Of a stretch of DNA of 64,000 bases, positions 1 through 64,000 are shown one piece after another; the stretch's first letter is position 1; each line of letters begins with the position of its first letter. Location: positions 19,535,001 to 19,599,000 of the forward strand of contig NC_092673.1 in NCBI RefSeq assembly GCF_964355755.1, in the 5' to 3' direction. Below the pieces are notes generated by a model. The model saw only the letters and a program-made list of their open reading frames with translations, was not told where the DNA came from and did not search any database. The position numbers and the translations under genes are program-made. The DNA comes from Antedon mediterranea. Lineage: Eukaryota > Echinodermata > Crinoidea > Comatulida > Antedonidae.

Positions 1-1007
1 GGTTTGATAGTTTTCTTCTTTCATTAGCATTGACTATAATCACAAATGATACAGTCATTAAAAATACAATTCACGGGGTAGGGGTACAAAAACGGTTTTT
101 AGAGTCAAAGTAATATTGATGGATAATATTGATGGATAATATGGTGCATAATTAGCAAGCAAAGTGATTGTTTACAACTGGAAATGTTTTGTGATCGATT
201 AGGAGCTACCTGTTTCAGAGCATAGATTTCATTTTTATGAGTTATTATAGGGGTCAAAAGGCTAATGATGACCTCTCAATAATTTATTTTGGGATCAATT
301 GCTTTCCCTGACAAACCTGTTTCTGTGTATAAGTAGTGCGTCATCAATGCACTACAAAACAAACATATGATATATTAGGGACTTTTAGATTTGAGTGAAC
401 GTGAACTAAATCCACGTCCACATGGGTCGTATGATCCTATTTTGGTAATTCTCGCGACCCAACATTGCGTATTTGAGCCACAGACCTGCCATGTTAAGTG
501 ACACCCATAGATGGCCGGAAATGGTACTGTCGCACGTAAAAATCCATATAAAAGGCACCTCTAGTCCACTATAATAATAGCGCGCTCGCAATTGGCAAAA
601 GGATCGTAGCCTACTTTTTCCGCCGGTACACACATTTGTGTTCAATGCTAACATCCCGAACCATAAAAAGTTCCCCTGGCTAGGAACAACATCGCTATGA
701 GTGTAATTTGGGAGGGACCTGTTTCTATTGAATGTTCATTGTAAATGTTCCCACCGCCGGTACATCAAAGGTTGCACTTTTTCAGTCAAGTTACACACTC
801 ATTGCAAACTACAGAACAATAGCGTCATAGAACCAGTTAGTAGATTAATAAATCCACGTCCTAAAAGGGGATTCCCCACTTGTATATTAACAACGAACTA
901 TGCGTCAAAAGCGTCCATTGGCCCGTTGTCGATTCCCAATTGTGTGTACGCTACTCGCCTCAACATAGGGAAAAACTGTAGATGTAAAATATAATTAGAC
1001 TTTGTAG
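1..1007. other. Upstream flank, probably intron of the ZU5 gene
   Basis: I see no coding exon here. Bases about 420-640 carry a dispersed repeat (motifs ggccggaaat, agcgcgct, cctactttttccgcc) that recurs in tandem at about 7700-8220. The stretch ends in a splice acceptor-like tttgtag just before the ZU5 exon. Confidence 0.4.
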
Positions 1008-1374
1008 ATTCTACAAAACTGAGAACCTTTCACATCTAGATCAGTTTATACTATCTAAAATTTTTTCTGAGGAAATAGACATTCCCGTATCTCATCCTCG
1101 GGAATCAATAATATCACCTATAATTAAATGTGGACCAGAAGGTACCACCTTCAACAAGCCTATTTCATTGTCATTTCCACGCGATGCTGTAAATGAAGAG
1201 AATTGGGAATTTACTCTACTTTTTAAAGATCACATTCAAGATGAATGGAAACAAATAGCATTGACAAATGTTAGAAAGGACGTTCATTTTACTTTAAACA
1301 AAGGTCTATGTTGTATAACGTTAAATCATTTTAGTTGGTATGCACTAAAGGGTCATGTCATTAGTGTGATGTGA
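1008..1374 (+). CDS. Terminal coding exon with a ZU5 domain (partial gene)
   Basis: This is the last exon of a plus-strand gene whose earlier exons lie outside the window or are not recognisable. The frame is open from about 976; the likely start is after tttgtag, with one base carried into the first codon, and the stop is TGA at 1372-1374. The protein has the ZU5 pattern: IIKCGPEGTTFNKPISLSFP near the start (glycine-rich turn, then strand), and CCITLNHFSWYALKG near the end, matching the usual LDHFSWY core. ZU5 domains occur in ankyrins, UNC5 and PIDD-like proteins as beta-rich interaction modules, often beside death domains; here the protein ends about nine residues after the domain with no death domain. 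Because ankyrin/death-fold proteins often cluster, it may be a relative of the Roco gene downstream. The domain call is by motif only. Confidence 0.75.
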
Positions 1375-1428
1375 GTTATATATTTTTTAAATTTCATAAT
1401 AGTAATTTGGCTTTTAAGCTAGTAGAGC

Positions 1429-1521
1429 TTGTTGTATGAAGGTTTAAACATGGAGCTGTAATAATAGCTCCATGGTTTAAAGTTAGTAAGTAATAATACA
1501 ATACAATGGTTCATACAACAA
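1429..1521 (+). other. Two-tier hairpin in the 3'UTR of the ZU5 gene
   Basis: An inner stem pairs 1443-1457 with 1466-1481 (tttaaacatggagct against its complement, with one bulged base) around an 8-base loop. An outer stem pairs 1429-1440 (ttgttgtatgaa) with 1510-1521. The hairpin lies between the stop codon and the poly(A) signal, so it would be transcribed. No function is known. Confidence 0.55.
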
Positions 1522-1575
1522 ACAGTAACCAAAACATATTTTGGTTTATAATCCAACAGAAATATGTTGTGTGAG

Positions 1576-1581
1576 AATAAA
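1576..1581 (+). terminator. AATAAA poly(A) signal of the ZU5 gene
   Basis: A canonical AATAAA lies about 200 bases after the ZU5 stop codon and about 60 bases before the 36-bp minisatellite. Assigning it to this gene is inference. Confidence 0.5.
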
Positions 1582-1641
1582 TGCTATTTTAAATGTCTTA
1601 TTAATTCTTTTTAATTGTGGTTTGCTGTCTTTAAATTAGCT

Positions 1642-2483
1642 TATGATTGTCATGTTTATACTGAGACTATCTTACCTATTTATTGCCATGTTTATACTGA
1701 GACTATCTTACCTACTGATTGCCATGTTTATACTGAGACTATCTTACCTACTGATTGCCATGTTTATACTGAGACTATCTTACCTTTTGATTGCCATGTT
1801 TATACTGAGACTATCTTACCTTTTGATTGCCCTGTTTATACTGAGACTATCTTACCTATTGATTGCCATGTTTATACTGAGACTATCTTACCTATTGATT
1901 GCCATGTTTATACTGAGACTATCTTACCTATTGATTGCCATGTTTATACTGAGACTATCTTACCTATTTATTGCCATGTTTATACTGAGACTATCTTTAC
2001 CTATTGATTACCATGTTTATACTGAGACTATCTTACCTATTGATTGCCATGTTTATACTGAGACTATCTTACCTATTGATTACCATGTTTATACTGAGAC
2101 TATCTTACCTATTGATTACCATGTTTATACTGAGACTGTCTTACCTATTGATTGCCATGTTTATACTGACACTATCTTTACCTTTTGATTGCCATGTTTA
2201 TACTGAGACTATCTTACCTATTGATTGCCATGTTTATACTGAGACTATCTTACCTATTGATTGCCATGTTTATACTGAGACTATCTTTACCTTTTGATTG
2301 CCATGTTTATACTGAGACTATCTTACCTTTTGATTGCCATGTTTATACTGAGACTATCTTACCTATTGATTGCCATGTTTATACTGAGACTATCTTTACC
2401 TTTTTATTGCCATGTTTATGCTGAGACTATCTTACCTATTGATTGCCAAGTTTATACTGACACTATCTTACCTATTTATTGCT
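1642..2483. repeat. Minisatellite, 36-bp unit, about 23 copies
   Basis: The unit contains ttgccatgtttatactgag followed by actatcttacc and a variable tayygat. Most units are 36 bp, so each frame stays open and shows a false 12-residue repeat. A few 37-bp units (ctatctttacc) shift the frame, which argues against coding. Confidence 0.95.
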
Positions 2484-2491
2484 GGAAGTCA

Positions 2492-2639
2492 AAGTTATTT
2501 TTTGAACAAAAAAACATCTGTATTTCAGTTAAATGATTTTTTTTTCGACTAATTTTTGGTGAAAGTTAATAACTATTATGATACTTCAAAATGACCCACT
2601 TTTTTGCGAAATAGTATTAGTCAAAGGGACAATACATCT
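2492..2639. mobile_element. Truncated copy of the TTAA-flanked MITE
   Basis: About 150 bp matches the right half of the element at 6894..7400, including ttttggtgaaagtt and the terminal caatacatct followed by TTAA. The left half is missing and the copy abuts the minisatellite. Confidence 0.75.
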
Positions 2640-2761
2640 TTAACAATGAAGTATTTTATATGGTTTAAATTTTTTATTAAAAATGTTCTCATTGTGAAAA
2701 AATTTGGTCACTGTGTTTGTTGGAAATTGTGATGTAATTGTAAGGCAATAATTGTCCTTTT

Positions 2762-3112
2762 TAATAATAATAATAATAAACAGTATTTATATAGCGCCTA
2801 ATGGATCACTGACCCCTCTAGGTGCTTTACATTAGACCTTAACTAATGGTAATAAACTATCCCCCGCCGGACACCATTCCGGTATTTCTTAGTCGAGGTT
2901 TCGGGGATGGAGACAATCACTAATGCGAAAAAAAAATGTAATTAAGCTTAACTATGCTTAACTAAGGTAAAACTATCCCCCGCCGGACACCGTCAAGGTT
3001 TCGGGGCCAGAATTAAGAATAGAGAGTAAATGAAGCATGCACAACTTAAGCTAGGGTTAAGCTATCCCCCGCCGGACACCATCCCGGTATTTCTGAGTCA
3101 AGGTTTCGGGGA
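2762..3112. repeat. Dispersed repeat with three GC-rich subrepeats
   Basis: It starts with a short TAA run and the pair tatatagcgcc / ggtgctttaca, an arrangement common in invertebrate short repeats. Three copies of aactatcccccgccggacac followed by a tttcgggg end sit at about 2857, 2967 and 3060. No coding content. Confidence 0.6.
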
Positions 3113-4136
3113 AGGAATAAATGAATGAATGAATAAGTTAATTAATACCGGATGAGAACAGATGGGCTTTCAGTCGTGATTTAAAAATACTGACTGAAGG
3201 AGCAAGTCTCACAAAGAGTGGAAGTTTAAGTGCTTATAACATGTAATTGTGCGTTATTTATTTATTTATTTTATGCTTACTATGGAATGACAATGCATGC
3301 GTGTTAATAATTTTTGTATTCATATTCATTAAATCAACCATCATAAATAGACTAAATTTAGTTTCATTTACAACATAATAATGATATTGAAATCTATTTT
3401 AATGAAATATCCAGTTTCGTAATATTTATTATTTTTCAAAAAATCTTAGATATCAAAAATACCCTATAATTTGTTATAATGAGTTAAAAAATATATTATT
3501 ATTTATTATTATTGCTTTTAACTTTGATGAAATTATATAGAAACTTTAAAAAAAATGAAAATATTATTAGGATAATTATGATTGACAAAGCTAATACGCA
3601 CACTCACTTTTATCAATCATACTTTGACTTTTGACAAGATCGCCTACATTTTTAGTATTACTTTACAATACTTGGTGTTGTATTTTCTAGAACAGCCGCT
3701 CCATAATCTTTTCTTCCTTATATCTTTACTCTTATTTTAAAAGGTAATACTAACAAATTTAATTAAATGAATGTATCTAATGATCAAATAACTGTTTTCT
3801 CATCGTAATTTATTTCCAAAATTAAAAAGCCATCAACAATTTTTAATAAACATAATGTACATTATACATCGTACATTCCTATCATAACAAACTATTCAAA
3901 ACTTTCTATTATTTAAAAATCAAAGAAAATCGGGTTTCAGATCCACCCTGGCCTATGTGTTTCTCGGAGACTTGGTTAATCGGAGGGTAATTCGCATGAA
4001 CGTTTTGAGATATGTGGGTTCCAGTTATTTTGAGGATTTCCTTGCTCAAATTGTAAATAATAGTGCATTGATTTTGCACAATAATAAAGTTAAACAGCAA
4101 TTAAATTGTGCAAGAAAAGCTGTTGCACAATTTGAT
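3113..4136. other. AT-rich intergenic DNA
   Basis: I find no recognisable gene or repeat. Two short overlapping open frames at 3909..4151 on opposite strands have no family features. Confidence 0.4.
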
Positions 4137-4850
4137 ACCACAACAACCTAATGAGGAACATACACAGCCAATCCCATCACCCACTGCACACCCAATCCCA
4201 TCAATTTTATACCACAACAACCTAATGAGTCACATACACAGCCAATCTTAGATCCAATGGTGGAAATCTGGAAGTGCCTAAATGCAAAACCGACAGATAT
4301 AAACGGTCTGCTGTACCGTATATTGTTGATCTACTTAACTCTCAATAATTTTTTTTTTCTTTTTATATAGGAATTTTATAAGTAAATAAATAAATTCATT
4401 TAAATTAATACTATTGTATATATTGCTTAAAATAAATTAAAACCATGATAAATATATTTAAAATACTAGTGAACCTAAATTATACTTTGTACTGATAAAA
4501 TGAATGAAAAATGATCTATTTTTTTTATGACATTGCAATATTGTTGATAATTATATTTAAAATACTAGTGAATCTAAGTAATGATACTTTGTACTGATAA
4601 AATGAATGAAGAAATTATCTATTTTTTTATGACATTGCATTTTTGCTCTATTGGATAAATTTTAATTATTAATGTACAGTATATTTATTTTTTTATGCAT
4701 ATACCGGAATAAATAAATAAATAAATTAATTAATAATCCCATCAATTTGATACCACAACAACCTATGAGTCACGTACACAGCCAATCCCATCACTCACTA
4801 CACAGCCGATCCCATCACTCACTGCACAGCCGACCACTATTCTTTCCAAA
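4137..4850. repeat. Interspersed local duplications
   Basis: The block accacaacaacctaatgagt with cacagccaatcccatcac recurs at about 4137, 4190 and 4745-4830. Between them a ~95-bp segment (aaaatactagtgaa to ttatgacattgca) is duplicated at about 4457 and 4559. No coding signal. Confidence 0.6.
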
Positions 4851-5156
4851 CATGGTCAATTCTCCTCCACCGTATTAGTTTGTGTGTGATATCTTTATTT
4901 TACAGTTGTAATTCTACATCCTATTTCTTATAGAATTACTTTACATTTACCTACTCAACATGCAAGGTGTCCTTTAAATTGAGTAAATGGCTCAGCCCAG
5001 AGATATACAAAGAGTTACAACATTGAATGATTAGAAGCCATTTTTGTGTCAAAGAATTTGCACGCTCCATGCACACTTGTTTATTTTGTATATCGTTTTC
5101 CTGTAGTTCATGCATTATTTTTAGATCTATGAAATAATGCTTAGATTCTGTTTATA

Positions 5157-6268
5157 TCTATATATAAATTTACGTAAGGGCAAAATTCGGTAAATCTCGG
5201 TTTATTTCTAGAATTTTTACTCGATGGTATATAAAGTTGGTTCATACTTTCGGTACTGATTTTAACCATCTTATGTAACCCTGTTTACTAATTAAATTGA
5301 GTTAGGTAATTAGTTATTGACGATTAAAACGAATTTAGGTTCAACGATTTGCCCCAAATAGGGGTGTTTTCCGATCGTAGTATACACTGTCTAATGGATG
5401 TCCATCTTGAAAAATACCCGCCACAAAAATACGAGGAGGCTTCGTATTTTCCTATCTCCTCCTACGATAATTGTTTTTAATAGCTGAAAACTGGTTGAAC
5501 AGCTAGAGTACAGCATCATAATGTTGAAGGCAGGCCGATTTTCTTTAAAAAATACTATTTTGATAGATTTAATATACGATTATACAAATGTATTGATTTG
5601 CGATGAATGGAACATTCCAATCTCTGTTTCACAAGTGTCTATTCCCTCAGGCGTCGTAAAGGCAAGTACAGTACTGTATACTCGAAATTCGATCCATTTT
5701 TGTTTTCAATCTGTGCTGCAGAGGTTGGATATAATTTTTTTTTAAACGGATGATGAGCTAGCGTTTTCACTCGCCGTATATTATGTACAAATCTTTATTA
5801 TTGCAGTTAAACTACCCACATCATCACCTTTCCCTCACTGGCATGAGTAGCGTTGTAAAACCAGTAGAGAATAGGCCTACGGTACATCACATGCCCTAAA
5901 CGCAGAACAACTTTGGTGGGTAGGGTAGGAACCAACTTAAGTATGAATTGGCTCTAAGAAACAATTGAAAACCATTAGGCCTACTAATTAAGTTGAGTTA
6001 GATAATTTAATATTTATTGACGATTAAATCGAATTTATGATTTTCCCCGAATAGAGGTGGTTTTCACAAATTGTTTTACATTATATTATAAACATATACA
6101 CGTCGTAGTGATGTATCGTTACATGTGCTGTACTATTTCAATCGACTAGGACGGTGATAGTTTCAACAAAGTATTACATCGCAATGTTTTACTGTGTTTA
6201 GTGGTATATTATTTGTAAAACATGAAAGCAATTAATATTTCGTTACTAAATGGATAAAGAATATATTT
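5157..6268 (+). repeat. Dispersed repeat, copy 1 (1.1 kb)
   Basis: The segment from aaatttacgtaagggc to aatggataaagaatatat is present in reverse complement at 53162..54141. Inside, two related halves (motif ttgacgattaaa followed by cgaattta) lie about 700 bp apart. The family is not recognised; it could be a non-autonomous transposon. Open frames inside are not convincing. Confidence 0.75.
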
Positions 6269-6654
6269 TAACATTGTTCCTCTTTGCACCCATCCTCTTC
6301 CCCATCCCTCAACCCTAATGTTACATACAAAACACAAATTAAGTTTGTTTAAATTTGACTTAAACAATTGGTCTTATTTTGTGATAAGTTTCTCTTTCGG
6401 AAGTAATAGGGTGCTAATTTTAGTTGAGTACATAAATCACAGTGTCTATTTATTCGTTCCTGTAAACGACATGTATTATTGTCCTGCGGTACGTACATTT
6501 GAAATCGCCAGTTTTTTAACGGGCCACAATGGAAATAAGTTTGACCTTTGGTTACTTTTTTGTGTTACCCTGAATTCATTCTTTGTATTTTTTTTTTTAT
6601 GTTGTGTTATTTTATGAATTCGAATAAAGAAATGAAAAAAACGCTGAAATTATT

Positions 6655-6721
6655 ATGTATTCGAGAACCATCTGTGGGCACGACCTAGATGGTACGCGAG
6701 CGAAGCGAGCGTACCATCTAG
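6655..6721. repeat. 27-bp array motif followed by a GC-rich palindrome
   Basis: Bases 6655-6681 are the reverse complement of a segment (gcccacagatggttctcg with flanks) found in each ankyrin-array unit, e.g. near 16411 and 23088. Directly after it, ctagatggtacgc (6685-6697) pairs with gcgtaccatctag (6709-6721) around an 11-base loop. Confidence 0.7.
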
Positions 6722-6893
6722 TTTTAGTAATTTATTTTATTTGGTCTTGATTCGGTAGCCTATATGTATTTTTTTAATGAACAAAAAAATAAATGCTATG
6801 CAAGTTGTGATAAATCAAGTCATATAACACACATATTCATCCCTCTTTATGGCTCTCTGTTTTTAACACGAACTGCTCCACCAACTTTATTAA

Positions 6894-7400
6894 AGATGTA
6901 TTGTCCCTTGAAACAAAAAAAATGAAGGTCAAAATATTCTAAATTTAAATTGGCCATATCAAAGTAATATTAAAGTTATACACTTTAAGTCGAAAACTTT
7001 AGCCAAAAACAACAATTTTGCGTAATTAACAGGTAAATTAATTTGATTACATTTCGTCTGGAAAATCGTCACGAGCGAAAGATAAACAAAGATTTCAAAC
7101 CATTATGCATGATGCTAATTAGGATTGTTTACAACTCGTCACGGTTCGCAGATCGCGAGGAAGTTTTATGATTTATGCATACAGAGAGAGTAGCCAAACA
7201 TGCGCGTTGCATTATAAGATGTGTTTTGAAGTTATTTTTTGAACAAAAAAACGTCTGTATTTCAGTTAAATGATTGAATTTTTTCCGACTAATTTTTGGT
7301 GAAAGTTTAATAACTATTATGATACTTCAAAATGAACCACTTTTTTTGGAAATCTTTTTTAAAATATTTTTTTGGAATTTGTCAAAGGGAGAATACATCT
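6894..7400. mobile_element. MITE with TTAA target duplication (piggyBac-like)
   Basis: Terminal inverted repeats begin AGATGTATTGTCCCTT on the left and end AAGGGAGAATACATCT on the right. Both ends abut TTAA (6890-6893 and 7401-7404), the hallmark target of piggyBac-type elements. At 507 bp with no transposase frame it must be non-autonomous. A truncated relative is at 2492..2639. Confidence 0.75.
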
Positions 7401-7699
7401 TTAAATTTCCAAGACTCGTTCATCATTTCATTTGTAATAATTTGCCTTTATAATTTTAATATTGTTTATACCCTTTTCAGTATATTAACCAATATATCCA
7501 CGACACTTTATTATTTTAATTAGTCATCAAAGCATGCATTATGAATTAAAAAATATTACATAGTTATGTGATGTTTTGTTCCAAAATCAATAAATCTTAT
7601 AATGTACTAGCCCAATTATTTATTCTTTGCCGCAAGTACTTCCAGTGTTCTCCCCAGGATTCACATCAAGCGTCGCGCTTCCGCCCCCCCCCCCCCCGA

Positions 7700-8224
7700 T
7701 TTTTGGTAATTGACACCCTAGATGGCCGGAAATTCATGCTGAATGACACCTCTAGTTTGGTCGGAAACGACACTTATAGTGCACTACCTAATTTTACGCG
7801 ATAAGAAAACAATTTTTTGTTCATTACGAATGTCAGGGGGAAGTCCCCAATTTTAAAAAAGGCCTACTCATCAGTGGGACAACTCTAATTGGCCGGAAAT
7901 GACACTTCATAGCGCGCTAGCAAACAGCAAAACGATCGTAGCCTACTTTTTCCGCGGGTAAACATACGCGATAAGAAACATTTTTTGCGTTCATTACAAA
8001 CGTCAGGGGGAAGTCCCCAATGACAAAAAATAGGCCTACTCGTCAGTAGGACAACTCTATTTGGCCAGAAATGACACTTAGCGCACTAGCAAACTGCAGA
8101 ATGATCGTACTGTAGCCTACTTTTTCCGCCGGTAAACATACCCGATAAGGGGGATTAGTTCCTGATGAAATACAGCCCGACTAGTCAGTAGGACACCTTT
8201 AGTTGGCCGGAAAGGACACTTCAT
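7700..8224. repeat. Diverged tandem repeat, about 160-bp unit
   Basis: Three to four units share ggccggaaatgacact, tagcgcgctagcaaac, gatcgtagcctacttttt and aacatacgcgataag. The last unit is split by the LINE insertion and resumes at 9227. A related copy lies at about 420-640. Confidence 0.7.
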
Positions 8225-9226
8225 TTTTTTGTCTTTTATGGGCTCTTCCCACTTTTATTTCAGTTTGCAGTACAAATTAAAAACAAAGGTCATGTTCTCC
8301 ATTTTTCTTGTCACATGCAAGTGACGCGTACATATTTGTGATTATTGTTAAAACGTGTTTTATTTTAATGACATAGTATATTTAAAAGTTACAATTATTA
8401 AAAACATTTACTTATGACCATACAATATATATTACAAACATGCTGAATATTGCGGATTTCATATAAATTATTAAAATTGTCTAGAAACATAATCAAGGGT
8501 TACATTTAAAATCACTTGAAATAAAAAAGGGCTACACATTTACTGTATATTAAAACTTATACAGCATATGTCACACAAATATAAAATACAATTGTAAATC
8601 GTAGGGAGAGAGATCTCCAGCACATATATATTTTAATTATTCAATAAGTCAAATATCTTGTCTTTACTATTTTTCCATTTCTGATCAGCAGTATAAAAGT
8701 CATACGAATACTCATTATTTATGAGGTTTATAATTTCATTTTTAAATAGACACCAAATATTTGCAGATTCTTTTTTTTTCTGTCGTTTCTAGTTCTTTAT
8801 ATATTATGGAGGATTTATATATATACAAAATGTAAAAACTGAAATTAATTCGTTTACAAGTTTGTTTGTTGTTCCCAAAATTACATTAACCCACTTTGGG
8901 AAGTCTTGCTGTACTGTAACCTCATTTGAAAGACACTGAACCAGCATATCTTTAAACTTTTTCCAGACTGGTTGAATAGTTTTACATGCAATTAATAAGT
9001 GTTCTTCATTTTCTATATGATTTTTACACTTATTACATTTGTCTGTTGTGGATAATTTCCATATTTTTAGTATTTTTTTACATATAATGATTCGATGTAA
9101 CAACTTAAAATTAAATTGAGCTACTTTTACGATGTGTTTCATTCTACATACTTTTCTATTCCATATTTCATTCCTGTCAATAATTTCATCTCTAAATTCT
9201 ATTTCCCATTTCATTTGAGGAAATTC
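8225..9226 (-). mobile_element. 5'-truncated LINE insertion
   Basis: The 1.0-kb insertion is bounded by a 10-bp target duplication GACACTTCAT (8215-8224 and 9227-9236). Its left edge is a T-rich run, i.e. the poly(A) end of a minus-strand element, and it carries the C-terminal end of an ORF2. It lies inside the tandem repeat of the hAT-like element. Confidence 0.75.
8804..9214 (-). pseudogene. LINE ORF2 C-terminal fragment (zf-RVT type)
   Basis: The 136-residue frame contains FKLLHRIIICKKILKIWKL and a C-x2-C...H...C cluster (CNKCKNHIENEEHLLIAC), the zinc-binding region following the reverse transcriptase in L1/Tx1-like LINEs. Neither RT nor endonuclease is present, so this is a 5'-truncated dead copy. 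The apparent start codon is internal to the original protein. Confidence 0.7.
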
Positions 9227-9898
9227 GACACTTCATAGCGCGCTAGCAAACAGCAGAACAATCGTAGCCTTTTTGATTGGAATGCAAATGTATGATCGAT
9301 GCAGCTAGCAAATGAATTGCGCCTAGCAATTTAATTATTTTTGTTGGTGTGTGCATACGTAACCGACGAAAGAGTAATTAAATTTTACCAATCCATAGAG
9401 AGTCAATTAATTCAGTGTGGTATTGAAAATATCATTAATATATTTATTTGTTAATGCACATAACATTTTTACAAGAAAATATAAATACAATCATTATTTT
9501 AACTTTATTTACAATATACAAGTTACTGCATTTTAAACGATTCAGGCAACAGCCAATACTAGAGATCAAAAGAGAAACATGGCAGCAACAAAACATGAGT
9601 TTACATCTCTCGGTGGTGGCCGATGAAAGTGCGTCTCAGTCGCAGTAACACTTTGTTACGCAGTCTTTTGTTTTTCGTAGTGGTCATGTCACGTGTCTCG
9701 TATGCATTAGGCACTTTATGCATGCCTCAGCTCTAGAAAGTACCTGCCTGTTATTAATCTATTTTTAGAAAGGTTGTGGTTGATATTTTGAAGCGTCACG
9801 GATAAGGTTTTAAGCGTCACAGCCGACCGTAAAGCGTCACGGCAGAGAACCCAAGCGTCACGATACGGTGACGCTTCAAGGGCCAGGGGAGAACACTG

Positions 9899-10904
9899 AA
9901 TTACATTTTTTTAAATATAAGAAACGTTTAAAATATTTTGTTGCTCCTAATCTATACTTTACATGGGTTAATGGAGATAATTTTGACACAATTTGATCTG
10001 TATATCACATGACTTTTAAGTTTAACCCAATGTCGTAACTCTTTGTATGGCACTGGCTCTGCCCATAATTTGTTCGTTTACATTGGTTAATAGGAATTAT
10101 GATATCTTCCTAACACTATCTTTGTTTATATGAAGACAGTGACAATTATAAACACCCTATAGTCAAGTAGCGTCTGTTGATGTAGAGCTGTTCAGTCGGA
10201 CTGATTTACCAGTGGATGGAGGATTGTTTCCAGGGTAGGGTACCAACAATTCTGTTGTTCAGATTCAGTTGTAGTGTGAGTTTTTATATTATTTATTTAA
10301 TATTTAATTTGACTTACAGAATTGTGCTTTGTTTTATGACAATTACAGGAATAGCAATACTTTGTTTGGAAATGTTGGTTTATGGCAACCCAGTTGCATC
10401 CATTGAAGTGTTTCTCAACTATTTTATTTTTATAGCAAAAATTGCAATACAATAAAATTACAGATTTTAATTCGAAATTCAGAGGCTTAAAAGGTAATCT
10501 TGGTGAACACTACAAGGGTGATCACTATCTTTTGCTCAAATTCTGCCTATGTTATCACTTACCTTTTAGGCTTTTCATTTAATAGCACATAAATTGTTCA
10601 ATAAACTTGTGTTAAAATGTTAATATCAAACGTACTAATGTCTGTTGTTGGAGAGTACAAAGGTCACAGAAGTTAGGCTGCTGAATATCTTGTAGTACTA
10701 AGTATATATTGAACGAAACATGTCTGACATGAAAATAAAAAAAGGTGTATTAGCCTGATAGTACAGTGATACGCCCGTATTCTTAAACCGGACTTTAGTC
10801 GTAGTTTGAACTTTGACTTCAAAAAGTGTTAGTTCGAGCTACAGGCTCCAGACCCCTTGATTTCTATGCTACAATTTACCCGATAAATATAGGCATATTT
10901 TGAA
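9899..10904. other. Intergenic DNA without recognised features
   Basis: AT-rich sequence. One 79-residue hydrophobic frame at 10216..10455 has no family features and is probably spurious. Confidence 0.4.
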
Positions 10905-11125
10905 CTTTAAAGGTCACTTCTTTTTAAAATTGAAAAAATGGATTGACACAGTTATTGTGCATCGGTTTTTTGCACGCAGTATTTTATTTATGCATTATGA
11001 AAAATGGAAAAAGTGGCTACCCTAAATCTGATTAAAATTGCCTCAAATGACGCTAGAACGCGTTGCTTCCAGGGGCTTCGCCATCTGGACCCCCACCGGG
11101 GGCCCTTGGCGGCCCCTCCCTGACA
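10905..11125 (-). repeat. Dispersed GC-rich repeat, copy 1
   Basis: The segment with ttttgcacgcagtatttta, aatgacgctagaacgcgttg and gggcccttggcggcccc is the reverse complement of 62735..62945. It is much richer in GC than its surroundings. The family is not recognised. Confidence 0.7.
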
Positions 11126-11369
11126 CCCAGCCTAGAGAGAGATTAACCAAATTATTGACCAAATAACTGATACGTTTTTCTGATACTCACAATTGCCTAG
11201 AGGGATGTTTTTGCTGTTTTTTTAGGGTGTAAAGTATAGCGGCCAAACTGAATGGCAGCCAGTTGTGTATTAATTAAAGAAAAGTCATAATTGGCGTTTG
11301 GGAAAATGAATCTACAAAACAATGTTTCCAGTTGTTGATCTGTCAATCAATTATTATGAACAAAATAAT

Positions 11370-12322
11370 AATCTTCATGTAGTACCACCAGCATACAGGG
11401 TCATCTTCATTCAGTAACACCAGCATACAGGTCATCTTCATTCAGTAACACCAGCATACAAGTCATCTTCATTCAGTAACACCAGCATACAAGTCATCTT
11501 CATTTAGTAACACCAGCATACAGGTCATCTTCATTTAGTAACGCCAGCATACAGGTCATCTTCATCTAGTAACACCAGCATACAGGTCATCTTCATTCAG
11601 TAACGCCAGCATACAGGTCATCTTCATACAGTAACACCAGCATACAGGTCATCTTCATTCAGTATCACCATCATACAGGTCATCTTCATTCAGTAACACC
11701 AGCACAGGTCATCTTCATTCAGTAACACCAGCATACAGGAGTCATCTTCATGCAGTAACACCAGCATACAGGAGTCATCTGCATGCAGTAACACCAGCCA
11801 TTCAGTAACACCAGCATTTATATAAGTCATCTTCATTCAGTAATATGCAGGCATACAGGTCATCTTCATTCAGTATCACCATACAGGTCATCTTCATGCA
11901 GACGTAACACCAGCATACAAGTCATCTTTCATTCAGTAACACCAGCATACAGGTCATCTTCATTCAGTAACACCAGCATACAGGAGTCATCTTCATGCAG
12001 TAACACCAGCATACAGGAGTCATCTTCATTCAGTAACACCAGCATACAGGAGTCATCTTCATTCAGTAACACCAGCATACAGGAGTCATCTTCATGCAGT
12101 AACACCAGCATACAGGTCATCTTTCATTCAGTAACACCAGCATACAGGTCATCTTCATTCAGTAACACCAGCATACAGGTCATCTTCATTCAGTAACACC
12201 AGCATACAGGAGTCATCTTCATGCAGTAACACCAGCATACAGGTTATCTTCATTCAGTAACACCAGCATACAGGAGTCATCTTCATGCAGTAACACCAGC
12301 ATACAGGTCATCTTTCATTCAT
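11370..12322. repeat. Minisatellite, 31/33-bp unit, about 30 copies
   Basis: Units are cattcagtaacaccagcata followed by caggtcatctt, with a 33-bp form containing caggagtcatctt. The array ends about 130 bp upstream of the predicted Roco start codon, so it may lie in the promoter or 5'UTR. Open frames through it are artefacts. Confidence 0.95.
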
Positions 12323-12455
12323 TTAATGCAAAGGTTTCTGTCTGATGGAATTATGTTTTACATTTCATACTTTCAGAAGAGAATGTGTAGGCTTACTTTT
12401 ACACTAGAAGCTATCGGCATTAATAATTGTTAAATGAAGACACTGTATTTTTGCA

Positions 12456-12463
12456 ATGGAAAG
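12456..12463 (+). CDS. Roco gene exon 1 (8-bp start exon)
   Basis: ATGGAAAG is followed by the donor gtacgt. It is the only nearby ATG whose phase (two bases carried) joins exon 2 in the open frame, giving M-E-R-K-H-L. Alternatives at 12427 and 12434 give other phases. An upstream non-coding exon cannot be excluded. Confidence 0.55.
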
Positions 12464-15400
12464 GTACGTTTTTAACAATTATTTCAAACAAAAATAACCA
12501 GCTCCAATATGTGTTGATATTATTGAAATATGCAACTATTAAAAACAAATTAAAATGTTTGAATAGTTATATTGACATACATATACATAACATACTTTAT
12601 GATCAGAATTTATAGTTCAAACAAAAAGAAAACACTTTGATTTTAAGATATTCTTTTGAGAAAAATACTTCAAACTTTCTTAAAAGATTATAAAATCCAA
12701 AATTCTTTCTTTCTTTAAAAATTATGAAATCATAAATATTACAATTAAAGGGCTTATTCTCATTAAATATAATAATAATAATATTTCCATCAATCATCAT
12801 TCTCAATAAATACACGGGTATAAATGGATTATTTCTTACATTTTGACAGGAAACATTTGGTAGAAGCTTTGTCAAGGAATGATTTGAAAACAATTAAACA
12901 AATCTGTAAGACGCAACCAGATCTTCTGAAATCTATAAATGAGGTATAAAAACAGATATATTTTTATAATATTATCAAAGAAGAAATTCTTTTCATTAAA
13001 GTTTAAAATTATAGAGATTGTAATTTTCTTTATTAGTTATTATAACATTTTTTTATACAATGAATTACAATTATTTTGCAATATCACACTAATGATGTTG
13101 GTATAACCTGCATGCACTGATTAACAACATTAGGCTAAAAATAAAAATATAAATACATACTGATGATGGGGGTATAACCTGCATGTACTGATTAACAACA
13201 TTAGGCTAAAAATAATAATATAAATACACACTGATGATGGAGGTATAACCTGCATGCACTGATTAACCACATTAGGCTAAAAATAATAATATAAATACAC
13301 ACTGATGATGGAGGTATAACCTGCATGCACTGATCAACAACATTAGGCTAAAAATAATAATATAAATACACACTGATGATGGGGGTATAACCTGCATGTA
13401 CTGATTAACAACATTAGGCTAAAACTAATAATATAAATACACACTGATGATGGGGGTATAACCTGCATGTACTGATTAACCACATAGGCTAAAAATAATA
13501 ATATAAATACACACTGATGATGGGGGTATAACCTGCATGTACTGATTAACCACATTAGGCTAAAAATAATAATATAAATACACACTGATGATGGAGGTAT
13601 AACCTGCATGTACTGATTAACCACATTAGGCTAAAAATAATCATATAAATACACACTGATGATGGAGGTATAACCTGCATGTACTGATTAACCACATTAG
13701 GCTAAAAATAATAATATAAATACACACTGATGATGGAGGTATAACATGCATGTACTGATTAACAACATTAGGCTAAAAATAATAATATAAATACACACTG
13801 ATGATGGAGCTATAACCTGCATGTACTGATCAACAACATTAGGCTAAAAATAGTAATATAAATACACACTGATGATGGGGGTATAACCTGCATGTACTGA
13901 TCAACAACATTAGGCTAAAAATAATAGTATAAATACACACTGATGATGGGGGTATAACCTGCATGTACTGATTAACAACATTAGGCTAAAAATAATATAA
14001 ATACACACTGATGATGGAGGTATAACCTGCATGTACTGATTAACAACATTAGGCTAAAAATAATAATATAAATACACACTGATGATGGGGGTATAACCTG
14101 CATGCACTGATTAACCACATTAGGCTAAAAATAATAATATAAATACACACTGATGATGGAGGTATAACCTGTATGCACTGATTAACCACATTAGGCTAAA
14201 AATAATAATAAAAATACACACTGATGATGGGGGTATAACCTGCATGCACTGATTAACCACATTAGGCTAAAAATAATAATATAAATACACACTGATGATG
14301 GGGGTATAACCTGCATGCACTGATTAACCACATTAGGCTAAAAATAATAATATAAACACACTGATGATGGCGGTATAACCTGCATGCACTGATTAACCAC
14401 ATTAGGCTAAAAATAATAATATAAATACACACTGATGATGGAGGTATAACCTGCATGCACTGATTAACCACATTAGGCTAAAAATAATAATATAAATACA
14501 CACTGATGATGGGGGTATAACCTGCATGTACTGATTAACCACATTAGGCTAAAAATAATAATATAAATACACACTGATGATGGGGGTATAACCTGCATGT
14601 ACTGATTAACCACATTAGGCTAAAAATAATAATATAAATACACACTGTTGATGGAGGTATAACCTGCATGTACTGATTAACCACATTAGGCTAAAAATAA
14701 TAATATAAATACACACTGATGATGGGGGTATAACCTGCATGTACTGATTAACCACATTAGGCTAAAAATAATAATATAAATACACACTGATGATGGGGGT
14801 ATAACCTGGATGCACTGATTAACCACATTAGGCTAAAAATAATAATATAAATACACACTGATGATGGAGGTATAACCTGCATGCACTGATTAACCACATT
14901 AGGCTAAAAATAATAATATAAATACACACTGATGATGGAGGTATAACCTGCATGTACTGATTAACAGCATTAGGCTAAAAATAATAATATAAATACACAC
15001 TGATGATGGGGGTATAACCTGCATGCAGTGATTAACCACATTAGGCTAAAAATAATAATATAAATACACACTGATGATGGAGGTATAACCTGCATGCACT
15101 GATTAACAACATTAGGCTAAAAATAATAATATAAATACACACTGATGATGGGGGTATAACCTGCATGCACTGATTAACAACATTAGGCTAAAAATAATAA
15201 TATAAATACACACTGATGATGGAGGTATAACCTGCATGCACTGATTAACAACATTAGGCTAAAAATAATAATATAAATACACACTGATGATGGGGGTATA
15301 ACCTGCATGTACTGATTAACAACATTAGGCTAAAAATAATAATATAAATACACACTGATGATGGAGGTATAACCTGAACCACATTAGGCTAAAAATAATA

Positions 15401-18400
15401 ATATAAATACACACTGATGATGGAGGTATAACCTGCATGTACTGATTAACAACATTAGGCTAAAAATAATAATATAAATACACACTGATGATGGAGGTAT
15501 AACCTGCATGCACTGATTAACAACATTAGGCTAAAAACTAAAAACATGAATAGAATATGATTTTCATCGAGGCAAATGGTTTAAATTAAATTTTTTATCG
15601 TTAATATCTAACTTAACTTAATTATGATATTGGTTTCATTGTGTGTTAAAAATCAGTACTGAAAGTATTTACAAACTTTTCTAGATGCCGTAGAACTCCT
15701 TTTTAGAGTGTGCAATGTTATTCTTGATGGTTGATAGGGTACTCTTCTTACTCTCCTTACTGGTGAAAATAGTTATCTATGGGAGGGTTCAGGATTTTAT
15801 GATAGCGGCTGTGATAGAGAAAACCCACCACCTTTAGTTCCAACCTTTTTGGGACTTTTAGATAAAATAAGAAACTTTTAGTTGCTTTGACCGTAGGATA
15901 TGTGAATCTACCTATAATACCACAGTCCTTTTTATGGTATCCTCTTACAACCTTCTGATCCCCTCTTTAAAGAATAACATTTTTTACCATCATTAATCTG
16001 ACTTAAAATACGTACGTACGAACTAACCGTTATATTAAATCATTTATCGTTAAGTAAATATTAGTGTTAGCAGATAGATGTTTCATTAGGTTATATGCAT
16101 TATCATGCATATAACCTATTGATTCTGTTAGAATCTTTATTTATTAATTTATTCCTAAGCACTATTGTGTCCATCAATTAAAGAGATCCTTTTCCAGCAT
16201 TTTTTTTTGCAAACATTTTGCCACAAATGGAAGAGAAATGTAAATAATGTTTAGTTTATAGTGGTTTCCAAAATCTAAAAATGTTCGAGCAATGCAATTG
16301 GAAAAAGAAATTTAACATGAAATTATTCTTTTCAAACAGTGCCGTATCTTATGACTTTTTGGAAAAAATGATTCTATAAAGTTGCCATTTAAAATGTGAT
16401 ATACTAGCAAGTGCCCACAGATGGTTCTCGAATACATAAACTTTGGTAAATAACTGAAAATTGTCTAAGTCGCACTGTACACAAAGCAAATAAATACAGA
16501 TATGATGTAATTTATTTAGTCAAATATAATTGTCATCCTGAGAATTACCTTAATTTTGTTTATTACATGGTATTGTTCACCAAATTCCTGTCTTGGTACA
16601 TTTGATGATGGGATGGTATCAGGCTTCATGATATGATGTGATTTTCATTGAGGCAAATGGTTTAAACTAAATTTGTTTTAATCGTTAATATCTAATATCT
16701 TAATAGCTTAATTATGATAGTCGTTTCATTGGGTGTTAAAAAGTATGTACCAAAAGTATGTACCAATTTTTCTACCATTGAGTAAAAATTCTAGAAGGTG
16801 CACTTTATTTACTGAAATTTCCTATTACCTAAATTTATATAAATTCATTATACTTCTTATTGGCCTCATATTTTTAATGCTGAACATTTGTTTGTACAAT
16901 TTTGTGAAATATGTATTTTATTAATGTTCAAATTTTGTGATTGATATTGTACAGTAAGTAGATTTAATGACTAATAACTTACATTAAGTAAATAGGCTAA
17001 CAATCACTAGATCTGATCCATGGTAAGATATAGTGACGTGTCTCATACAACATGGGACACCAGCAGCATTGCAAAATAAGGTAATGTACAGGGATTTGCT
17101 AGTGTAATAGGCTAACATTGTATAGATGCTGTAGTAAACCATTCAATGAGAGAAAAAAATAAACATACTAACAAAAATCAAACTAAACAAACGAAATAAA
17201 AATAATAACTAAATAGTTTATATGATTTATGATAACTGATTTAAAGTATACAGTTACCTATCAAATAACATATATCTTTAATTTTCTTAATAAACAAAAA
17301 AATCGACTTGTAATTTTTCACGCTGCTGCTCTAGCCCGCTACGTCACAAGAGATAAATCATTCAGATATAAAGCAAGCAGCAGTTATAGTACTTGACACT
17401 GACATTTTTGCAAAAAATGATTCTCGACTATAATTTATAGGTACCACCTGTTGAATCCAATAAACGTCTGGGAAAAGAGTCTAACGACAAATTCCAAAGC
17501 ATTTCTGGTATTTATGAGTCCCATGATATTACTATAATTCGCTGTCAGATAATCATTGAATTATTATCAAAACAGTCCATTGAAGTTTTTGTTTGTAATA
17601 GGATACTTGAAGTATATAGGCCTGATGATGTGACCCCCAGACTTGACCTTAGCAATAACAATAAACGAGCAGGTTTTTTGTAAGAAATATTCTTGTTTAT
17701 ATTCAGGTGAATCAGTATAATTTTGTTTACATATTTTTGACCGTAAAACAAATATAAATTGGTCATATGTAGCTGTAAAGATAACAATGATTGACAATGG
17801 TCTAATTAATTGTAAAGATGAAATAAAATGGGACAACTACATTGATTAATAATAAAATAACAAATAAAAAAGGTTTATGTTTCAAAAAATTAATAGAATC
17901 TGATTTTAATAAACATATAAAAAACATATATCCCCCTATCTTGATTTGCATATATCTAATCACTCCTTGGCTGTAGTTCAGGAAGTTAAAGACCCCTTCC
18001 CTGCAATTTTGGACGTTTTTTGGAAAATAATACATATATATTACTTTAAAAACATTAAACCATGTCATTCCTTGTCTTAAATGTACGTTTTATGGTAAAT
18101 TATGATAAAAAGTGAGAAACAATGCACTACCTAAGTAGCTCGCGGCGATCGACCTCTCGTGGACGATCTTAGGCCTAGCCTAGCTAGGCTTAGTTTTGTA
18201 GGCCTAGCTGGTAAACATCGGTAACGTACGAACATCGTACGCGAGCTATATACCTAGCCTGACGTTGCATAGTTGCTGCATTAATTGTCTTTCTATTTTT
18301 GCCAGACTCCGTTGATAAAAATTGGGGAAAACCCGGTATTTTCGCTGAAAAGTTAGGAGTCTTCCATTTGTTTTGGCCTCACGATCGATCGAAAAGTGGG

Positions 18401-21400
18401 CGAATTACAGGTGAAAAACAAAAATATCAATCCGCGCGCAATGCATTTTGGGATTTATAGCGGGCCGCTATAATTATTAGAATTGACTTATTTTTCACAT
18501 TTTTAACCGTTTAAAGACGAAAAAAGTTATCGCAATAGGACCATATAGTATTATTTTTACATTAAATATAGTTTGTGATCTTAAATTAGATCTAAAAAAC
18601 GTAGGGAATGGGGCTTTAACTTGTTAGGTGTAATCATTCAAAATAATTTAAAGTGGCAAAGCCATGTAGATAACATTTGTATTAAAGCTAACAAGAAAAT
18701 GTTTATGATACGTAAGTTGAGAGAAGCAGGTCCTAATAGTAATGAACTTATTTCTGTTTATAAAGGTTATTTGAGACCGGTGCTTGACTATGCAGCCCCT
18801 TTGTGGCATGCAGGTCTTGCGCAGGGACACGTGAATCAGGTGGAAAAGATTCAGAAGCGTGTCTGCAAAATTGTGTTGGGCAAAGAATATACAACATACA
18901 CGGATTCTCTTGCCATTTTAAATCTTCAACCACTCCACACTAGAAGATGGCACTCTTGCAAGGTTTTTGCCTCTAAAGCACACGCCTCTGGTCAATTCTC
19001 AACCTGGTTCCCTGCCCCTCAGTATAGATCCTGCATGACCCTTAGACATAATCGTAAAGTGGAAAACTATAGTTTCAAAACTAAACGCTTCCAAACTAGT
19101 CCTGTCCCTTTTATGGTTGAACTTTTGACGCCTCTGGTCAATTCTCCACCTGGTTCCCTGCCCCTCAGTATAGATCCTGCATGACCCTTAGACATAATCG
19201 TAAAGTGGAAAACTATAGTTTCAAAACTAAACGCTTCCAAACTAATGAAAACATTTCTTCTGGTTTCGATTCGTATAATAATATAAGTAGTTCTTTGATA
19301 GTAAACCAATAAAACTTACGTTGGCAAGACAGTTTCGTCTAGCTGTCAGCTTGACTTCTTCAGTTGCTATGATGCGTTATGGCGCCGACTGGTCTCCTTT
19401 CCAGCCACTAGATGATTTTGTTGTGTAGCCTAGGGGACCAGTCGTCGTCAGAAGCTGATCGTAAATGTGAGATAGTTGGTGCGCGCCTTCGTCTCTATTC
19501 ATCTTTGTATTTTTATTTTGCTTTCTTATGCTGATGCTTTCTTTAATTTTACGTTTAAGCCAAACTTGTTCTTTGTGTAGTACCTCTATCTTATCCCAGT
19601 TAGGTATGTGGTTGTGTGTGGTCGTATGGTCCGTGATTGCTGATTTATGTAAAATAGAGGACGAAACTTTCCGTGATGCACGCGTCTGCATGTTCGTAGA
19701 TGACATTATAACAATAATTCCCAAGGATGCGACACAACCATTATTACAACACTTAAACAAAATCGATGATGACATTAATTTCACTTGCGAAGAAATGTCC
19801 TTAACAGACAACTCTATCCCATTCTTGGATACGCTAATTTTAGTTGATGGGGAAGGCAACATCAACACTAAAGTTTTTAGGAAAGCCACCAACACAAATC
19901 AATACTTGGACTTTAACTCACATCATCCTCTACAACACAAGTTATCCGTTATCCGCACACTTCTACACAGATGTAACACGATAATCACAAATAATGCAGA
20001 CAAACAGAACATAACTGAGATGATACATACTTCACTTAAACAATGTAACTACCCTACATGGACGATTAGAAAGGTACAACGTAACCTAGATAAACAGACA
20101 CACAACCCGAAACAGAAGACATAAGAGGGTCGATATCCATCCCATATATTCAAGGCCTGTCAGAGAAAATCAAGAGAACATTAAAAAAATATAACATACG
20201 AACATACTTTAAACCATCTAACAAAATTAAAAACTTAATCGTCCGACCGAAAGATAAAGCATGCAAAGAGGATTCCTGTGGTGTTGTCTACAAAGTGGGG
20301 TGCACCAACTGTGAGATGGTGTACATTGGGGAAACGGGTAGGGCACTCAAAACCAGAATTAAAGAGCACAAGAAAGATGTTGAGGAAAACACACAGAACA
20401 TGCAGACGCGTGCATCACGGAAAGTTTCGTCCTCCATTTTACATAAATCAGCAATCACGGACCATACGACCACACACAACCACATACCTAACTGGGATAA
20501 GATAGAGGTACTACACAAAGAACAAGTTTGGCTTAAACGTAAAATTAAAGAAAGCATCAGCATAAGAAAGCAAAATAAAAATACAAAGATGAATAGAGAC
20601 GAAGACGCGCACCAACTATCTCACATTTACGATCAGCTTCTGACGACGACTGGTCCCCTAGACTACACAACAAAATCATCTAGTGGCTGGAAAGGAGACC
20701 AGTCGGCGCCATAACGCATCATAGCAACTGAAGAAGTCAAGCTGACAGCTAGACGAAACTGTCTTGCTAACGTAAGTTTTATTGGTTTACTATCAAAGAA
20801 CTACTTATATTGCTTCCAAACTAGTCCTGTCCCTTTTATTGTTGAACTTTTGAACAAACTGTAACTTTTTTTTTTTTTTTTGCCTGTTTTTTTTAAACTA
20901 ACTGCAGTCTAACTTATTCGTTTTTATATATTTATGTTTTGTTGATAGTGACTATTGTTTTAATATTTTTTATAGTGTAATACATATGCAATTCAGCCTT
21001 GTGCTGCCATGTATGTAATTTGTATGTGAATTTTGAATAAATATACCGATATATATAAATAACAAATAATTATTAATTAATAACCTGCTCCCTCCCTTAC
21101 CTTTCAAACAAATGCTTTTGTAATAGTAATAGGCTAACAATCTCTAGATCTGATCCATGGTAAGATATTCTATTTTGTTCTCATTTATCAATCATGTCAA
21201 TTAGGATTATTGACCACATTATTTAGCAGTAATTCTTGCTATGGTTTGGGTTGACAAAAAAAAACCCAATTTCACATAATGTCTGTTGTCAGTATTATAC
21301 ACCAGTAACATTGCAAAAGAAGGTAATGTACAGGGATTTGCTAGTGTAATAGGCTAACATTCTATAGATATGCTGTGGTAAACCATTCTATTTTGTTCTA

Positions 21401-24400
21401 CTCATTTATTAATAATGATAATTATGATTATTTATCACAATATTTAGCAGCAATTGTTGTTGTTTGTATTGACCAAAAACAAACAATTTCAAATAATGTC
21501 TGTTGTCAGTATTTATAAACTTCATTATGATTCCTTTCCAGGATGGTGACACTCCATTACATTCATATCTGAGGACAGGATATACATCTACCTTAGCAAT
21601 AGTGACATGTTTCATTCAGCATGGGGCACCAGTGGCATTGCAAAATAAGGTAAATGTACAGGGATTTGCTAGTGTAATAGGCTAACATTCTCTAGATATG
21701 CTGTAGTAATAAACCATTCTATTTTGTTCTACTCATTTATTAATAATGATAATTATGATTATTTACCACAATATTTAGCAGCAATTGTTGTTGTTTGTAT
21801 TGACAAAAAACAAACAATTTCACATAATGTCTGTTTTCAGTATAATATAAACTTCATTATGATTCCTTTCCAGGATGGTAACACTCCATTACATTCATAT
21901 CTGGGGAGAGGATATAGATCTACCTTAGAAATAGTGACGTGTCTCATTCAGCATGGGGCACCAGTAGCATTGCAAAATAAGGTAAATGTACAGGGATTTG
22001 CTAGTGTAATAGGCTAACATTCTATAGATATGATGTGGTAAACCATTCTATTTTGTTCTACTCATTTATTAATAATGATAATTATGATTATTTATCACAA
22101 TATTTAGCAGCAATTGTTGTTGTTTGTATTGACAAAAAACAAACAATTTCACGTAATGTCTGTTGTCAGTATTTATAAACTTCATTATGATTCCTTTCCA
22201 GGATGGTAACACTCCATTACATTCATATCTGGGGAGCGGATATAGATCTACCTTAGAAATAGTGACTTGTCTCATTCAGCATGGGACACCATTAGCATTG
22301 CAAAATAAGGTAAATGTACAGGGATTTGCTAGTGTAATAGGCTAACATTGTATAGATCTGCTGAAGTAAACCATTCAATGAGAGAAAAAAGTAAGCCCAT
22401 TAACAAAAATCAAATTTTATTAAAAGAAATCAAATTAAAATAATAACTAAACAGTTATATATGATTTATGATAACTAAATCAAATAACATTTATCTTTTT
22501 TCTTAATGAACAAAAACAATCTACTTGTAATTTGTTATATTCAGGTGAATCAGTATAATTTTGTTTAAATACTTTTTACCATAAAATAAATATATATTGC
22601 TCAATATGTAGCTGTAAAGATAATAACAATTGAAAATGGTCTAATTAATTATAAATATGAAATAAAATGTATGTTGACAAATAATAAAATAGCAAACAAA
22701 AATGTTTGTGTTATTGTTAACAAAATTAATAGAATCTGATTGTAATAAAAAAGAATTAGTTAGTGTTAATAACCTGCTCCCTCCCTTACCTTACAAAAAA
22801 ATACTTCTGTCAGTATATCCAGCTAATTACAGTTTGAATATGGCCTTAAAGAGATCCTTTTCCAGCATTTTTTTTTGCAAACATTTTGCCACAAATGGAA
22901 GAGAAATGTAAATAATGTTTAGTTTATAGTGGTTTCCAAAATCTAAAAATGTTTGAGCAATGCAATTGGAAAAAGAAATTTAACATGAAATTATTCTTTT
23001 CAAACAGTGCCGTATCTTATCTTATGGCTTTTTGGAAAAAATGATTCTATAAAGTTGCCAGTTAAAATGTGATATACTAGTAAGTGCCCACAGATGGTTC
23101 TCGAATACATGAACTTTGGTAAATAACTGAATATTGTCTAAGTCGCACTGTACACAAAGCAAATGAATACAGATATGTTGGAATTTATGTAGTCAAATAT
23201 AATTGTCATCCTGAGAATTACCTTAATTTTGTTTATTACATGGTATTGTTCACCAAATTCCTGTCTTGGTACATTTTATTATGGGATGGTATCAGACTTC
23301 ATGATATGATTTTCATTAAGGCAAATGGTTTAAACTAAATTTGTTATCGTTAATATCTAACTTAGCTTAATTATGATATTGGTTTCATTGTGTGTTAAAA
23401 ATCAGTACTGAAAGTATTTACCAACTTTTTCAGATTTTAATGATTACTTACATTAAGTAATAGGCTAACAATCACTAGATCTGGTCCATGGTAATATATT
23501 ATATTTTGTTTTCATTTATCAATAATGATAATTAGGATTTTATCACATTATTTAGCAGTAATTGTTGTTGTTTGTATTTACAAAAAAAAAACCCAATTTC
23601 ACATAATGTCTGTTGTCAGTATTTATAAACATCATGATTATGATTCCTTTCCAGGATGGTAACACTCTATTACATTTCTATCTGGGGAATGAATATACAC
23701 CTACCTTAGAAATACTGACGTGTCTCATTCAGCATGGGACACCAGTAGCATTGCAAAATAAGGTAATGTACAGGGATTTGCTAGTGTAATAAGCTAACAT
23801 TATATAGATCTGCTGAAGTAAACCACTTAATGAGAGAAAAAAGTAAGCACATTAACAAAAATCAAATTTGATTAAAACAAACCAAATAAAAAAATAACTA
23901 AATAGTTTATGATTTATGATAACTGATTTAAAGTGTACAGCTACCTATCATATAACATAAATCTTTAATTTTCTTAATGAACAAAAAAATCTATTTTTTA
24001 AATATATTCAGTTATTAATTAACAATTATTGACAACGGTCTAATTAATTGTAAATATAAATAATATGCGACAACTACTAAACAACTAAAAATGTTTATGT
24101 TAAAAAAATTAATAGAATCTGATTTTAATAAAAAATTAATTAATAATGTGCTCCTTCCCTTATCTTACAAAAAAAAATGCTTCTGTCAGTCTATCCAGCT
24201 AATTATGAAAATGGCCTTAAAGAAATCCTTTTCCAACCTAGGATCTTTTTGTGCAAACATTTTGCCACAAAAGGAAGAGAAATGTAAACAATGTTTTGTT
24301 AGTTTTCAAAATCTAAATTGTTTGAGTAATGCAATTTAAAAAAGAAAGGTAATATGAAATTATTCTTTTCAAACTGAATGCTTTTAAGAAAAGTTCCGTC

Positions 24401-27400
24401 TCTTATCTTATGATTTCTCGCTAAAATATAATATACTAGTAAGTGCTCACAGATGCTTCTTGAATACAAGAACTTTGGTAAATAACTGAAAATTGCACTG
24501 TACACATAGCAATACAGATATGATGGAATTTATGTAGTCAAATATAATTGTCATCCTAAGAATTACCTTAATTTTGTTTATTGCATGGTATTGTTCACCA
24601 AATTCCTGTCTTAGTACATTTGATGATGGGATGGTACTGTATCAGGCTTCATGATATGATATGATTTTCATTGAGGCAAATGGTTTAAACTAAATTTGTT
24701 ATCGTTAATATCTAACTTAACTTAATTATGATATTGGTTTCATTGGGTGTTAAAAATCAGTACTGAAAGTATGTACCAACTTTCTCTACCATTGAGTATA
24801 AATTCTAGAAGTTGCACTTAATTTACTGAAATTTCCCATTACCTAAATTTATATATAAATTCATTTAACTGCTTATTGGTCTCATATTGTTAACATCTAA
24901 ACATTTGTTTGTACAATTTTATGAAATATGTATTTTATTAATGTTCAAATTTTATGATTGATATTGTACAGTAAGTAGATTTTAATGATTACTTACATTA
25001 AGTAATAGGCTAACAATCACTAGATCTGATCCATGGTAATATATTATATTTTGTTTTCATTTATCAATAATGATAATTAGGATTTTATCACATTATTTAG
25101 CAGTAATTGTTGTTTGTACAATATTAACAAAAAAAAAACAATTTCACATAATGTCTGTTGTCAGTATTTATAAACATTCATGATTATGATTCCTTTCCAG
25201 TATGGTGACACTCCATTACATTTATATCTGAGGAGTACTGCACCTACCTTAGAAATAGTGACGTGTCTTATTCAGCATGGGGCACCAGTAGCATTGCAAA
25301 ATAAGGTAATGTACAGGGATTTGCTAGTGTAATAAGCTAACATTCTATAGATCTGCTGAAGTAAACCATTTAATGAGAGAAAAAAGTAAGCACATTAACA
25401 AAAATCAAATTTGATTAAAACAAACCAAATAAAAAAATAACTAAATAGTTATATATGATTTATTATAACTGATTTAAAGTGTACAGTTACCTATCATAAA
25501 CATAAATCTTTAATTTTCTTAATGAACAAAAAAATCTATTTTTTTTATATATTCAGTTATTAATTAACAATTATTGACAATGGTCTAATTAATTGTAAAT
25601 ATGAAATAAAATGCGACAACTACTAAACAACTAAAAATGTTTATGTTAAAAAAATTAATAGAATCTGATTTTAATAAAAAACGATTATTAATTAATAATG
25701 TGCTCTTTCCCTTATCTTACAAAAAAAATGCTTCTGTCAGTCTATCCAGCTAATTATGAAAATGGCCTTAAAGAAATCCTTTTCCAACCTAGGATCTTTT
25801 TGTGCAAACATTTTGCCACAAAAGGAAGAGAAATGTAAACAATGTTTTGTTAGTTTTCAAAATCTAAATTGTTTGAGTAATGCAATTTGAAAAAGAAAGG
25901 TAATATGAAATTATTCTTTTCAAACTGAATGCTTTTAAGAAAAGTTCCGTCTCTTATCTTATGACTTTTTTGGAAAAATGATTTCTCGCTAAAATATAAT
26001 ATACTAGTAAGTGCTCACAGATGCTTCTTGAATACAAGAACTTTGGTAAATAACTGAAAATTGCACTGTACACATAGCACTACAGATATGATGGAATTTA
26101 TGTAGTCAAATATAATTGTCATCCTGAGAATTACCTTAATTTTGTTTATTGCATGGTATTGTTCACCAAATTCCTGTCTTGGTACATTTGATGATGGGAT
26201 GGTATCAGGCTTCATGATATGATATGATTTTCATCGGGGCAAATGGTTTAAACTAAATTTGTTATCGTTAATATCTAACTTAACTTAATTATGATATTGG
26301 TTTCATTGGGTGTTAAAAATCAGTACTGAAAGTATTTACCAACTTTCTCTACCATTGAGTATAAATTCTAGAAGTTGCACTTAATTTACTGAAATTTCCC
26401 ATTACCTAAATTTATATGTAAATTCATTATACTGCTTATTGGCCTCATATTTTTAACATCTAAACATTTGTTTGTACAATTTTATGAAATATGTATTTTA
26501 TTAATGTTTACATTTTGTGATTGATATTGTACAGTAAGTAGATTTTAATGATTACTTACATTAAGTAATAGGCTAACAATTACTAGATCTGATCCATGGT
26601 AATATATTATATTTGTTTTCATTTATCAATAGTTAACAATTAGGATTATTTACCACATTATTTACAGCAGCAAAAAACAAACAATTCACATAATGTCTGT
26701 TGTCAGTATTTATAAACTTCATTATGATTCCTTTTCAGTCTGGTGACACTCCATTACATTCATATCTGAGGAGTGGATACGCTACCTTATCAATAGTGAC
26801 GTGTCTCATTCAGCATGGGGCACCAGTAGAATTGCAAAATAAGGTAAATGTACAGGGATTTGCTAGTGTAATAGGCTAACATTCTTTAGATCTGCTGAAG
26901 TAAACAATTCAATGAGAGAAAAAAGTAAGCACCTTAACAAAAATCAAATTTGATGTAAACAAACCAAATAAAAAAATAACTAAATAGTTTATATGATTTA
27001 TGATAACAAACAAATTTAAAGTATACAGTTACCTATCACATAACATACATCTTTAATTTTCTTAATGAACAAAAAAATCTACTTTTTTTATATGTTCAGG
27101 TGAATCAGTATAATTTTGTTTACATATTTTTGACCGTAAAACAAATATAAATTGCTCCTATGTAGCTGTAAAGATAGCAACGATTGACAATGGTCTAATT
27201 AATTGTAAATATGAAATAAAATGGAACAACTACATTGACTAATAATAAAACAACAAATAAAAAAATGTATGTTAAAAAAATTAATAGAATCTAATTTTAA
27301 TAAAAAATAATTATTAATGAATAACCTGCTCCTTCCCTTACCTTACAAAAAAAATGCTTCTGTACATCTACCCAGCTAATTATGAACATGGCCTTTAAGA

Positions 27401-30400
27401 GATCCTTTTTTCATAATATGAAATTATTCTTTTCAAACAGTCCCGTATCTTTTGTGGAAAAATGATTCTATAAGGTTGCTAGTTAAAATTGAATATACTA
27501 GTATTAAGTGCCCACAAATGGTTCTCGAATATATAAACTTTGAGAAATAACTAAAAATTGTCCAAGTCACACTGTACACAAAGCAAATGAATACAGATAT
27601 GATGGAATGTATGTATTCAAATATAATTGTCATCCTGAGAATTACCTTAATTTTGTTTATTACATGGTATTGTTCACCAAATTCCTGTCTTGGTACATTT
27701 GATGATGGGATGGTATCAGGCTTCATGATATGATATGATTTTCATCGGGGCAAATGGTTTAAATTAAATTTGTTATCGTTAATATCTAACTTAACTTAAT
27801 TATGATATTGGTTTCATTGGGTGTTAAAAATCAGTATCGAAAGTATGTACCAACTTTCTCTACCATTGAGTATAAATTCTAGAAGTTGCACTTAATTTAC
27901 TGAAATTTCCCTTTACCTAAATTTATATGTAAATTCATTTAACTGCTTATTGGCCTCATACATTACGCTTAACATCTAAACATTTGTTTGTACAATTTTA
28001 TAAAATATGTATTAAATTTTTAATGTTCAAATTTTGTGATTGATATTGTACAGTAAGTAGATTTTAATGACACTATACTACATTTGATCCATGGTAAGAT
28101 ATTATATTTTGTTTTCATTTATCAATAGTCGACATTTATGATTATTTACCACATTATTTAGCAGTAATTTTTTCTATGGTTTGGGTTGACAAAAAAAACC
28201 CAATTTCACATAATGTTTGTTGTCAGTATTATACACCAGCAACATTGCAAAGAAGGTAATGTACAGGGATTATACAGGGATATTTCATTTGTTTCTGGAT
28301 AGTATCCAAATATTATTTGCTTTGAAAGTTTATAGTAAAACTATTTGTTGTTTTATATTATGGCTCAAACATTTTAACACATCTACCTACTGTTCCAAAG
28401 TAAACTTTTATTTAATTTATCTCTCTCTCTCTCAATGTTGAAGGCGGTAGACTATAAACGGCAGCGCTTAAGTTTCGGTTTGGATACAGGAGTTATAGGT
28501 GGCGCACTGTACAAGTTGATAGTAATTTCTATTCACGTCCTAATTTACAACCAATGTTAAAAAATAGTAAATCTACGTGTTATCACATGATGCTCTTTCA
28601 TCCAATCTCTAGATGGTAAATGTTTGAGCCATGACATAATACTGTATGTATGTGATGCGTAATTAAAGTGTGTTATATTGTATATCAATAATTTCTCAAA
28701 ACTACTAATAACTAAACCCATTTTTTTAATAGGATGGAAATACACTTGTCTCTCTTTTAGAAAGTAACAGGCGGATAGAGAGGGAAAGAAAAACTGAAAT
28801 TTTAAACTTCTTAGAAGGTAAGTGAAGTTTTAATTATTGAAATTTTAGGATCAACTAGTTTCATTGCAAACGATAAAAATTTGACTTCTTGTTCCAAGTG
28901 AAGAAGAATGTCCAGATAAAGAAAATTAACATTTATGATATATCATTCACAGGTTTATTATAGATTAAATAATTCAGTGGGATAGTAGTATACATGGAAG
29001 TTGTGATATGTTGCAAGATGTAAATTATTTTGCTATTAATACGATAAAAATAACACAAAAACGCAAACTTTAAAATTCCTTTGAAATAAAAATATTAAAT
29101 AAATCATTTTTCAAATCAAATCAATCTCTTTATTCAATACATCAAAACAGTACACATAACAAAAATAAAGAGATTTTAATGATGATGATGATGATTTTAA
29201 GATGAAAGGGACCTTCAATAAACCTCAAGGGGCTTTTGATAGGAGGCTTTACTTTAAACTAGTTACAATAATCGGACGGGGGATATGCATTGTTAAGGAA
29301 TATTTGAACTTTATTAATTGCACATAAATGTAAAATGTAGATTTTTTTTTTTTAATGTAATCTATTTTATATATAATGCTATGTACAATTGGTATTCGCA
29401 TTCAAGGCAAACAATTTACGATAGGAGGAGATAAATATTGAATATAAAAATCTAATTTTCTTGTTAAATCCCAGTTTTTGTTTCCACAATGGATGAATTT
29501 CCTTCACACATTTTAAATAATAATTCGTCTTCTTCGAGGAGCTGAATCACCGGATTTTCAGCGCGCCGTGCGTACCAGGTTACTACCGTAAATGATGGCG
29601 CTTAATTAAAAGTTCTTAGTAGATATAGCTCTATATCTATTAGCCTTAAAAGTTATCCCCTTAATAGATATAGCTCTATTACCTATTAAGCACCTACTAA
29701 TAAGTAGATTTTAGGTAGAATTTAGATAGTTCCTAATAGGTTTTACCTCATTAGCATAATTCAAAACCCCCACTAATAGTGTTAGATAGATTTTTCACTA
29801 TTTTCAATCTGTGAGTAACACAGTTGTATGCATCTATCTATTGTCTACTATAATAGCAATACTAAGGGCTACCAGCAACCTATTAATAGACATAAACAAA
29901 CGTATAATAGCCAGTAACTGTTAATAAGCTATCTATTTTATACAATAGATAGCTACGGACTACCAGATAGCTATTAGAAATCTATGAGTATCATATCTAT
30001 CTATCTACTGTCTACTTATTATAGCTATACAAGACTACCAATGACCTATCAATAGACTATAAAGAAACTGATAATAGCCAGTTAAATATTAATCAACTAT
30101 CTATTTTATAGCTGGGAAGTAGTCGTTCCATCATTGATTCATTGAGTTAAAATCCTTAGTAGGCGAGATAAAAAGGTCTACTAAAAAACTACTAAAAATA
30201 GAGCTATTTCTACTTAAGTCTACTTAAATCTACAAATTTTTTTACTATGGGTAAAACCAATAGACAAATTCAAACTCCTCCTTCCCACATTCGCATTCGA
30301 GGCAAACAATTTACGATAGGAGGAGATAAATATTGAATATAAAAATAAAACATTTTCTTGTTAATCCCATTTTTTGTTTCCACAATGAATGAATTTTCTT

Positions 30401-33400
30401 CACACATTTTTAAGCAGCTAAAGAATACTATTTTTCTGTATGTAAAATTAAGCATCATACATGTGTTATTCTAAACACCAAGTCCCACAAAGCATAACCA
30501 AGCTCTACCAAGTGTATAAAGAACAGTGCCCTTATTATAGGCCTTTAAAAATGCAATTCCAGGTCTATATTGGCAAAATTCAGCCCAAACCATGGTGGGC
30601 TCAAGTTCAAGTTATCTTTATTGTGTTTTCACACAGGTATAAAAACAAAATTGGTTACTGGTCACAGAATATAAATAAAAACATTTAAAAAGTTCAAGGC
30701 ATATTAAAAACTTACGATAGGTGGTCAATAATTCCTACTGCCAAATTCTGAATCATACCAGTTATTCATTTTAGGATTACTTTATTTTCACTTTACACAG
30801 TGAAACCATCCTAATCAACCGTATGGTGCTAGAAATGATTTAGATTCAGGATCTCTGTCAAAAAATGTTGCATAACGCCTATATGTTTGGATGAGTTTGA
30901 GTTCCACACATTTTTTAGGACATAATTAATAACTGTAGTTGTTAACTGTATACATTTTAGTTTAAAAAAATACATTATTATTATAGTATATCCAGAATGA
31001 ATGAGATTTACCATTTTCATGTACAGTCGATTGCTTGTACACAGTCACCCACAAGCTTTTATATAACCTTATACCATTGAAAAAGTTTAAAGATACCATA
31101 TGACAATTCAAGAGTTTTGCCAAGCTGTGACTTTTAATATAGTGTTTTTTATGAAAATATGTAATATGTAATATTTTTGTTTTGGTATTTTTTTAGATTT
31201 ACCAAGTACTGTTGATGAGCAATTTCAAACACAATTTCAGAAACCGACAAATGACAAACAGATAACAAAACTTCGTAAGCCAGAGAGTGGTGAGTTTAAT
31301 AAGAATCACAAGAGCTGCTGTATGTTGTATGATTGTATCTATATATAATTTAACACAATTGTGATTAAAATGGGATTTCAGTAAGGAGAGAATTAGACGC
31401 TAATGTTATTTAAAAAAAGCATTATTTCTGTGCGGTACTGTAAAAAGGCGAAAAAGTGTGCAACTAATAACAAATGGAGAGATTTTATTTATCATAAATA
31501 AAACAGTTGATTGTTTTCATCCAAAATACTGTAATAACGGAATGGAGCTAGTTTGCAGATTTATGTGGCATGCTTGATTGATGATTTTTTTTTTTTAACT
31601 TTATTTACTCCAGATGTTTTAAAAATCTATTAAAATCTTGATTCAATTTTCAGATATTCCATCTGATATTGCTGCTCGTGAATTAGAGTATCAGGAAGCT
31701 TACAAGGAAGCTTTGAAAGGAGGATCTGTCGCAGTCAATCTTGGAATGCTTAAGGTGATTGGACAGGAAGGAGTGGGTAAAACATGCCTCATAAATGCCT
31801 GTCTTGGAAAGATGTAAGTAGTTGGACAGTAAAATTGAAATTACAAAATACATGTAGGTACTGCCTAATTATATCAATAATAGATAATAGAATTAAATTT
31901 TAACATTGTTTTGTAATTTTAAATGAAAGATCATTTTAATTGTTGACTAAATAACTGATTTAAAATGTGTATTTTATAAATAAAGACTATTGAAATAGTA
32001 ACTACTGGTATCTATAATTAAAAAGAGAAAATTGAATTTTACAGCACTAAAAATGAATGACATTCATTGTTGGTTTCAAATTATTATATTATTATATGTA
32101 TCTCAGATTTGAGGAAGAACATAAAGTTACAGATGGCATAGCAGTGATAAGGACTGTAAGCACAACATGGACAGAGGCTAAAGCTGATAGTGGTAAACAT
32201 GAATACAAATTAGCATATTACTCTTCCCATCATCATAGGCTATGTAACAATATTTATCTTTGATCTCATTATCATAGACACAAACAGGCCCACAATGAAA
32301 CTGAGATGTAGAATGGAATTCAATAAATGCATACAACTGTAGTATGATGTCAACAGTCATATTTTCACATACATACACCAATTGTTACTCTATGATCCCT
32401 TAACACACAAGCTATTGTTTGTTGATGTACTGTAATTTTAATTTTACTTTAAATAATCAATCAGTTAAAGTACTGTCACCTATGTATCTGCTGTAATAAT
32501 ATGTGCAAATGTCTTTTTTCTCTACAGGTAATCCTTTAAAACAGTATACAAAATTCGTCACTGACAAACTGAGAGAAAAGAAAACTATAAACGTATGTCA
32601 ATAATAGTGTAATGAATAAAGTAGCACCTACAGGACTATTACAAACCAGTCACTTAGGCTTTCTTTCTAAATTAATCAATGAGGCATTATGAGCAGCTAT
32701 TTCATTTTTTTTTTTTGCTTCAATCCTTTAAAAATTTACTCTAACAAATTGGTTTTGTTTTTGAGAGTAAATAATATTAGTTTTCTCTTATATTAAATTG
32801 TAAACAAAACTGTATTTAACTTGAATAAACATTTATTTCTTTTTTATATCCATTTTTTGTGTTATTTATCAGATTGACATGAAACCACCTACAGATGATG
32901 TCGAGGATGATGATGGTATTGTTGTTGACTACAATAAGGATGACAACAATGATGATTACAAAAATAATGACAACAATGATTACACAAATGATAGTATGTA
33001 ACTTTCCATTAAATTCTAATTATTATTATTACATATTACATACATATACATTACATTTTGTAGCTAATTTGCAATTTCTGTGATATTAAGTTTGTGCTGT
33101 AGTTATATGAAATAATTAGATTATTAATTAGATTTTCCAATTTAAAGTAACTTTTAATTTTCCTATAAAATTATTAAATGTATGTGATCAGAGGTGGAGG
33201 TAAGGCAACCTTTAACCTGTGTAACAATTATAGTGACAGTCATACTTTTCTACCTCTACTCTGACAGTGTCAACTAAAACTATAATGATGATAACAATGA
33301 TGATGACTCAGTGTAACAATGATTATGATAATGAAGACTGCAATGATGATAATGATAATTAAAACAATGATGATAATCAGAACAACTATAACAATATGTT

Positions 33401-36400
33401 AATGACTTTTACAATGATTGTTTACATGTGTTGAGAGTGACCAAAACACTTGTTTCTACTACAGGTTCTTATACAGCTACTAAAGCTATTCCATTTGATA
33501 CAGATCAGCAGTTAGATAAAGATGTAATCAAGGAACTTGAGGAAAAAAAGGAGGACCCCTTGGAAGAAACATTTAACATCTGGGATCATGGAGGTCAATT
33601 AATATACCATGGTATACATCGCGTAAGTTATAATATATGTATTTGCCTTGAAGTTAATATTATATTGAAATTGTTTAAATACTATACACAGTTAAAAGGA
33701 AATGTCTCTGTATATACTAACATAATGGTATGACCAAGGTTTAATTTGTTCATTCAGTAATCGCAAAATTCTTTCCATGGTACTGCTTTATATAAATTGT
33801 TATTACAAATTTTGCCTACGTCAACAAAAAAAGTATTTTCAGTAACTGTTTTCAATCACTGATTTTAACAGTGTTATATGAATTTGTACTAGAAAAATGC
33901 TTTAATAAAAAGAGTATCAATAGTAAATGTATAAACACAGTTTATAAAAAGACAAATAAAATGATACTTATTTATTAAACCTTAAAGCATATTAATCAAA
34001 TATTTGAATAAAAACAAATTGTGTTTTTGCAGATGTTCATGACATTACAAGCACTTTATATTGTAGTGTTCGACCTAAGTGTAGACCTCAATGATCCTGC
34101 TGTTTATATTGATTCCAATGGAGTAAGTATTTTGCTATATATTTTATGCATTACAAAGAGTTTTATTTCATACCTTCTAGTCCGGTGGCAGGAGAGGGGA
34201 ATCACCACCCGAAAGGGGACAAATTGCCATCCAACTTTTCTAGACTAGAATTTTCCGTAGATTACGAATATGGAAGGTAATCGATCAGGATAGGAAGCGT
34301 TTTCGAGATATAAGGGGTCAAAGTTCAAAATTGACCACAAATTTATTGAAGCACAATTTGGTCTGTTATTACATTTTTATGATTATAAGTGTCTATTCAA
34401 TCACCTTATGAAAAAAAAATCCTTTGTGATTAAGGGTCAAATGTTAATAATAAATATTGACCAATCATAAAACGTACCTATAAAACCAAATAAAAACTAA
34501 TATTTAATAAAAATTTGATGTTTTCTCATCCTGTTAATCAATCATACGCAATGTAAAAGAGCGAATACATAATTTCATCAGTTGACATAAGGTCAAAGGT
34601 CAACATTTTAATACGCGTATTAGTTAACAAATAAATGCAAAGTTGTCGAAACTATGATATTGATGGTTTTACAAGTAATCAAATTATTTGATTAGTAAAG
34701 TTATGTTATTTCATTATAATACTGTATTTAATCAAATCAGACTTCGATCAAGATAGGAAGCGAATTGGAAGAGATAAGGGGTCAAAGTTCAAAATTGACC
34801 AATTATAACAATGTATTATATACATATGTATTATAACCAATTTATTAAAGTTCAATTTGGTCTTTTAATACATGTGTATGGTTATAGGTATTGTATGGTG
34901 TTATTCAGTCGCCTTATAAAACAAATACTTTGCAATTAAAGGTCAAATGTCAATATTGACCAATCACACAATTTGCATTTAAAACCAAATAAAAACTAAC
35001 ATTTAAGACAAAATGTTATGTTTTATCATTCTGTTAAGACATCTATCAATCATACACAATCAAAAGAGCACATTTATCATTACACAAGTCGACATGGGTC
35101 AAAGGTCAACATTTGAACAAATGATCCACTAAATAATGCAAAGTTATTCAAACTATGAGATCGATGTTCATAAATGTAATCACATTATTTGATCAGTGAA
35201 GTTATGGTATTTTTATATTTTTTCTAGTGCGCATTATTTTAAATGTATTAATATAATACTGTAAAGTAAATAATAAAATTAATATTATGACGATTAAAAT
35301 GTTATGATGTTAAAAAAGATGTTGCGCTGACCTTCAATGATTTGCCACTATACAGTTGCATTTATTAGGGCAACAATATTCGTTTTTGGAAAATAAACTA
35401 CTATTCATCAGAACCAGAGAATACCAATTCGTACAGGATAGGGCATAGGCAGATCCAGGTGGCCAAACTCAATCCACAACTCACTACACAGACAGACCAC
35501 AATTTTTATATAGTTTGGCCCATACAGGAAAGAGTTTCCTGTATACAAAGGATTCTAAAATAACCTATATGGATTTGCCCGAATGAGCCCTCTGAGGACC
35601 CTTTTGGGATCTCTATGTGGTGTGCTTCTACATAAGGCCCTGTATTAGAAATTAGTAAATAGTTCATAGATGAACTATGGAATAAAACTAAATGTGCACC
35701 CTCAATCTTTAAATAACATTTATGGATTTGCTCAAATGAACCCAAGGGCTGATCCTTCATGGACCTTTCGGGGTTCTCTATGTGGGGCTACAAGAGACCC
35801 TATATTCGAAATAATGTATGTGGGGTGAAAATGTGAGTTCATAGAGATATAATAAATATCCCTGTGCGCCCTCGATCATCCATAAGGAACATTTTATGGA
35901 TTTGCCCAAATTAACCCAAGGGCCGGTCGTTCTCCATGGATGGACATTAAGCTCCATAATGGAAATATAAGGGGTGACACTGTGAGTTCATATAGACAGG
36001 CGCGGCCCATGAATTAAGCTGCCTGTGCACTCTAGATCCTTAAGACAAATTTATGGATTTGCCCAAATTAACCCAATGGCCGGTCCTCCATGGGTTCGGG
36101 AATCCTTAATATTGATTTGCTAGGTTTAGACCATTAAGGTTTGGTTTGTGAAGCCATGTATCCCATGCAACGAAACAATACGCAAAATGAGGCTGTATTT
36201 ACTCTGTATCGTTTATTTTTCTAAACAGGAACAACAAACCCTGTATAAAACAACGTCATAATTATTATGCATCAGCAGTGTAATATAATTCAACAATAAA
36301 AACAATCACAAGCAAGCTTACTACAATATGGTCACTTCACTAATTATCAATTAGTATTACTGTATATAACATTTAACGAACTTATACCTGGATCCAATAC

Positions 36401-39400
36401 ATCAATTTCATACTACTAATCACGTCAACCTGGTAAGTTATCCAATTAACTTCAACATGGTATGTTATACAACCAACTTCAACATGTATGCTATCTAATA
36501 AGACAAAGCTGTATATCAAAGAGAAATTATTAAACAGTGAATTCATGGTCATTACAAATAATGAACGATAACAACTCAACTCGGTTATGCACATGGAGTA
36601 ATACTGTAAAACATTATGGTTGTATAGAAAATATCTACTCACAGTATTGGCGAGAATCCACACTTTTAAAGAAATACAGTATATAACATGTCTTACTCAG
36701 ACAACAACTAAAACAACTTCTGCAGAACCAACGCTCACGCAGCCTATTCAATATAATCATTCACCTGATATGCAAATACGCCCGCGAATACCAGTAGTGA
36801 ACAATAGCAATGCAATGCAATATATTGCGCCACCAATAATGTAGATATAAGAAACTTCGGAAGCTTTCCGATCCATTACAATTTCCCCGCTTGGATGCCC
36901 TTTTGACCCAAAAGGAGCGAAACAAATTTATTTTTTAAGAGTGGACATGGGTAAGCGATATCGATTTTTGTGAACACCTTTTGTAAAACGAGATGATCGC
37001 CTTGGAATTACTCTCGAATCATCACGCTCAACATCTATTGATTGATCAGAATTCACATCTACAACAATCTTAAAACTTTCAACATCATCATCCGATTCAG
37101 ACTCACAACTTTCATCTTTATAATGTACATCCACTTCTAGACCATCATACGGCAACCACTCATTCCAATCAAAATGTACCAGTTCTTCCACCACACTCCT
37201 AGGATCCGATCGCAATCGTCTGCGGTTAACATAATTCAAAGGACCCCCAACTGCAGAGCGGATACCAAAAACGTCTGCTTCTTTGTTAATAGTCTCAACA
37301 ATATACGAGTGCTCCTCGAACTTATTGGCCAATTTATGTCTAGTATTAAAATGTCTTCGACGAAGTAAAACCCGATCACCAATTTCTAATATTTCCGTCG
37401 GAGAACAAGACTTATAACGATGCTCTTCTTTAGCTGCTGCTGATTTGACTCTACGTGAAACCACTTCATATGCCCTCTTCATGAGATCAGCTTCTTTAGT
37501 CAAATAATCCTCAGACCAATCTTGCTCCGCACATCCAATAAAGTGATCTAATGGAATTAATGGTTCACGACCAAACATAAGAAGATACGGTGTTACACCT
37601 GTAACGGTATGAGGGGTGGAATTATACATAAACACAATATGCTGCAGCAATTCGGGCCATTTGCGTCGATCTTTCGGGCTTAAAGAACGCAATAAACTGC
37701 ATAAGGTCTTGTTGAAACGTTCGCACTGCCCATTACCTGCAGGCCAATACGCTGTAGTGCGAGATTTTGTCATGCCATAAAGACTACATATACCTTGAAT
37801 AATTTTACCCTCAAAGGATCTACCTTGATCCGAATGTAACCGTGCTGGCACACCATAGTGGGAAAACCAATTATCTCTCAATACACGAGCCACTGTATCA
37901 GCCGTCTGATCTTTACATGGGACCGCTAGTGAAAACTTACTAAACACATCAGTCATAACAAGAATGTCTTCATAGCCTCCCTTTCCACGATCCATCTTTA
38001 AGAAATCTATAGCAAGAATCTCTTCGGGACGAAAGGCTAGAATATGACGAAGAGGGGGTTTGACCGTTGGAGTAGGGACTTTACTAGATACACAACTAAA
38101 ACACTTGGAAATATGCGTACGTACATCACCATTCATACCTGGCCAGAAACATCGACGCTTTAGAAGTTGTATAGTCCGTTGAACTCATTTATCATGACAT
38201 AAATTTAGTTTTTAAATTCGCTAAAGGATTATGATCAGTAAAAATGGTAACCTTTGAACCCTGAATGTAAGAAGCGAATTTATCCACCACTGCCCATTTT
38301 AGCCCCAACAACTCTAACTTAAAACTCGATAAATCAGGGTATCGGCATTCAGCACCACGAAGACTTCTACTTGCATAAGCAATTGGATGAAGAGAACCAT
38401 TAGACTCCTGCAACAAGCAAGCACATAAACCTTTCAAACTGGCATCTACTTCAATAACAAATGGTTCATCAAATTTGGGATATACAAGAACTGGGGGTTT
38501 AGTTAAAGCATTTTTTAATTCAACAAATGCGGCTTCTTCAATTTCAGTCCAACGAAAACTGTGGGCCTTCCCCGCTTGTGTGTCAGACAACCGGGTTACC
38601 AAATGCAAGGGCGCAGCAATTTTGGCATAATTACAAATAAACTTTCGATAGTATGAAGAGAGTCCCAGAAATGATTTAAGTTCAGTAATACTTTTTGGCG
38701 TTGGCCAGGTCAGTATCTTTTCTATTTTCCCATAGTCTACAGCAACTCCAGCAGATGAGATAACATGACCCAAATAGGTTACCTCCGTCTTAAAGAAATC
38801 GCACTTCTTCCCCTTAACCTTTAACCCATACTTATACAATCTGGACAACACATTTTCTAATCTAGATAAATGTTGTTTAAACGAAGAAGAAAATATCAAA
38901 ATGTCATCCAAGTACAACACAATCTGAGTCAAATTCATGTCGCCTAATACATATTCCATTACACGTTGAAATGTTCCCGGGCTATTAGACAGACCCTGCG
39001 GCATACGAACAAATTCATACAGTCCCCAAGGAACCCTAAGTGCAGTTTTATTAATAGATTCGTCTGCCATTATAATTTGGAAAAATCCATGAGATAAATC
39101 TAAGGTAGAAAAATAACAAGACCCAGTGAGTACTTCTAGAACCTCATCAATGCGTGGTAGGGGAAATGAATCTTTCAACGTTTGGAAATTCAACTTCCTA
39201 TAATCAACGCACATGCGCAAAGACCCGTCTTTCTTTTTGACCAACACAATGGGACTTGCAAATTCGCTTTTGGACGGCCTAATTATTCCTTGGTCCAACA
39301 TTTCTTGTAACATAGACTTAACACTTGATATAGAATGAGGAGGAATACGACGATATGGTAGTCTAATTGGAGTTTCATCTTTTAAATTGATAACATGAGG

Positions 39401-42400
39401 AATAACATCACACTTCCCAACATCAAAACCACTATGAGAAAAAACATGATTATATTTAGACAATAGGTTAGTCACTTGTTGAGTTTCCACACAATCAAGG
39501 TTACCGTTGATAATTACCCCAGGCGGTAACTGCTGGCTCTCAGAATTTAACTCAGTACCACAAAAAGAATTAGAATAAGAGTGATTAATGTCATATAACT
39601 TACGCACAGAACCGACGGATACAAGTCGACTTTGGGTGTGGTCACTAAACTTACAATCATCAATATCAGATTTTACACTACCGTCAACAATTTCTGAATG
39701 TGAATCACAAGGAATAGTAACATCAGAATGTTGCAAAGAAACTAAGATACTTGATTCATCCTCATCTACTTGCAAAAGAATTTCAGCCTTTCTATTCCAT
39801 GGAGCATCAACATGAGTAGCGGTTACATGTGAAAGATCACGTAATAAATGGAACCCTTGTAATTCGCGTAAAATGTTACACCCAATCAAAACAGGATATT
39901 CATTACTATGATTAGTTACAGTGACAGCATCTGAAACTACCAAAAAACTACCAGTTAACTTTTGTTCACCTATAACAATGGGAATTTCTACATATCCTTC
40001 GATTGGAACCTCCACCCCACAAACACCGATAACATTCATGAAAAGCCCATTAACAGATCCCAGCTCTCCAACAATTGACTTTAATTGCTTATTATAGACC
40101 GATGACGGAATTATTGAAGCTTCAGCCCCTGTATCCAAGATACAACCTAACTCAGTTGAGCCTATTCTAAGGATAGTACATGGACTTCTGGCTACTAATT
40201 TATCTACTAAAACAACATCGGAACATTTCAAGGATTGGACGTTAGACATATTTCCATTATTGTCCGTGGCAACAACAGGGATATGAACTTCACGTTCAAC
40301 ATTACCAGTTGGAATTGGATGATTGGTTTGTGACTTAGAAACAGTATTAATTATATCCTGAGTAGGCGTATCTGAAGCACTACGTTGGATACCCGGAGTA
40401 TTAGAATTACTACTACGATTCTTATGTGGACATGCATATGAATAATGACCTCTTCCTCTACAAAACCAACACAACCCAGAAGGTATTTCACAATCAGATT
40501 TGGTATGACCATTTTTACCGCAATTGTAACATTTTAAAGGACCTGTAGAATGTTGATTAAACTTAGGTGGACTAGATATAAATTGGGAACGCTGAATTTC
40601 GCTAATTTGTTTCTTTAATGCTTGCAATTCTCGCTTTACTTCTGATAGTTCTGAGGGCCGTTCATTACATTCTACGCCATGTGCACGCGGATTTGTCCTA
40701 ACAATATCAACTTTATACAACTCAAGAACTTCTTCGCGCATATCAAAAAAAGATTTTCCTCTAAAAGCTAGCTCAATGCGACGTAATTCACGCTTAACTG
40801 TAGGATCACGAACACCGTCCACTAAACGCTGCTTTAAAGTAGTATCTTGAAGATGTCTCAAAGCGGATTGCTCAGAGGTATAAGACGCTTCAACAAGTTG
40901 GGAGTACAGTTTCATTAAAGAAAGGCTATATTCAGCCAAAGTTTCACCCGGTAACAATTGCCTAGAATAAAATGCTGAACTATATGATGCAACAGAATCC
41001 TCTGATTTAAAAGCGAGTTCTAAAATTCTTATAGCCGCTTTCACATTCTTCCCATTTTCACACATACTCATACTGCATTTAACCTCATCCTTCGCACAGC
41101 CACCAAGATGACTAATCAGGGTATCGTATCGATCATCATCGCCCAACGAATAATGATCACAATAAATTCGAAAATCTTCAAGCCATTCTTTTAACGTAAG
41201 GTCCCCGGGAGACCTTGGAACACCCTTAAATTTTACTAACTTAATCGGAGGAGCTTTCTGAACCGAAACGCCTTTTAAAACATTAGTTAATGCCGCAATC
41301 ACATCATTAACGCCATCGCCGCTTGCAGTTGCTTCAGATTTAGATTGGCCTAGCGACATTGCAGAAGGTGAATTTGTGACAATATTATAGTAACTATAAA
41401 TACTTTAAACACTACAATAAACAGAGCTTCAATACAAAAAACAAGTATCGTAAATGTAATACAAAAGTAACAATATTTCATATAAGGTAAGTATAAGCAT
41501 CAATTCACAATATCATCTTAAATAAAAACACACTGCCATGTCCATCGAAACAAAGATTCTGTAATATTATTATATAAAACCATACACCTTCCGTTCTAAA
41601 ATTAAATTAAGTTAATTAATCTTATCTGTCCAATACTCCTTGTCTTATGCACGATCCAGGGTTTGGTAAAACAATTGTTGAAAATACACAAGGCAATCCT
41701 CCTTCAGGAATGCTTGAAACGTTGCATCCATCCTGTCCGTGACGCCAATTTGTCGTGGTTCGGGAATCCTTAATATTGATTTGCTAGGTTTAGACCATTA
41801 AGGTTTGGTTTGTGAAGCCATGTATCCCATGCAACGAAACAATACGCAAAATGAGGCTGTATTTACTCTGTATCGTTTATTTTTCTAAACAGGAACAACA
41901 AACCCTGTATAAAACAACGTCATAATTATTATGCATCAGCAGTGTAATATAATTCAACAATAAAAACAATCACAAGCAAGCTTACTACAATATGGTCACT
42001 TCACTAATTATCAATTAGTATTACTGTATATAACATTTAACGAACTTATACCTGGATCCAATACACCAATTTCATACTACTAATCACGTCAACCTGGTAA
42101 GTTATCCAATTAACTTCAACATGGTATGTTATACAACTAACTTCAACATGTATGCTATCTAATAAGACAAAGCTGTATATCAAAGAGAAATTATTAAACA
42201 GTGAATTCATGGTCATTACAAATAATGAACGATAACAACTTAACTCGGTTATGCACATGGAGTAATACTGTAAAACATTATGGTTGTATAGAAAATATCT
42301 ACTCACAGTATTGGCGAGAATCCACACTTTTAAAGAAATACAGTATATAACATGTCTTACTCAGACAACAACTAAAACAACTTCTGCAGAACCAACGCTC

Positions 42401-45400
42401 ACGCAGCCTATTCAATATAATCATTCACCTGATATGCAAATACGCCCGCGAATACCAGTAGTGAACAATAGCAATGCAATGCAATATATTGCGCCACCAA
42501 TAATGTAGATATAAGAAACTTCGGAAGCTTTCCGATCCATTACACCCCGTAATGGAAATATAATGGATGACACTGTGGGTTTATATAGACAGGCACATGG
42601 AATAAAGCTGCCTGTGCACTCTCGATCCTTAAGGAACCCATATGGATTTGCCAAAATGAACCAAGGGTAACTTCTGAATTCTGTTTATTGGAGATACATG
42701 GCTCAAAAGAAAGACATTGTACTGTATAGTAATAGTATTATTCCCCTTCCACACCTCTTTGAATTAAATCTGCCCTGATAGGCTCTTTGTAAAGGCTTTC
42801 AAGGCAATAATCACACTTGTATTTTTCAAACAGTATAATCTATTAGATTGAATAAAAATATCTATTATAAACAATTTGCCGTTAGAAATTTCTATGCCAT
42901 GTCGTTATTTAGATGAGAAAAACAGGTCAAAGGTTAAAATTACAGAAAAATAGGTGTTTAAGTCACTTTTTTAAAAAAATGTTGCATTATGTAAAGTATA
43001 AACATATATATTGTGAACAATTTGACACAAAAATTGGCTCCTTACGACAAATATTTATTAATGTTTTTATAACCTTATTCAATTATGTCAAAGGTTAATA
43101 ACCACACTTCCGGTCATTTCCAAGCAATATCATCTGTTATACTGAATATAAATGTATGTCTTGGGAACAATTTGCTCCTATTTTTAATTCTCTCCGACCT
43201 GCCGTTACTTAGATATAGCAAAAAGATGTCAAAGGTCAAAATTGCTAACAATGGGGTTTCCGGTCAATTTTTCAAAGAAAGTTCTGTTAGAGCTATTATA
43301 AACATATACATTGTGAACAATTTGACACTAAATTATCTCACTACGTCCAGAATTTCCAGAGATATAGCATGTTTTTATATTGGTCAATTTTGAACTTTGA
43401 CCCCTTATATCTCGAAAACGCTTCCTATCCTGATCGATTACCTTCCATATTCGTAATCTACGTAAAATTCTGGTCTAGAAAAGTTGGATGGCAATTTGTC
43501 CCCTTTCGGGTGGTGATATCCCCCCTCCTGCCACCGGACTATTCCAAATGAGCTGCATGCATTTACATATTTGAAACCTAACCATTTTGATTTTAATTGT
43601 GGTTAGAAATCATTTACTTCTTCATTTCATTTTTAATTGAACAAAGATAAATGTTTTTTAAACTAATCTTTTTTTTTTTGACAGGAAATGTATCAACATC
43701 ATTGGACCAATCTCCAGTTCATATTATCTTACATCCTGTCAGTTTATTCTCATAGTCGTATTGTGGAAGAAGATGAAGAGAATGAAGTTCACAAACCAAC
43801 TATCCTTATTGTGGGTACACATAAGGGTAAGCTTGGTAAGACTGAAAAAGAACAAAATTATGAGGTTAATACTTACATTATTAAAATTAGCAATCATTTC
43901 TGTTCTAAAAGCTAATGTAAAGAAACTAGCTACTAGAATACTGTATCGAATACATACATATCAAAAGTTCTTATATGACTGTATTCTATACAGTACTCTA
44001 ATAGGACTTGAAGTATTTAGATATTATTTATTTAAAAAAAAACAGTTTTTACCCCATGTTTTCATTTATTTAAATTGTTTACAACCAGGCAAAGAAGGCC
44101 TTTAAAATGATTCGAGATGCAATTAAACAGAAAGAGTTTCAAAAAAATGTGTACAACGTATATTTTGCTGTTGAAAACAGCCAAGAAACTACAGATAAGA
44201 GCTTTAGTGATCTTAGAAAAGTTATTGATGACCTTATGACTGCTTTAGAGAAAGAAGTTCCTTTAAAGTGGATGCGTTTTCGATGTGATCTACATGATCT
44301 AAGGAGAAAAAAACATTTTTCTTTGTGTCCAGTTGAAGAGGTAAATTTAATTGGCATCATTCCTCAGTGTTTTGTTTTCAGAATAGAAATATGTTGGAAA
44401 TAGTAGTATTTAAAAAAGTATAAACAAAAGACTCTACCCACTATTATATATAACTACAGTACTATATAATAATATTGATTATATTTTTGTCATATTTCCA
44501 TCTTCACTGCTCTAAATCTGAATGGTAAAATAATGTTAATGTAATATAATATAAATAATATAATCCTATCCATGCTGTTATGGTTTCCTATCTGAAAAAA
44601 TCATGAGAGCAATTACATCGGCCTAGTATTTTTTATGGAATATTTGCATTGCAACACTGACAATTACATTCTGTGAGAAAAATTGCAGTTACGTTTCCCC
44701 CATCCTGAGAGAGACGTTTTCCTTCAGATCCAAAGTTATGCAGTACATGTTATCAAGTAAATTTCAAAACATTTCAGGCTGTAAAGGACAAAACTAATGA
44801 TGTAAATGTATACCTACCTTTGGTTTCATATTTTTGATATTTTAGTTGTATCTGAATAGTAAACAATTTTTTCTTTAGCTCAAAATGCTGGCAAGTAAGA
44901 ATGGTATTGCAGATGAAAAAAAACAATCCTTTCTTCTAAACTTTTTGTACGATCTTGGTGAAATTGTTTACAGGCCTGACAACAAATTATTGAAAGATAA
45001 AGCGGTGTTAGATCCGATGCAGCTGGTTGAAATTGTTACTGCTTTTGTAACGGTCATTCCACCAGAATTTCCAGTAAGTAGTCTCATGAAAATGTTAATG
45101 CAGTGTTTTTTTAGGAAATAATAGAGGTACATTTGAATTCCTATAGGTGCTGTAGTATCAAAAGCAATGTCTGACAGTTTCCTTAATTTAACATTGAGGG
45201 GTATATTGTATATTAGATTTAAACCATGTCATTGCATCTACAAGTCTTTATACATGTGCCTCCCTTTAGACTCTAAATTGTTTGATAATAATAATAATAA
45301 TTAATAAACACAAAATACTAAGTATGGCTAATTGGTGGTGTTTTTTAGCCGGCCACGTATATCGATGCGTTTGATAAGCTTGACAAGGGCATACTGGAAG

Positions 45401-48400
45401 AAAAGTTGTTGCGAAAATTATGGAAAGAGCGTAAAGTTGACGATGGAAAGAATTTTGAGTTTCTTGTAGCACTGATGATTCAATTAGGTTTTATTTGTGA
45501 GAGGAAGACAACCAGCAGCCGAGATGTGGCAAGTACATCTACAGTAGGTTTTGTTCAGTTATCTTTTCTAACATGTTTTGTATGCAAGATTATGTAAACA
45601 AAAATTGTTTTGGTAATAATAATTGGTGAAATTTTACATAAAATTTCAAAATATTTGTAGGGTTCGGACATATTTTGATTAAACTATCTACTGAAAGATG
45701 TTTTTAACATATACAGGATATGATATTTAATTTTCTAAAAAAAATCTGAATGCAATTTTACAAATCAACAATTTCAGGAATCTGTTGAAAAGCGCTCATT
45801 CTTTACGCCTTGCTTTCAAGACATCAAGTGAAGTGAAACCAGTGCCTGATGATTCACAATCTATCAGTGTCTATTACGACTTTAAGGGATATCTGCCAGA
45901 TGTTTTGTTTCCATATATGATTATTGATTTCCTCAACAAATTTCAAAAGAAAGGAGTTGACCCAATACTCTTGTATAACCATGCTGAACTTTACTTCAAC
46001 CAAGATCATCATGTGACCTTATCTCTTGTCAAATTTGTGACTACGGAGGATGAAAGAAAGTTCTTGTTAAAGGTACTGTATCATATATTTTCTTGTGATT
46101 AAGTCATAATCTAACTTAAGGATAAACTCAAATTCAGATATTAAAACATGAAAACTTTTTTTTTCAGGTGACTATTAAAAGAACAAATGCTCCTAATGAA
46201 GCAAGTAATTTAGAACCCTCTTCTGAAGCATGTAAAGAAGTATGTTATTTCAGTTTATATCAGTTTTTAAAACTATATCATTTTTTTATAGATATTTTTG
46301 TTGATTTGGTTTTTTGTAATTATGACATAGTTTAAAATAACTTAAATATTTAAAATCATGTTTGTGTAGTTTACTTGATGTGTAATATAATTTTTAATTT
46401 TTATTGATATACATTATTAATTGAATATTAAATTGATTATTGACAATTGATTTATAAAAACAATACATCTTTAACAAATTAATGATATAATCTTAATATT
46501 ATATCAATTTAAAATACAAACAACTTAAAGTACAGTTATCAAAACTAGTTATGAGTGATTTTTACTGAAATGTAGATGCAAATCAATAGCATGCCTACAC
46601 ACTCTGAATTTTTATTATTTTTAGTTTTTATATGGTCATGAATCTTGACCTCAATGCCTGCAATTTAATAAAACTTTATAAACAATAATGAGGTTTATTG
46701 TTAATGGTGACAGATCTTATGGTAAAGATTTTGTTACATTTGTGACAAACTATGTAAAATGTGGATAGTAGTGATAATTCACCTTAACTTTAAGATTTAT
46801 TTTAATTATTATTGTTTTACTTTTTCCTTTTGTATTGTAAATGTTTAGTAAACATTTTAAAAACGTGTGCTACATTGTTTATGTGTTTATTGCATGTTTT
46901 TGAAAATTAACCTTCAATTAATATTTGTAGGTTTTGTTAACGATCCAGAAGTCATTTGAACCTTCTAAAGATGGTGGTAGAAGAGGGATTCAATATGAGA
47001 GATGCATACTTTGTGATGTATGTAGTGATGGATCAGAAAAGAAGCACATTCAAAATCTTGGTGATTTCCAGGACGAGAAGTTGCCATGCACCAAAACTAG
47101 AAAGTATTTGAGGATGGATGTTGCACGTTACAAGCGGCTATTTGGAGGTAAGAGTAATAACAGAGACAGCAAGTTTGATTTTATTTTATTAATTGTTTGA
47201 CCAATAAACAAAGATAAAGTCAAAGGTACAGACTGTTAATCTGTAATTATATGAGTCAGCAGAAAAATAAGTATAAATAATTAAATGTATGTAAAGAATT
47301 AACAGATAAAATATGGAGAAAAACCTAAATATTAAATAAATAAAATTAAGTATAAAATACATTTCTGTAGAAGTCAGTAGAAAATATAAGATCTGGGAGA
47401 CACCATCTAAATCAGCAACAGTAGCTTGATATATTGACCTTTTCACTGCGTGTACCAGGTAGGCCTATAAACAAATGTTGTTGAACTTAGACTGTGTATA
47501 CCTGTCGTTACCATGTATATAGGAAAAACAATTATTTAATCGTATTTGCCTATAATATGTAGCACCCTCTGTAGTTTTCGATAATTTTGAAGATATTTGC
47601 AATTCATTAAAACTATTTACAAGATGCGTCCTCTATATTTGTTAATATCGTCTTGAAATTTGTTGTAACTTGCACCCTCTATCACATGTTTAGTCATTTC
47701 GACCTTGGAAAGTTGTATTTTAGCTAATAGGGCAATATCATGTTTATCGTAACATGCAAACAAAATTTTGAATAATCATTACTTACAATTTTTGTGGAAA
47801 ATGTTATTTTTCTACAAAAAAACCCCAAACAAAATCGTTGATGTATACACATCTGGAAGAAATGATACAGAAATTGTTAAAAGGTTAAATTTTTGCTAAG
47901 TTGATTTTTATTAAATAAGTAAAGAGTTTTGATTTTAATTTCAGAATCAAACCACTGGCATAAATTTGCAGCTGTGGCAGCAGTTTCAGTAGCAGTTTTT
48001 GCAGTATTGATAGGTTGTGGTATACCAGCAGGAATTGCTGGTGTTGTAACTCTGCTGCTGGTAGCAGCCTGGTGTATTTACAAAATGGATGTCTTATATT
48101 ATTACACAAGAATATTTGGCGGTAAGATTAATTAATGTAGACATCAAGTTTAATTTTATTAGGTTATATGCATTATCATGCATGTAACCTTATTGATTTT
48201 GTTAGAATCTTTTTTTATTTATTTATTCTTTCCTTAGCACTGTCCGTCAATTATTTTGAGATCAATTTCATCTAGCCACGTAAATTTTCCAGAGTATATT
48301 CGTTATGGCCAGGAATCGATGTGATTCTCTTTTCACGGTGCGCAATCAAATATTTAGCAAAATCACGTTTGGAATCTTTACCCGTTACCCGTTATTCCAT

Positions 48401-51400
48401 AAATACCTCCTCATTAATCGATCATATTTTAGTAAATTTTCCTGATCGAACAATTCAATCGGGTACTTTAAATATGGGTTTGAGTGACCATGTAGTTATC
48501 TACTGTACTAGAAAGATTAAACGAACAAAGCTGGGTATACATAATACTATTAAAATAAGATCAATGAAAACATACAGTAAAGAAATGCTACTAACGAAAC
48601 TAATGCTACAAATTGGAGTCCTATCATTAATTGTAATAATGTAAACAAATGTTGGAATAAATTTAAATATATTTTTCTTAATACCCTAGATAGTATCGCC
48701 CCCACTAAACAAATCCGAATTAAATCGCAAACCGAACCTTGGATGACCGAAAAGATTCTTAGTGATATACACATAAGAGACAAATTCTTGTATGCATACA
48801 AGAAAGACACAAACAACAACAAATTGTATAGGAAGTACACTGCCCTTAGAAATAAACTCATTAAAGATGTAAGAAAAGGTAAGTCCAACCATTTTAAAAA
48901 TAAAGTTAATCAACATAAAAATGACCCTAAGACCTTATGGAAACATCTAGGTAAACTTGGATTTAGAGCATCTAAGTCAAATTCAAAAATTGTTCTAGAA
49001 TAAAATGGTATTTTATACCATGACTCCTCAAAAGTGTCAAATATAATAAATATCTTTTTCACTAATATCTCTAAATCATTAACGAACAAACTAAAACCAT
49101 CTTCAGGTAAATATAACGTATCATCCTCAAAATTAAAAGACTATTATGTAAATAAAGGTATGAATCCAGGAAATTTTGTTCTAAAAACCGTTTCTGACGA
49201 CTATACTTCTAAATTACTAGAGCAGCTTAACCCTTCCAAAGGAACAGGTCTGGACTCTGTCCCAACTAAATTTCTGAAGGATGGCGCAAGTGTGCTAAAA
49301 ATCCCCTTGACGCATATCATCAACACATCAATTACAACGGGTGTGTTCCCGGACGAATTAAAGCATGCCAGGGTTAAGCCCCTCTATAAAAAGAATGATA
49401 GAAAAGATGTCGGAAATTACCGGCCAATCAGTATATTACCTTTGTATCTAAGATACTAGAGTCTGTTGTTAACTCCCAATTACAAAATTATCTTAATGAA
49501 AATAACATTATAAATGTTTACCAATCCGGATTTCGGGGTAAATACTCAACGGAAACGTGTCTTATTCATTTACAAGACACAATAAAAGCTGAATCAAGTA
49601 AAGGAAACATAACAGGCATGGTCCTAATAGATGTGAAAAAAGCATTTGATTCAGTTAATCATAATATTCTATGCAAGAAATTGGAACTTATAGGTGCAAA
49701 TACTAACACGATATCATGGTTCGAATCATATCTTGAAAATAGGAAGCAAACGGTAGATATAAATAAGTACTTTCTCTCAACCACTGACCATAAATTGTGG
49801 AGTCCCTCAAGGTAGCATCCTGGGACCTACACTTTTCCTTTGTTACATAAAATGACGTACCTCTGATTGCCAGTGGTACCGACGCACGGCATATTTCTAA
49901 GACTCTCTCTGACAATCTTGTGTCATGTAATGAATGGTTCAATGACAATAAACTGTCTATCCATCCAGACAAAACCGAGTCCATACTTTTCGGCACCAGA
50001 AAGAAACTTAAAAGTTCATCTGGATTGTTTAATGTCACTTTCAATGATAAAGATATCACTCAAAAGTCGTGCGTCAAATACCTTGGTTGTCTCCTTGACA
50101 ATAACTTAAGTGGTACATCAATGGCGCAAAGTACAATTAAACAAATCAACTCTAGGTTAAAATTTCTTTACCGTAATGTAAAATGCTTAAATAATCAAAC
50201 TAGAAAAATTCTCTGTAACGCTCTCATTCAAAGTCACCCCGATTACGGATCCACCTCATGGTTTGACGGACTTACTAAGGACCTTAAAATTAAATTACAA
50301 ACAGCACAAAATAAAGCTGTAAGGTTTATTTTAGGAAGAGGCAATCGATCACACGTTGGTGAATATGAACTAAATGTTGTTGGTTATTTGAATGTAACAA
50401 ACAGAGTAAAATTGTTACAACTTGTACATGTTCATAAAATATATTACGGAACATCCATCCCATATATGTATCCATATTTTGTCAAATTAAGTACCGCCCA
50501 TAAACATGAAACCAGATCCAGAAAACATAACTTTCAAATCCCTCGCCTAAATGGTGTTGGACAAACCAGCTTCTATTACAACGGAATAAAAAACTGGAAT
50601 TCTCTTCCAGATTGTATAAAGGCCACAACCTCTACTAAGCTGTTTAAACACAAAGTCAATGAATATTTTAAGAATGTTACATAATGTTTCTTTTTGTTTC
50701 TTTCTTATGAAATTTCGTTTAAATAACTTTTTATAAAGATGTCAATTTGTCTCAGTTAAATGTACATAAGGACTTAGATGGAAATAAGTTACACTAAAAA
50801 TGTGAGACTTTATCTAATTATCCTTGGTTCATTTTGTTCTGTTTCCATTGTTTGACACCTTCTGTTTTTTTGTACTTTTCTGGTGTTGTCTTTTGAATTT
50901 GATGTACTGTCTTTTTTATAATGTATTATGTATGGACCAAATAAATTCAATCAATCAATCTTATCTTCACAAGCATGTATCATAATAAATTTGGTACTCA
51001 TAAATTTCAGGTCATATTTCATCATATGGCGATACAATTACGTGCGTAGCACATATAGCTCTTAAAATTTTCAAAATTTTCAAAATTTATTTTCCATGAA
51101 ATTAGAGTATGTTTTAAGCAATTTTAAGTATTTAAAAAATTGTCATGAGTGCACAGATTCTTGCACTCGCACTGCGTGTAAAACATTTTACAACCTTTCT
51201 TTAATAATTTTCACCTTTCAACCCGAAATTGCGTAATACAAGCAAGCGGGACAGGCTACGTATGTGTAAGTTAACAAAATAGTGTATGTGTGTATTATTA
51301 CTGGTCCTCAAGTTTAACTGGAAATTCGGATTAGGCCTTCCACGGACCCACGGCAGCCAGCAGTGCAGTGCCTACCAGATCAGCCAACCGGGAGACGATC

Positions 51401-54400
51401 CCCTGGTCTTTTCGAATAGTGTACCAAGTTCTTGAACGTGCACTATTAAGTACACGGGACCAACGGCTTTACATCCCATCCGAATGACGAGGCAATGAGA
51501 GTAAAGCACCTTGCCTAAGGATGCAATTAATATCGTACAGATAACCTCAAACCCATGCCTATCACATGCTAGTCCAATATTATCATTATACCATCACTCT
51601 CTGGTGTATATACAGCACCCGCCGCTATTTCTAGACAGTCTCCTATCCAGAACGCAACCGGGCCCAATGTTGCTTAACTTTGGTGATCTGACGAGAATCG
51701 GTGTTTCAACGCAGTATGGCCATATATGGTGAAAATATACTAAATTTAAATTAATATAGATCGTCAAAATGCTCAGGATCGCCTATTTTGCGTTTCATTT
51801 TCTTAAAATGTGTGTATCATATGTATAATTTATTATAAAATTAAGTCATCATTAATTGCATATAAAATTTACAAAAAATTTATTTTGACAATCAAACCAA
51901 TTATGACATTTTCTTGGTCCAAAATTTTCTAAACTAAACATTTCTTTCTTCTTTAAAATGTTCATATATTAAAGTAAAAGTATATACTTTGACTCTTATT
52001 TTTACATTTTTAAAGATGTCATATAGTAAAAAATGATAATTCATTGCGGTATGTAAAAATCTATTTGCACCAAAGTAAGTGGTTACTGCATAGTAAATAC
52101 ACGGAGGAATCTTTCCTCAACTTTTAGTCAGAATTGTGTATGGCTCGGTTGTCTGTGCTCATGTCCATGGTATTCAAGGTACCAAGATTGAGTCCCACCT
52201 TTGGAACGAAACGAAATTGTTTGATCAATTTTATTTCTTAGTGTATTATATAGATTATACGCATGATTTATAATAAAATCTAGATAAAAAGTAACTTATA
52301 TCTTTATTATTATGTAACAAATGTGGTCTATGACATTATATGTAGATGGATATTTGATCGGATTGTGATATCAGCTATTGTATTTGCGTTAGCAAGAGCC
52401 TATCATATATTATAAATAATTAAAGATTCTGACAAAATCAATCAATTAATATATCTTTTAAAAAATCAATCACCTTTATTTAAATCAATGCATATAACCT
52501 ATAATTCGTCATACTGACTAATCAAATCTAGTTTCACTTACTTATTTTACCAAAAAAAGAAAAAAAAACAACGCAAAACAAATAGAAATAAATAAAGATT
52601 TTGTCAGGAACGCAGTCAGTTAGTTGATGTTAACAAAATAATATACGGTAATTGTGTAGACAATATAATTGAATGTTATAAAAAAAATGTTTAAGATTAA
52701 GCAAAAATGTAAATAATTATATTAAAATTAAATAAATCTTCAAAATACAAAAAAACATTTTATAAATTTGAAGCTGCTATTAGCTGTGATATCTTCATTC
52801 CTCTTACCAGTAGTAGTACTATCAGAATCATTATTGATAATCTATACATTGTTACAGCTGCTATTAGCTGTGATATCTTCATTCCTCTTACCAGTAGTAG
52901 TACTATCAGAATCATTATTGATAATCTATACATTGTTACAACATGCTGCTATTAGCTGTGATATCTTCATTCCTCTTACCAGTAGTAGTACTATCAGAAT
53001 CATTATTGATAATCTATACATTGTTACAACATGCTGCTATTAGCTGTGATATCTTCATTCCTCTTACCAGTAGTAGTACTATCAGAACCATTATTGATAA
53101 TCTATACATTGTTACAACATGCTGTTATTAGCTGTGATTCTTTCCGCTTACCAGTAGTACTAGCAAAAATATATTCTTTATCCATTTAGTAACGAAATAT
53201 TAATTGTTTTCATGTTTTACAACTAATATACCACTAAACACAGTAAAACATTGCGATATAATACTTGAAACTATCACCGTCCTAGTCGATTGAAAAGTAC
53301 AGTACATGTAACGATACATCACTACGACGTGTATATGTTTATATAATGTAAAACAATTTGTGAAAACCACCTCTATTCGGGGCAAATCATAAATTCGATT
53401 TAGTCGTCAATATATAATAAATTATCTAACTCAACTTAATTAGTAGGCCTAATGGTTTTCAATTGTTTCTTAGAGCCAATTCATACTTAAGTTGGTTCCT
53501 ACCCTACCCAAATATACGGCGACTGAAAACGCTAGCTCATTATCCGTTTAAAAAAAATGTATATGCAACCTCTGCAGCACAGATTGAAAAAAAAATGGAT
53601 CGAATTTCTGTTATGAGTATACAGTACTTGCCTTTACGACACCTGAGGGAATAGACACTTGTGGAACAGAGATTGGAATGTTCCATTCATCGCCAATCAA
53701 TACATTTGTAAAAACATATATTAAATCTATCAAAATAGCATTTTTTAAATAAAATCGGCCTGTCTTCAACATTATGATGCTGTACCCGAACTGTTCAACC
53801 GGTTTTCAGCTATTAAAAACAATTATCGTAGGAAGAGATAGGAAAATGCGAAGTGTTCTCGTATTATTGTGTGCGGGTATTTTTCAAATTGGACATCCAT
53901 TAGACAGTGTATACCACGATCGGAAAACACCCCTATTTGGGGCAAATCGTTGAACCTAAATTCGTTTTAATCGTCAATAACTAATTATCGAATTCAATTT
54001 AATTAGCAAACAGGGTTACATCAGGTGGTTAAAATCAGTACCGAAAGTACGAACCAACTTTACATACCATCGAGTAAACATTCTAGAAATAACGCGCGAT
54101 TTACCGAATTTTGCCCTTACGTAAATTTATATATAGATGACAAGTGAAGGATTGGATAGGTCTCATTAGCTGTGCATTGCAACCTATCTACCTATCCTTG
54201 TATTGCATCCATGTGAGATGCTCAAGTGATTATAGTTAAACAATGTATGCAGTGGAACTGTCAATATTCCATGTGAGACTATAGTTGAACAATGTATGCA
54301 GTGGAACCCCCACTGTCAATATTCCATGTGAGACTATAGTTAAACAATGTATGCAGTGGAACCCCCACTGTCAATATTCCATGTGAGACTATAGTTAAAC

Positions 54401-57356
54401 AATGTATGCAGTGGAACCCCCACTGTCAATATTCCATGTGAGACTATAGTTAAACAATGTATGCAGTGGAACCCCCACTGTCAATATTCCATGTGAGACT
54501 ATAGTTAAACAATGTATGCAGTGGAACCCCCACTGTCAATATTCCATGTGAGACTATAGTTAAACAATGTATGCAGTGGAACCCCCACTGTCAATATTCC
54601 ATGTGAGACTATAGTTAAACAATGTATGCAGTGGAACCCCCACTGTCAATATTCCATGTGAGACTATAGTTAAACAATGTATGCAGTGGAACCCCCACTG
54701 TCAATATTCCATGTGAGACTATAGTTAAACAATGTATGCAGTGGAACTCCCACTGTCAATATTCCATGTGAGACTATAGTTAAACAATGTATGCAGTGGA
54801 ACTGTCAATATTCCATGTGAGACTATAGTTAAACAATGTATGCAGTGGAACCCCCACTGTCAATATTCCATGTGAGACTATAGTTAAACAATGTATGCAG
54901 TGGAACTGTCAATATTCCATGTGAGACTATAGTTAAACAATGTATGCAGTGGAACTGTCAATATTCCATGTGAGACTATAGTTAAACAATGTATGCAGTG
55001 GAACCCCCACTGTCAATATTCCATGTGAGACTATAGTTAAACAATGTATGCAGTGGAACCCCCACTGTCAATATTCCATGTGAGACTATAGTTAAACAAT
55101 GTATGCAGTGGAACTGTCAATATTCCACCACAGACTCTACAAAGGCATTGCATTATGTACTATAAACATTTTCCTATAGTAAATGTACATCTCATTTTAA
55201 TCATTTTTAGGCTGTAGTGATGAGGACCAAAATGAAAGCACATCATCCAGTCACCAATCTCAACCAAGAGAAGGTAAGTTACTAGTAGATAAAGATTATG
55301 ATACGAAAAGAGTTTCTCAACCTTACAACTTTACTTCCTTTATGGAAACACATGGTATATACACCTACCCTGACTTTACTAGTGTTTATTTGCACTCTAT
55401 GAAAACCTTTAAACAATATAATCATATATTATAGTCATGATGATATGATACTGAAATTGATGTTTAAATGATGAATTTCTGGGATTTTATTTTTCATTCA
55501 TTCATCTTCTTATTTCGAAATACCATGGTGACATAATATATCCATAGCAAAAGAGGAAAAAAAATCTTAATCTAAGAGCTCATAGAACAAAAACATATAA
55601 ATCTAAATATAAAGTCAATGCAACAAGGCATTCCATTGTATTTGCATTCTTGACACATTAAGAATGTGGCGATTAATAAAAAGAATAATACTAATTATTA
55701 ACATAAGATAAAAAAAATAATGCGAGTGAGTATTTGTTTACTGTAGTACTTTGTTTCTAAAGCTCATTTTTCTACATTATTTAAAAAAAGTACAGAAAGG
55801 TAGTTGATTTTCCACAATTTATTTGAACATTTTATCACAACAATTTTCTATGTGATCACTTGATGACACCTAAAGCCTGTTTTGCTGTCGACGTTGTTCG
55901 ACGCTATCGTTAACAATAATCGCCGATCTCATACGTAAACATTGAATTTTAACGATTTACAGGAAAAGGTACTTTTTTAACTAACCACGACGATACAAAT
56001 CATCTGCGATTTACAGGAAAAGGTATAATAATCGATGGTAATCAACGCTACAAGTCGCGATCGTTGACAATCGCAAGAGTTGAATCCAGTTCAACTCTAG
56101 CCGATATCGCAATGCTAAAATGTAAGAACTGACCAATCATCTTGTCGATACAGCATATGACGTCACATAATTAGTGGAAAATTCTGAGATTACATTTATT
56201 TTTGTTGCATTGCGGCTCGATCAGAGCTAGGCCTAGCCATGCCAAAGTGAATATAAAATGATGTTCCGGAAAGTAGGCGTAGGGATATTAGGTAGGTCTA
56301 AGTCATCAGCCTAGTCCAAAATGCTGATTTGACTAGGATAGGCCTACTGAGAATGAAGAACCATCAGTATAGAGATAGTAGTATGCCTAGGCCCACGTCT
56401 GCTACAGTGTGAGCCTACTAGTACTAGTAGTAGAGGCAGCGGAATCCTCTATTCATTTTTTCATGTTACGACGGCATTTCAACTCTAACGTTCAACGCTA
56501 GAAATCAAATGTTCGCGCTATCGTTATAATTTCAACTTGATAGTTTAAAAACGATCAAGTTGAACTTGTAACGATTAACGATGATAGCGTCGGCGTATAA
56601 CGTCGACAGGAAAACAGGCTTATGATCAAAAACGTTTGTGATCACATTTTCAAATAAAACTACCTTGTCTGTACATCTTTTGGACATTACATATTTTCTT
56701 ATGCAGCATCATCCTTTTTGTTATTTTATTACTTGAAAATTATTATGGTGTTTTAATAATTCATATTCATAATATTCAAACATTGATTATGATTTAACAG
56801 CATTGATAATTATGCTAAATATATATTGAAAACTTGCTTTTCTTTAACCATAGGTTTCTCAGAGGATGATTTTAAACAGTTGATTGCAGACTTTGCAAAA
56901 TGGTTTGATGACCGTGGACTTCTTAACAGGCTACAAGTTCTATTCATAGAAATAGTAGACGACATTGAAGCAGTGAAAAGGGTTACAAGTACAACTGAAC
57001 TGTTAGCTCTGTTAACTGCAAATGGGCAATTGAGTCAAACAAATCTGTCTGTACTGTATGATGCAATAAAAGTAACTGCACAATTTGGCTTCGAGTCGGT
57101 CATTAAAGAAAAGCTTCGTCCTTTCAAGAATATCAAGAAGCGTAAGGTAGCATCATTTTCATCGCAAACAAAAAAGATTTTTAATCTGGGAAAAAGTCTT
57201 AGTGATTCAGATAAAGAAACTCTTGATGTACGATACAACTTTCCTGTTGTTAAGGGGTATACTGACAGCTGGAGTCTGATATTAGATTTTGTTCCTCGAG
57301 GGTTGCTGAGTGAAGACAAAATAGATGAGGTTAATAAGTTGTTGAAAAGAAATTGA
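12456..57356 (+). CDS. Roco-family protein: ANK repeats, Roc, COR, membrane hairpin, DED-like (26 coding exons)
   Basis: Predicted to encode a multidomain GTPase scaffold of about 1,249 residues, likely in death or innate-immune signalling by analogy with DAPK1-type Roco proteins. Domains in order: helical lead (1-34), six ankyrin repeats (35-248), half repeat and linker (249-307), Roc with P-loop 344-351, switch I T369, WDHGGQ 491-496 and THKG 579-582, COR (about 640-1002), hydrophobic hairpin (about 1010-1048), death-effector-like domain (about 1090-1170) and a further helical C-terminus. The exons listed separately below keep one frame throughout, except for one extra base at about 45829. 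Introns hold transposons and minisatellites, and one intron is 9.6 kb. No kinase domain is seen. Whether this allele makes full-length protein is uncertain, and no transcript evidence is available. Confidence 0.8.
12850..12943 (+). CDS. Roco gene exon 2 (lead into ankyrin repeats)
   Basis: 94 bp between ttgacag and gtataa. It reads KHLVEALSRNDLKTIKQIC then KTQPDLLKSINE, the pattern of a capping ankyrin helix pair. It ends in phase 0, joining directly to the DGDTPLH start of each ankyrin exon. No other open frame spans it. Confidence 0.7.
13086..15536. repeat. Minisatellite, 71-bp unit, about 34 copies (intron 2)
   Basis: Units contain tacacactgatgatggggg, tataacctgcatgtactgat and taacaacattaggctaaaaa plus an AATAAT-rich spacer. 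Copies differ by a few bases (g/a, t/c, ttaac/tcaac), with occasional deletions, e.g. near 15375. Reverse-strand frames with repeated Ser-Val-Cys-Ile are artefacts. Confidence 0.95.
15551..15690. repeat. Detached fragment of an ankyrin-array unit
   Basis: The segment gattttcatcgaggcaaatg through aaaatcagtactgaaagtat matches the spacer of the array units near 16640, 23310, 24665, 26225 and 27735. It marks the left limit of the segmental duplication. Confidence 0.7.
16088..16180. repeat. Short repeat starting with a perfect hairpin
   Basis: aggttatatgcat (16088-16100) and atgcatataacct (16105-16117) are perfect inverted arms around tatc. The following ~65 bp (ttagaatctttatttatt) match 48161..48260, which starts with nearly the same hairpin. 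A diverged reverse copy lies at about 52420-52500. Confidence 0.65.
17032..17080 (+). pseudogene. Truncated ankyrin exon remnant
   Basis: Only the 3' half survives (agtgacgtgtctcatacaac to gcaaaataag, then the donor gtaatg). The acceptor and the TPLH half are gone, replaced by the intronic ctgatccatggtaagatat. It cannot be spliced in as a normal exon. Confidence 0.75.
17441..17683 (+). CDS. Unrecognised 80-codon open segment
   Basis: Open from just after ttatag at 17440 to TAA at 17681. It reads VPPVESNKRLGKESNDKFQ, later IYESHDITIIRCQIIIELL and EVYRPDDVTPRLDLSNNNK. Composition is protein-like, with no homopolymer runs, and an acceptor-like sequence precedes it. It lies in a ~375-bp insertion (about 17315-17690) absent from other array units. 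It could be a terminal exon or transposon fragment. I do not recognise it. Confidence 0.3.
   Translation, partial: VPPVESNKRLGKESNDKFQSISGIYESHDITIIRCQIIIELLSKQSIEVFVCNRILEVYRPDDVTPRLDLSNNNKRAGFL
17990..18615. mobile_element. TTAA-flanked MITE inside the LINE
   Basis: Ends are AGACCCCTTCCCTGC on the left and the imperfect complement GTAGGGAATGGGGCT on the right, each abutting TTAA (17986-17989, 18616-18619). Removing the element and one TTAA restores the LINE frame (Q-E-V-N-L-L-G-V). It has no transposase frame. The TIR sequence differs from the MITE at 6894, so it is a separate family. Confidence 0.75.
18621..19244 (+). pseudogene. LINE reverse transcriptase C-terminal fragment
   Basis: The protein carries the post-RT motif LLGVIIQNNLKWQSHV, then LRPVLDYAAPLWHAGL and VEKIQKRVCKIVLG, typical of CR1/Jockey-group ORF2 C-termini. 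Coding continues upstream of the MITE (DLHISNHSLAVVQEV at about 17950-17985). A 146-bp tandem duplication (starts 18985 and 19131) breaks the C-terminus, and the Penelope-like element cuts it at 19244. Remaining 3' sequence resumes at 20812. No catalytic RT core is present, so it is inactive. Confidence 0.75.
19245..20811 (+). mobile_element. Penelope-like element with inverted 5' part
   Basis: A 12-bp target duplication GCTTCCAAACTA flanks it (19233-19244 and 20812-20823). The 3' two thirds encode the end of the RT and the GIY-YIG endonuclease. The 5' part, 19277-19690, is the near-perfect reverse complement of the 3' end, 20400-20806. Such terminal inverted arrangements are common in Penelope-like elements. 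The RT start is missing. Confidence 0.85.
19690..20714 (+). pseudogene. Penelope-like RT end and GIY-YIG endonuclease, frameshifted
   Basis: The catalytic box FVDDI starts at about 19693, followed by the RT thumb region (FLDTLILVDGEGNINTKVFR). The frame ends at TAA near 20122, but the linker continues in another frame (IPYIQGLSEKIKRTLKKYN), then CGVVYKVGCTNC and MVYIGETGRALKTRIKEHK, the GIY-YIG core with its Cys pair. One frameshift at about 20117 separates the two. RT motifs upstream of FVDD are absent, so the copy is dead. Codons before 19690 belong to the inverted segment and are not original coding. Confidence 0.8.
21239..21323 (+). pseudogene. Ankyrin exon remnant with internal deletion (left)
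   Basis: The unit runs from tggtttgggttgacaaaaaa to gttgtcagtattatacacca and gcaaaagaag, then gtaatg. Everything from the acceptor to the middle of the exon is deleted, leaving about 23 bp of exon end. The same junction occurs at 28171-28256. Confidence 0.75.
21542..21649 (+). CDS. Roco gene exon 3 (ankyrin repeat 1)
   Basis: 108 bp, phase 0 at both ends, between tttccag and gtaaatg. It encodes DGDTPLHSYLRTGYTSTLAI through QHGAPVALQNK: the TPLH turn, inner helix and GAP loop of an ankyrin repeat, with three residues more than the usual 33. Confidence 0.85.
21874..21981 (+). CDS. Roco gene exon 4 (ankyrin repeat 2)
   Basis: 108 bp, phase 0/0. It encodes DGNTPLHSYLGRGYRSTLEI then VTCLIQHGAPVALQNK. 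It lies only 332 bp after exon 3, with nearly identical flanking intron, a recent short-unit duplicate. Confidence 0.85.
22202..22309 (+). CDS. Roco gene exon 5 (ankyrin repeat 3)
   Basis: 108 bp, phase 0/0. It encodes DGNTPLHSYLGSGYRSTLEI then VTCLIQHGTPLALQNK, very close to exon 4. It is the third member of the 330-bp short-unit array. Confidence 0.85.
23655..23762 (+). CDS. Roco gene exon 6 (ankyrin repeat 4)
   Basis: 108 bp, phase 0/0, between tttccag and gtaatg. The TPLH turn has changed to TLLH (DGNTLLHFYLGNEYTPTLEI), the most diverged intact copy. It is the first member of the 1.5-kb long-unit series. Confidence 0.8.
25201..25305 (+). CDS. Roco gene exon 7 (ankyrin repeat 5)
   Basis: 105 bp, phase 0/0. 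It encodes YGDTPLHLYLRSTAPTLEIV then TCLIQHGAPVALQNK, one codon shorter than earlier copies; the first residue is Y, not D. The frame is preserved. Confidence 0.85.
26739..26843 (+). CDS. Roco gene exon 8 (ankyrin repeat 6)
   Basis: 105 bp, phase 0/0, acceptor cttttcag. It encodes SGDTPLHSYLRSGYATLSIV then TCLIQHGAPVELQNK. It is the last intact copy in the array. Confidence 0.85.
28171..28256 (+). pseudogene. Ankyrin exon remnant with internal deletion (right)
   Basis: It has the same deletion junction as 21239-21323 (ttgtcagtattatacaccag, then gcaaagaag, gtaatg). Only the last ~20 bp of the exon remain and no acceptor reads into them. Confidence 0.75.
28733..28817 (+). CDS. Roco gene exon 9 (final partial ankyrin repeat)
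   Basis: 85 bp between tttaatag and gtaagtg, in phase 0, out phase 1. It encodes DGNTLVSLLESNRRIERERK then TEILNFLEG, a degenerate repeat that begins with the array's DGNT motif. It lies outside the duplicated units and is probably the ancestral distal exon. Confidence 0.75.
29106..29310 (-). repeat. Possible 3' end of a retroelement
   Basis: On the minus strand the segment ends with AATAAAGAGATTGATTTG followed by AT-rich sequence, like a LINE tail with a poly(A) signal. No coding part is seen, so the class is uncertain. Confidence 0.35.
29394..30413. repeat. AT-rich block flanked by ~125-bp direct repeats
   Basis: 29394-29517 and 30283-30413 share ggcaaacaatttacgatagg, aggagataaatattgaatat and tttgtttccacaatg. 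Between them, 29600-30240 is built from variants of tagatagctattag and tctactta, many inverted. It may be a transposable element with internal palindromic repeats. I see no coding content. Confidence 0.6.
30414..31196. other. Intron sequence
   Basis: No exon is seen between exons 9 and 10 here. A minus-strand reading near 30600-30640 has an AATAAA-containing tail (cacaataaagataacttg), possibly another retroelement end. Confidence 0.35.
31197..31289 (+). CDS. Roco gene exon 10 (linker)
   Basis: 93 bp between tttttttag and gtgagt, phases 1/1. It encodes DLPSTVDEQFQTQFQKPTND then KQITKLRKPESG, a hydrophilic linker between ankyrin repeats and Roc with no motif. It is accepted because its phases fit both neighbours and the frame is open. 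Confidence 0.65.
31654..31813 (+). CDS. Roco gene exon 11 (Roc P-loop)
   Basis: 160 bp between ttttcag and gtaagt, phase 1 in, 2 out. It encodes a charged helix (ARELEYQEAYKEALKGG), then a strand and the Walker A motif GQEGVGKT, followed by CLINACLGK. The P-loop binds the nucleotide phosphates in the Roc GTPase; K350 and T351 are the canonical lysine and hydroxyl residue. Confidence 0.9.
32107..32192 (+). CDS. Roco gene exon 12 (Roc switch I)
   Basis: 86 bp between tctcag and gtaaac, phase 2 in, 1 out. It encodes IFEEEHKVTDGIAVIRTVST then TWTEAKAD. T369 in KVTDGI is the expected switch I threonine that coordinates magnesium. The donor is weaker than the others. Confidence 0.85.
32528..32592 (+). 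CDS. Roco gene exon 13
   Basis: 65 bp between tctacag and gtatgt, phase 1 in, 0 out. It encodes NPLKQYTKFVTDKLREKKTI, a basic amphipathic helix inside the Roc insertion between switch I and WDHGGQ. Confidence 0.7.
32873..32993 (+). CDS. Roco gene exon 14 (Asp/Asn-rich)
   Basis: 121 bp between tttatcag and gtatgt, phase 0 in, 1 out. It encodes IDMKPPTDDVEDDDGIVVDY, then a low-complexity Asp/Asn tract (KDDNNDDYKNNDNNDYTND). The DNA is a decayed GAT/AAT repeat, and similar GATGAT-rich DNA lies in the next intron (33280-33390). The segment probably forms a disordered loop in Roc. Confidence 0.65.
33465..33622 (+). CDS. Roco gene exon 15 (Roc G3 motif)
   Basis: 158 bp between actacag and gtaagt, phase 1 in, 0 out. 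After a charged helix (DVIKELEEKKEDPLEE) it encodes FNIWDHGGQLIYHGIHR. WDHGGQ matches the Roc DxGGQ switch II signature; D492 should contact magnesium through water. Confidence 0.9.
34033..34122 (+). CDS. Roco gene exon 16 (Roc strand after switch II)
   Basis: 90 bp between tttgcag and gtaagt, phase 0/0. It encodes MFMTLQALYIVVFDLSVDLN then DPAVYIDSNG, the Roc beta strand with FDLS. The next exon lies 9.6 kb away beyond a transposon-filled intron. Confidence 0.9.
35565..36090. repeat. Tandem repeat inside the TIR element, about 160-bp unit
   Basis: Units share tatggatttgcccaaat, aacccaagggccggtc and atggacc..., starting near 35570, 35722, 35895 and 36052. The series resumes on the far side of the gypsy element at about 42545-42665, showing the retrotransposon landed in this array. 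Confidence 0.75.
36093..36880 (-). repeat. 3' LTR of the gypsy element
   Basis: 788 bp, read on the minus strand from TGTAATGGATCGG to GATTCCCGAACC. It differs from 41757..42544 at about three visible positions (near 36413, 36472, 36579). Small open frames in it are spurious. Confidence 0.9.
36928..38136 (-). pseudogene. Gypsy integrase, N-terminus deleted
   Basis: 402 residues from the first ATG, but in-frame coding extends a little upstream (QLLKRRCFWPGM). The Cys pair CFSC of the zinc domain is present, its His pair is not. The catalytic core shows D44 (AIDF), D103 (HSDQGR) and E139 (NGQCERFN) with exactly 35 residues between the last two. The C-terminus has a GPF/Y-like module (VGGPLNYVNRRRL). 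It is in a different frame from gag-pol. Confidence 0.85.
38192..41359 (-). CDS. Gypsy Gag-Pol polyprotein (Gag, protease, RT, RNase H start)
   Basis: A single 1,055-residue frame. Gag spans about 1-310 and ends in two CCHC knuckles (CYNCGKNGHTKSDC at 277-290, CWFCRGRGHYSYAC at 297-310). The aspartic protease has DTG at 409-411 (LGCILDTGAEASIIP). The RT has VDYRKLN, LDLSHGFFQ and the catalytic box YLDD at 816-819. RNase H starts with EVDAS (D972) and reaches FTDHNPLANL before an abrupt end at 1055. The usual RNase H tail, connection and integrase zinc domain are missing: only about 55 bp separate this frame from the integrase frame. Gag and Pol share one frame with no stop between them. Confidence 0.9.
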   Translation of the reverse strand: MSLGQSKSEATASGDGVNDVIAALTNVLKGVSVQKAPPIKLVKFKGVPRSPGDLTLKEWLEDFRIYCDHYSLGDDDRYDTLISHLGGCAKDEVKCSMSMCENGKNVKAAIRILELAFKSEDSVASYSSAFYSRQLLPGETLAEYSLSLMKLYSQLVEASYTSEQSALRHLQDTTLKQRLVDGVRDPTVKRELRRIELAFRGKSFFDMREEVLELYKVDIVRTNPRAHGVECNERPSELSEVKRELQALKKQISEIQRSQFISSPPKFNQHSTGPLKCYNCGKNGHTKSDCEIPSGLCWFCRGRGHYSYACPHKNRSSNSNTPGIQRSASDTPTQDIINTVSKSQTNHPIPTGNVEREVHIPVVATDNNGNMSNVQSLKCSDVVLVDKLVARSPCTILRIGSTELGCILDTGAEASIIPSSVYNKQLKSIVGELGSVNGLFMNVIGVCGVEVPIEGYVEIPIVIGEQKLTGSFLVVSDAVTVTNHSNEYPVLIGCNILRELQGFHLLRDLSHVTATHVDAPWNRKAEILLQVDEDESSILVSLQHSDVTIPCDSHSEIVDGSVKSDIDDCKFSDHTQSRLVSVGSVRKLYDINHSYSNSFCGTELNSESQQLPPGVIINGNLDCVETQQVTNLLSKYNHVFSHSGFDVGKCDVIPHVINLKDETPIRLPYRRIPPHSISSVKSMLQEMLDQGIIRPSKSEFASPIVLVKKKDGSLRMCVDYRKLNFQTLKDSFPLPRIDEVLEVLTGSCYFSTLDLSHGFFQIIMADESINKTALRVPWGLYEFVRMPQGLSNSPGTFQRVMEYVLGDMNLTQIVLYLDDILIFSSSFKQHLSRLENVLSRLYKYGLKVKGKKCDFFKTEVTYLGHVISSAGVAVDYGKIEKILTWPTPKSITELKSFLGLSSYYRKFICNYAKIAAPLHLVTRLSDTQAGKAHSFRWTEIEEAAFVELKNALTKPPVLVYPKFDEPFVIEVDASLKGLCACLLQESNGSLHPIAYASRSLRGAECRYPDLSSFKLELLGLKWAVVDKFASYIQGSKVTIFTDHNPLANLKTKFMS
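41757..42544 (-). repeat. 5' LTR of the gypsy element
   Basis: 788 bp, nearly identical to 36093..36880. It would hold the promoter of the element on the minus strand. Its outer flank continues the tandem repeat of the host TIR element. Confidence 0.9.
43685..43864 (+). CDS. Roco gene exon 17 (Roc G4 motif)
   Basis: 180 bp, phase 0/0, between ttgacag and gttaat. An earlier donor (gtaagc at 43827) gives phase 1 and a stop in exon 18, so the later donor is chosen. It encodes WTNLQFILSYILSVYSHS and PTILIVGTHKGKLGK. The G4 motif is THKG at 579-582, where Roc proteins normally have THxD. Confidence 0.8.
44089..44340 (+). CDS. Roco gene exon 18 (end of Roc, start of COR)
   Basis: 252 bp, phase 0/0, between caaccag and gtaaat. 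It encodes AKKAFKMIRDAIKQKEFQKN, then YFAVENS (the G5-like region of Roc), a helix (DLRKVIDDLMTALEKEVPL) and the COR entry LKWMRF. Nothing interrupts the frame. Confidence 0.85.
44879..45073 (+). CDS. Roco gene exon 19 (COR)
   Basis: 195 bp, phase 0/0, between tctttag and gtaagt. It encodes SFLLNFLYDLGEIVYRPDN and VLDPMQLVEIVTAF, matching the COR pattern of helix-LG-I-Y/F then L-DPxxLV. COR domains dimerise Roco proteins. Confidence 0.85.
45349..45543 (+). CDS. Roco gene exon 20 (COR)
   Basis: 195 bp, phase 0/0, between ttttttag and gtaggt. It encodes LDKGILEEKLLRKLWKER and FEFLVALMIQLGFICER, the COR winged-helix-like segment (KGIL...LLxxLW, then LxxLGFIC). Confidence 0.85.
45778..46072 (+). 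CDS. Roco gene exon 21 (COR), carries a one-base frameshift
   Basis: 295 bp between atttcag and gtactg, while both neighbours need phase 0. The entry frame gives ESVEKRSFFTPCFQDIK, the usual COR F-x-PC segment, then stops at TGA 45829-45831. The downstream frame gives VKPVPDDSQSISVYYDF, DFKGYLPDVLFPYMI and so on to the donor. One extra base near 45829 explains both the stop and the 3n+1 length. It may be a real disabling mutation, an allele or a sequence error. Confidence 0.75.
46168..46239 (+). CDS. Roco gene exon 22
   Basis: 72 bp, phase 0/0, between tttttcag and gtatgt. It encodes VTIKRTNAPNEASNLEPSSE then ACKE, a strand followed by a polar loop within the C-terminal part of COR. Confidence 0.7.
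46931..47147 (+). CDS. Roco gene exon 23 (end of COR)
   Basis: 217 bp between atttgtag and gtaaga, phase 0 in, 1 out. It encodes VLLTIQKSFEPSKDGGRRGI then QYERCILCDVCSDGS and a Cys-rich end with LPCTKTRKYLRMDVARYK. Paired cysteines (CILCDVC) resemble the zinc-ribbon-like tail seen after COR in related proteins. Confidence 0.8.
47945..48121 (+). CDS. Roco gene exon 24 (hydrophobic membrane segment)
   Basis: 177 bp between atttcag and gtaaga, phases 1/1. It encodes a 39-residue hydrophobic stretch (1010-1048) with a central GIPAGIAG break, then WCIYKMDVLYYYTRIFGG. The length suits two short membrane helices in a hairpin or one long helix. Exons 23 and 24 both end in R-x-FGG at a phase 1 donor, so exon 24 can be skipped without changing the frame. 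Confidence 0.75.
48161..48260. repeat. Short hairpin repeat, second copy
   Basis: aggttatatgcat, tatc, atgcatgtaacct with the following ttagaatcttttttta block match 16088..16180. One arm base differs. It abuts the LINE remains in the same intron. Confidence 0.6.
48300..50965 (+). mobile_element. Decayed CR1/L2-like LINE (intron 24)
   Basis: Fragments of one plus-strand ORF2 appear in order: endonuclease end, RT and C-terminal region. The element ends with aaataaattcaatcaatcaa, a short tandem ATCA-type tail typical of CR1/L2 elements. Several frameshifts and a deletion across the catalytic box make it inactive. Confidence 0.8.
48330..50684 (+). pseudogene. LINE ORF2 remains (endonuclease end and reverse transcriptase)
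   Basis: 48380-48530 encodes the APE endonuclease end (SLIDHILVN, LSDHVVIYC). 48743-49003 is the RT lead (RDKFLYAYKK, LWKHLGKLGF). 49034-49459 reaches the RT motif NYRPISILP. 49618-49800 has VLIDVKKAFDSVNHNIL. 49920-50684 holds WFNDNKLSIHPDKTESILFG and the C-terminal domain to LFKHKVNEYFKN. The YADD box that should lie near 49865 is missing: coding jumps from FLCYIND-like codons to IASGTDAR. At least four frame changes are present. Confidence 0.8.
51335..51727 (-). mobile_element. 5S rRNA-derived SINE
   Basis: On the minus strand a full-length 5S-like head is followed by a body containing ccttaggcaaggtgcttta and attgcctcgtcattcgg, a type of conserved SINE body seen in invertebrates. Such 5S-headed elements are classed as SINE3. 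The 3' boundary is approximate, and I cannot assign the body domain (Deu, Nin or other) without comparison. Confidence 0.75.
51607..51727 (-). pseudogene. 5S rRNA-like sequence (head of the SINE)
   Basis: On the minus strand it begins atatggccatactgcgttga and continues with accgattctcgtcagatcac, aaagttaagcaacattgggc and ggcgggtgctg, aligning end to end with animal 5S rRNA. The box A region is well kept and box C is diverged. Downstream SINE body and substitutions argue against a functional 5S gene. Confidence 0.8.
52773..53160. repeat. Tandem repeat, 84-88-bp unit, about 4.5 copies
   Basis: Units start gctgctattagctgtgatat and contain cttaccagtagtagtactat and tctatacattgttacaacat. The first unit lacks acat. 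The repeated hydrophobic frame through it is a by-product of the 84-bp spacing. Confidence 0.9.
53162..54141 (-). repeat. Dispersed repeat, copy 2 (inverted)
   Basis: It is the reverse complement of 5157..6268, lacking about 140 bp that correspond to 5785-5925. Divergence is moderate, with several small indels. Confidence 0.75.
54209..55126. repeat. Minisatellite, 55-bp unit with a 46-bp variant, about 17 copies
   Basis: The unit is ccatgtgagactatagttaa, acaatgtatgcagtggaac, cccccactgtcaatatt. The 46-bp form lacks nine bases around cccccact. Inner copies are almost identical, so the array is young or homogenised. It ends about 80 bp before exon 25. Confidence 0.95.
55211..55273 (+). CDS. Roco gene exon 25 (polar linker)
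   Basis: 63 bp between atttttag and gtaagt, phases 1/1. It encodes CSDEDQNESTSSSHQSQPRE, a Ser/Gln/Glu-rich linker between the membrane segment and the C-terminal domain. Support is splice-site quality and phase fit only. Confidence 0.65.
55872..56622. mobile_element. TIR element (MITE) in intron 25
   Basis: The left end AAGCCTGTTTTGCTGTCGAC and the right end GTCGACAGGAAAACAGGCTT are inverted repeats; the similarity continues inward through gacgctatcgttaac-like sequence. About 750 bp, no open frame. The flanks read TAA on the left and TAT on the right, so a Harbinger-like 3-bp target duplication is possible but not clean. Confidence 0.65.
56854..57356 (+). CDS. Roco gene exon 26 (death-effector-like domain, C-terminus)
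   Basis: 503 bp from accatag to TGA. It encodes FSEDDFKQLIADFAKWFDDR, later ELLALLTANGQLSQTNLSVL and YDAIKVTAQFGFESVIKEKL: the helix pattern and the L-x2-L-x2-x-G-x-LS-xxNLSxL signature resemble a death-effector domain. A second helical region ends SWSLILDFVPRGLLSEDKI then DEVNKLLKRN and could be a further death-fold half. DEDs bind other DEDs in caspase-8/FADD-type complexes. The fold call is by pattern only; CARD or death domain is the alternative. Confidence 0.7.
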
Positions 57357-57382
57357 GGTGACGTTTAGTTCACCATTAGTGC

Positions 57383-57388
57383 AATAAA
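57383..57388 (+). terminator. AATAAA poly(A) signal of the Roco gene
   Basis: AATAAA lies 27 bases after the stop codon, giving a very short 3'UTR. The GT/T-rich sequence around 57430 suits a cleavage region. Confidence 0.6.
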
Positions 57389-57590
57389 CAATGGACTGCA
57401 ATAACAAAAAGAAATGATAACAATAATAGTTATTTAAGGATCATTTTGACTACATTTCACACTTCACATGACCTATTGCAGCAGAAACTTTCCGAATTGA
57501 GGTGTCATTTATATAACGATATAACTGTAATATTATTATAAATTATATATAATATTATTCTAATACCGCAATTTAAGTTTCTTCGCTATT

Positions 57591-59310
57591 GTCTATCTTG
57601 AATGAGCAGCCGTTTCTTTAGCAATATAATGTATATGCATTGTACCTCAGTGTATGTATTGTAATGCCACAATGCAGGTAGTACACTACAGTTGAATGAG
57701 CAGCCATTTATTTGTCAATGTAATGTTAGCGTGTCATACTTCAGTGTATGTATTGTAATACCACAATGCAGGTTGTACACTAATAGTTGAATGAGCAGCC
57801 GTTTATTTGTCAATGTAATGTTAGCGTGTCATACCTCAGTGTATGTATTGTAATACCACAATGCAGATTGTACAGTAATAGTTGAATGAGCAGCCGTTTA
57901 TTTGTCAATGTAATGTTAGCGTGTCATACCTCATTGTATGTATTGTGATACCACAATGCAGGTTGTACACTAATAGTTGAATGAGCAGCCGTTATTTGTC
58001 AATGTAATGTTAGCGTGTCATACCGCAGTGTATGTATTGTAATACCACAATGCAGGTTGTACACTAATAGTTGAATGAGCAGCCGTTTATTTGTTAATAT
58101 AATGTTAGCGTGTCACACCTCAGTGTATGCATTATAATACCACAATGCAGGTAGTACACTATAGTTTATCTCGTATGATACAGCCATTTATTTGTCAATG
58201 TAACGTTAGCGTGTCCTACCTCAGTGTATGCATAATACCACAATGCAGGTAGTATGCTATAGTCTATCTTGTATGAGCAGCTATTTATTTGTCAATGTAG
58301 TGTTAGCGTGTCATACCTCAGTGTATGCATAATACCACAATGCAGGTAGTATGCTATAGTCTATCTTGTATGAGCAGCTATTTATTTATCAATGTAGTGT
58401 TAGCGTTTCATACCTCAGTGTATGCATAATACCACAATGCAGGTAGTATGCTATAGTCTATCTTGTATGATACAGCCGTTTATTTGTCAATGTAACGTTA
58501 GCGTGTCATACCTCAGTGTATGCATAATACCACAATGCAGGTAGTATGCTATAGTCTATCTTGTATGAGCAGCCATTTATTTGTCAATGTAGTGTTAGCG
58601 TGTCATACCTCAGTGTATGCATAATACCACAATGCAGGTAGTATGCTATAGTCTATCTTGTATGAGCAGCCATTTATTTGTCAATGTAGTGTTAGCGTGT
58701 CATACCTCAGTGTATGTATTGTAATATCACAATGCAGGTAGTGTGCTATAGTCTATCTTGTATGAGCAGCTATTTATTTGTCAATGTAGTGTTAGCGTGT
58801 CATACCTCAGTGTATGCATTATAATACCACAATGCAAGTAGTATGCTATAGTCTATCTTGTGTGAGCAGCCATTTATTTGTCAATGTAGCGTTAGCGTGT
58901 CATACCTCAGTGTATGCATAATACCACAATGCAGGTAGTGTGCTATAGTCTATCTTGTATGAGCAGCCATTTATTTGTCAATGTAGTGTTAGCGTGTCAT
59001 ACCTCATTGTATGTATTGTAATATCACAATGCAGGTAGTGTGCTATAGTCTATCTTGTATGAGCAGCCATTTATTTGTCAATGTAACGTTAGCGTGTCAT
59101 ACCTCAGTGTATGCATAATACCACAATGCAGGTAGTATGCTATAGTCTATCTTGTATGAGTAGCCATTTATTTGTCAATGTAGTGTTAGGGTGTCATACC
59201 TCAGTGTATGCATAATATCACAATGCAGGTAGTATGCTATAGTCTATCTTGTATGAGCAGCCATTTATTTGTCAATGTAGTGTTAGGGTGTCGTAGCTCA
59301 TTGTTTGTAC
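57591..59310. repeat. Minisatellite, 97-105-bp unit, about 17 copies
   Basis: Units contain gtctatcttgtatgagcagc, catttatttgtcaatgtag, tgttagcgtgtcatacctca and ataccacaatgcaggtagta. Early units have gtatgtattgtaataccac, later ones a shorter gtatgcataataccac. The array begins about 200 bp after the Roco poly(A) signal. Confidence 0.95.
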
Positions 59311-59920
59311 AGATACAGTATTACTACTATACATATTTCTGACATGACAAGATTAAAGCTTTGCTAAATACTGCTTTTTTTTATTGGTTTCCATTTTATA
59401 TTAATTTGGTATTTGTTTGCTTAAATGAATTTGAATAATATTAGCTATGTATTTGTTTAATCACCCTTAACATTATTTGGGAAATTGTTTTTAAATGAAA
59501 TCAAACTAACTGCATAAAACCATAATGTAATTAAGAATTCATTTTATGTTTACAACTTCAACATTTCAATTTAGCATAAATGACCCACCCTTTATACCTA
59601 TCTAGTGAGTAGCTCAACATTTAAAAGTTTATTTAGTTTAGATGCAGTTTATTTATTTGTTGACCTTCACCTTTGAATCAGTGACACAAAAAGTGTTGCA
59701 GTCAAGTTTAAAAACAAACAGAAAATATGAAATTAAACAATGAAAAGGGAAAAGAAATTGGAAGTAAAAAATGTTAAAATTAAAGCTAATTAGAAGAAAA
59801 TGACTTAAGTAACTTTATTAATATGACAAAAATGACTTTATTATAATAAAATTACTGGAATATTTAGAAGCAGCAATACAAGCAATCATTGGGATTTGTT
59901 TATTTTAATTATTTTCATTT
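59311..59920. other. Intergenic AT-rich DNA
   Basis: I see no gene or repeat here. Confidence 0.4.
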
Positions 59921-60128
<208 letters not shown>

Positions 60129-60424
60129 GTGATAAAGCTGTGAGTTTTTCTTGTCAGAGAATAATAAAGATTCTCAGCTATTTTGTTAGATTTTCCCCAA
60201 GTCTGTATTGGTTTTTTTTTCTATTTATTTGTTTGTTTATTTCGACCGCGATTTTTGTCTGAAAATACACCAAACTCAAGTAATACATGTATGAAACGCC
60301 ATATGTGCAAAAATATTTATATTTTTACTAATATCAAGAAAAAACTCCGTCTGGAGCCCATATTTTGTATACATTTGTACATTACATGAGGCAAAACTCT
60401 CCCTTAGCAGAAATGGTCCACATG

Positions 60425-61521
60425 GGGTGTCACGAAACCTAAGACCACGAAAGCTAAGATCCCCTAAGACCTAAGATCACGAAAGCTAAGACCCAAGACC
60501 TAAGATTACAAATATTTATCTTTCGCACCTGCCTTGTATTTTAACTCCCAACATTTATTCTGAATACCACACCTTAGAATTGGCACTTTCATGAAAAAGA
60601 ATCACATAAAAAGTAACAAATACATTTTTAAATTGATGATTTTACCGACGTTTTTCTCGCACACAAAATGACTAGCCTACAGTACACTAGTACCAGTATA
60701 CTGTAATGTAACTCCTCGAGCTCCCCATGCTCAATGTTTTTGTTTCTATGGAACGTCAAAAGAGCAAAAATTATATAGAGGGCTGAAAACTCTGTTGGAG
60801 TCCATCTACAGTGTGGATGGAACAATGTAAAATTAAAATTGTAATGATAATAGTATAATCATGCAAGTACGAAGAAATAAATACTGGCAAATAAATTTTA
60901 ACTTAAAAATCATGATAAGTTTTTTTGTTTCGTTTTCTTTCTGTTTTTATACTTGTACTATTATTGTTGCTCTTTTGGCGCTCCATAGAAACAAAAACAT
61001 TGAGCATGGGGAGCGGAGTTACATTACAGTATACAAAGAAACGTCTGTAAAATCATAAATTTAAAGGATTTATTTATTTGTTATTATGTGTTTCTCCTTC
61101 TGAAAGTACTTATAAGTCCTAATTTTAAAGTGTGGTATTCAGGATAAAGTTAGTCAACAAATTTGGAGTCAAAATACAAGAAAGGCAGGTGCGTAAGAAA
61201 AACATCCTCTGAACCAACACATTGGAGTAAATATATACCAACAAACAACCCGTCAAGTTTGTTTGTTGTAAAGAAAAAATATACATTTACTCAACGGGCG
61301 AAAATAATGTGAGTTTATCTATGTTTTGCGGTAGTATTAAATTATATTTATGGTAAATAAATGAAACCTACTGTGTTTAAAATTATGTATGGATAAACAA
61401 GTATTGTTTTTAAGCTGTAGTATATCTTAGAATTTGTAATCTTAGGTCTTGGGTCTTAGCTTTCGTGATCTTAGGTCTTAGGGGGGTCTTAGCTTTCGTG
61501 GTCTTAGGTTTCGTGACACCC
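60425..61521. mobile_element. Foldback (Mutator-like) element with 10-bp target duplication
   Basis: Ends are GGGTGTCACGAAACCTAAGA and its complement, with about 90 bp of strong terminal inverted repeat. Weaker inverted similarity continues inward (60510-60830 against 60960-61200). Target duplications are GGTCCACATG (60415-60424) and GGTCCACGTG (61522-61531), one mismatch. A 9-10-bp duplication with long inverted arms fits Mutator-like elements. No transposase frame; frames with NKNIEHGE appear on both arms because the arms are inverted copies. Confidence 0.8.
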
Positions 61522-61531
61522 GGTCCACGTG

Positions 61532-62390
61532 CCTGTCCAGAGTGTCAACCCATAAAACACACAATTGTAATTTGATTATATTAACTGCCCATTAAATACA
61601 ACCCAAGGGTACTATTAGGTCATTTACAACAAGGTCACCTGGACAGCTCATGAAAATTCCTACATGGTTTTCAGCAATTTCTGTAGTGAAGTGTCTGTCA
61701 CACTCCAGCTGGCCTCTCATGTGTGTCAAGATCAGAACTCATAAATTGTTTAAAACAGACCAAGATTTATTACCCTGATTTTTTCAAAAACCCGGGTGAA
61801 ATGGACTGATTCTGCTAAGGGAGAGAAATGCCTAATGACAGTGATACAATATTACATAAAATGTAAATAAGATGATTTATTTCTGTGTAAAGAAAATTGT
61901 AACAATAAATAATTTATATTTTGATTCATTGTATCAGTCATTGTGTTTTGTGTGTATAGCAATATAAAGGATTATTTGTGTGTTACATTGTCTGCTACAT
62001 TGATTTTGTAACTGTAAAATACAGTCAACTCTCCAACCCAGAACATTCATTCATTTTAAAGACCAGAATTCCTTTCTTGCTTTTATAAAATGTTTTTAAG
62101 AAATCATACTTTTTAGCTTGGATGAAGTGTGTCTTGCTTCATTAAGGAGCATTGGCTCTATACTTTAATTGATATAATAGGTGTTACGTTACCAGTTTTG
62201 TCTAGAATAAAAATTTTTTTGTTTTCTTATTTTGCAATTATACATTTTCAGCCTTAAAGTTGCTTGTTCTACACATAATACAAATATAAAACAAATCAAT
62301 GCAAAATTTTGAGTAATAAGACTATAAAAAATAGAGAGGTAAAATACGCTGGAAGTAATCAAATTAATGTGTGTTATGTAGGCCTATGTT
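61532..62390. other. Intergenic DNA
   Basis: No recognised coding or repeat content. Confidence 0.4.
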
Positions 62391-62523
62391 ATGCGCAATT
62401 TGAACGATTTGCGCAATTTGAAATTGCGCAAAAAAAATCCTTGCGCAATTTGAATTGAAACATGTGTTTCAAATTGCGCAAGCAACGTATTAAATTGCGC
62501 AAGTAATCTGCAAATTGCGCAAG
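62391..62523. repeat. Cluster of seven GCGCAA sites, six as TTGCGCAA
   Basis: Six perfect TTGCGCAA palindromes and one ATGCGCAA lie within 133 bp, mostly in the context caaattgcgcaa. Two of them flank an imperfect hairpin centred on acatgt. TTGCGCAA is the consensus of C/EBP-type bZIP proteins, but the regular AAATT context may mean a short satellite. Confidence 0.85.
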
Positions 62524-62734
62524 GTTTTTCGACAGATTGTGAAATCATGCACACCCATATATTTTTATAGTAATTTCTAAGAATGATTCAAAATTAAAGA
62601 TAAATATCGCATTTCCTTATTTTAGTAGTGCAAATATTGTTATTAACAATACAGGGGTGGCGCCAGGATCTTCCCGACGCGGGGGCTACATTCCCCGACG
62701 AGGGGGCTATGCGAGCGAAGCGAGCATCACTATG

Positions 62735-62945
62735 CTGGGGGCCAGGGGGCCGCCAAGGGCCTTCGGTGGGGGTCCAGGGGGCGAAGCCCCCGGAAGCAAC
62801 GCGTTCTAGCGTCATTTGAGGTCATTTTAATCAGATTTAGGGTAGCCATTTTTTCCATTTTTTATAATGCATAAATAAAATACTGCGTGCAAAAAAACGA
62901 TGCGCGATGACTGTTTCAATCCATATTTTTCAATTTAAAAAATAA
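62735..62945 (+). repeat. Dispersed GC-rich repeat, copy 2
   Basis: It is the reverse complement of 10905..11125, with aagcaacgcgttctagcgtc and taatgcataaataaaatact. A GC-rich extension (62650-62735, gcgagcgaagcgagc) precedes it. Opposing frames at 62594..62819 are composition artefacts. Confidence 0.7.
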
Positions 62946-62964
62946 AATTTCAGAGAAAATTTAG

Positions 62965-63225
62965 AAAAATAGAGTTGGAGGTCCCGGAAATTGGACTTAT
63001 TATACTTCAAAACATGAAACAAAATATATAAGTCCCTATCATGGTTGTGACTGAGCTAAGAAATGTTTGAAAAATAGAGATGTTAGGTCCCGGAAAATGC
63101 ACTTCTTGTACTTCGAAATATGACCAGCTTTATTGTTGGGGCTGAGCTAAGAAACTGTTTAAAACTAGAGCTGCAGGTCTTCAAAAAATTGCATTTTATA
63201 CTTTGGAAACATCAGGCCTAGAGGC
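62965..63225. repeat. Diverged tandem repeat, about 105-bp unit, 2.5 copies
   Basis: Units share aggtcccggaaa, ttatacttcaaaa and gactgagctaagaaa. They adjoin the GC-rich repeat and may belong to the same element. Confidence 0.6.
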
Positions 63226-63562
63226 TTAAAAAACGCAAGCGTAGACCTTTTTCAGTCGGGGAAATAAGTTTATTCCTCCCAAGTGTATGCGTGCGTACCA
63301 TCTGGACTTCCGAGTGGTGAGAAATTCATGACATACAGGACATTGAAAATGTAATAACTTAGCTATAATAAGATGTTGGCTAAGCGAAAATGGCATGTTT
63401 TTTTGTTTAGTAATGGATGAAAAATTTATTTTAGGTGCCCCACGGTACAGAGAAGGTTACTTGTAAATTAAAAAATTGGTGAACATACGGACAATTAACA
63501 TAATTCGTTTTTGCTGCTGTAGTGTAGCGTACGTCGACGCAGTACACGACGTAACCGTCAGT

Positions 63563-64000
63563 AAACTTCGCCTGGAAAATAACTACAGTACACATTTTGG
63601 TCCCTGGATGGAACATGATATCACGCGTCTCGACCCAACGTTGAACGATTCGTACAAAGGGATACCGACAGACAAGTGCGAACCTAGCTATTGTTTAGTA
63701 GTAAGTTAGATCGCTGGCAATAATGAATGCATATAAAGTGCATAATATCACTCTGACGTACTCTCACGGTCAATGAAACGTCGCGGTTTTCTAGGCGCTG
63801 AAGCTAGCTACGAAGTGAACGCGAACGCTTTTTACTGTATATTATATTCCCCGACAAAAAGTACCCGTGTTCCCTTCGGTAACCGCCGGTAAACTTCGCC
63901 TGGAAAATAACTACATTACACATTTTGGTCCCTGGATCGAACTTGATATCACGCGTAAGCGTGTCGACCCAACGTTGAACGATTCGTACAAAGGGATACC
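63563..64000. repeat. Tandem duplication, 328-bp period, cut by the window end
   Basis: aaacttcgcctggaaaataa through aacgattcgtacaaaggg at 63563-63662 recurs at 63891-64000, with one 6-bp insertion (gtaagc near 63953). A short open frame (63476..63709) crosses the first copy and has no family features. The second copy is incomplete. Confidence 0.75.

What the first reader, a model, noticed from the sequence alone, without database searches (positions are those of the whole stretch)
12456..57356. ANK-Roc-COR protein with membrane hairpin and DED-like C-terminus
Twenty-six exons keep consistent phase over 45 kb. Known Roco proteins (DAPK1, MFHAS1, LRRK) combine ankyrin or LRR repeats with Roc-COR, and DAPK1 ends in a death domain. 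Here the kinase is absent, and a hydrophobic hairpin plus a death-effector-like domain follow COR. I know of no well-described protein with exactly this order, so it could be a lineage-specific membrane-tethered death-signalling Roco GTPase.
Basis: partly seen in the sequence, partly recalled or inferred. Interest (0 to 1): 0.75.

Follow-up and report, generated by a model that had tools for sequence, protein, structure and literature searches.

The report
Ankyrin-armed Roco GTPase with death-effector tail
This animal gene appears to encode a switch protein that joins a fast-changing ankyrin sensor, a Parkinson-family (Roco) GTPase core, a greasy membrane-like hairpin and a probable caspase-8-style death-effector tail, so it may be an unusual immune or cell-death receptor.

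Summary
The gene is real. A 24-exon GT-AG model on the + strand (12456-57356) gives 1173 codons without a stop. Ankyrin, Roc and COR-A exceed Pfam's cut-offs; no kinase matches. A strongly hydrophobic hairpin follows COR. The last exon matches DED only below the cut-off (17.8 vs 35.9 bits). Its low-confidence model hits tandem-DED chains (caspase-8, cFLIP, MC159) in 14 of 23 PDB rows, including ranks 1-12, but none is significant and TM-scores are 0.25-0.40. I read it as a probable tandem DED.

Changes between copies are as frequent as in introns and seem to concentrate at ligand-facing positions (p 0.002-0.07 by position set). This resembles brown-algal exon-shuffled LRR-Roco candidate immune receptors (PMC11378527). 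None of the papers listed by ten searches, judged by titles and abstract starts, describes such a protein. Most likely it is a membrane-tethered death-signalling Roco receptor; sensing, tethering and signalling are inferred. No transcript, species or homologue was available.

The parts
12456..12463 (+). Proposed exon 1 (8 nt, with ATG); speculative, alternative in-frame start at 12824
   Evidence: Donor score 5.8, frame-consistent with exon 2; no homology support
12850..12943 (+). Exon 2: N-terminal helical cap of the ankyrin array
   Evidence: Acceptor 6.9, donor weak -0.4
21542..21649 (+). Exon 3: one ankyrin repeat, phase 0-0
   Evidence: ANK hits; splice sites
21874..21981 (+). Exon 4: one ankyrin repeat, phase 0-0
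   Evidence: ANK hits; splice sites
22202..22309 (+). Exon 5: one ankyrin repeat, phase 0-0
   Evidence: ANK hits; splice sites
23655..23762 (+). Exon 6: one ankyrin repeat, phase 0-0
   Evidence: ANK hits; splice sites
25201..25305 (+). Exon 7: one ankyrin repeat, phase 0-0
   Evidence: ANK hits; splice sites
26739..26843 (+). Exon 8: one ankyrin repeat, phase 0-0
   Evidence: ANK hits; splice sites
28733..28817 (+). Exon 9: probable C-terminal cap of the ankyrin array
   Evidence: Acceptor 2.8, donor 7.9; begins DGNT like the repeats
31197..31289 (+). Exon 10: linker
   Evidence: Frame-consistent, donor 6.4
31654..31813 (+). Exon 11: start of Roc with P-loop GQEGVGKT
   Evidence: Pfam Ras 342-376; PDB Roco alignment
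32107..32192 (+). Exon 12: Roc
   Evidence: Pfam Ras 342-376 runs into it; frame-consistent
33465..33622 (+). Exon 13: Roc with G3 region WDHGGQ
   Evidence: Pfam Roc best stretch 414-458
34033..34122 (+). Exon 14: Roc strand ALYIVVFDLS
   Evidence: Pfam Roc best stretch 414-458; PDB Roco alignments
43685..43864 (+). Exon 15: Roc with GTHKGKL at the G4 position; donor uncertain
   Evidence: Acceptor 10.0, donor -0.6
44089..44340 (+). Exon 16: end of Roc and start of COR-A
   Evidence: Pfam COR-A stretch 590-727
44879..45073 (+). Exon 17: COR-A
   Evidence: Pfam COR-A 31.1 bits alone
45349..45543 (+). Exon 18: COR-A end
   Evidence: Pfam COR-A 12.3 bits alone, joined score 47.7
45821..46072 (+). 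Exon 19: probable COR-B by position
   Evidence: Follows COR-A; no Pfam match
46168..46239 (+). Exon 20: probable COR-B by position
   Evidence: Frame-consistent; no Pfam match
46931..47147 (+). Exon 21: end of COR region, cysteine-containing
   Evidence: Frame-consistent, donor 6.9
47945..48121 (+). Exon 22: hydrophobic hairpin, residues 927-985
   Evidence: Kyte-Doolittle up to 2.54; acceptor 4.0, donor 5.4
55211..55273 (+). Exon 23: short polar linker
   Evidence: Acceptor 2.9, donor 7.9, frame-consistent
56854..57356 (+). Exon 24: probable tandem DED, ends at the stop codon
   Evidence: Pfam DED 17.8 bits, below cut-off; AF2 pLDDT 57; Foldseek tandem-DED chains in ranks 1-12, 14 and 20 of 23
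17026..17147 (+). Decayed ankyrin-exon copy; about 53 nt of the exon's 5' part missing
   Evidence: blastn 90.4% over 125 columns, starting at query 204 (exon = query 151-258)
21180..21471 (+). Decayed ankyrin-exon copy; 111 nt missing, about 85 of them exon
   Evidence: blastn pieces flank absent query 125-235
28115..28271 (+). Decayed ankyrin-exon copy; same stretch missing
   Evidence: blastn pieces flank absent query 125-235

Best explanation
An animal Roco-family protein that works as a receptor or scaffold. An N-terminal array of about six full ankyrin repeats plus caps binds a ligand. The central Roc-COR unit acts as a nucleotide-dependent dimerisation switch. A hydrophobic hairpin dips into a membrane so that both ends stay in the cytosol. 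A C-terminal probable tandem death-effector domain then recruits other DED proteins (FADD/caspase-8-type), leading to cell death or NF-kB-type signalling. Repeat number and binding surface can change quickly because every repeat is a phase 0-0 exon in duplicating DNA. Shown: gene model; ANK, Roc and COR-A; hydrophobic segment; exon duplication with intact and decayed copies. Probable: tandem DED. Inferred: ligand sensing, membrane insertion, death signalling, immune role.
For: Open 24-exon model with GT-AG introns. ANK, Roc and COR-A above Pfam cut-offs. Roc-COR segment matches solved proteins 4wnr (E 6.7e-10), 3dpu (1e-8; both recalled as prokaryotic Rocos) and LRRK2 (5.6e-4). Hairpin hydropathy. 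Last exon: Pfam DED E 0.0039; PDB Foldseek ranks 1-12, 14 and 20 of 23 are caspase-8/cFLIP/FADD-complex or MC159 tandem DEDs over 153-173 columns, top probability 0.84. A length-matched control from a retroelement-like ORF gave unrelated mixed folds, top probability 0.23 in the 50 of 242 rows shown. Six intact and three decayed ankyrin exons. Four ligand-facing codons differ at 28.3% of compared sites, the other 32 at 8.7%, flanks 10.8%. Precedents: Trichoplax ROCOs with CARD and death domains (PMC4104024), Aplysia TIR-Roc-COR proteins (PMC9334734), exon-shuffled LRR-ROCOs in brown algae (PMC11378527).
Against: No transcript, no homologue, species unknown. DED is below Pfam's cut-off; the model is single-sequence with pLDDT 57; Foldseek E-values are 0.19 or worse, TM-scores of the DED rows 0.25-0.40 with rmsd 8.6-10 A, and the control's best E (0.29) is not much worse. 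The second half alone has no Pfam match. Against viral structures the model did not favour DEDs: MC160L at rank 9, probability 0.15. Overall pN/pS 1.29 has a bootstrap interval of 0.65-3.6, the other 32 codons are not significantly below the flanks (p 0.26), and with all seven recalled DARPin positions p is 0.074: diversifying selection is not established. The Roc G4 position reads THKG, not THxD (motif recalled), so guanine specificity may be lost.
Confidence: 0.5

Rival explanations
1. Two genes were joined: an ANK-Roc-COR-hairpin gene ending near 48.1 kb and a separate DED gene at 55-57 kb, with retroelements between.
For: The 7.1-kb intron 48122-55210 holds retroelement-like ORFs (48581-50684) and a 5S-like element. 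Reading past the exon 22 donor meets a stop within a few codons, so a shorter protein is possible. Exon 23 is only 63 nt.
Against: Exons 22, 23 and 24 share phase 1 junctions; donors 5.4 and 7.9, acceptors 2.9 and 4.4. The open frame around the last exon (56793-57353) contains no methionine, so a separate DED gene would still need another upstream exon.
Confidence: 0.15
2. The ankyrin exon copies are mostly neutral junk from unstable tandem DNA; few are spliced in, or they are mutually exclusive.
For: Exon and flank divergence are equal, 10.9% vs 10.8%; pN/pS 1.29 not different from 1; three copies have decayed; the window is rich in tandem arrays, 41 rows.
Against: All six intact copies keep frame, splice sites and phase; exon lengths are 108 (four) or 105 nt (two); changes concentrate in repeat residues 1-16, p 0.010, a split chosen after seeing the alignment.
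Confidence: 0.3
3. The last exon is a helical domain but not a DED (another death-superfamily fold or an unrelated bundle).
For: Pfam score below cut-off; no significant PDB sequence match (three hits, best E 0.55); low model confidence; low TM-scores; viral structure library gives no DED consensus.
Against: Two lines point to DED: Pfam DED E 0.0039 and coherent tandem-DED fold matches over the whole exon.
Confidence: 0.3
4. An ordinary intracellular Roco scaffold (trafficking, cytoskeleton) with no immune or death role.
For: Such roles are described for Roco proteins (PMC4104024, section 5 part 1); ankyrin repeats are generic binders.
Against: A probable death-fold tail and the duplicating repeat exons fit receptor-type Rocos better.
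Confidence: 0.25

Closest known systems
DAPK1 (Roco group 3)
   Same: Ankyrin repeats (recalled), Roc-COR and a C-terminal death-superfamily domain
   Different: No kinase; a probable (tandem) DED instead of a death domain; hydrophobic hairpin; ankyrin array is N-terminal and made of near-identical one-exon repeats
Exon-shuffled LRR-ROCO genes of brown algae (PMC11378527; Ectocarpus also in PMC4104024)
   Same: Roc-COR with a repeat array in which each repeat is one exon of constant phase; repeat exons also found in noncoding DNA (PMC4104024); variation at ligand-facing sites (suggestive here)
   Different: Ankyrin instead of LRR; phase 0 instead of phase 2; death-effector tail; alternative splicing untested here
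Trichoplax ROCO proteins with CARD or death domains (PMC4104024)
   Same: Animal Roc-COR proteins combined with death-superfamily domains
   Different: The text names CARD, death, TPR, LRR and AAA; 'ankyrin' and 'death effector' do not occur in it; figure not seen; sequences not compared
Aplysia TIR-Roc-COR proteins (PMC9334734)
   Same: Roc-COR combined with immune signalling domains in an invertebrate
   Different: TIR/LRR with Mbt or EF-hand rather than ankyrin-hairpin-DED
Caspase-8 / cFLIP tandem DED
   Same: Whole last exon aligns by fold over 160-173 columns in 13 of 14 such rows
   Different: No caspase or caspase-like domain found; sequence similarity below threshold; TM-scores 0.25-0.40
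Fungal NLRs with ANK repeats (PMC4986451)
   Same: Near-identical ANK repeats with variable sites mainly on the binding face
   Different: NACHT/NB-ARC instead of Roc-COR; repeat identity here averages 78%, below their 85% criterion

Membership tests
Roco (Roc-COR) family | Roc domain | tested here: met
   Pfam Roc 50.1 bits, cut-off 27
Roco (Roc-COR) family | COR directly after Roc | tested here: met
   Pfam COR-A 47.7 bits, cut-off 35.3, residues 590-727
Roco (Roc-COR) family | COR-B subdomain | tested here: inconclusive
   No COR match in residues 747-926
Roco (Roc-COR) family | GTP/GDP binding and dimerisation | not testable with these tools
   P-loop GQEGVGKT and WDHGGQ present; G4 position THKG lacks the usual Asp (sequence; motifs recalled)
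DAPK1 group | Kinase before Roc-COR | tested here: not met
   No kinase profile match in the 1173-aa product; crude motif scan of the locus empty, no positive control
DAPK1 group | C-terminal death domain | tested here: not met
   No death-domain match up to E 10; only DED, below cut-off, for the last exon
LRRK group | LRR, kinase after COR, WD40 | tested here: not met
   No such Pfam matches among 14 families
LRR-Roc-COR group (MFHAS1, prokaryotic, plant) | LRR before Roc-COR | tested here: not met
   Ankyrin instead of LRR
Tandem DED proteins | Two DED folds in series | tested here: inconclusive
   Pfam DED 17.8 bits below 35.9 for the exon, none for its second half; fold matches coherent but E 0.19 or worse, TM 0.25-0.40
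Exon-shuffled repeat ROCOs | One repeat per exon, constant phase | tested here: met
   Six exons, all phase 0-0
Exon-shuffled repeat ROCOs | Duplicated copies, some noncoding | tested here: met
   Nine copies, three decayed
Exon-shuffled repeat ROCOs | Diversifying selection at ligand-facing residues | tested here: inconclusive
   p 0.0023 (4 sites), 0.035 (6), 0.074 (7); flank resampling p 0.016 for 4 sites; pN/pS interval spans 1
Exon-shuffled repeat ROCOs | Alternative splicing of repeat exons | not testable with these tools
   No transcripts

The most novel reading that the evidence does not exclude
Animals evolved, in parallel with brown algae, an exon-modular repeat-armed Roco immune receptor. 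Its ankyrin specificity is renewed by duplicating phase-0 single-repeat exons, and a Roc-COR switch at a membrane directly drives a caspase-8-like tandem DED, making one polypeptide from sensor to death platform.
Probability: 0.3. Interest if true: 0.85.

Novelty: new variant of a known kind. Interest (0 to 1): 0.6.

Why it matters
What most Roco proteins sense and do is poorly understood. A Roco with a fast-changing ankyrin sensor and a probable death-effector tail would tie Roc-COR switching to cell-death or NF-kB signalling in one molecule. It would be an animal counterpart of the brown-algal Roco candidate immune receptors, and domain-swap and forced-dimer tests would become straightforward.

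Tried and rejected
Considered and rejected: (a) DAPK1 or LRRK orthologue: no kinase, LRR or WD40 match in the product; a crude motif scan was empty but had no positive control. (b) Chance ORFs: excluded by Pfam scores and by the gain in COR-A score on splicing. (c) Single DED: the fold matches cover the whole 166-residue exon, so tandem is preferred. (d) Viral relatives: a viral-contig scan with 433 of the 1173 residues found one pattern match and no relative; fold search of the last exon against viral models was uninformative. (e) NCBIfam: nothing for the last exon; nine families for Roc-COR up to E 1, best small_GTP at 24.2 bits below its cut-off of 42.5. (f) PDB sequence search with the last exon: three hits, best E 0.55, two of them described as de novo designed. 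PDB search with the whole product was swamped by ankyrin-type proteins (best 60 of 446 shown), hence. (g) pN/pS over whole repeat exons is not different from 1. (h) Conservation test on 13 recalled ANK core positions: not significant, p 0.23. (i) Literature: ten searches. Most lists were complete, but (15 of 43; 2 of 3; 10 of 180; 10 of 41) were cut. No listed title or abstract start described an ANK-Roc-COR-DED protein; the library is open-licence PMC only, so absence from print is not shown.

The species could not be determined: no eukaryotic collection is searchable, Rfam found only one 5S-like match and ARAGORN no tRNA.

Weaknesses of my tests: splice-site weights were typed from general recall; the DARPin contact positions were recalled and chosen after I had seen the alignment; no correction for several tests; the fold control (retroelement-like ORF, pLDDT 36, mixed alpha/beta) is imperfect because it was less confident and not all-helical.

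On the second reading of this report I added TM-scores and rmsd, the methionine-free last exon, the cut literature lists and the corrected extent of the decayed copies. Two rival odds moved for that reason: non-DED tail 0.25 to 0.30, two genes 0.20 to 0.15.

Full report
Check of the observation. Stop-to-stop ORFs on the + strand of the window show a string of short coding-like segments. Using a simple GT/AG scoring scheme (weights from general recall) I fixed exon borders around them and obtained a 24-exon model, 12456-57356, 3522 nt, 1173 codons before the stop, all 23 introns GT-AG and all phases consistent. Four splice sites score below zero and several more near 1; the donor of exon 15 competes with a stronger site that would break the frame.

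Domains. Pfam on the spliced product gives Ank 92.2 bits (cut-off 21.1), Roc 50.1 (27) and COR-A 47.7 (35.3); no kinase, LRR, WD40 or death domain appears among the 14 families listed up to E 10. COR-A scored 31.1 bits in exon 17 alone and 12.3 in exon 18 alone, so the joins add signal. The Roc-COR segment matches solved proteins, best 4wnr (E 6.7e-10) and 3dpu (1e-8), recalled as prokaryotic Rocos, and more weakly LRRK2 (5.6e-4 and worse). The P-loop is GQEGVGKT and the G3 region WDHGGQ; the G4 position reads GTHKGKL, without the usual aspartate (motif recalled). COR-B was not detected.

Hairpin. Exon 22 encodes residues 927-985. All 32 windows of 19 residues starting at 930-961 have Kyte-Doolittle means above 1.4, maximum 2.54; elsewhere only windows at 443 and 658-659 exceed 1.4. 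A central GCGIPAG could be a turn. Both the Roc-COR side and the tail would then lie on the same side of a membrane. Insertion itself is inferred.

Tail. The last exon gives Pfam DED at 17.8 bits, E 0.0039, below the cut-off of 35.9; its second half alone gives nothing. A single-sequence AlphaFold model has pLDDT 57 and ten helices. Foldseek against the PDB returned 23 rows up to E 10; ranks 1-12, 14 and 20 are tandem DEDs of caspase-8/cFLIP/FADD complexes or MC159, aligned over 153-173 columns, top probability 0.84, best E 0.19, but TM-scores of only 0.25-0.40 and rmsd of 8.6-10 A. A control of equal length from a retroelement-like ORF in the window gave 242 rows, of which the 50 shown are unrelated folds with top probability 0.23 and best E 0.29. 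E-values therefore do not discriminate; coherence, probability and coverage do. Against viral models the DED signal was not recovered, except MC160L at rank 9. I conclude probable tandem DED.

Ankyrin array. Six exons (21542, 21874, 22202, 23655, 25201, 26739) each encode exactly one repeat, start and end in phase 0, and lie in a 328-bp tandem array and larger duplicated units. Three further copies are decayed, each lacking part of the exon (17026-17147; 21180-21471; 28115-28271). Repeat peptides are 66-92% identical, mean 78%. Exon divergence (10.9%) equals that of the flanking intron (10.8%); pN/pS is 1.29, bootstrap 0.65-3.6. Replacement changes concentrate in residues 1-16 (98.2 of 139.2, p 0.010; split chosen after seeing the data). 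At the positions randomised in designed ankyrin proteins (recalled), p is 0.0023 for the four in the turn and first helix, 0.035 for all six and 0.074 with the seventh. The four codons differ at 28.3% of compared sites against 8.7% for the rest; resampled flank blocks reach the former with p 0.016, and the latter is not significantly below the flanks, p 0.26. A test of 13 recalled core positions was not significant (p 0.23). Diversification is therefore suggestive, not shown.

What is known. Roco proteins are grouped as LRR-Roc-COR, LRR-Roc-COR-kinase and DAPK1-type (PMC6337361, passages seen); this protein fits none. [quoted passage not shown] Aplysia has TIR-Roc-COR proteins (PMC9334734, passages). 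In brown algae each LRR of ROCO genes, except two of four groups, is one 72-nt exon of constant phase, with exon shuffling, alternative splicing and four positively selected concave-side sites (PMC11378527, abstract, passages and section 11 seen). In one fungal NLR locus positively selected ankyrin sites map, with one exception, to the concave face (PMC4986451, passages and section 17). Passages of PMC8195603 and PMC6321704 gave no Roco-DED protein. The arrangement here joins these themes with a death-effector tail. In ten searches no listed title or abstract start describes an ANK-Roc-COR-DED protein; four lists were cut and the library is open-licence only.

Mechanism. I propose ligand binding by ankyrin repeats, a Roc-COR switch, hairpin tethering, and nucleation of DED assembly by the tail, at confidence 0.5. 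Rivals are two fused gene models (0.15; the open frame of the last exon has no methionine), neutral ankyrin exon copies (0.3), a non-DED tail (0.3) and a non-immune scaffold (0.25); these are not mutually exclusive.

Noticed in passing
36093-42056, minus strand ORFs 36928-41404: LTR retroelement inside intron 14: two direct repeats reported as 300 nt, 100% identical, 5664 nt apart, with RT, RNase H, protease, zinc-knuckle and integrase matches; Gypsy-like by content (class name recalled), probably a young insertion.
   Followed up: partly
19471-20714, plus strand: ORFs resembling a Penelope-like element; weak GIY-YIG match, 19.3 bits against a cut-off of 22.6; class name recalled.
   Followed up: partly
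48581-50684, plus strand: LINE-like ORFs in the intron between hairpin and tail exons; two of the four were scanned and gave no RT Pfam match, so the class rests on how the peptides look.
   Followed up: partly
51607-51727, minus strand: 5S rRNA match, 59.1 bits (gathering 38), full model length; could be a 5S-derived SINE or pseudogene.
   Followed up: partly
988-1371, plus strand: ZU5 domain fragment, 36.9 bits (cut-off 21), 11 kb upstream of the modelled start; ZU5 occurs in death-domain proteins such as UNC5 and PIDD (recalled). Possibly a neighbouring immune-type gene or a missed upstream part.
   Followed up: no
43685-43864, plus strand: Roc G4-position motif reads THKG instead of THxD (recalled), which might alter guanine specificity.
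   Followed up: no
1644-2482, 11371-12321, 13080-15552, 54231-55114, 57585-59304: Many long minisatellite arrays (units 36, 31, 71, 55 and 97 bp).
   Followed up: no
8807-9232, minus strand: zf-RVT fragment of another retroelement (28.9 bits, cut-off 27.5).
   Followed up: no
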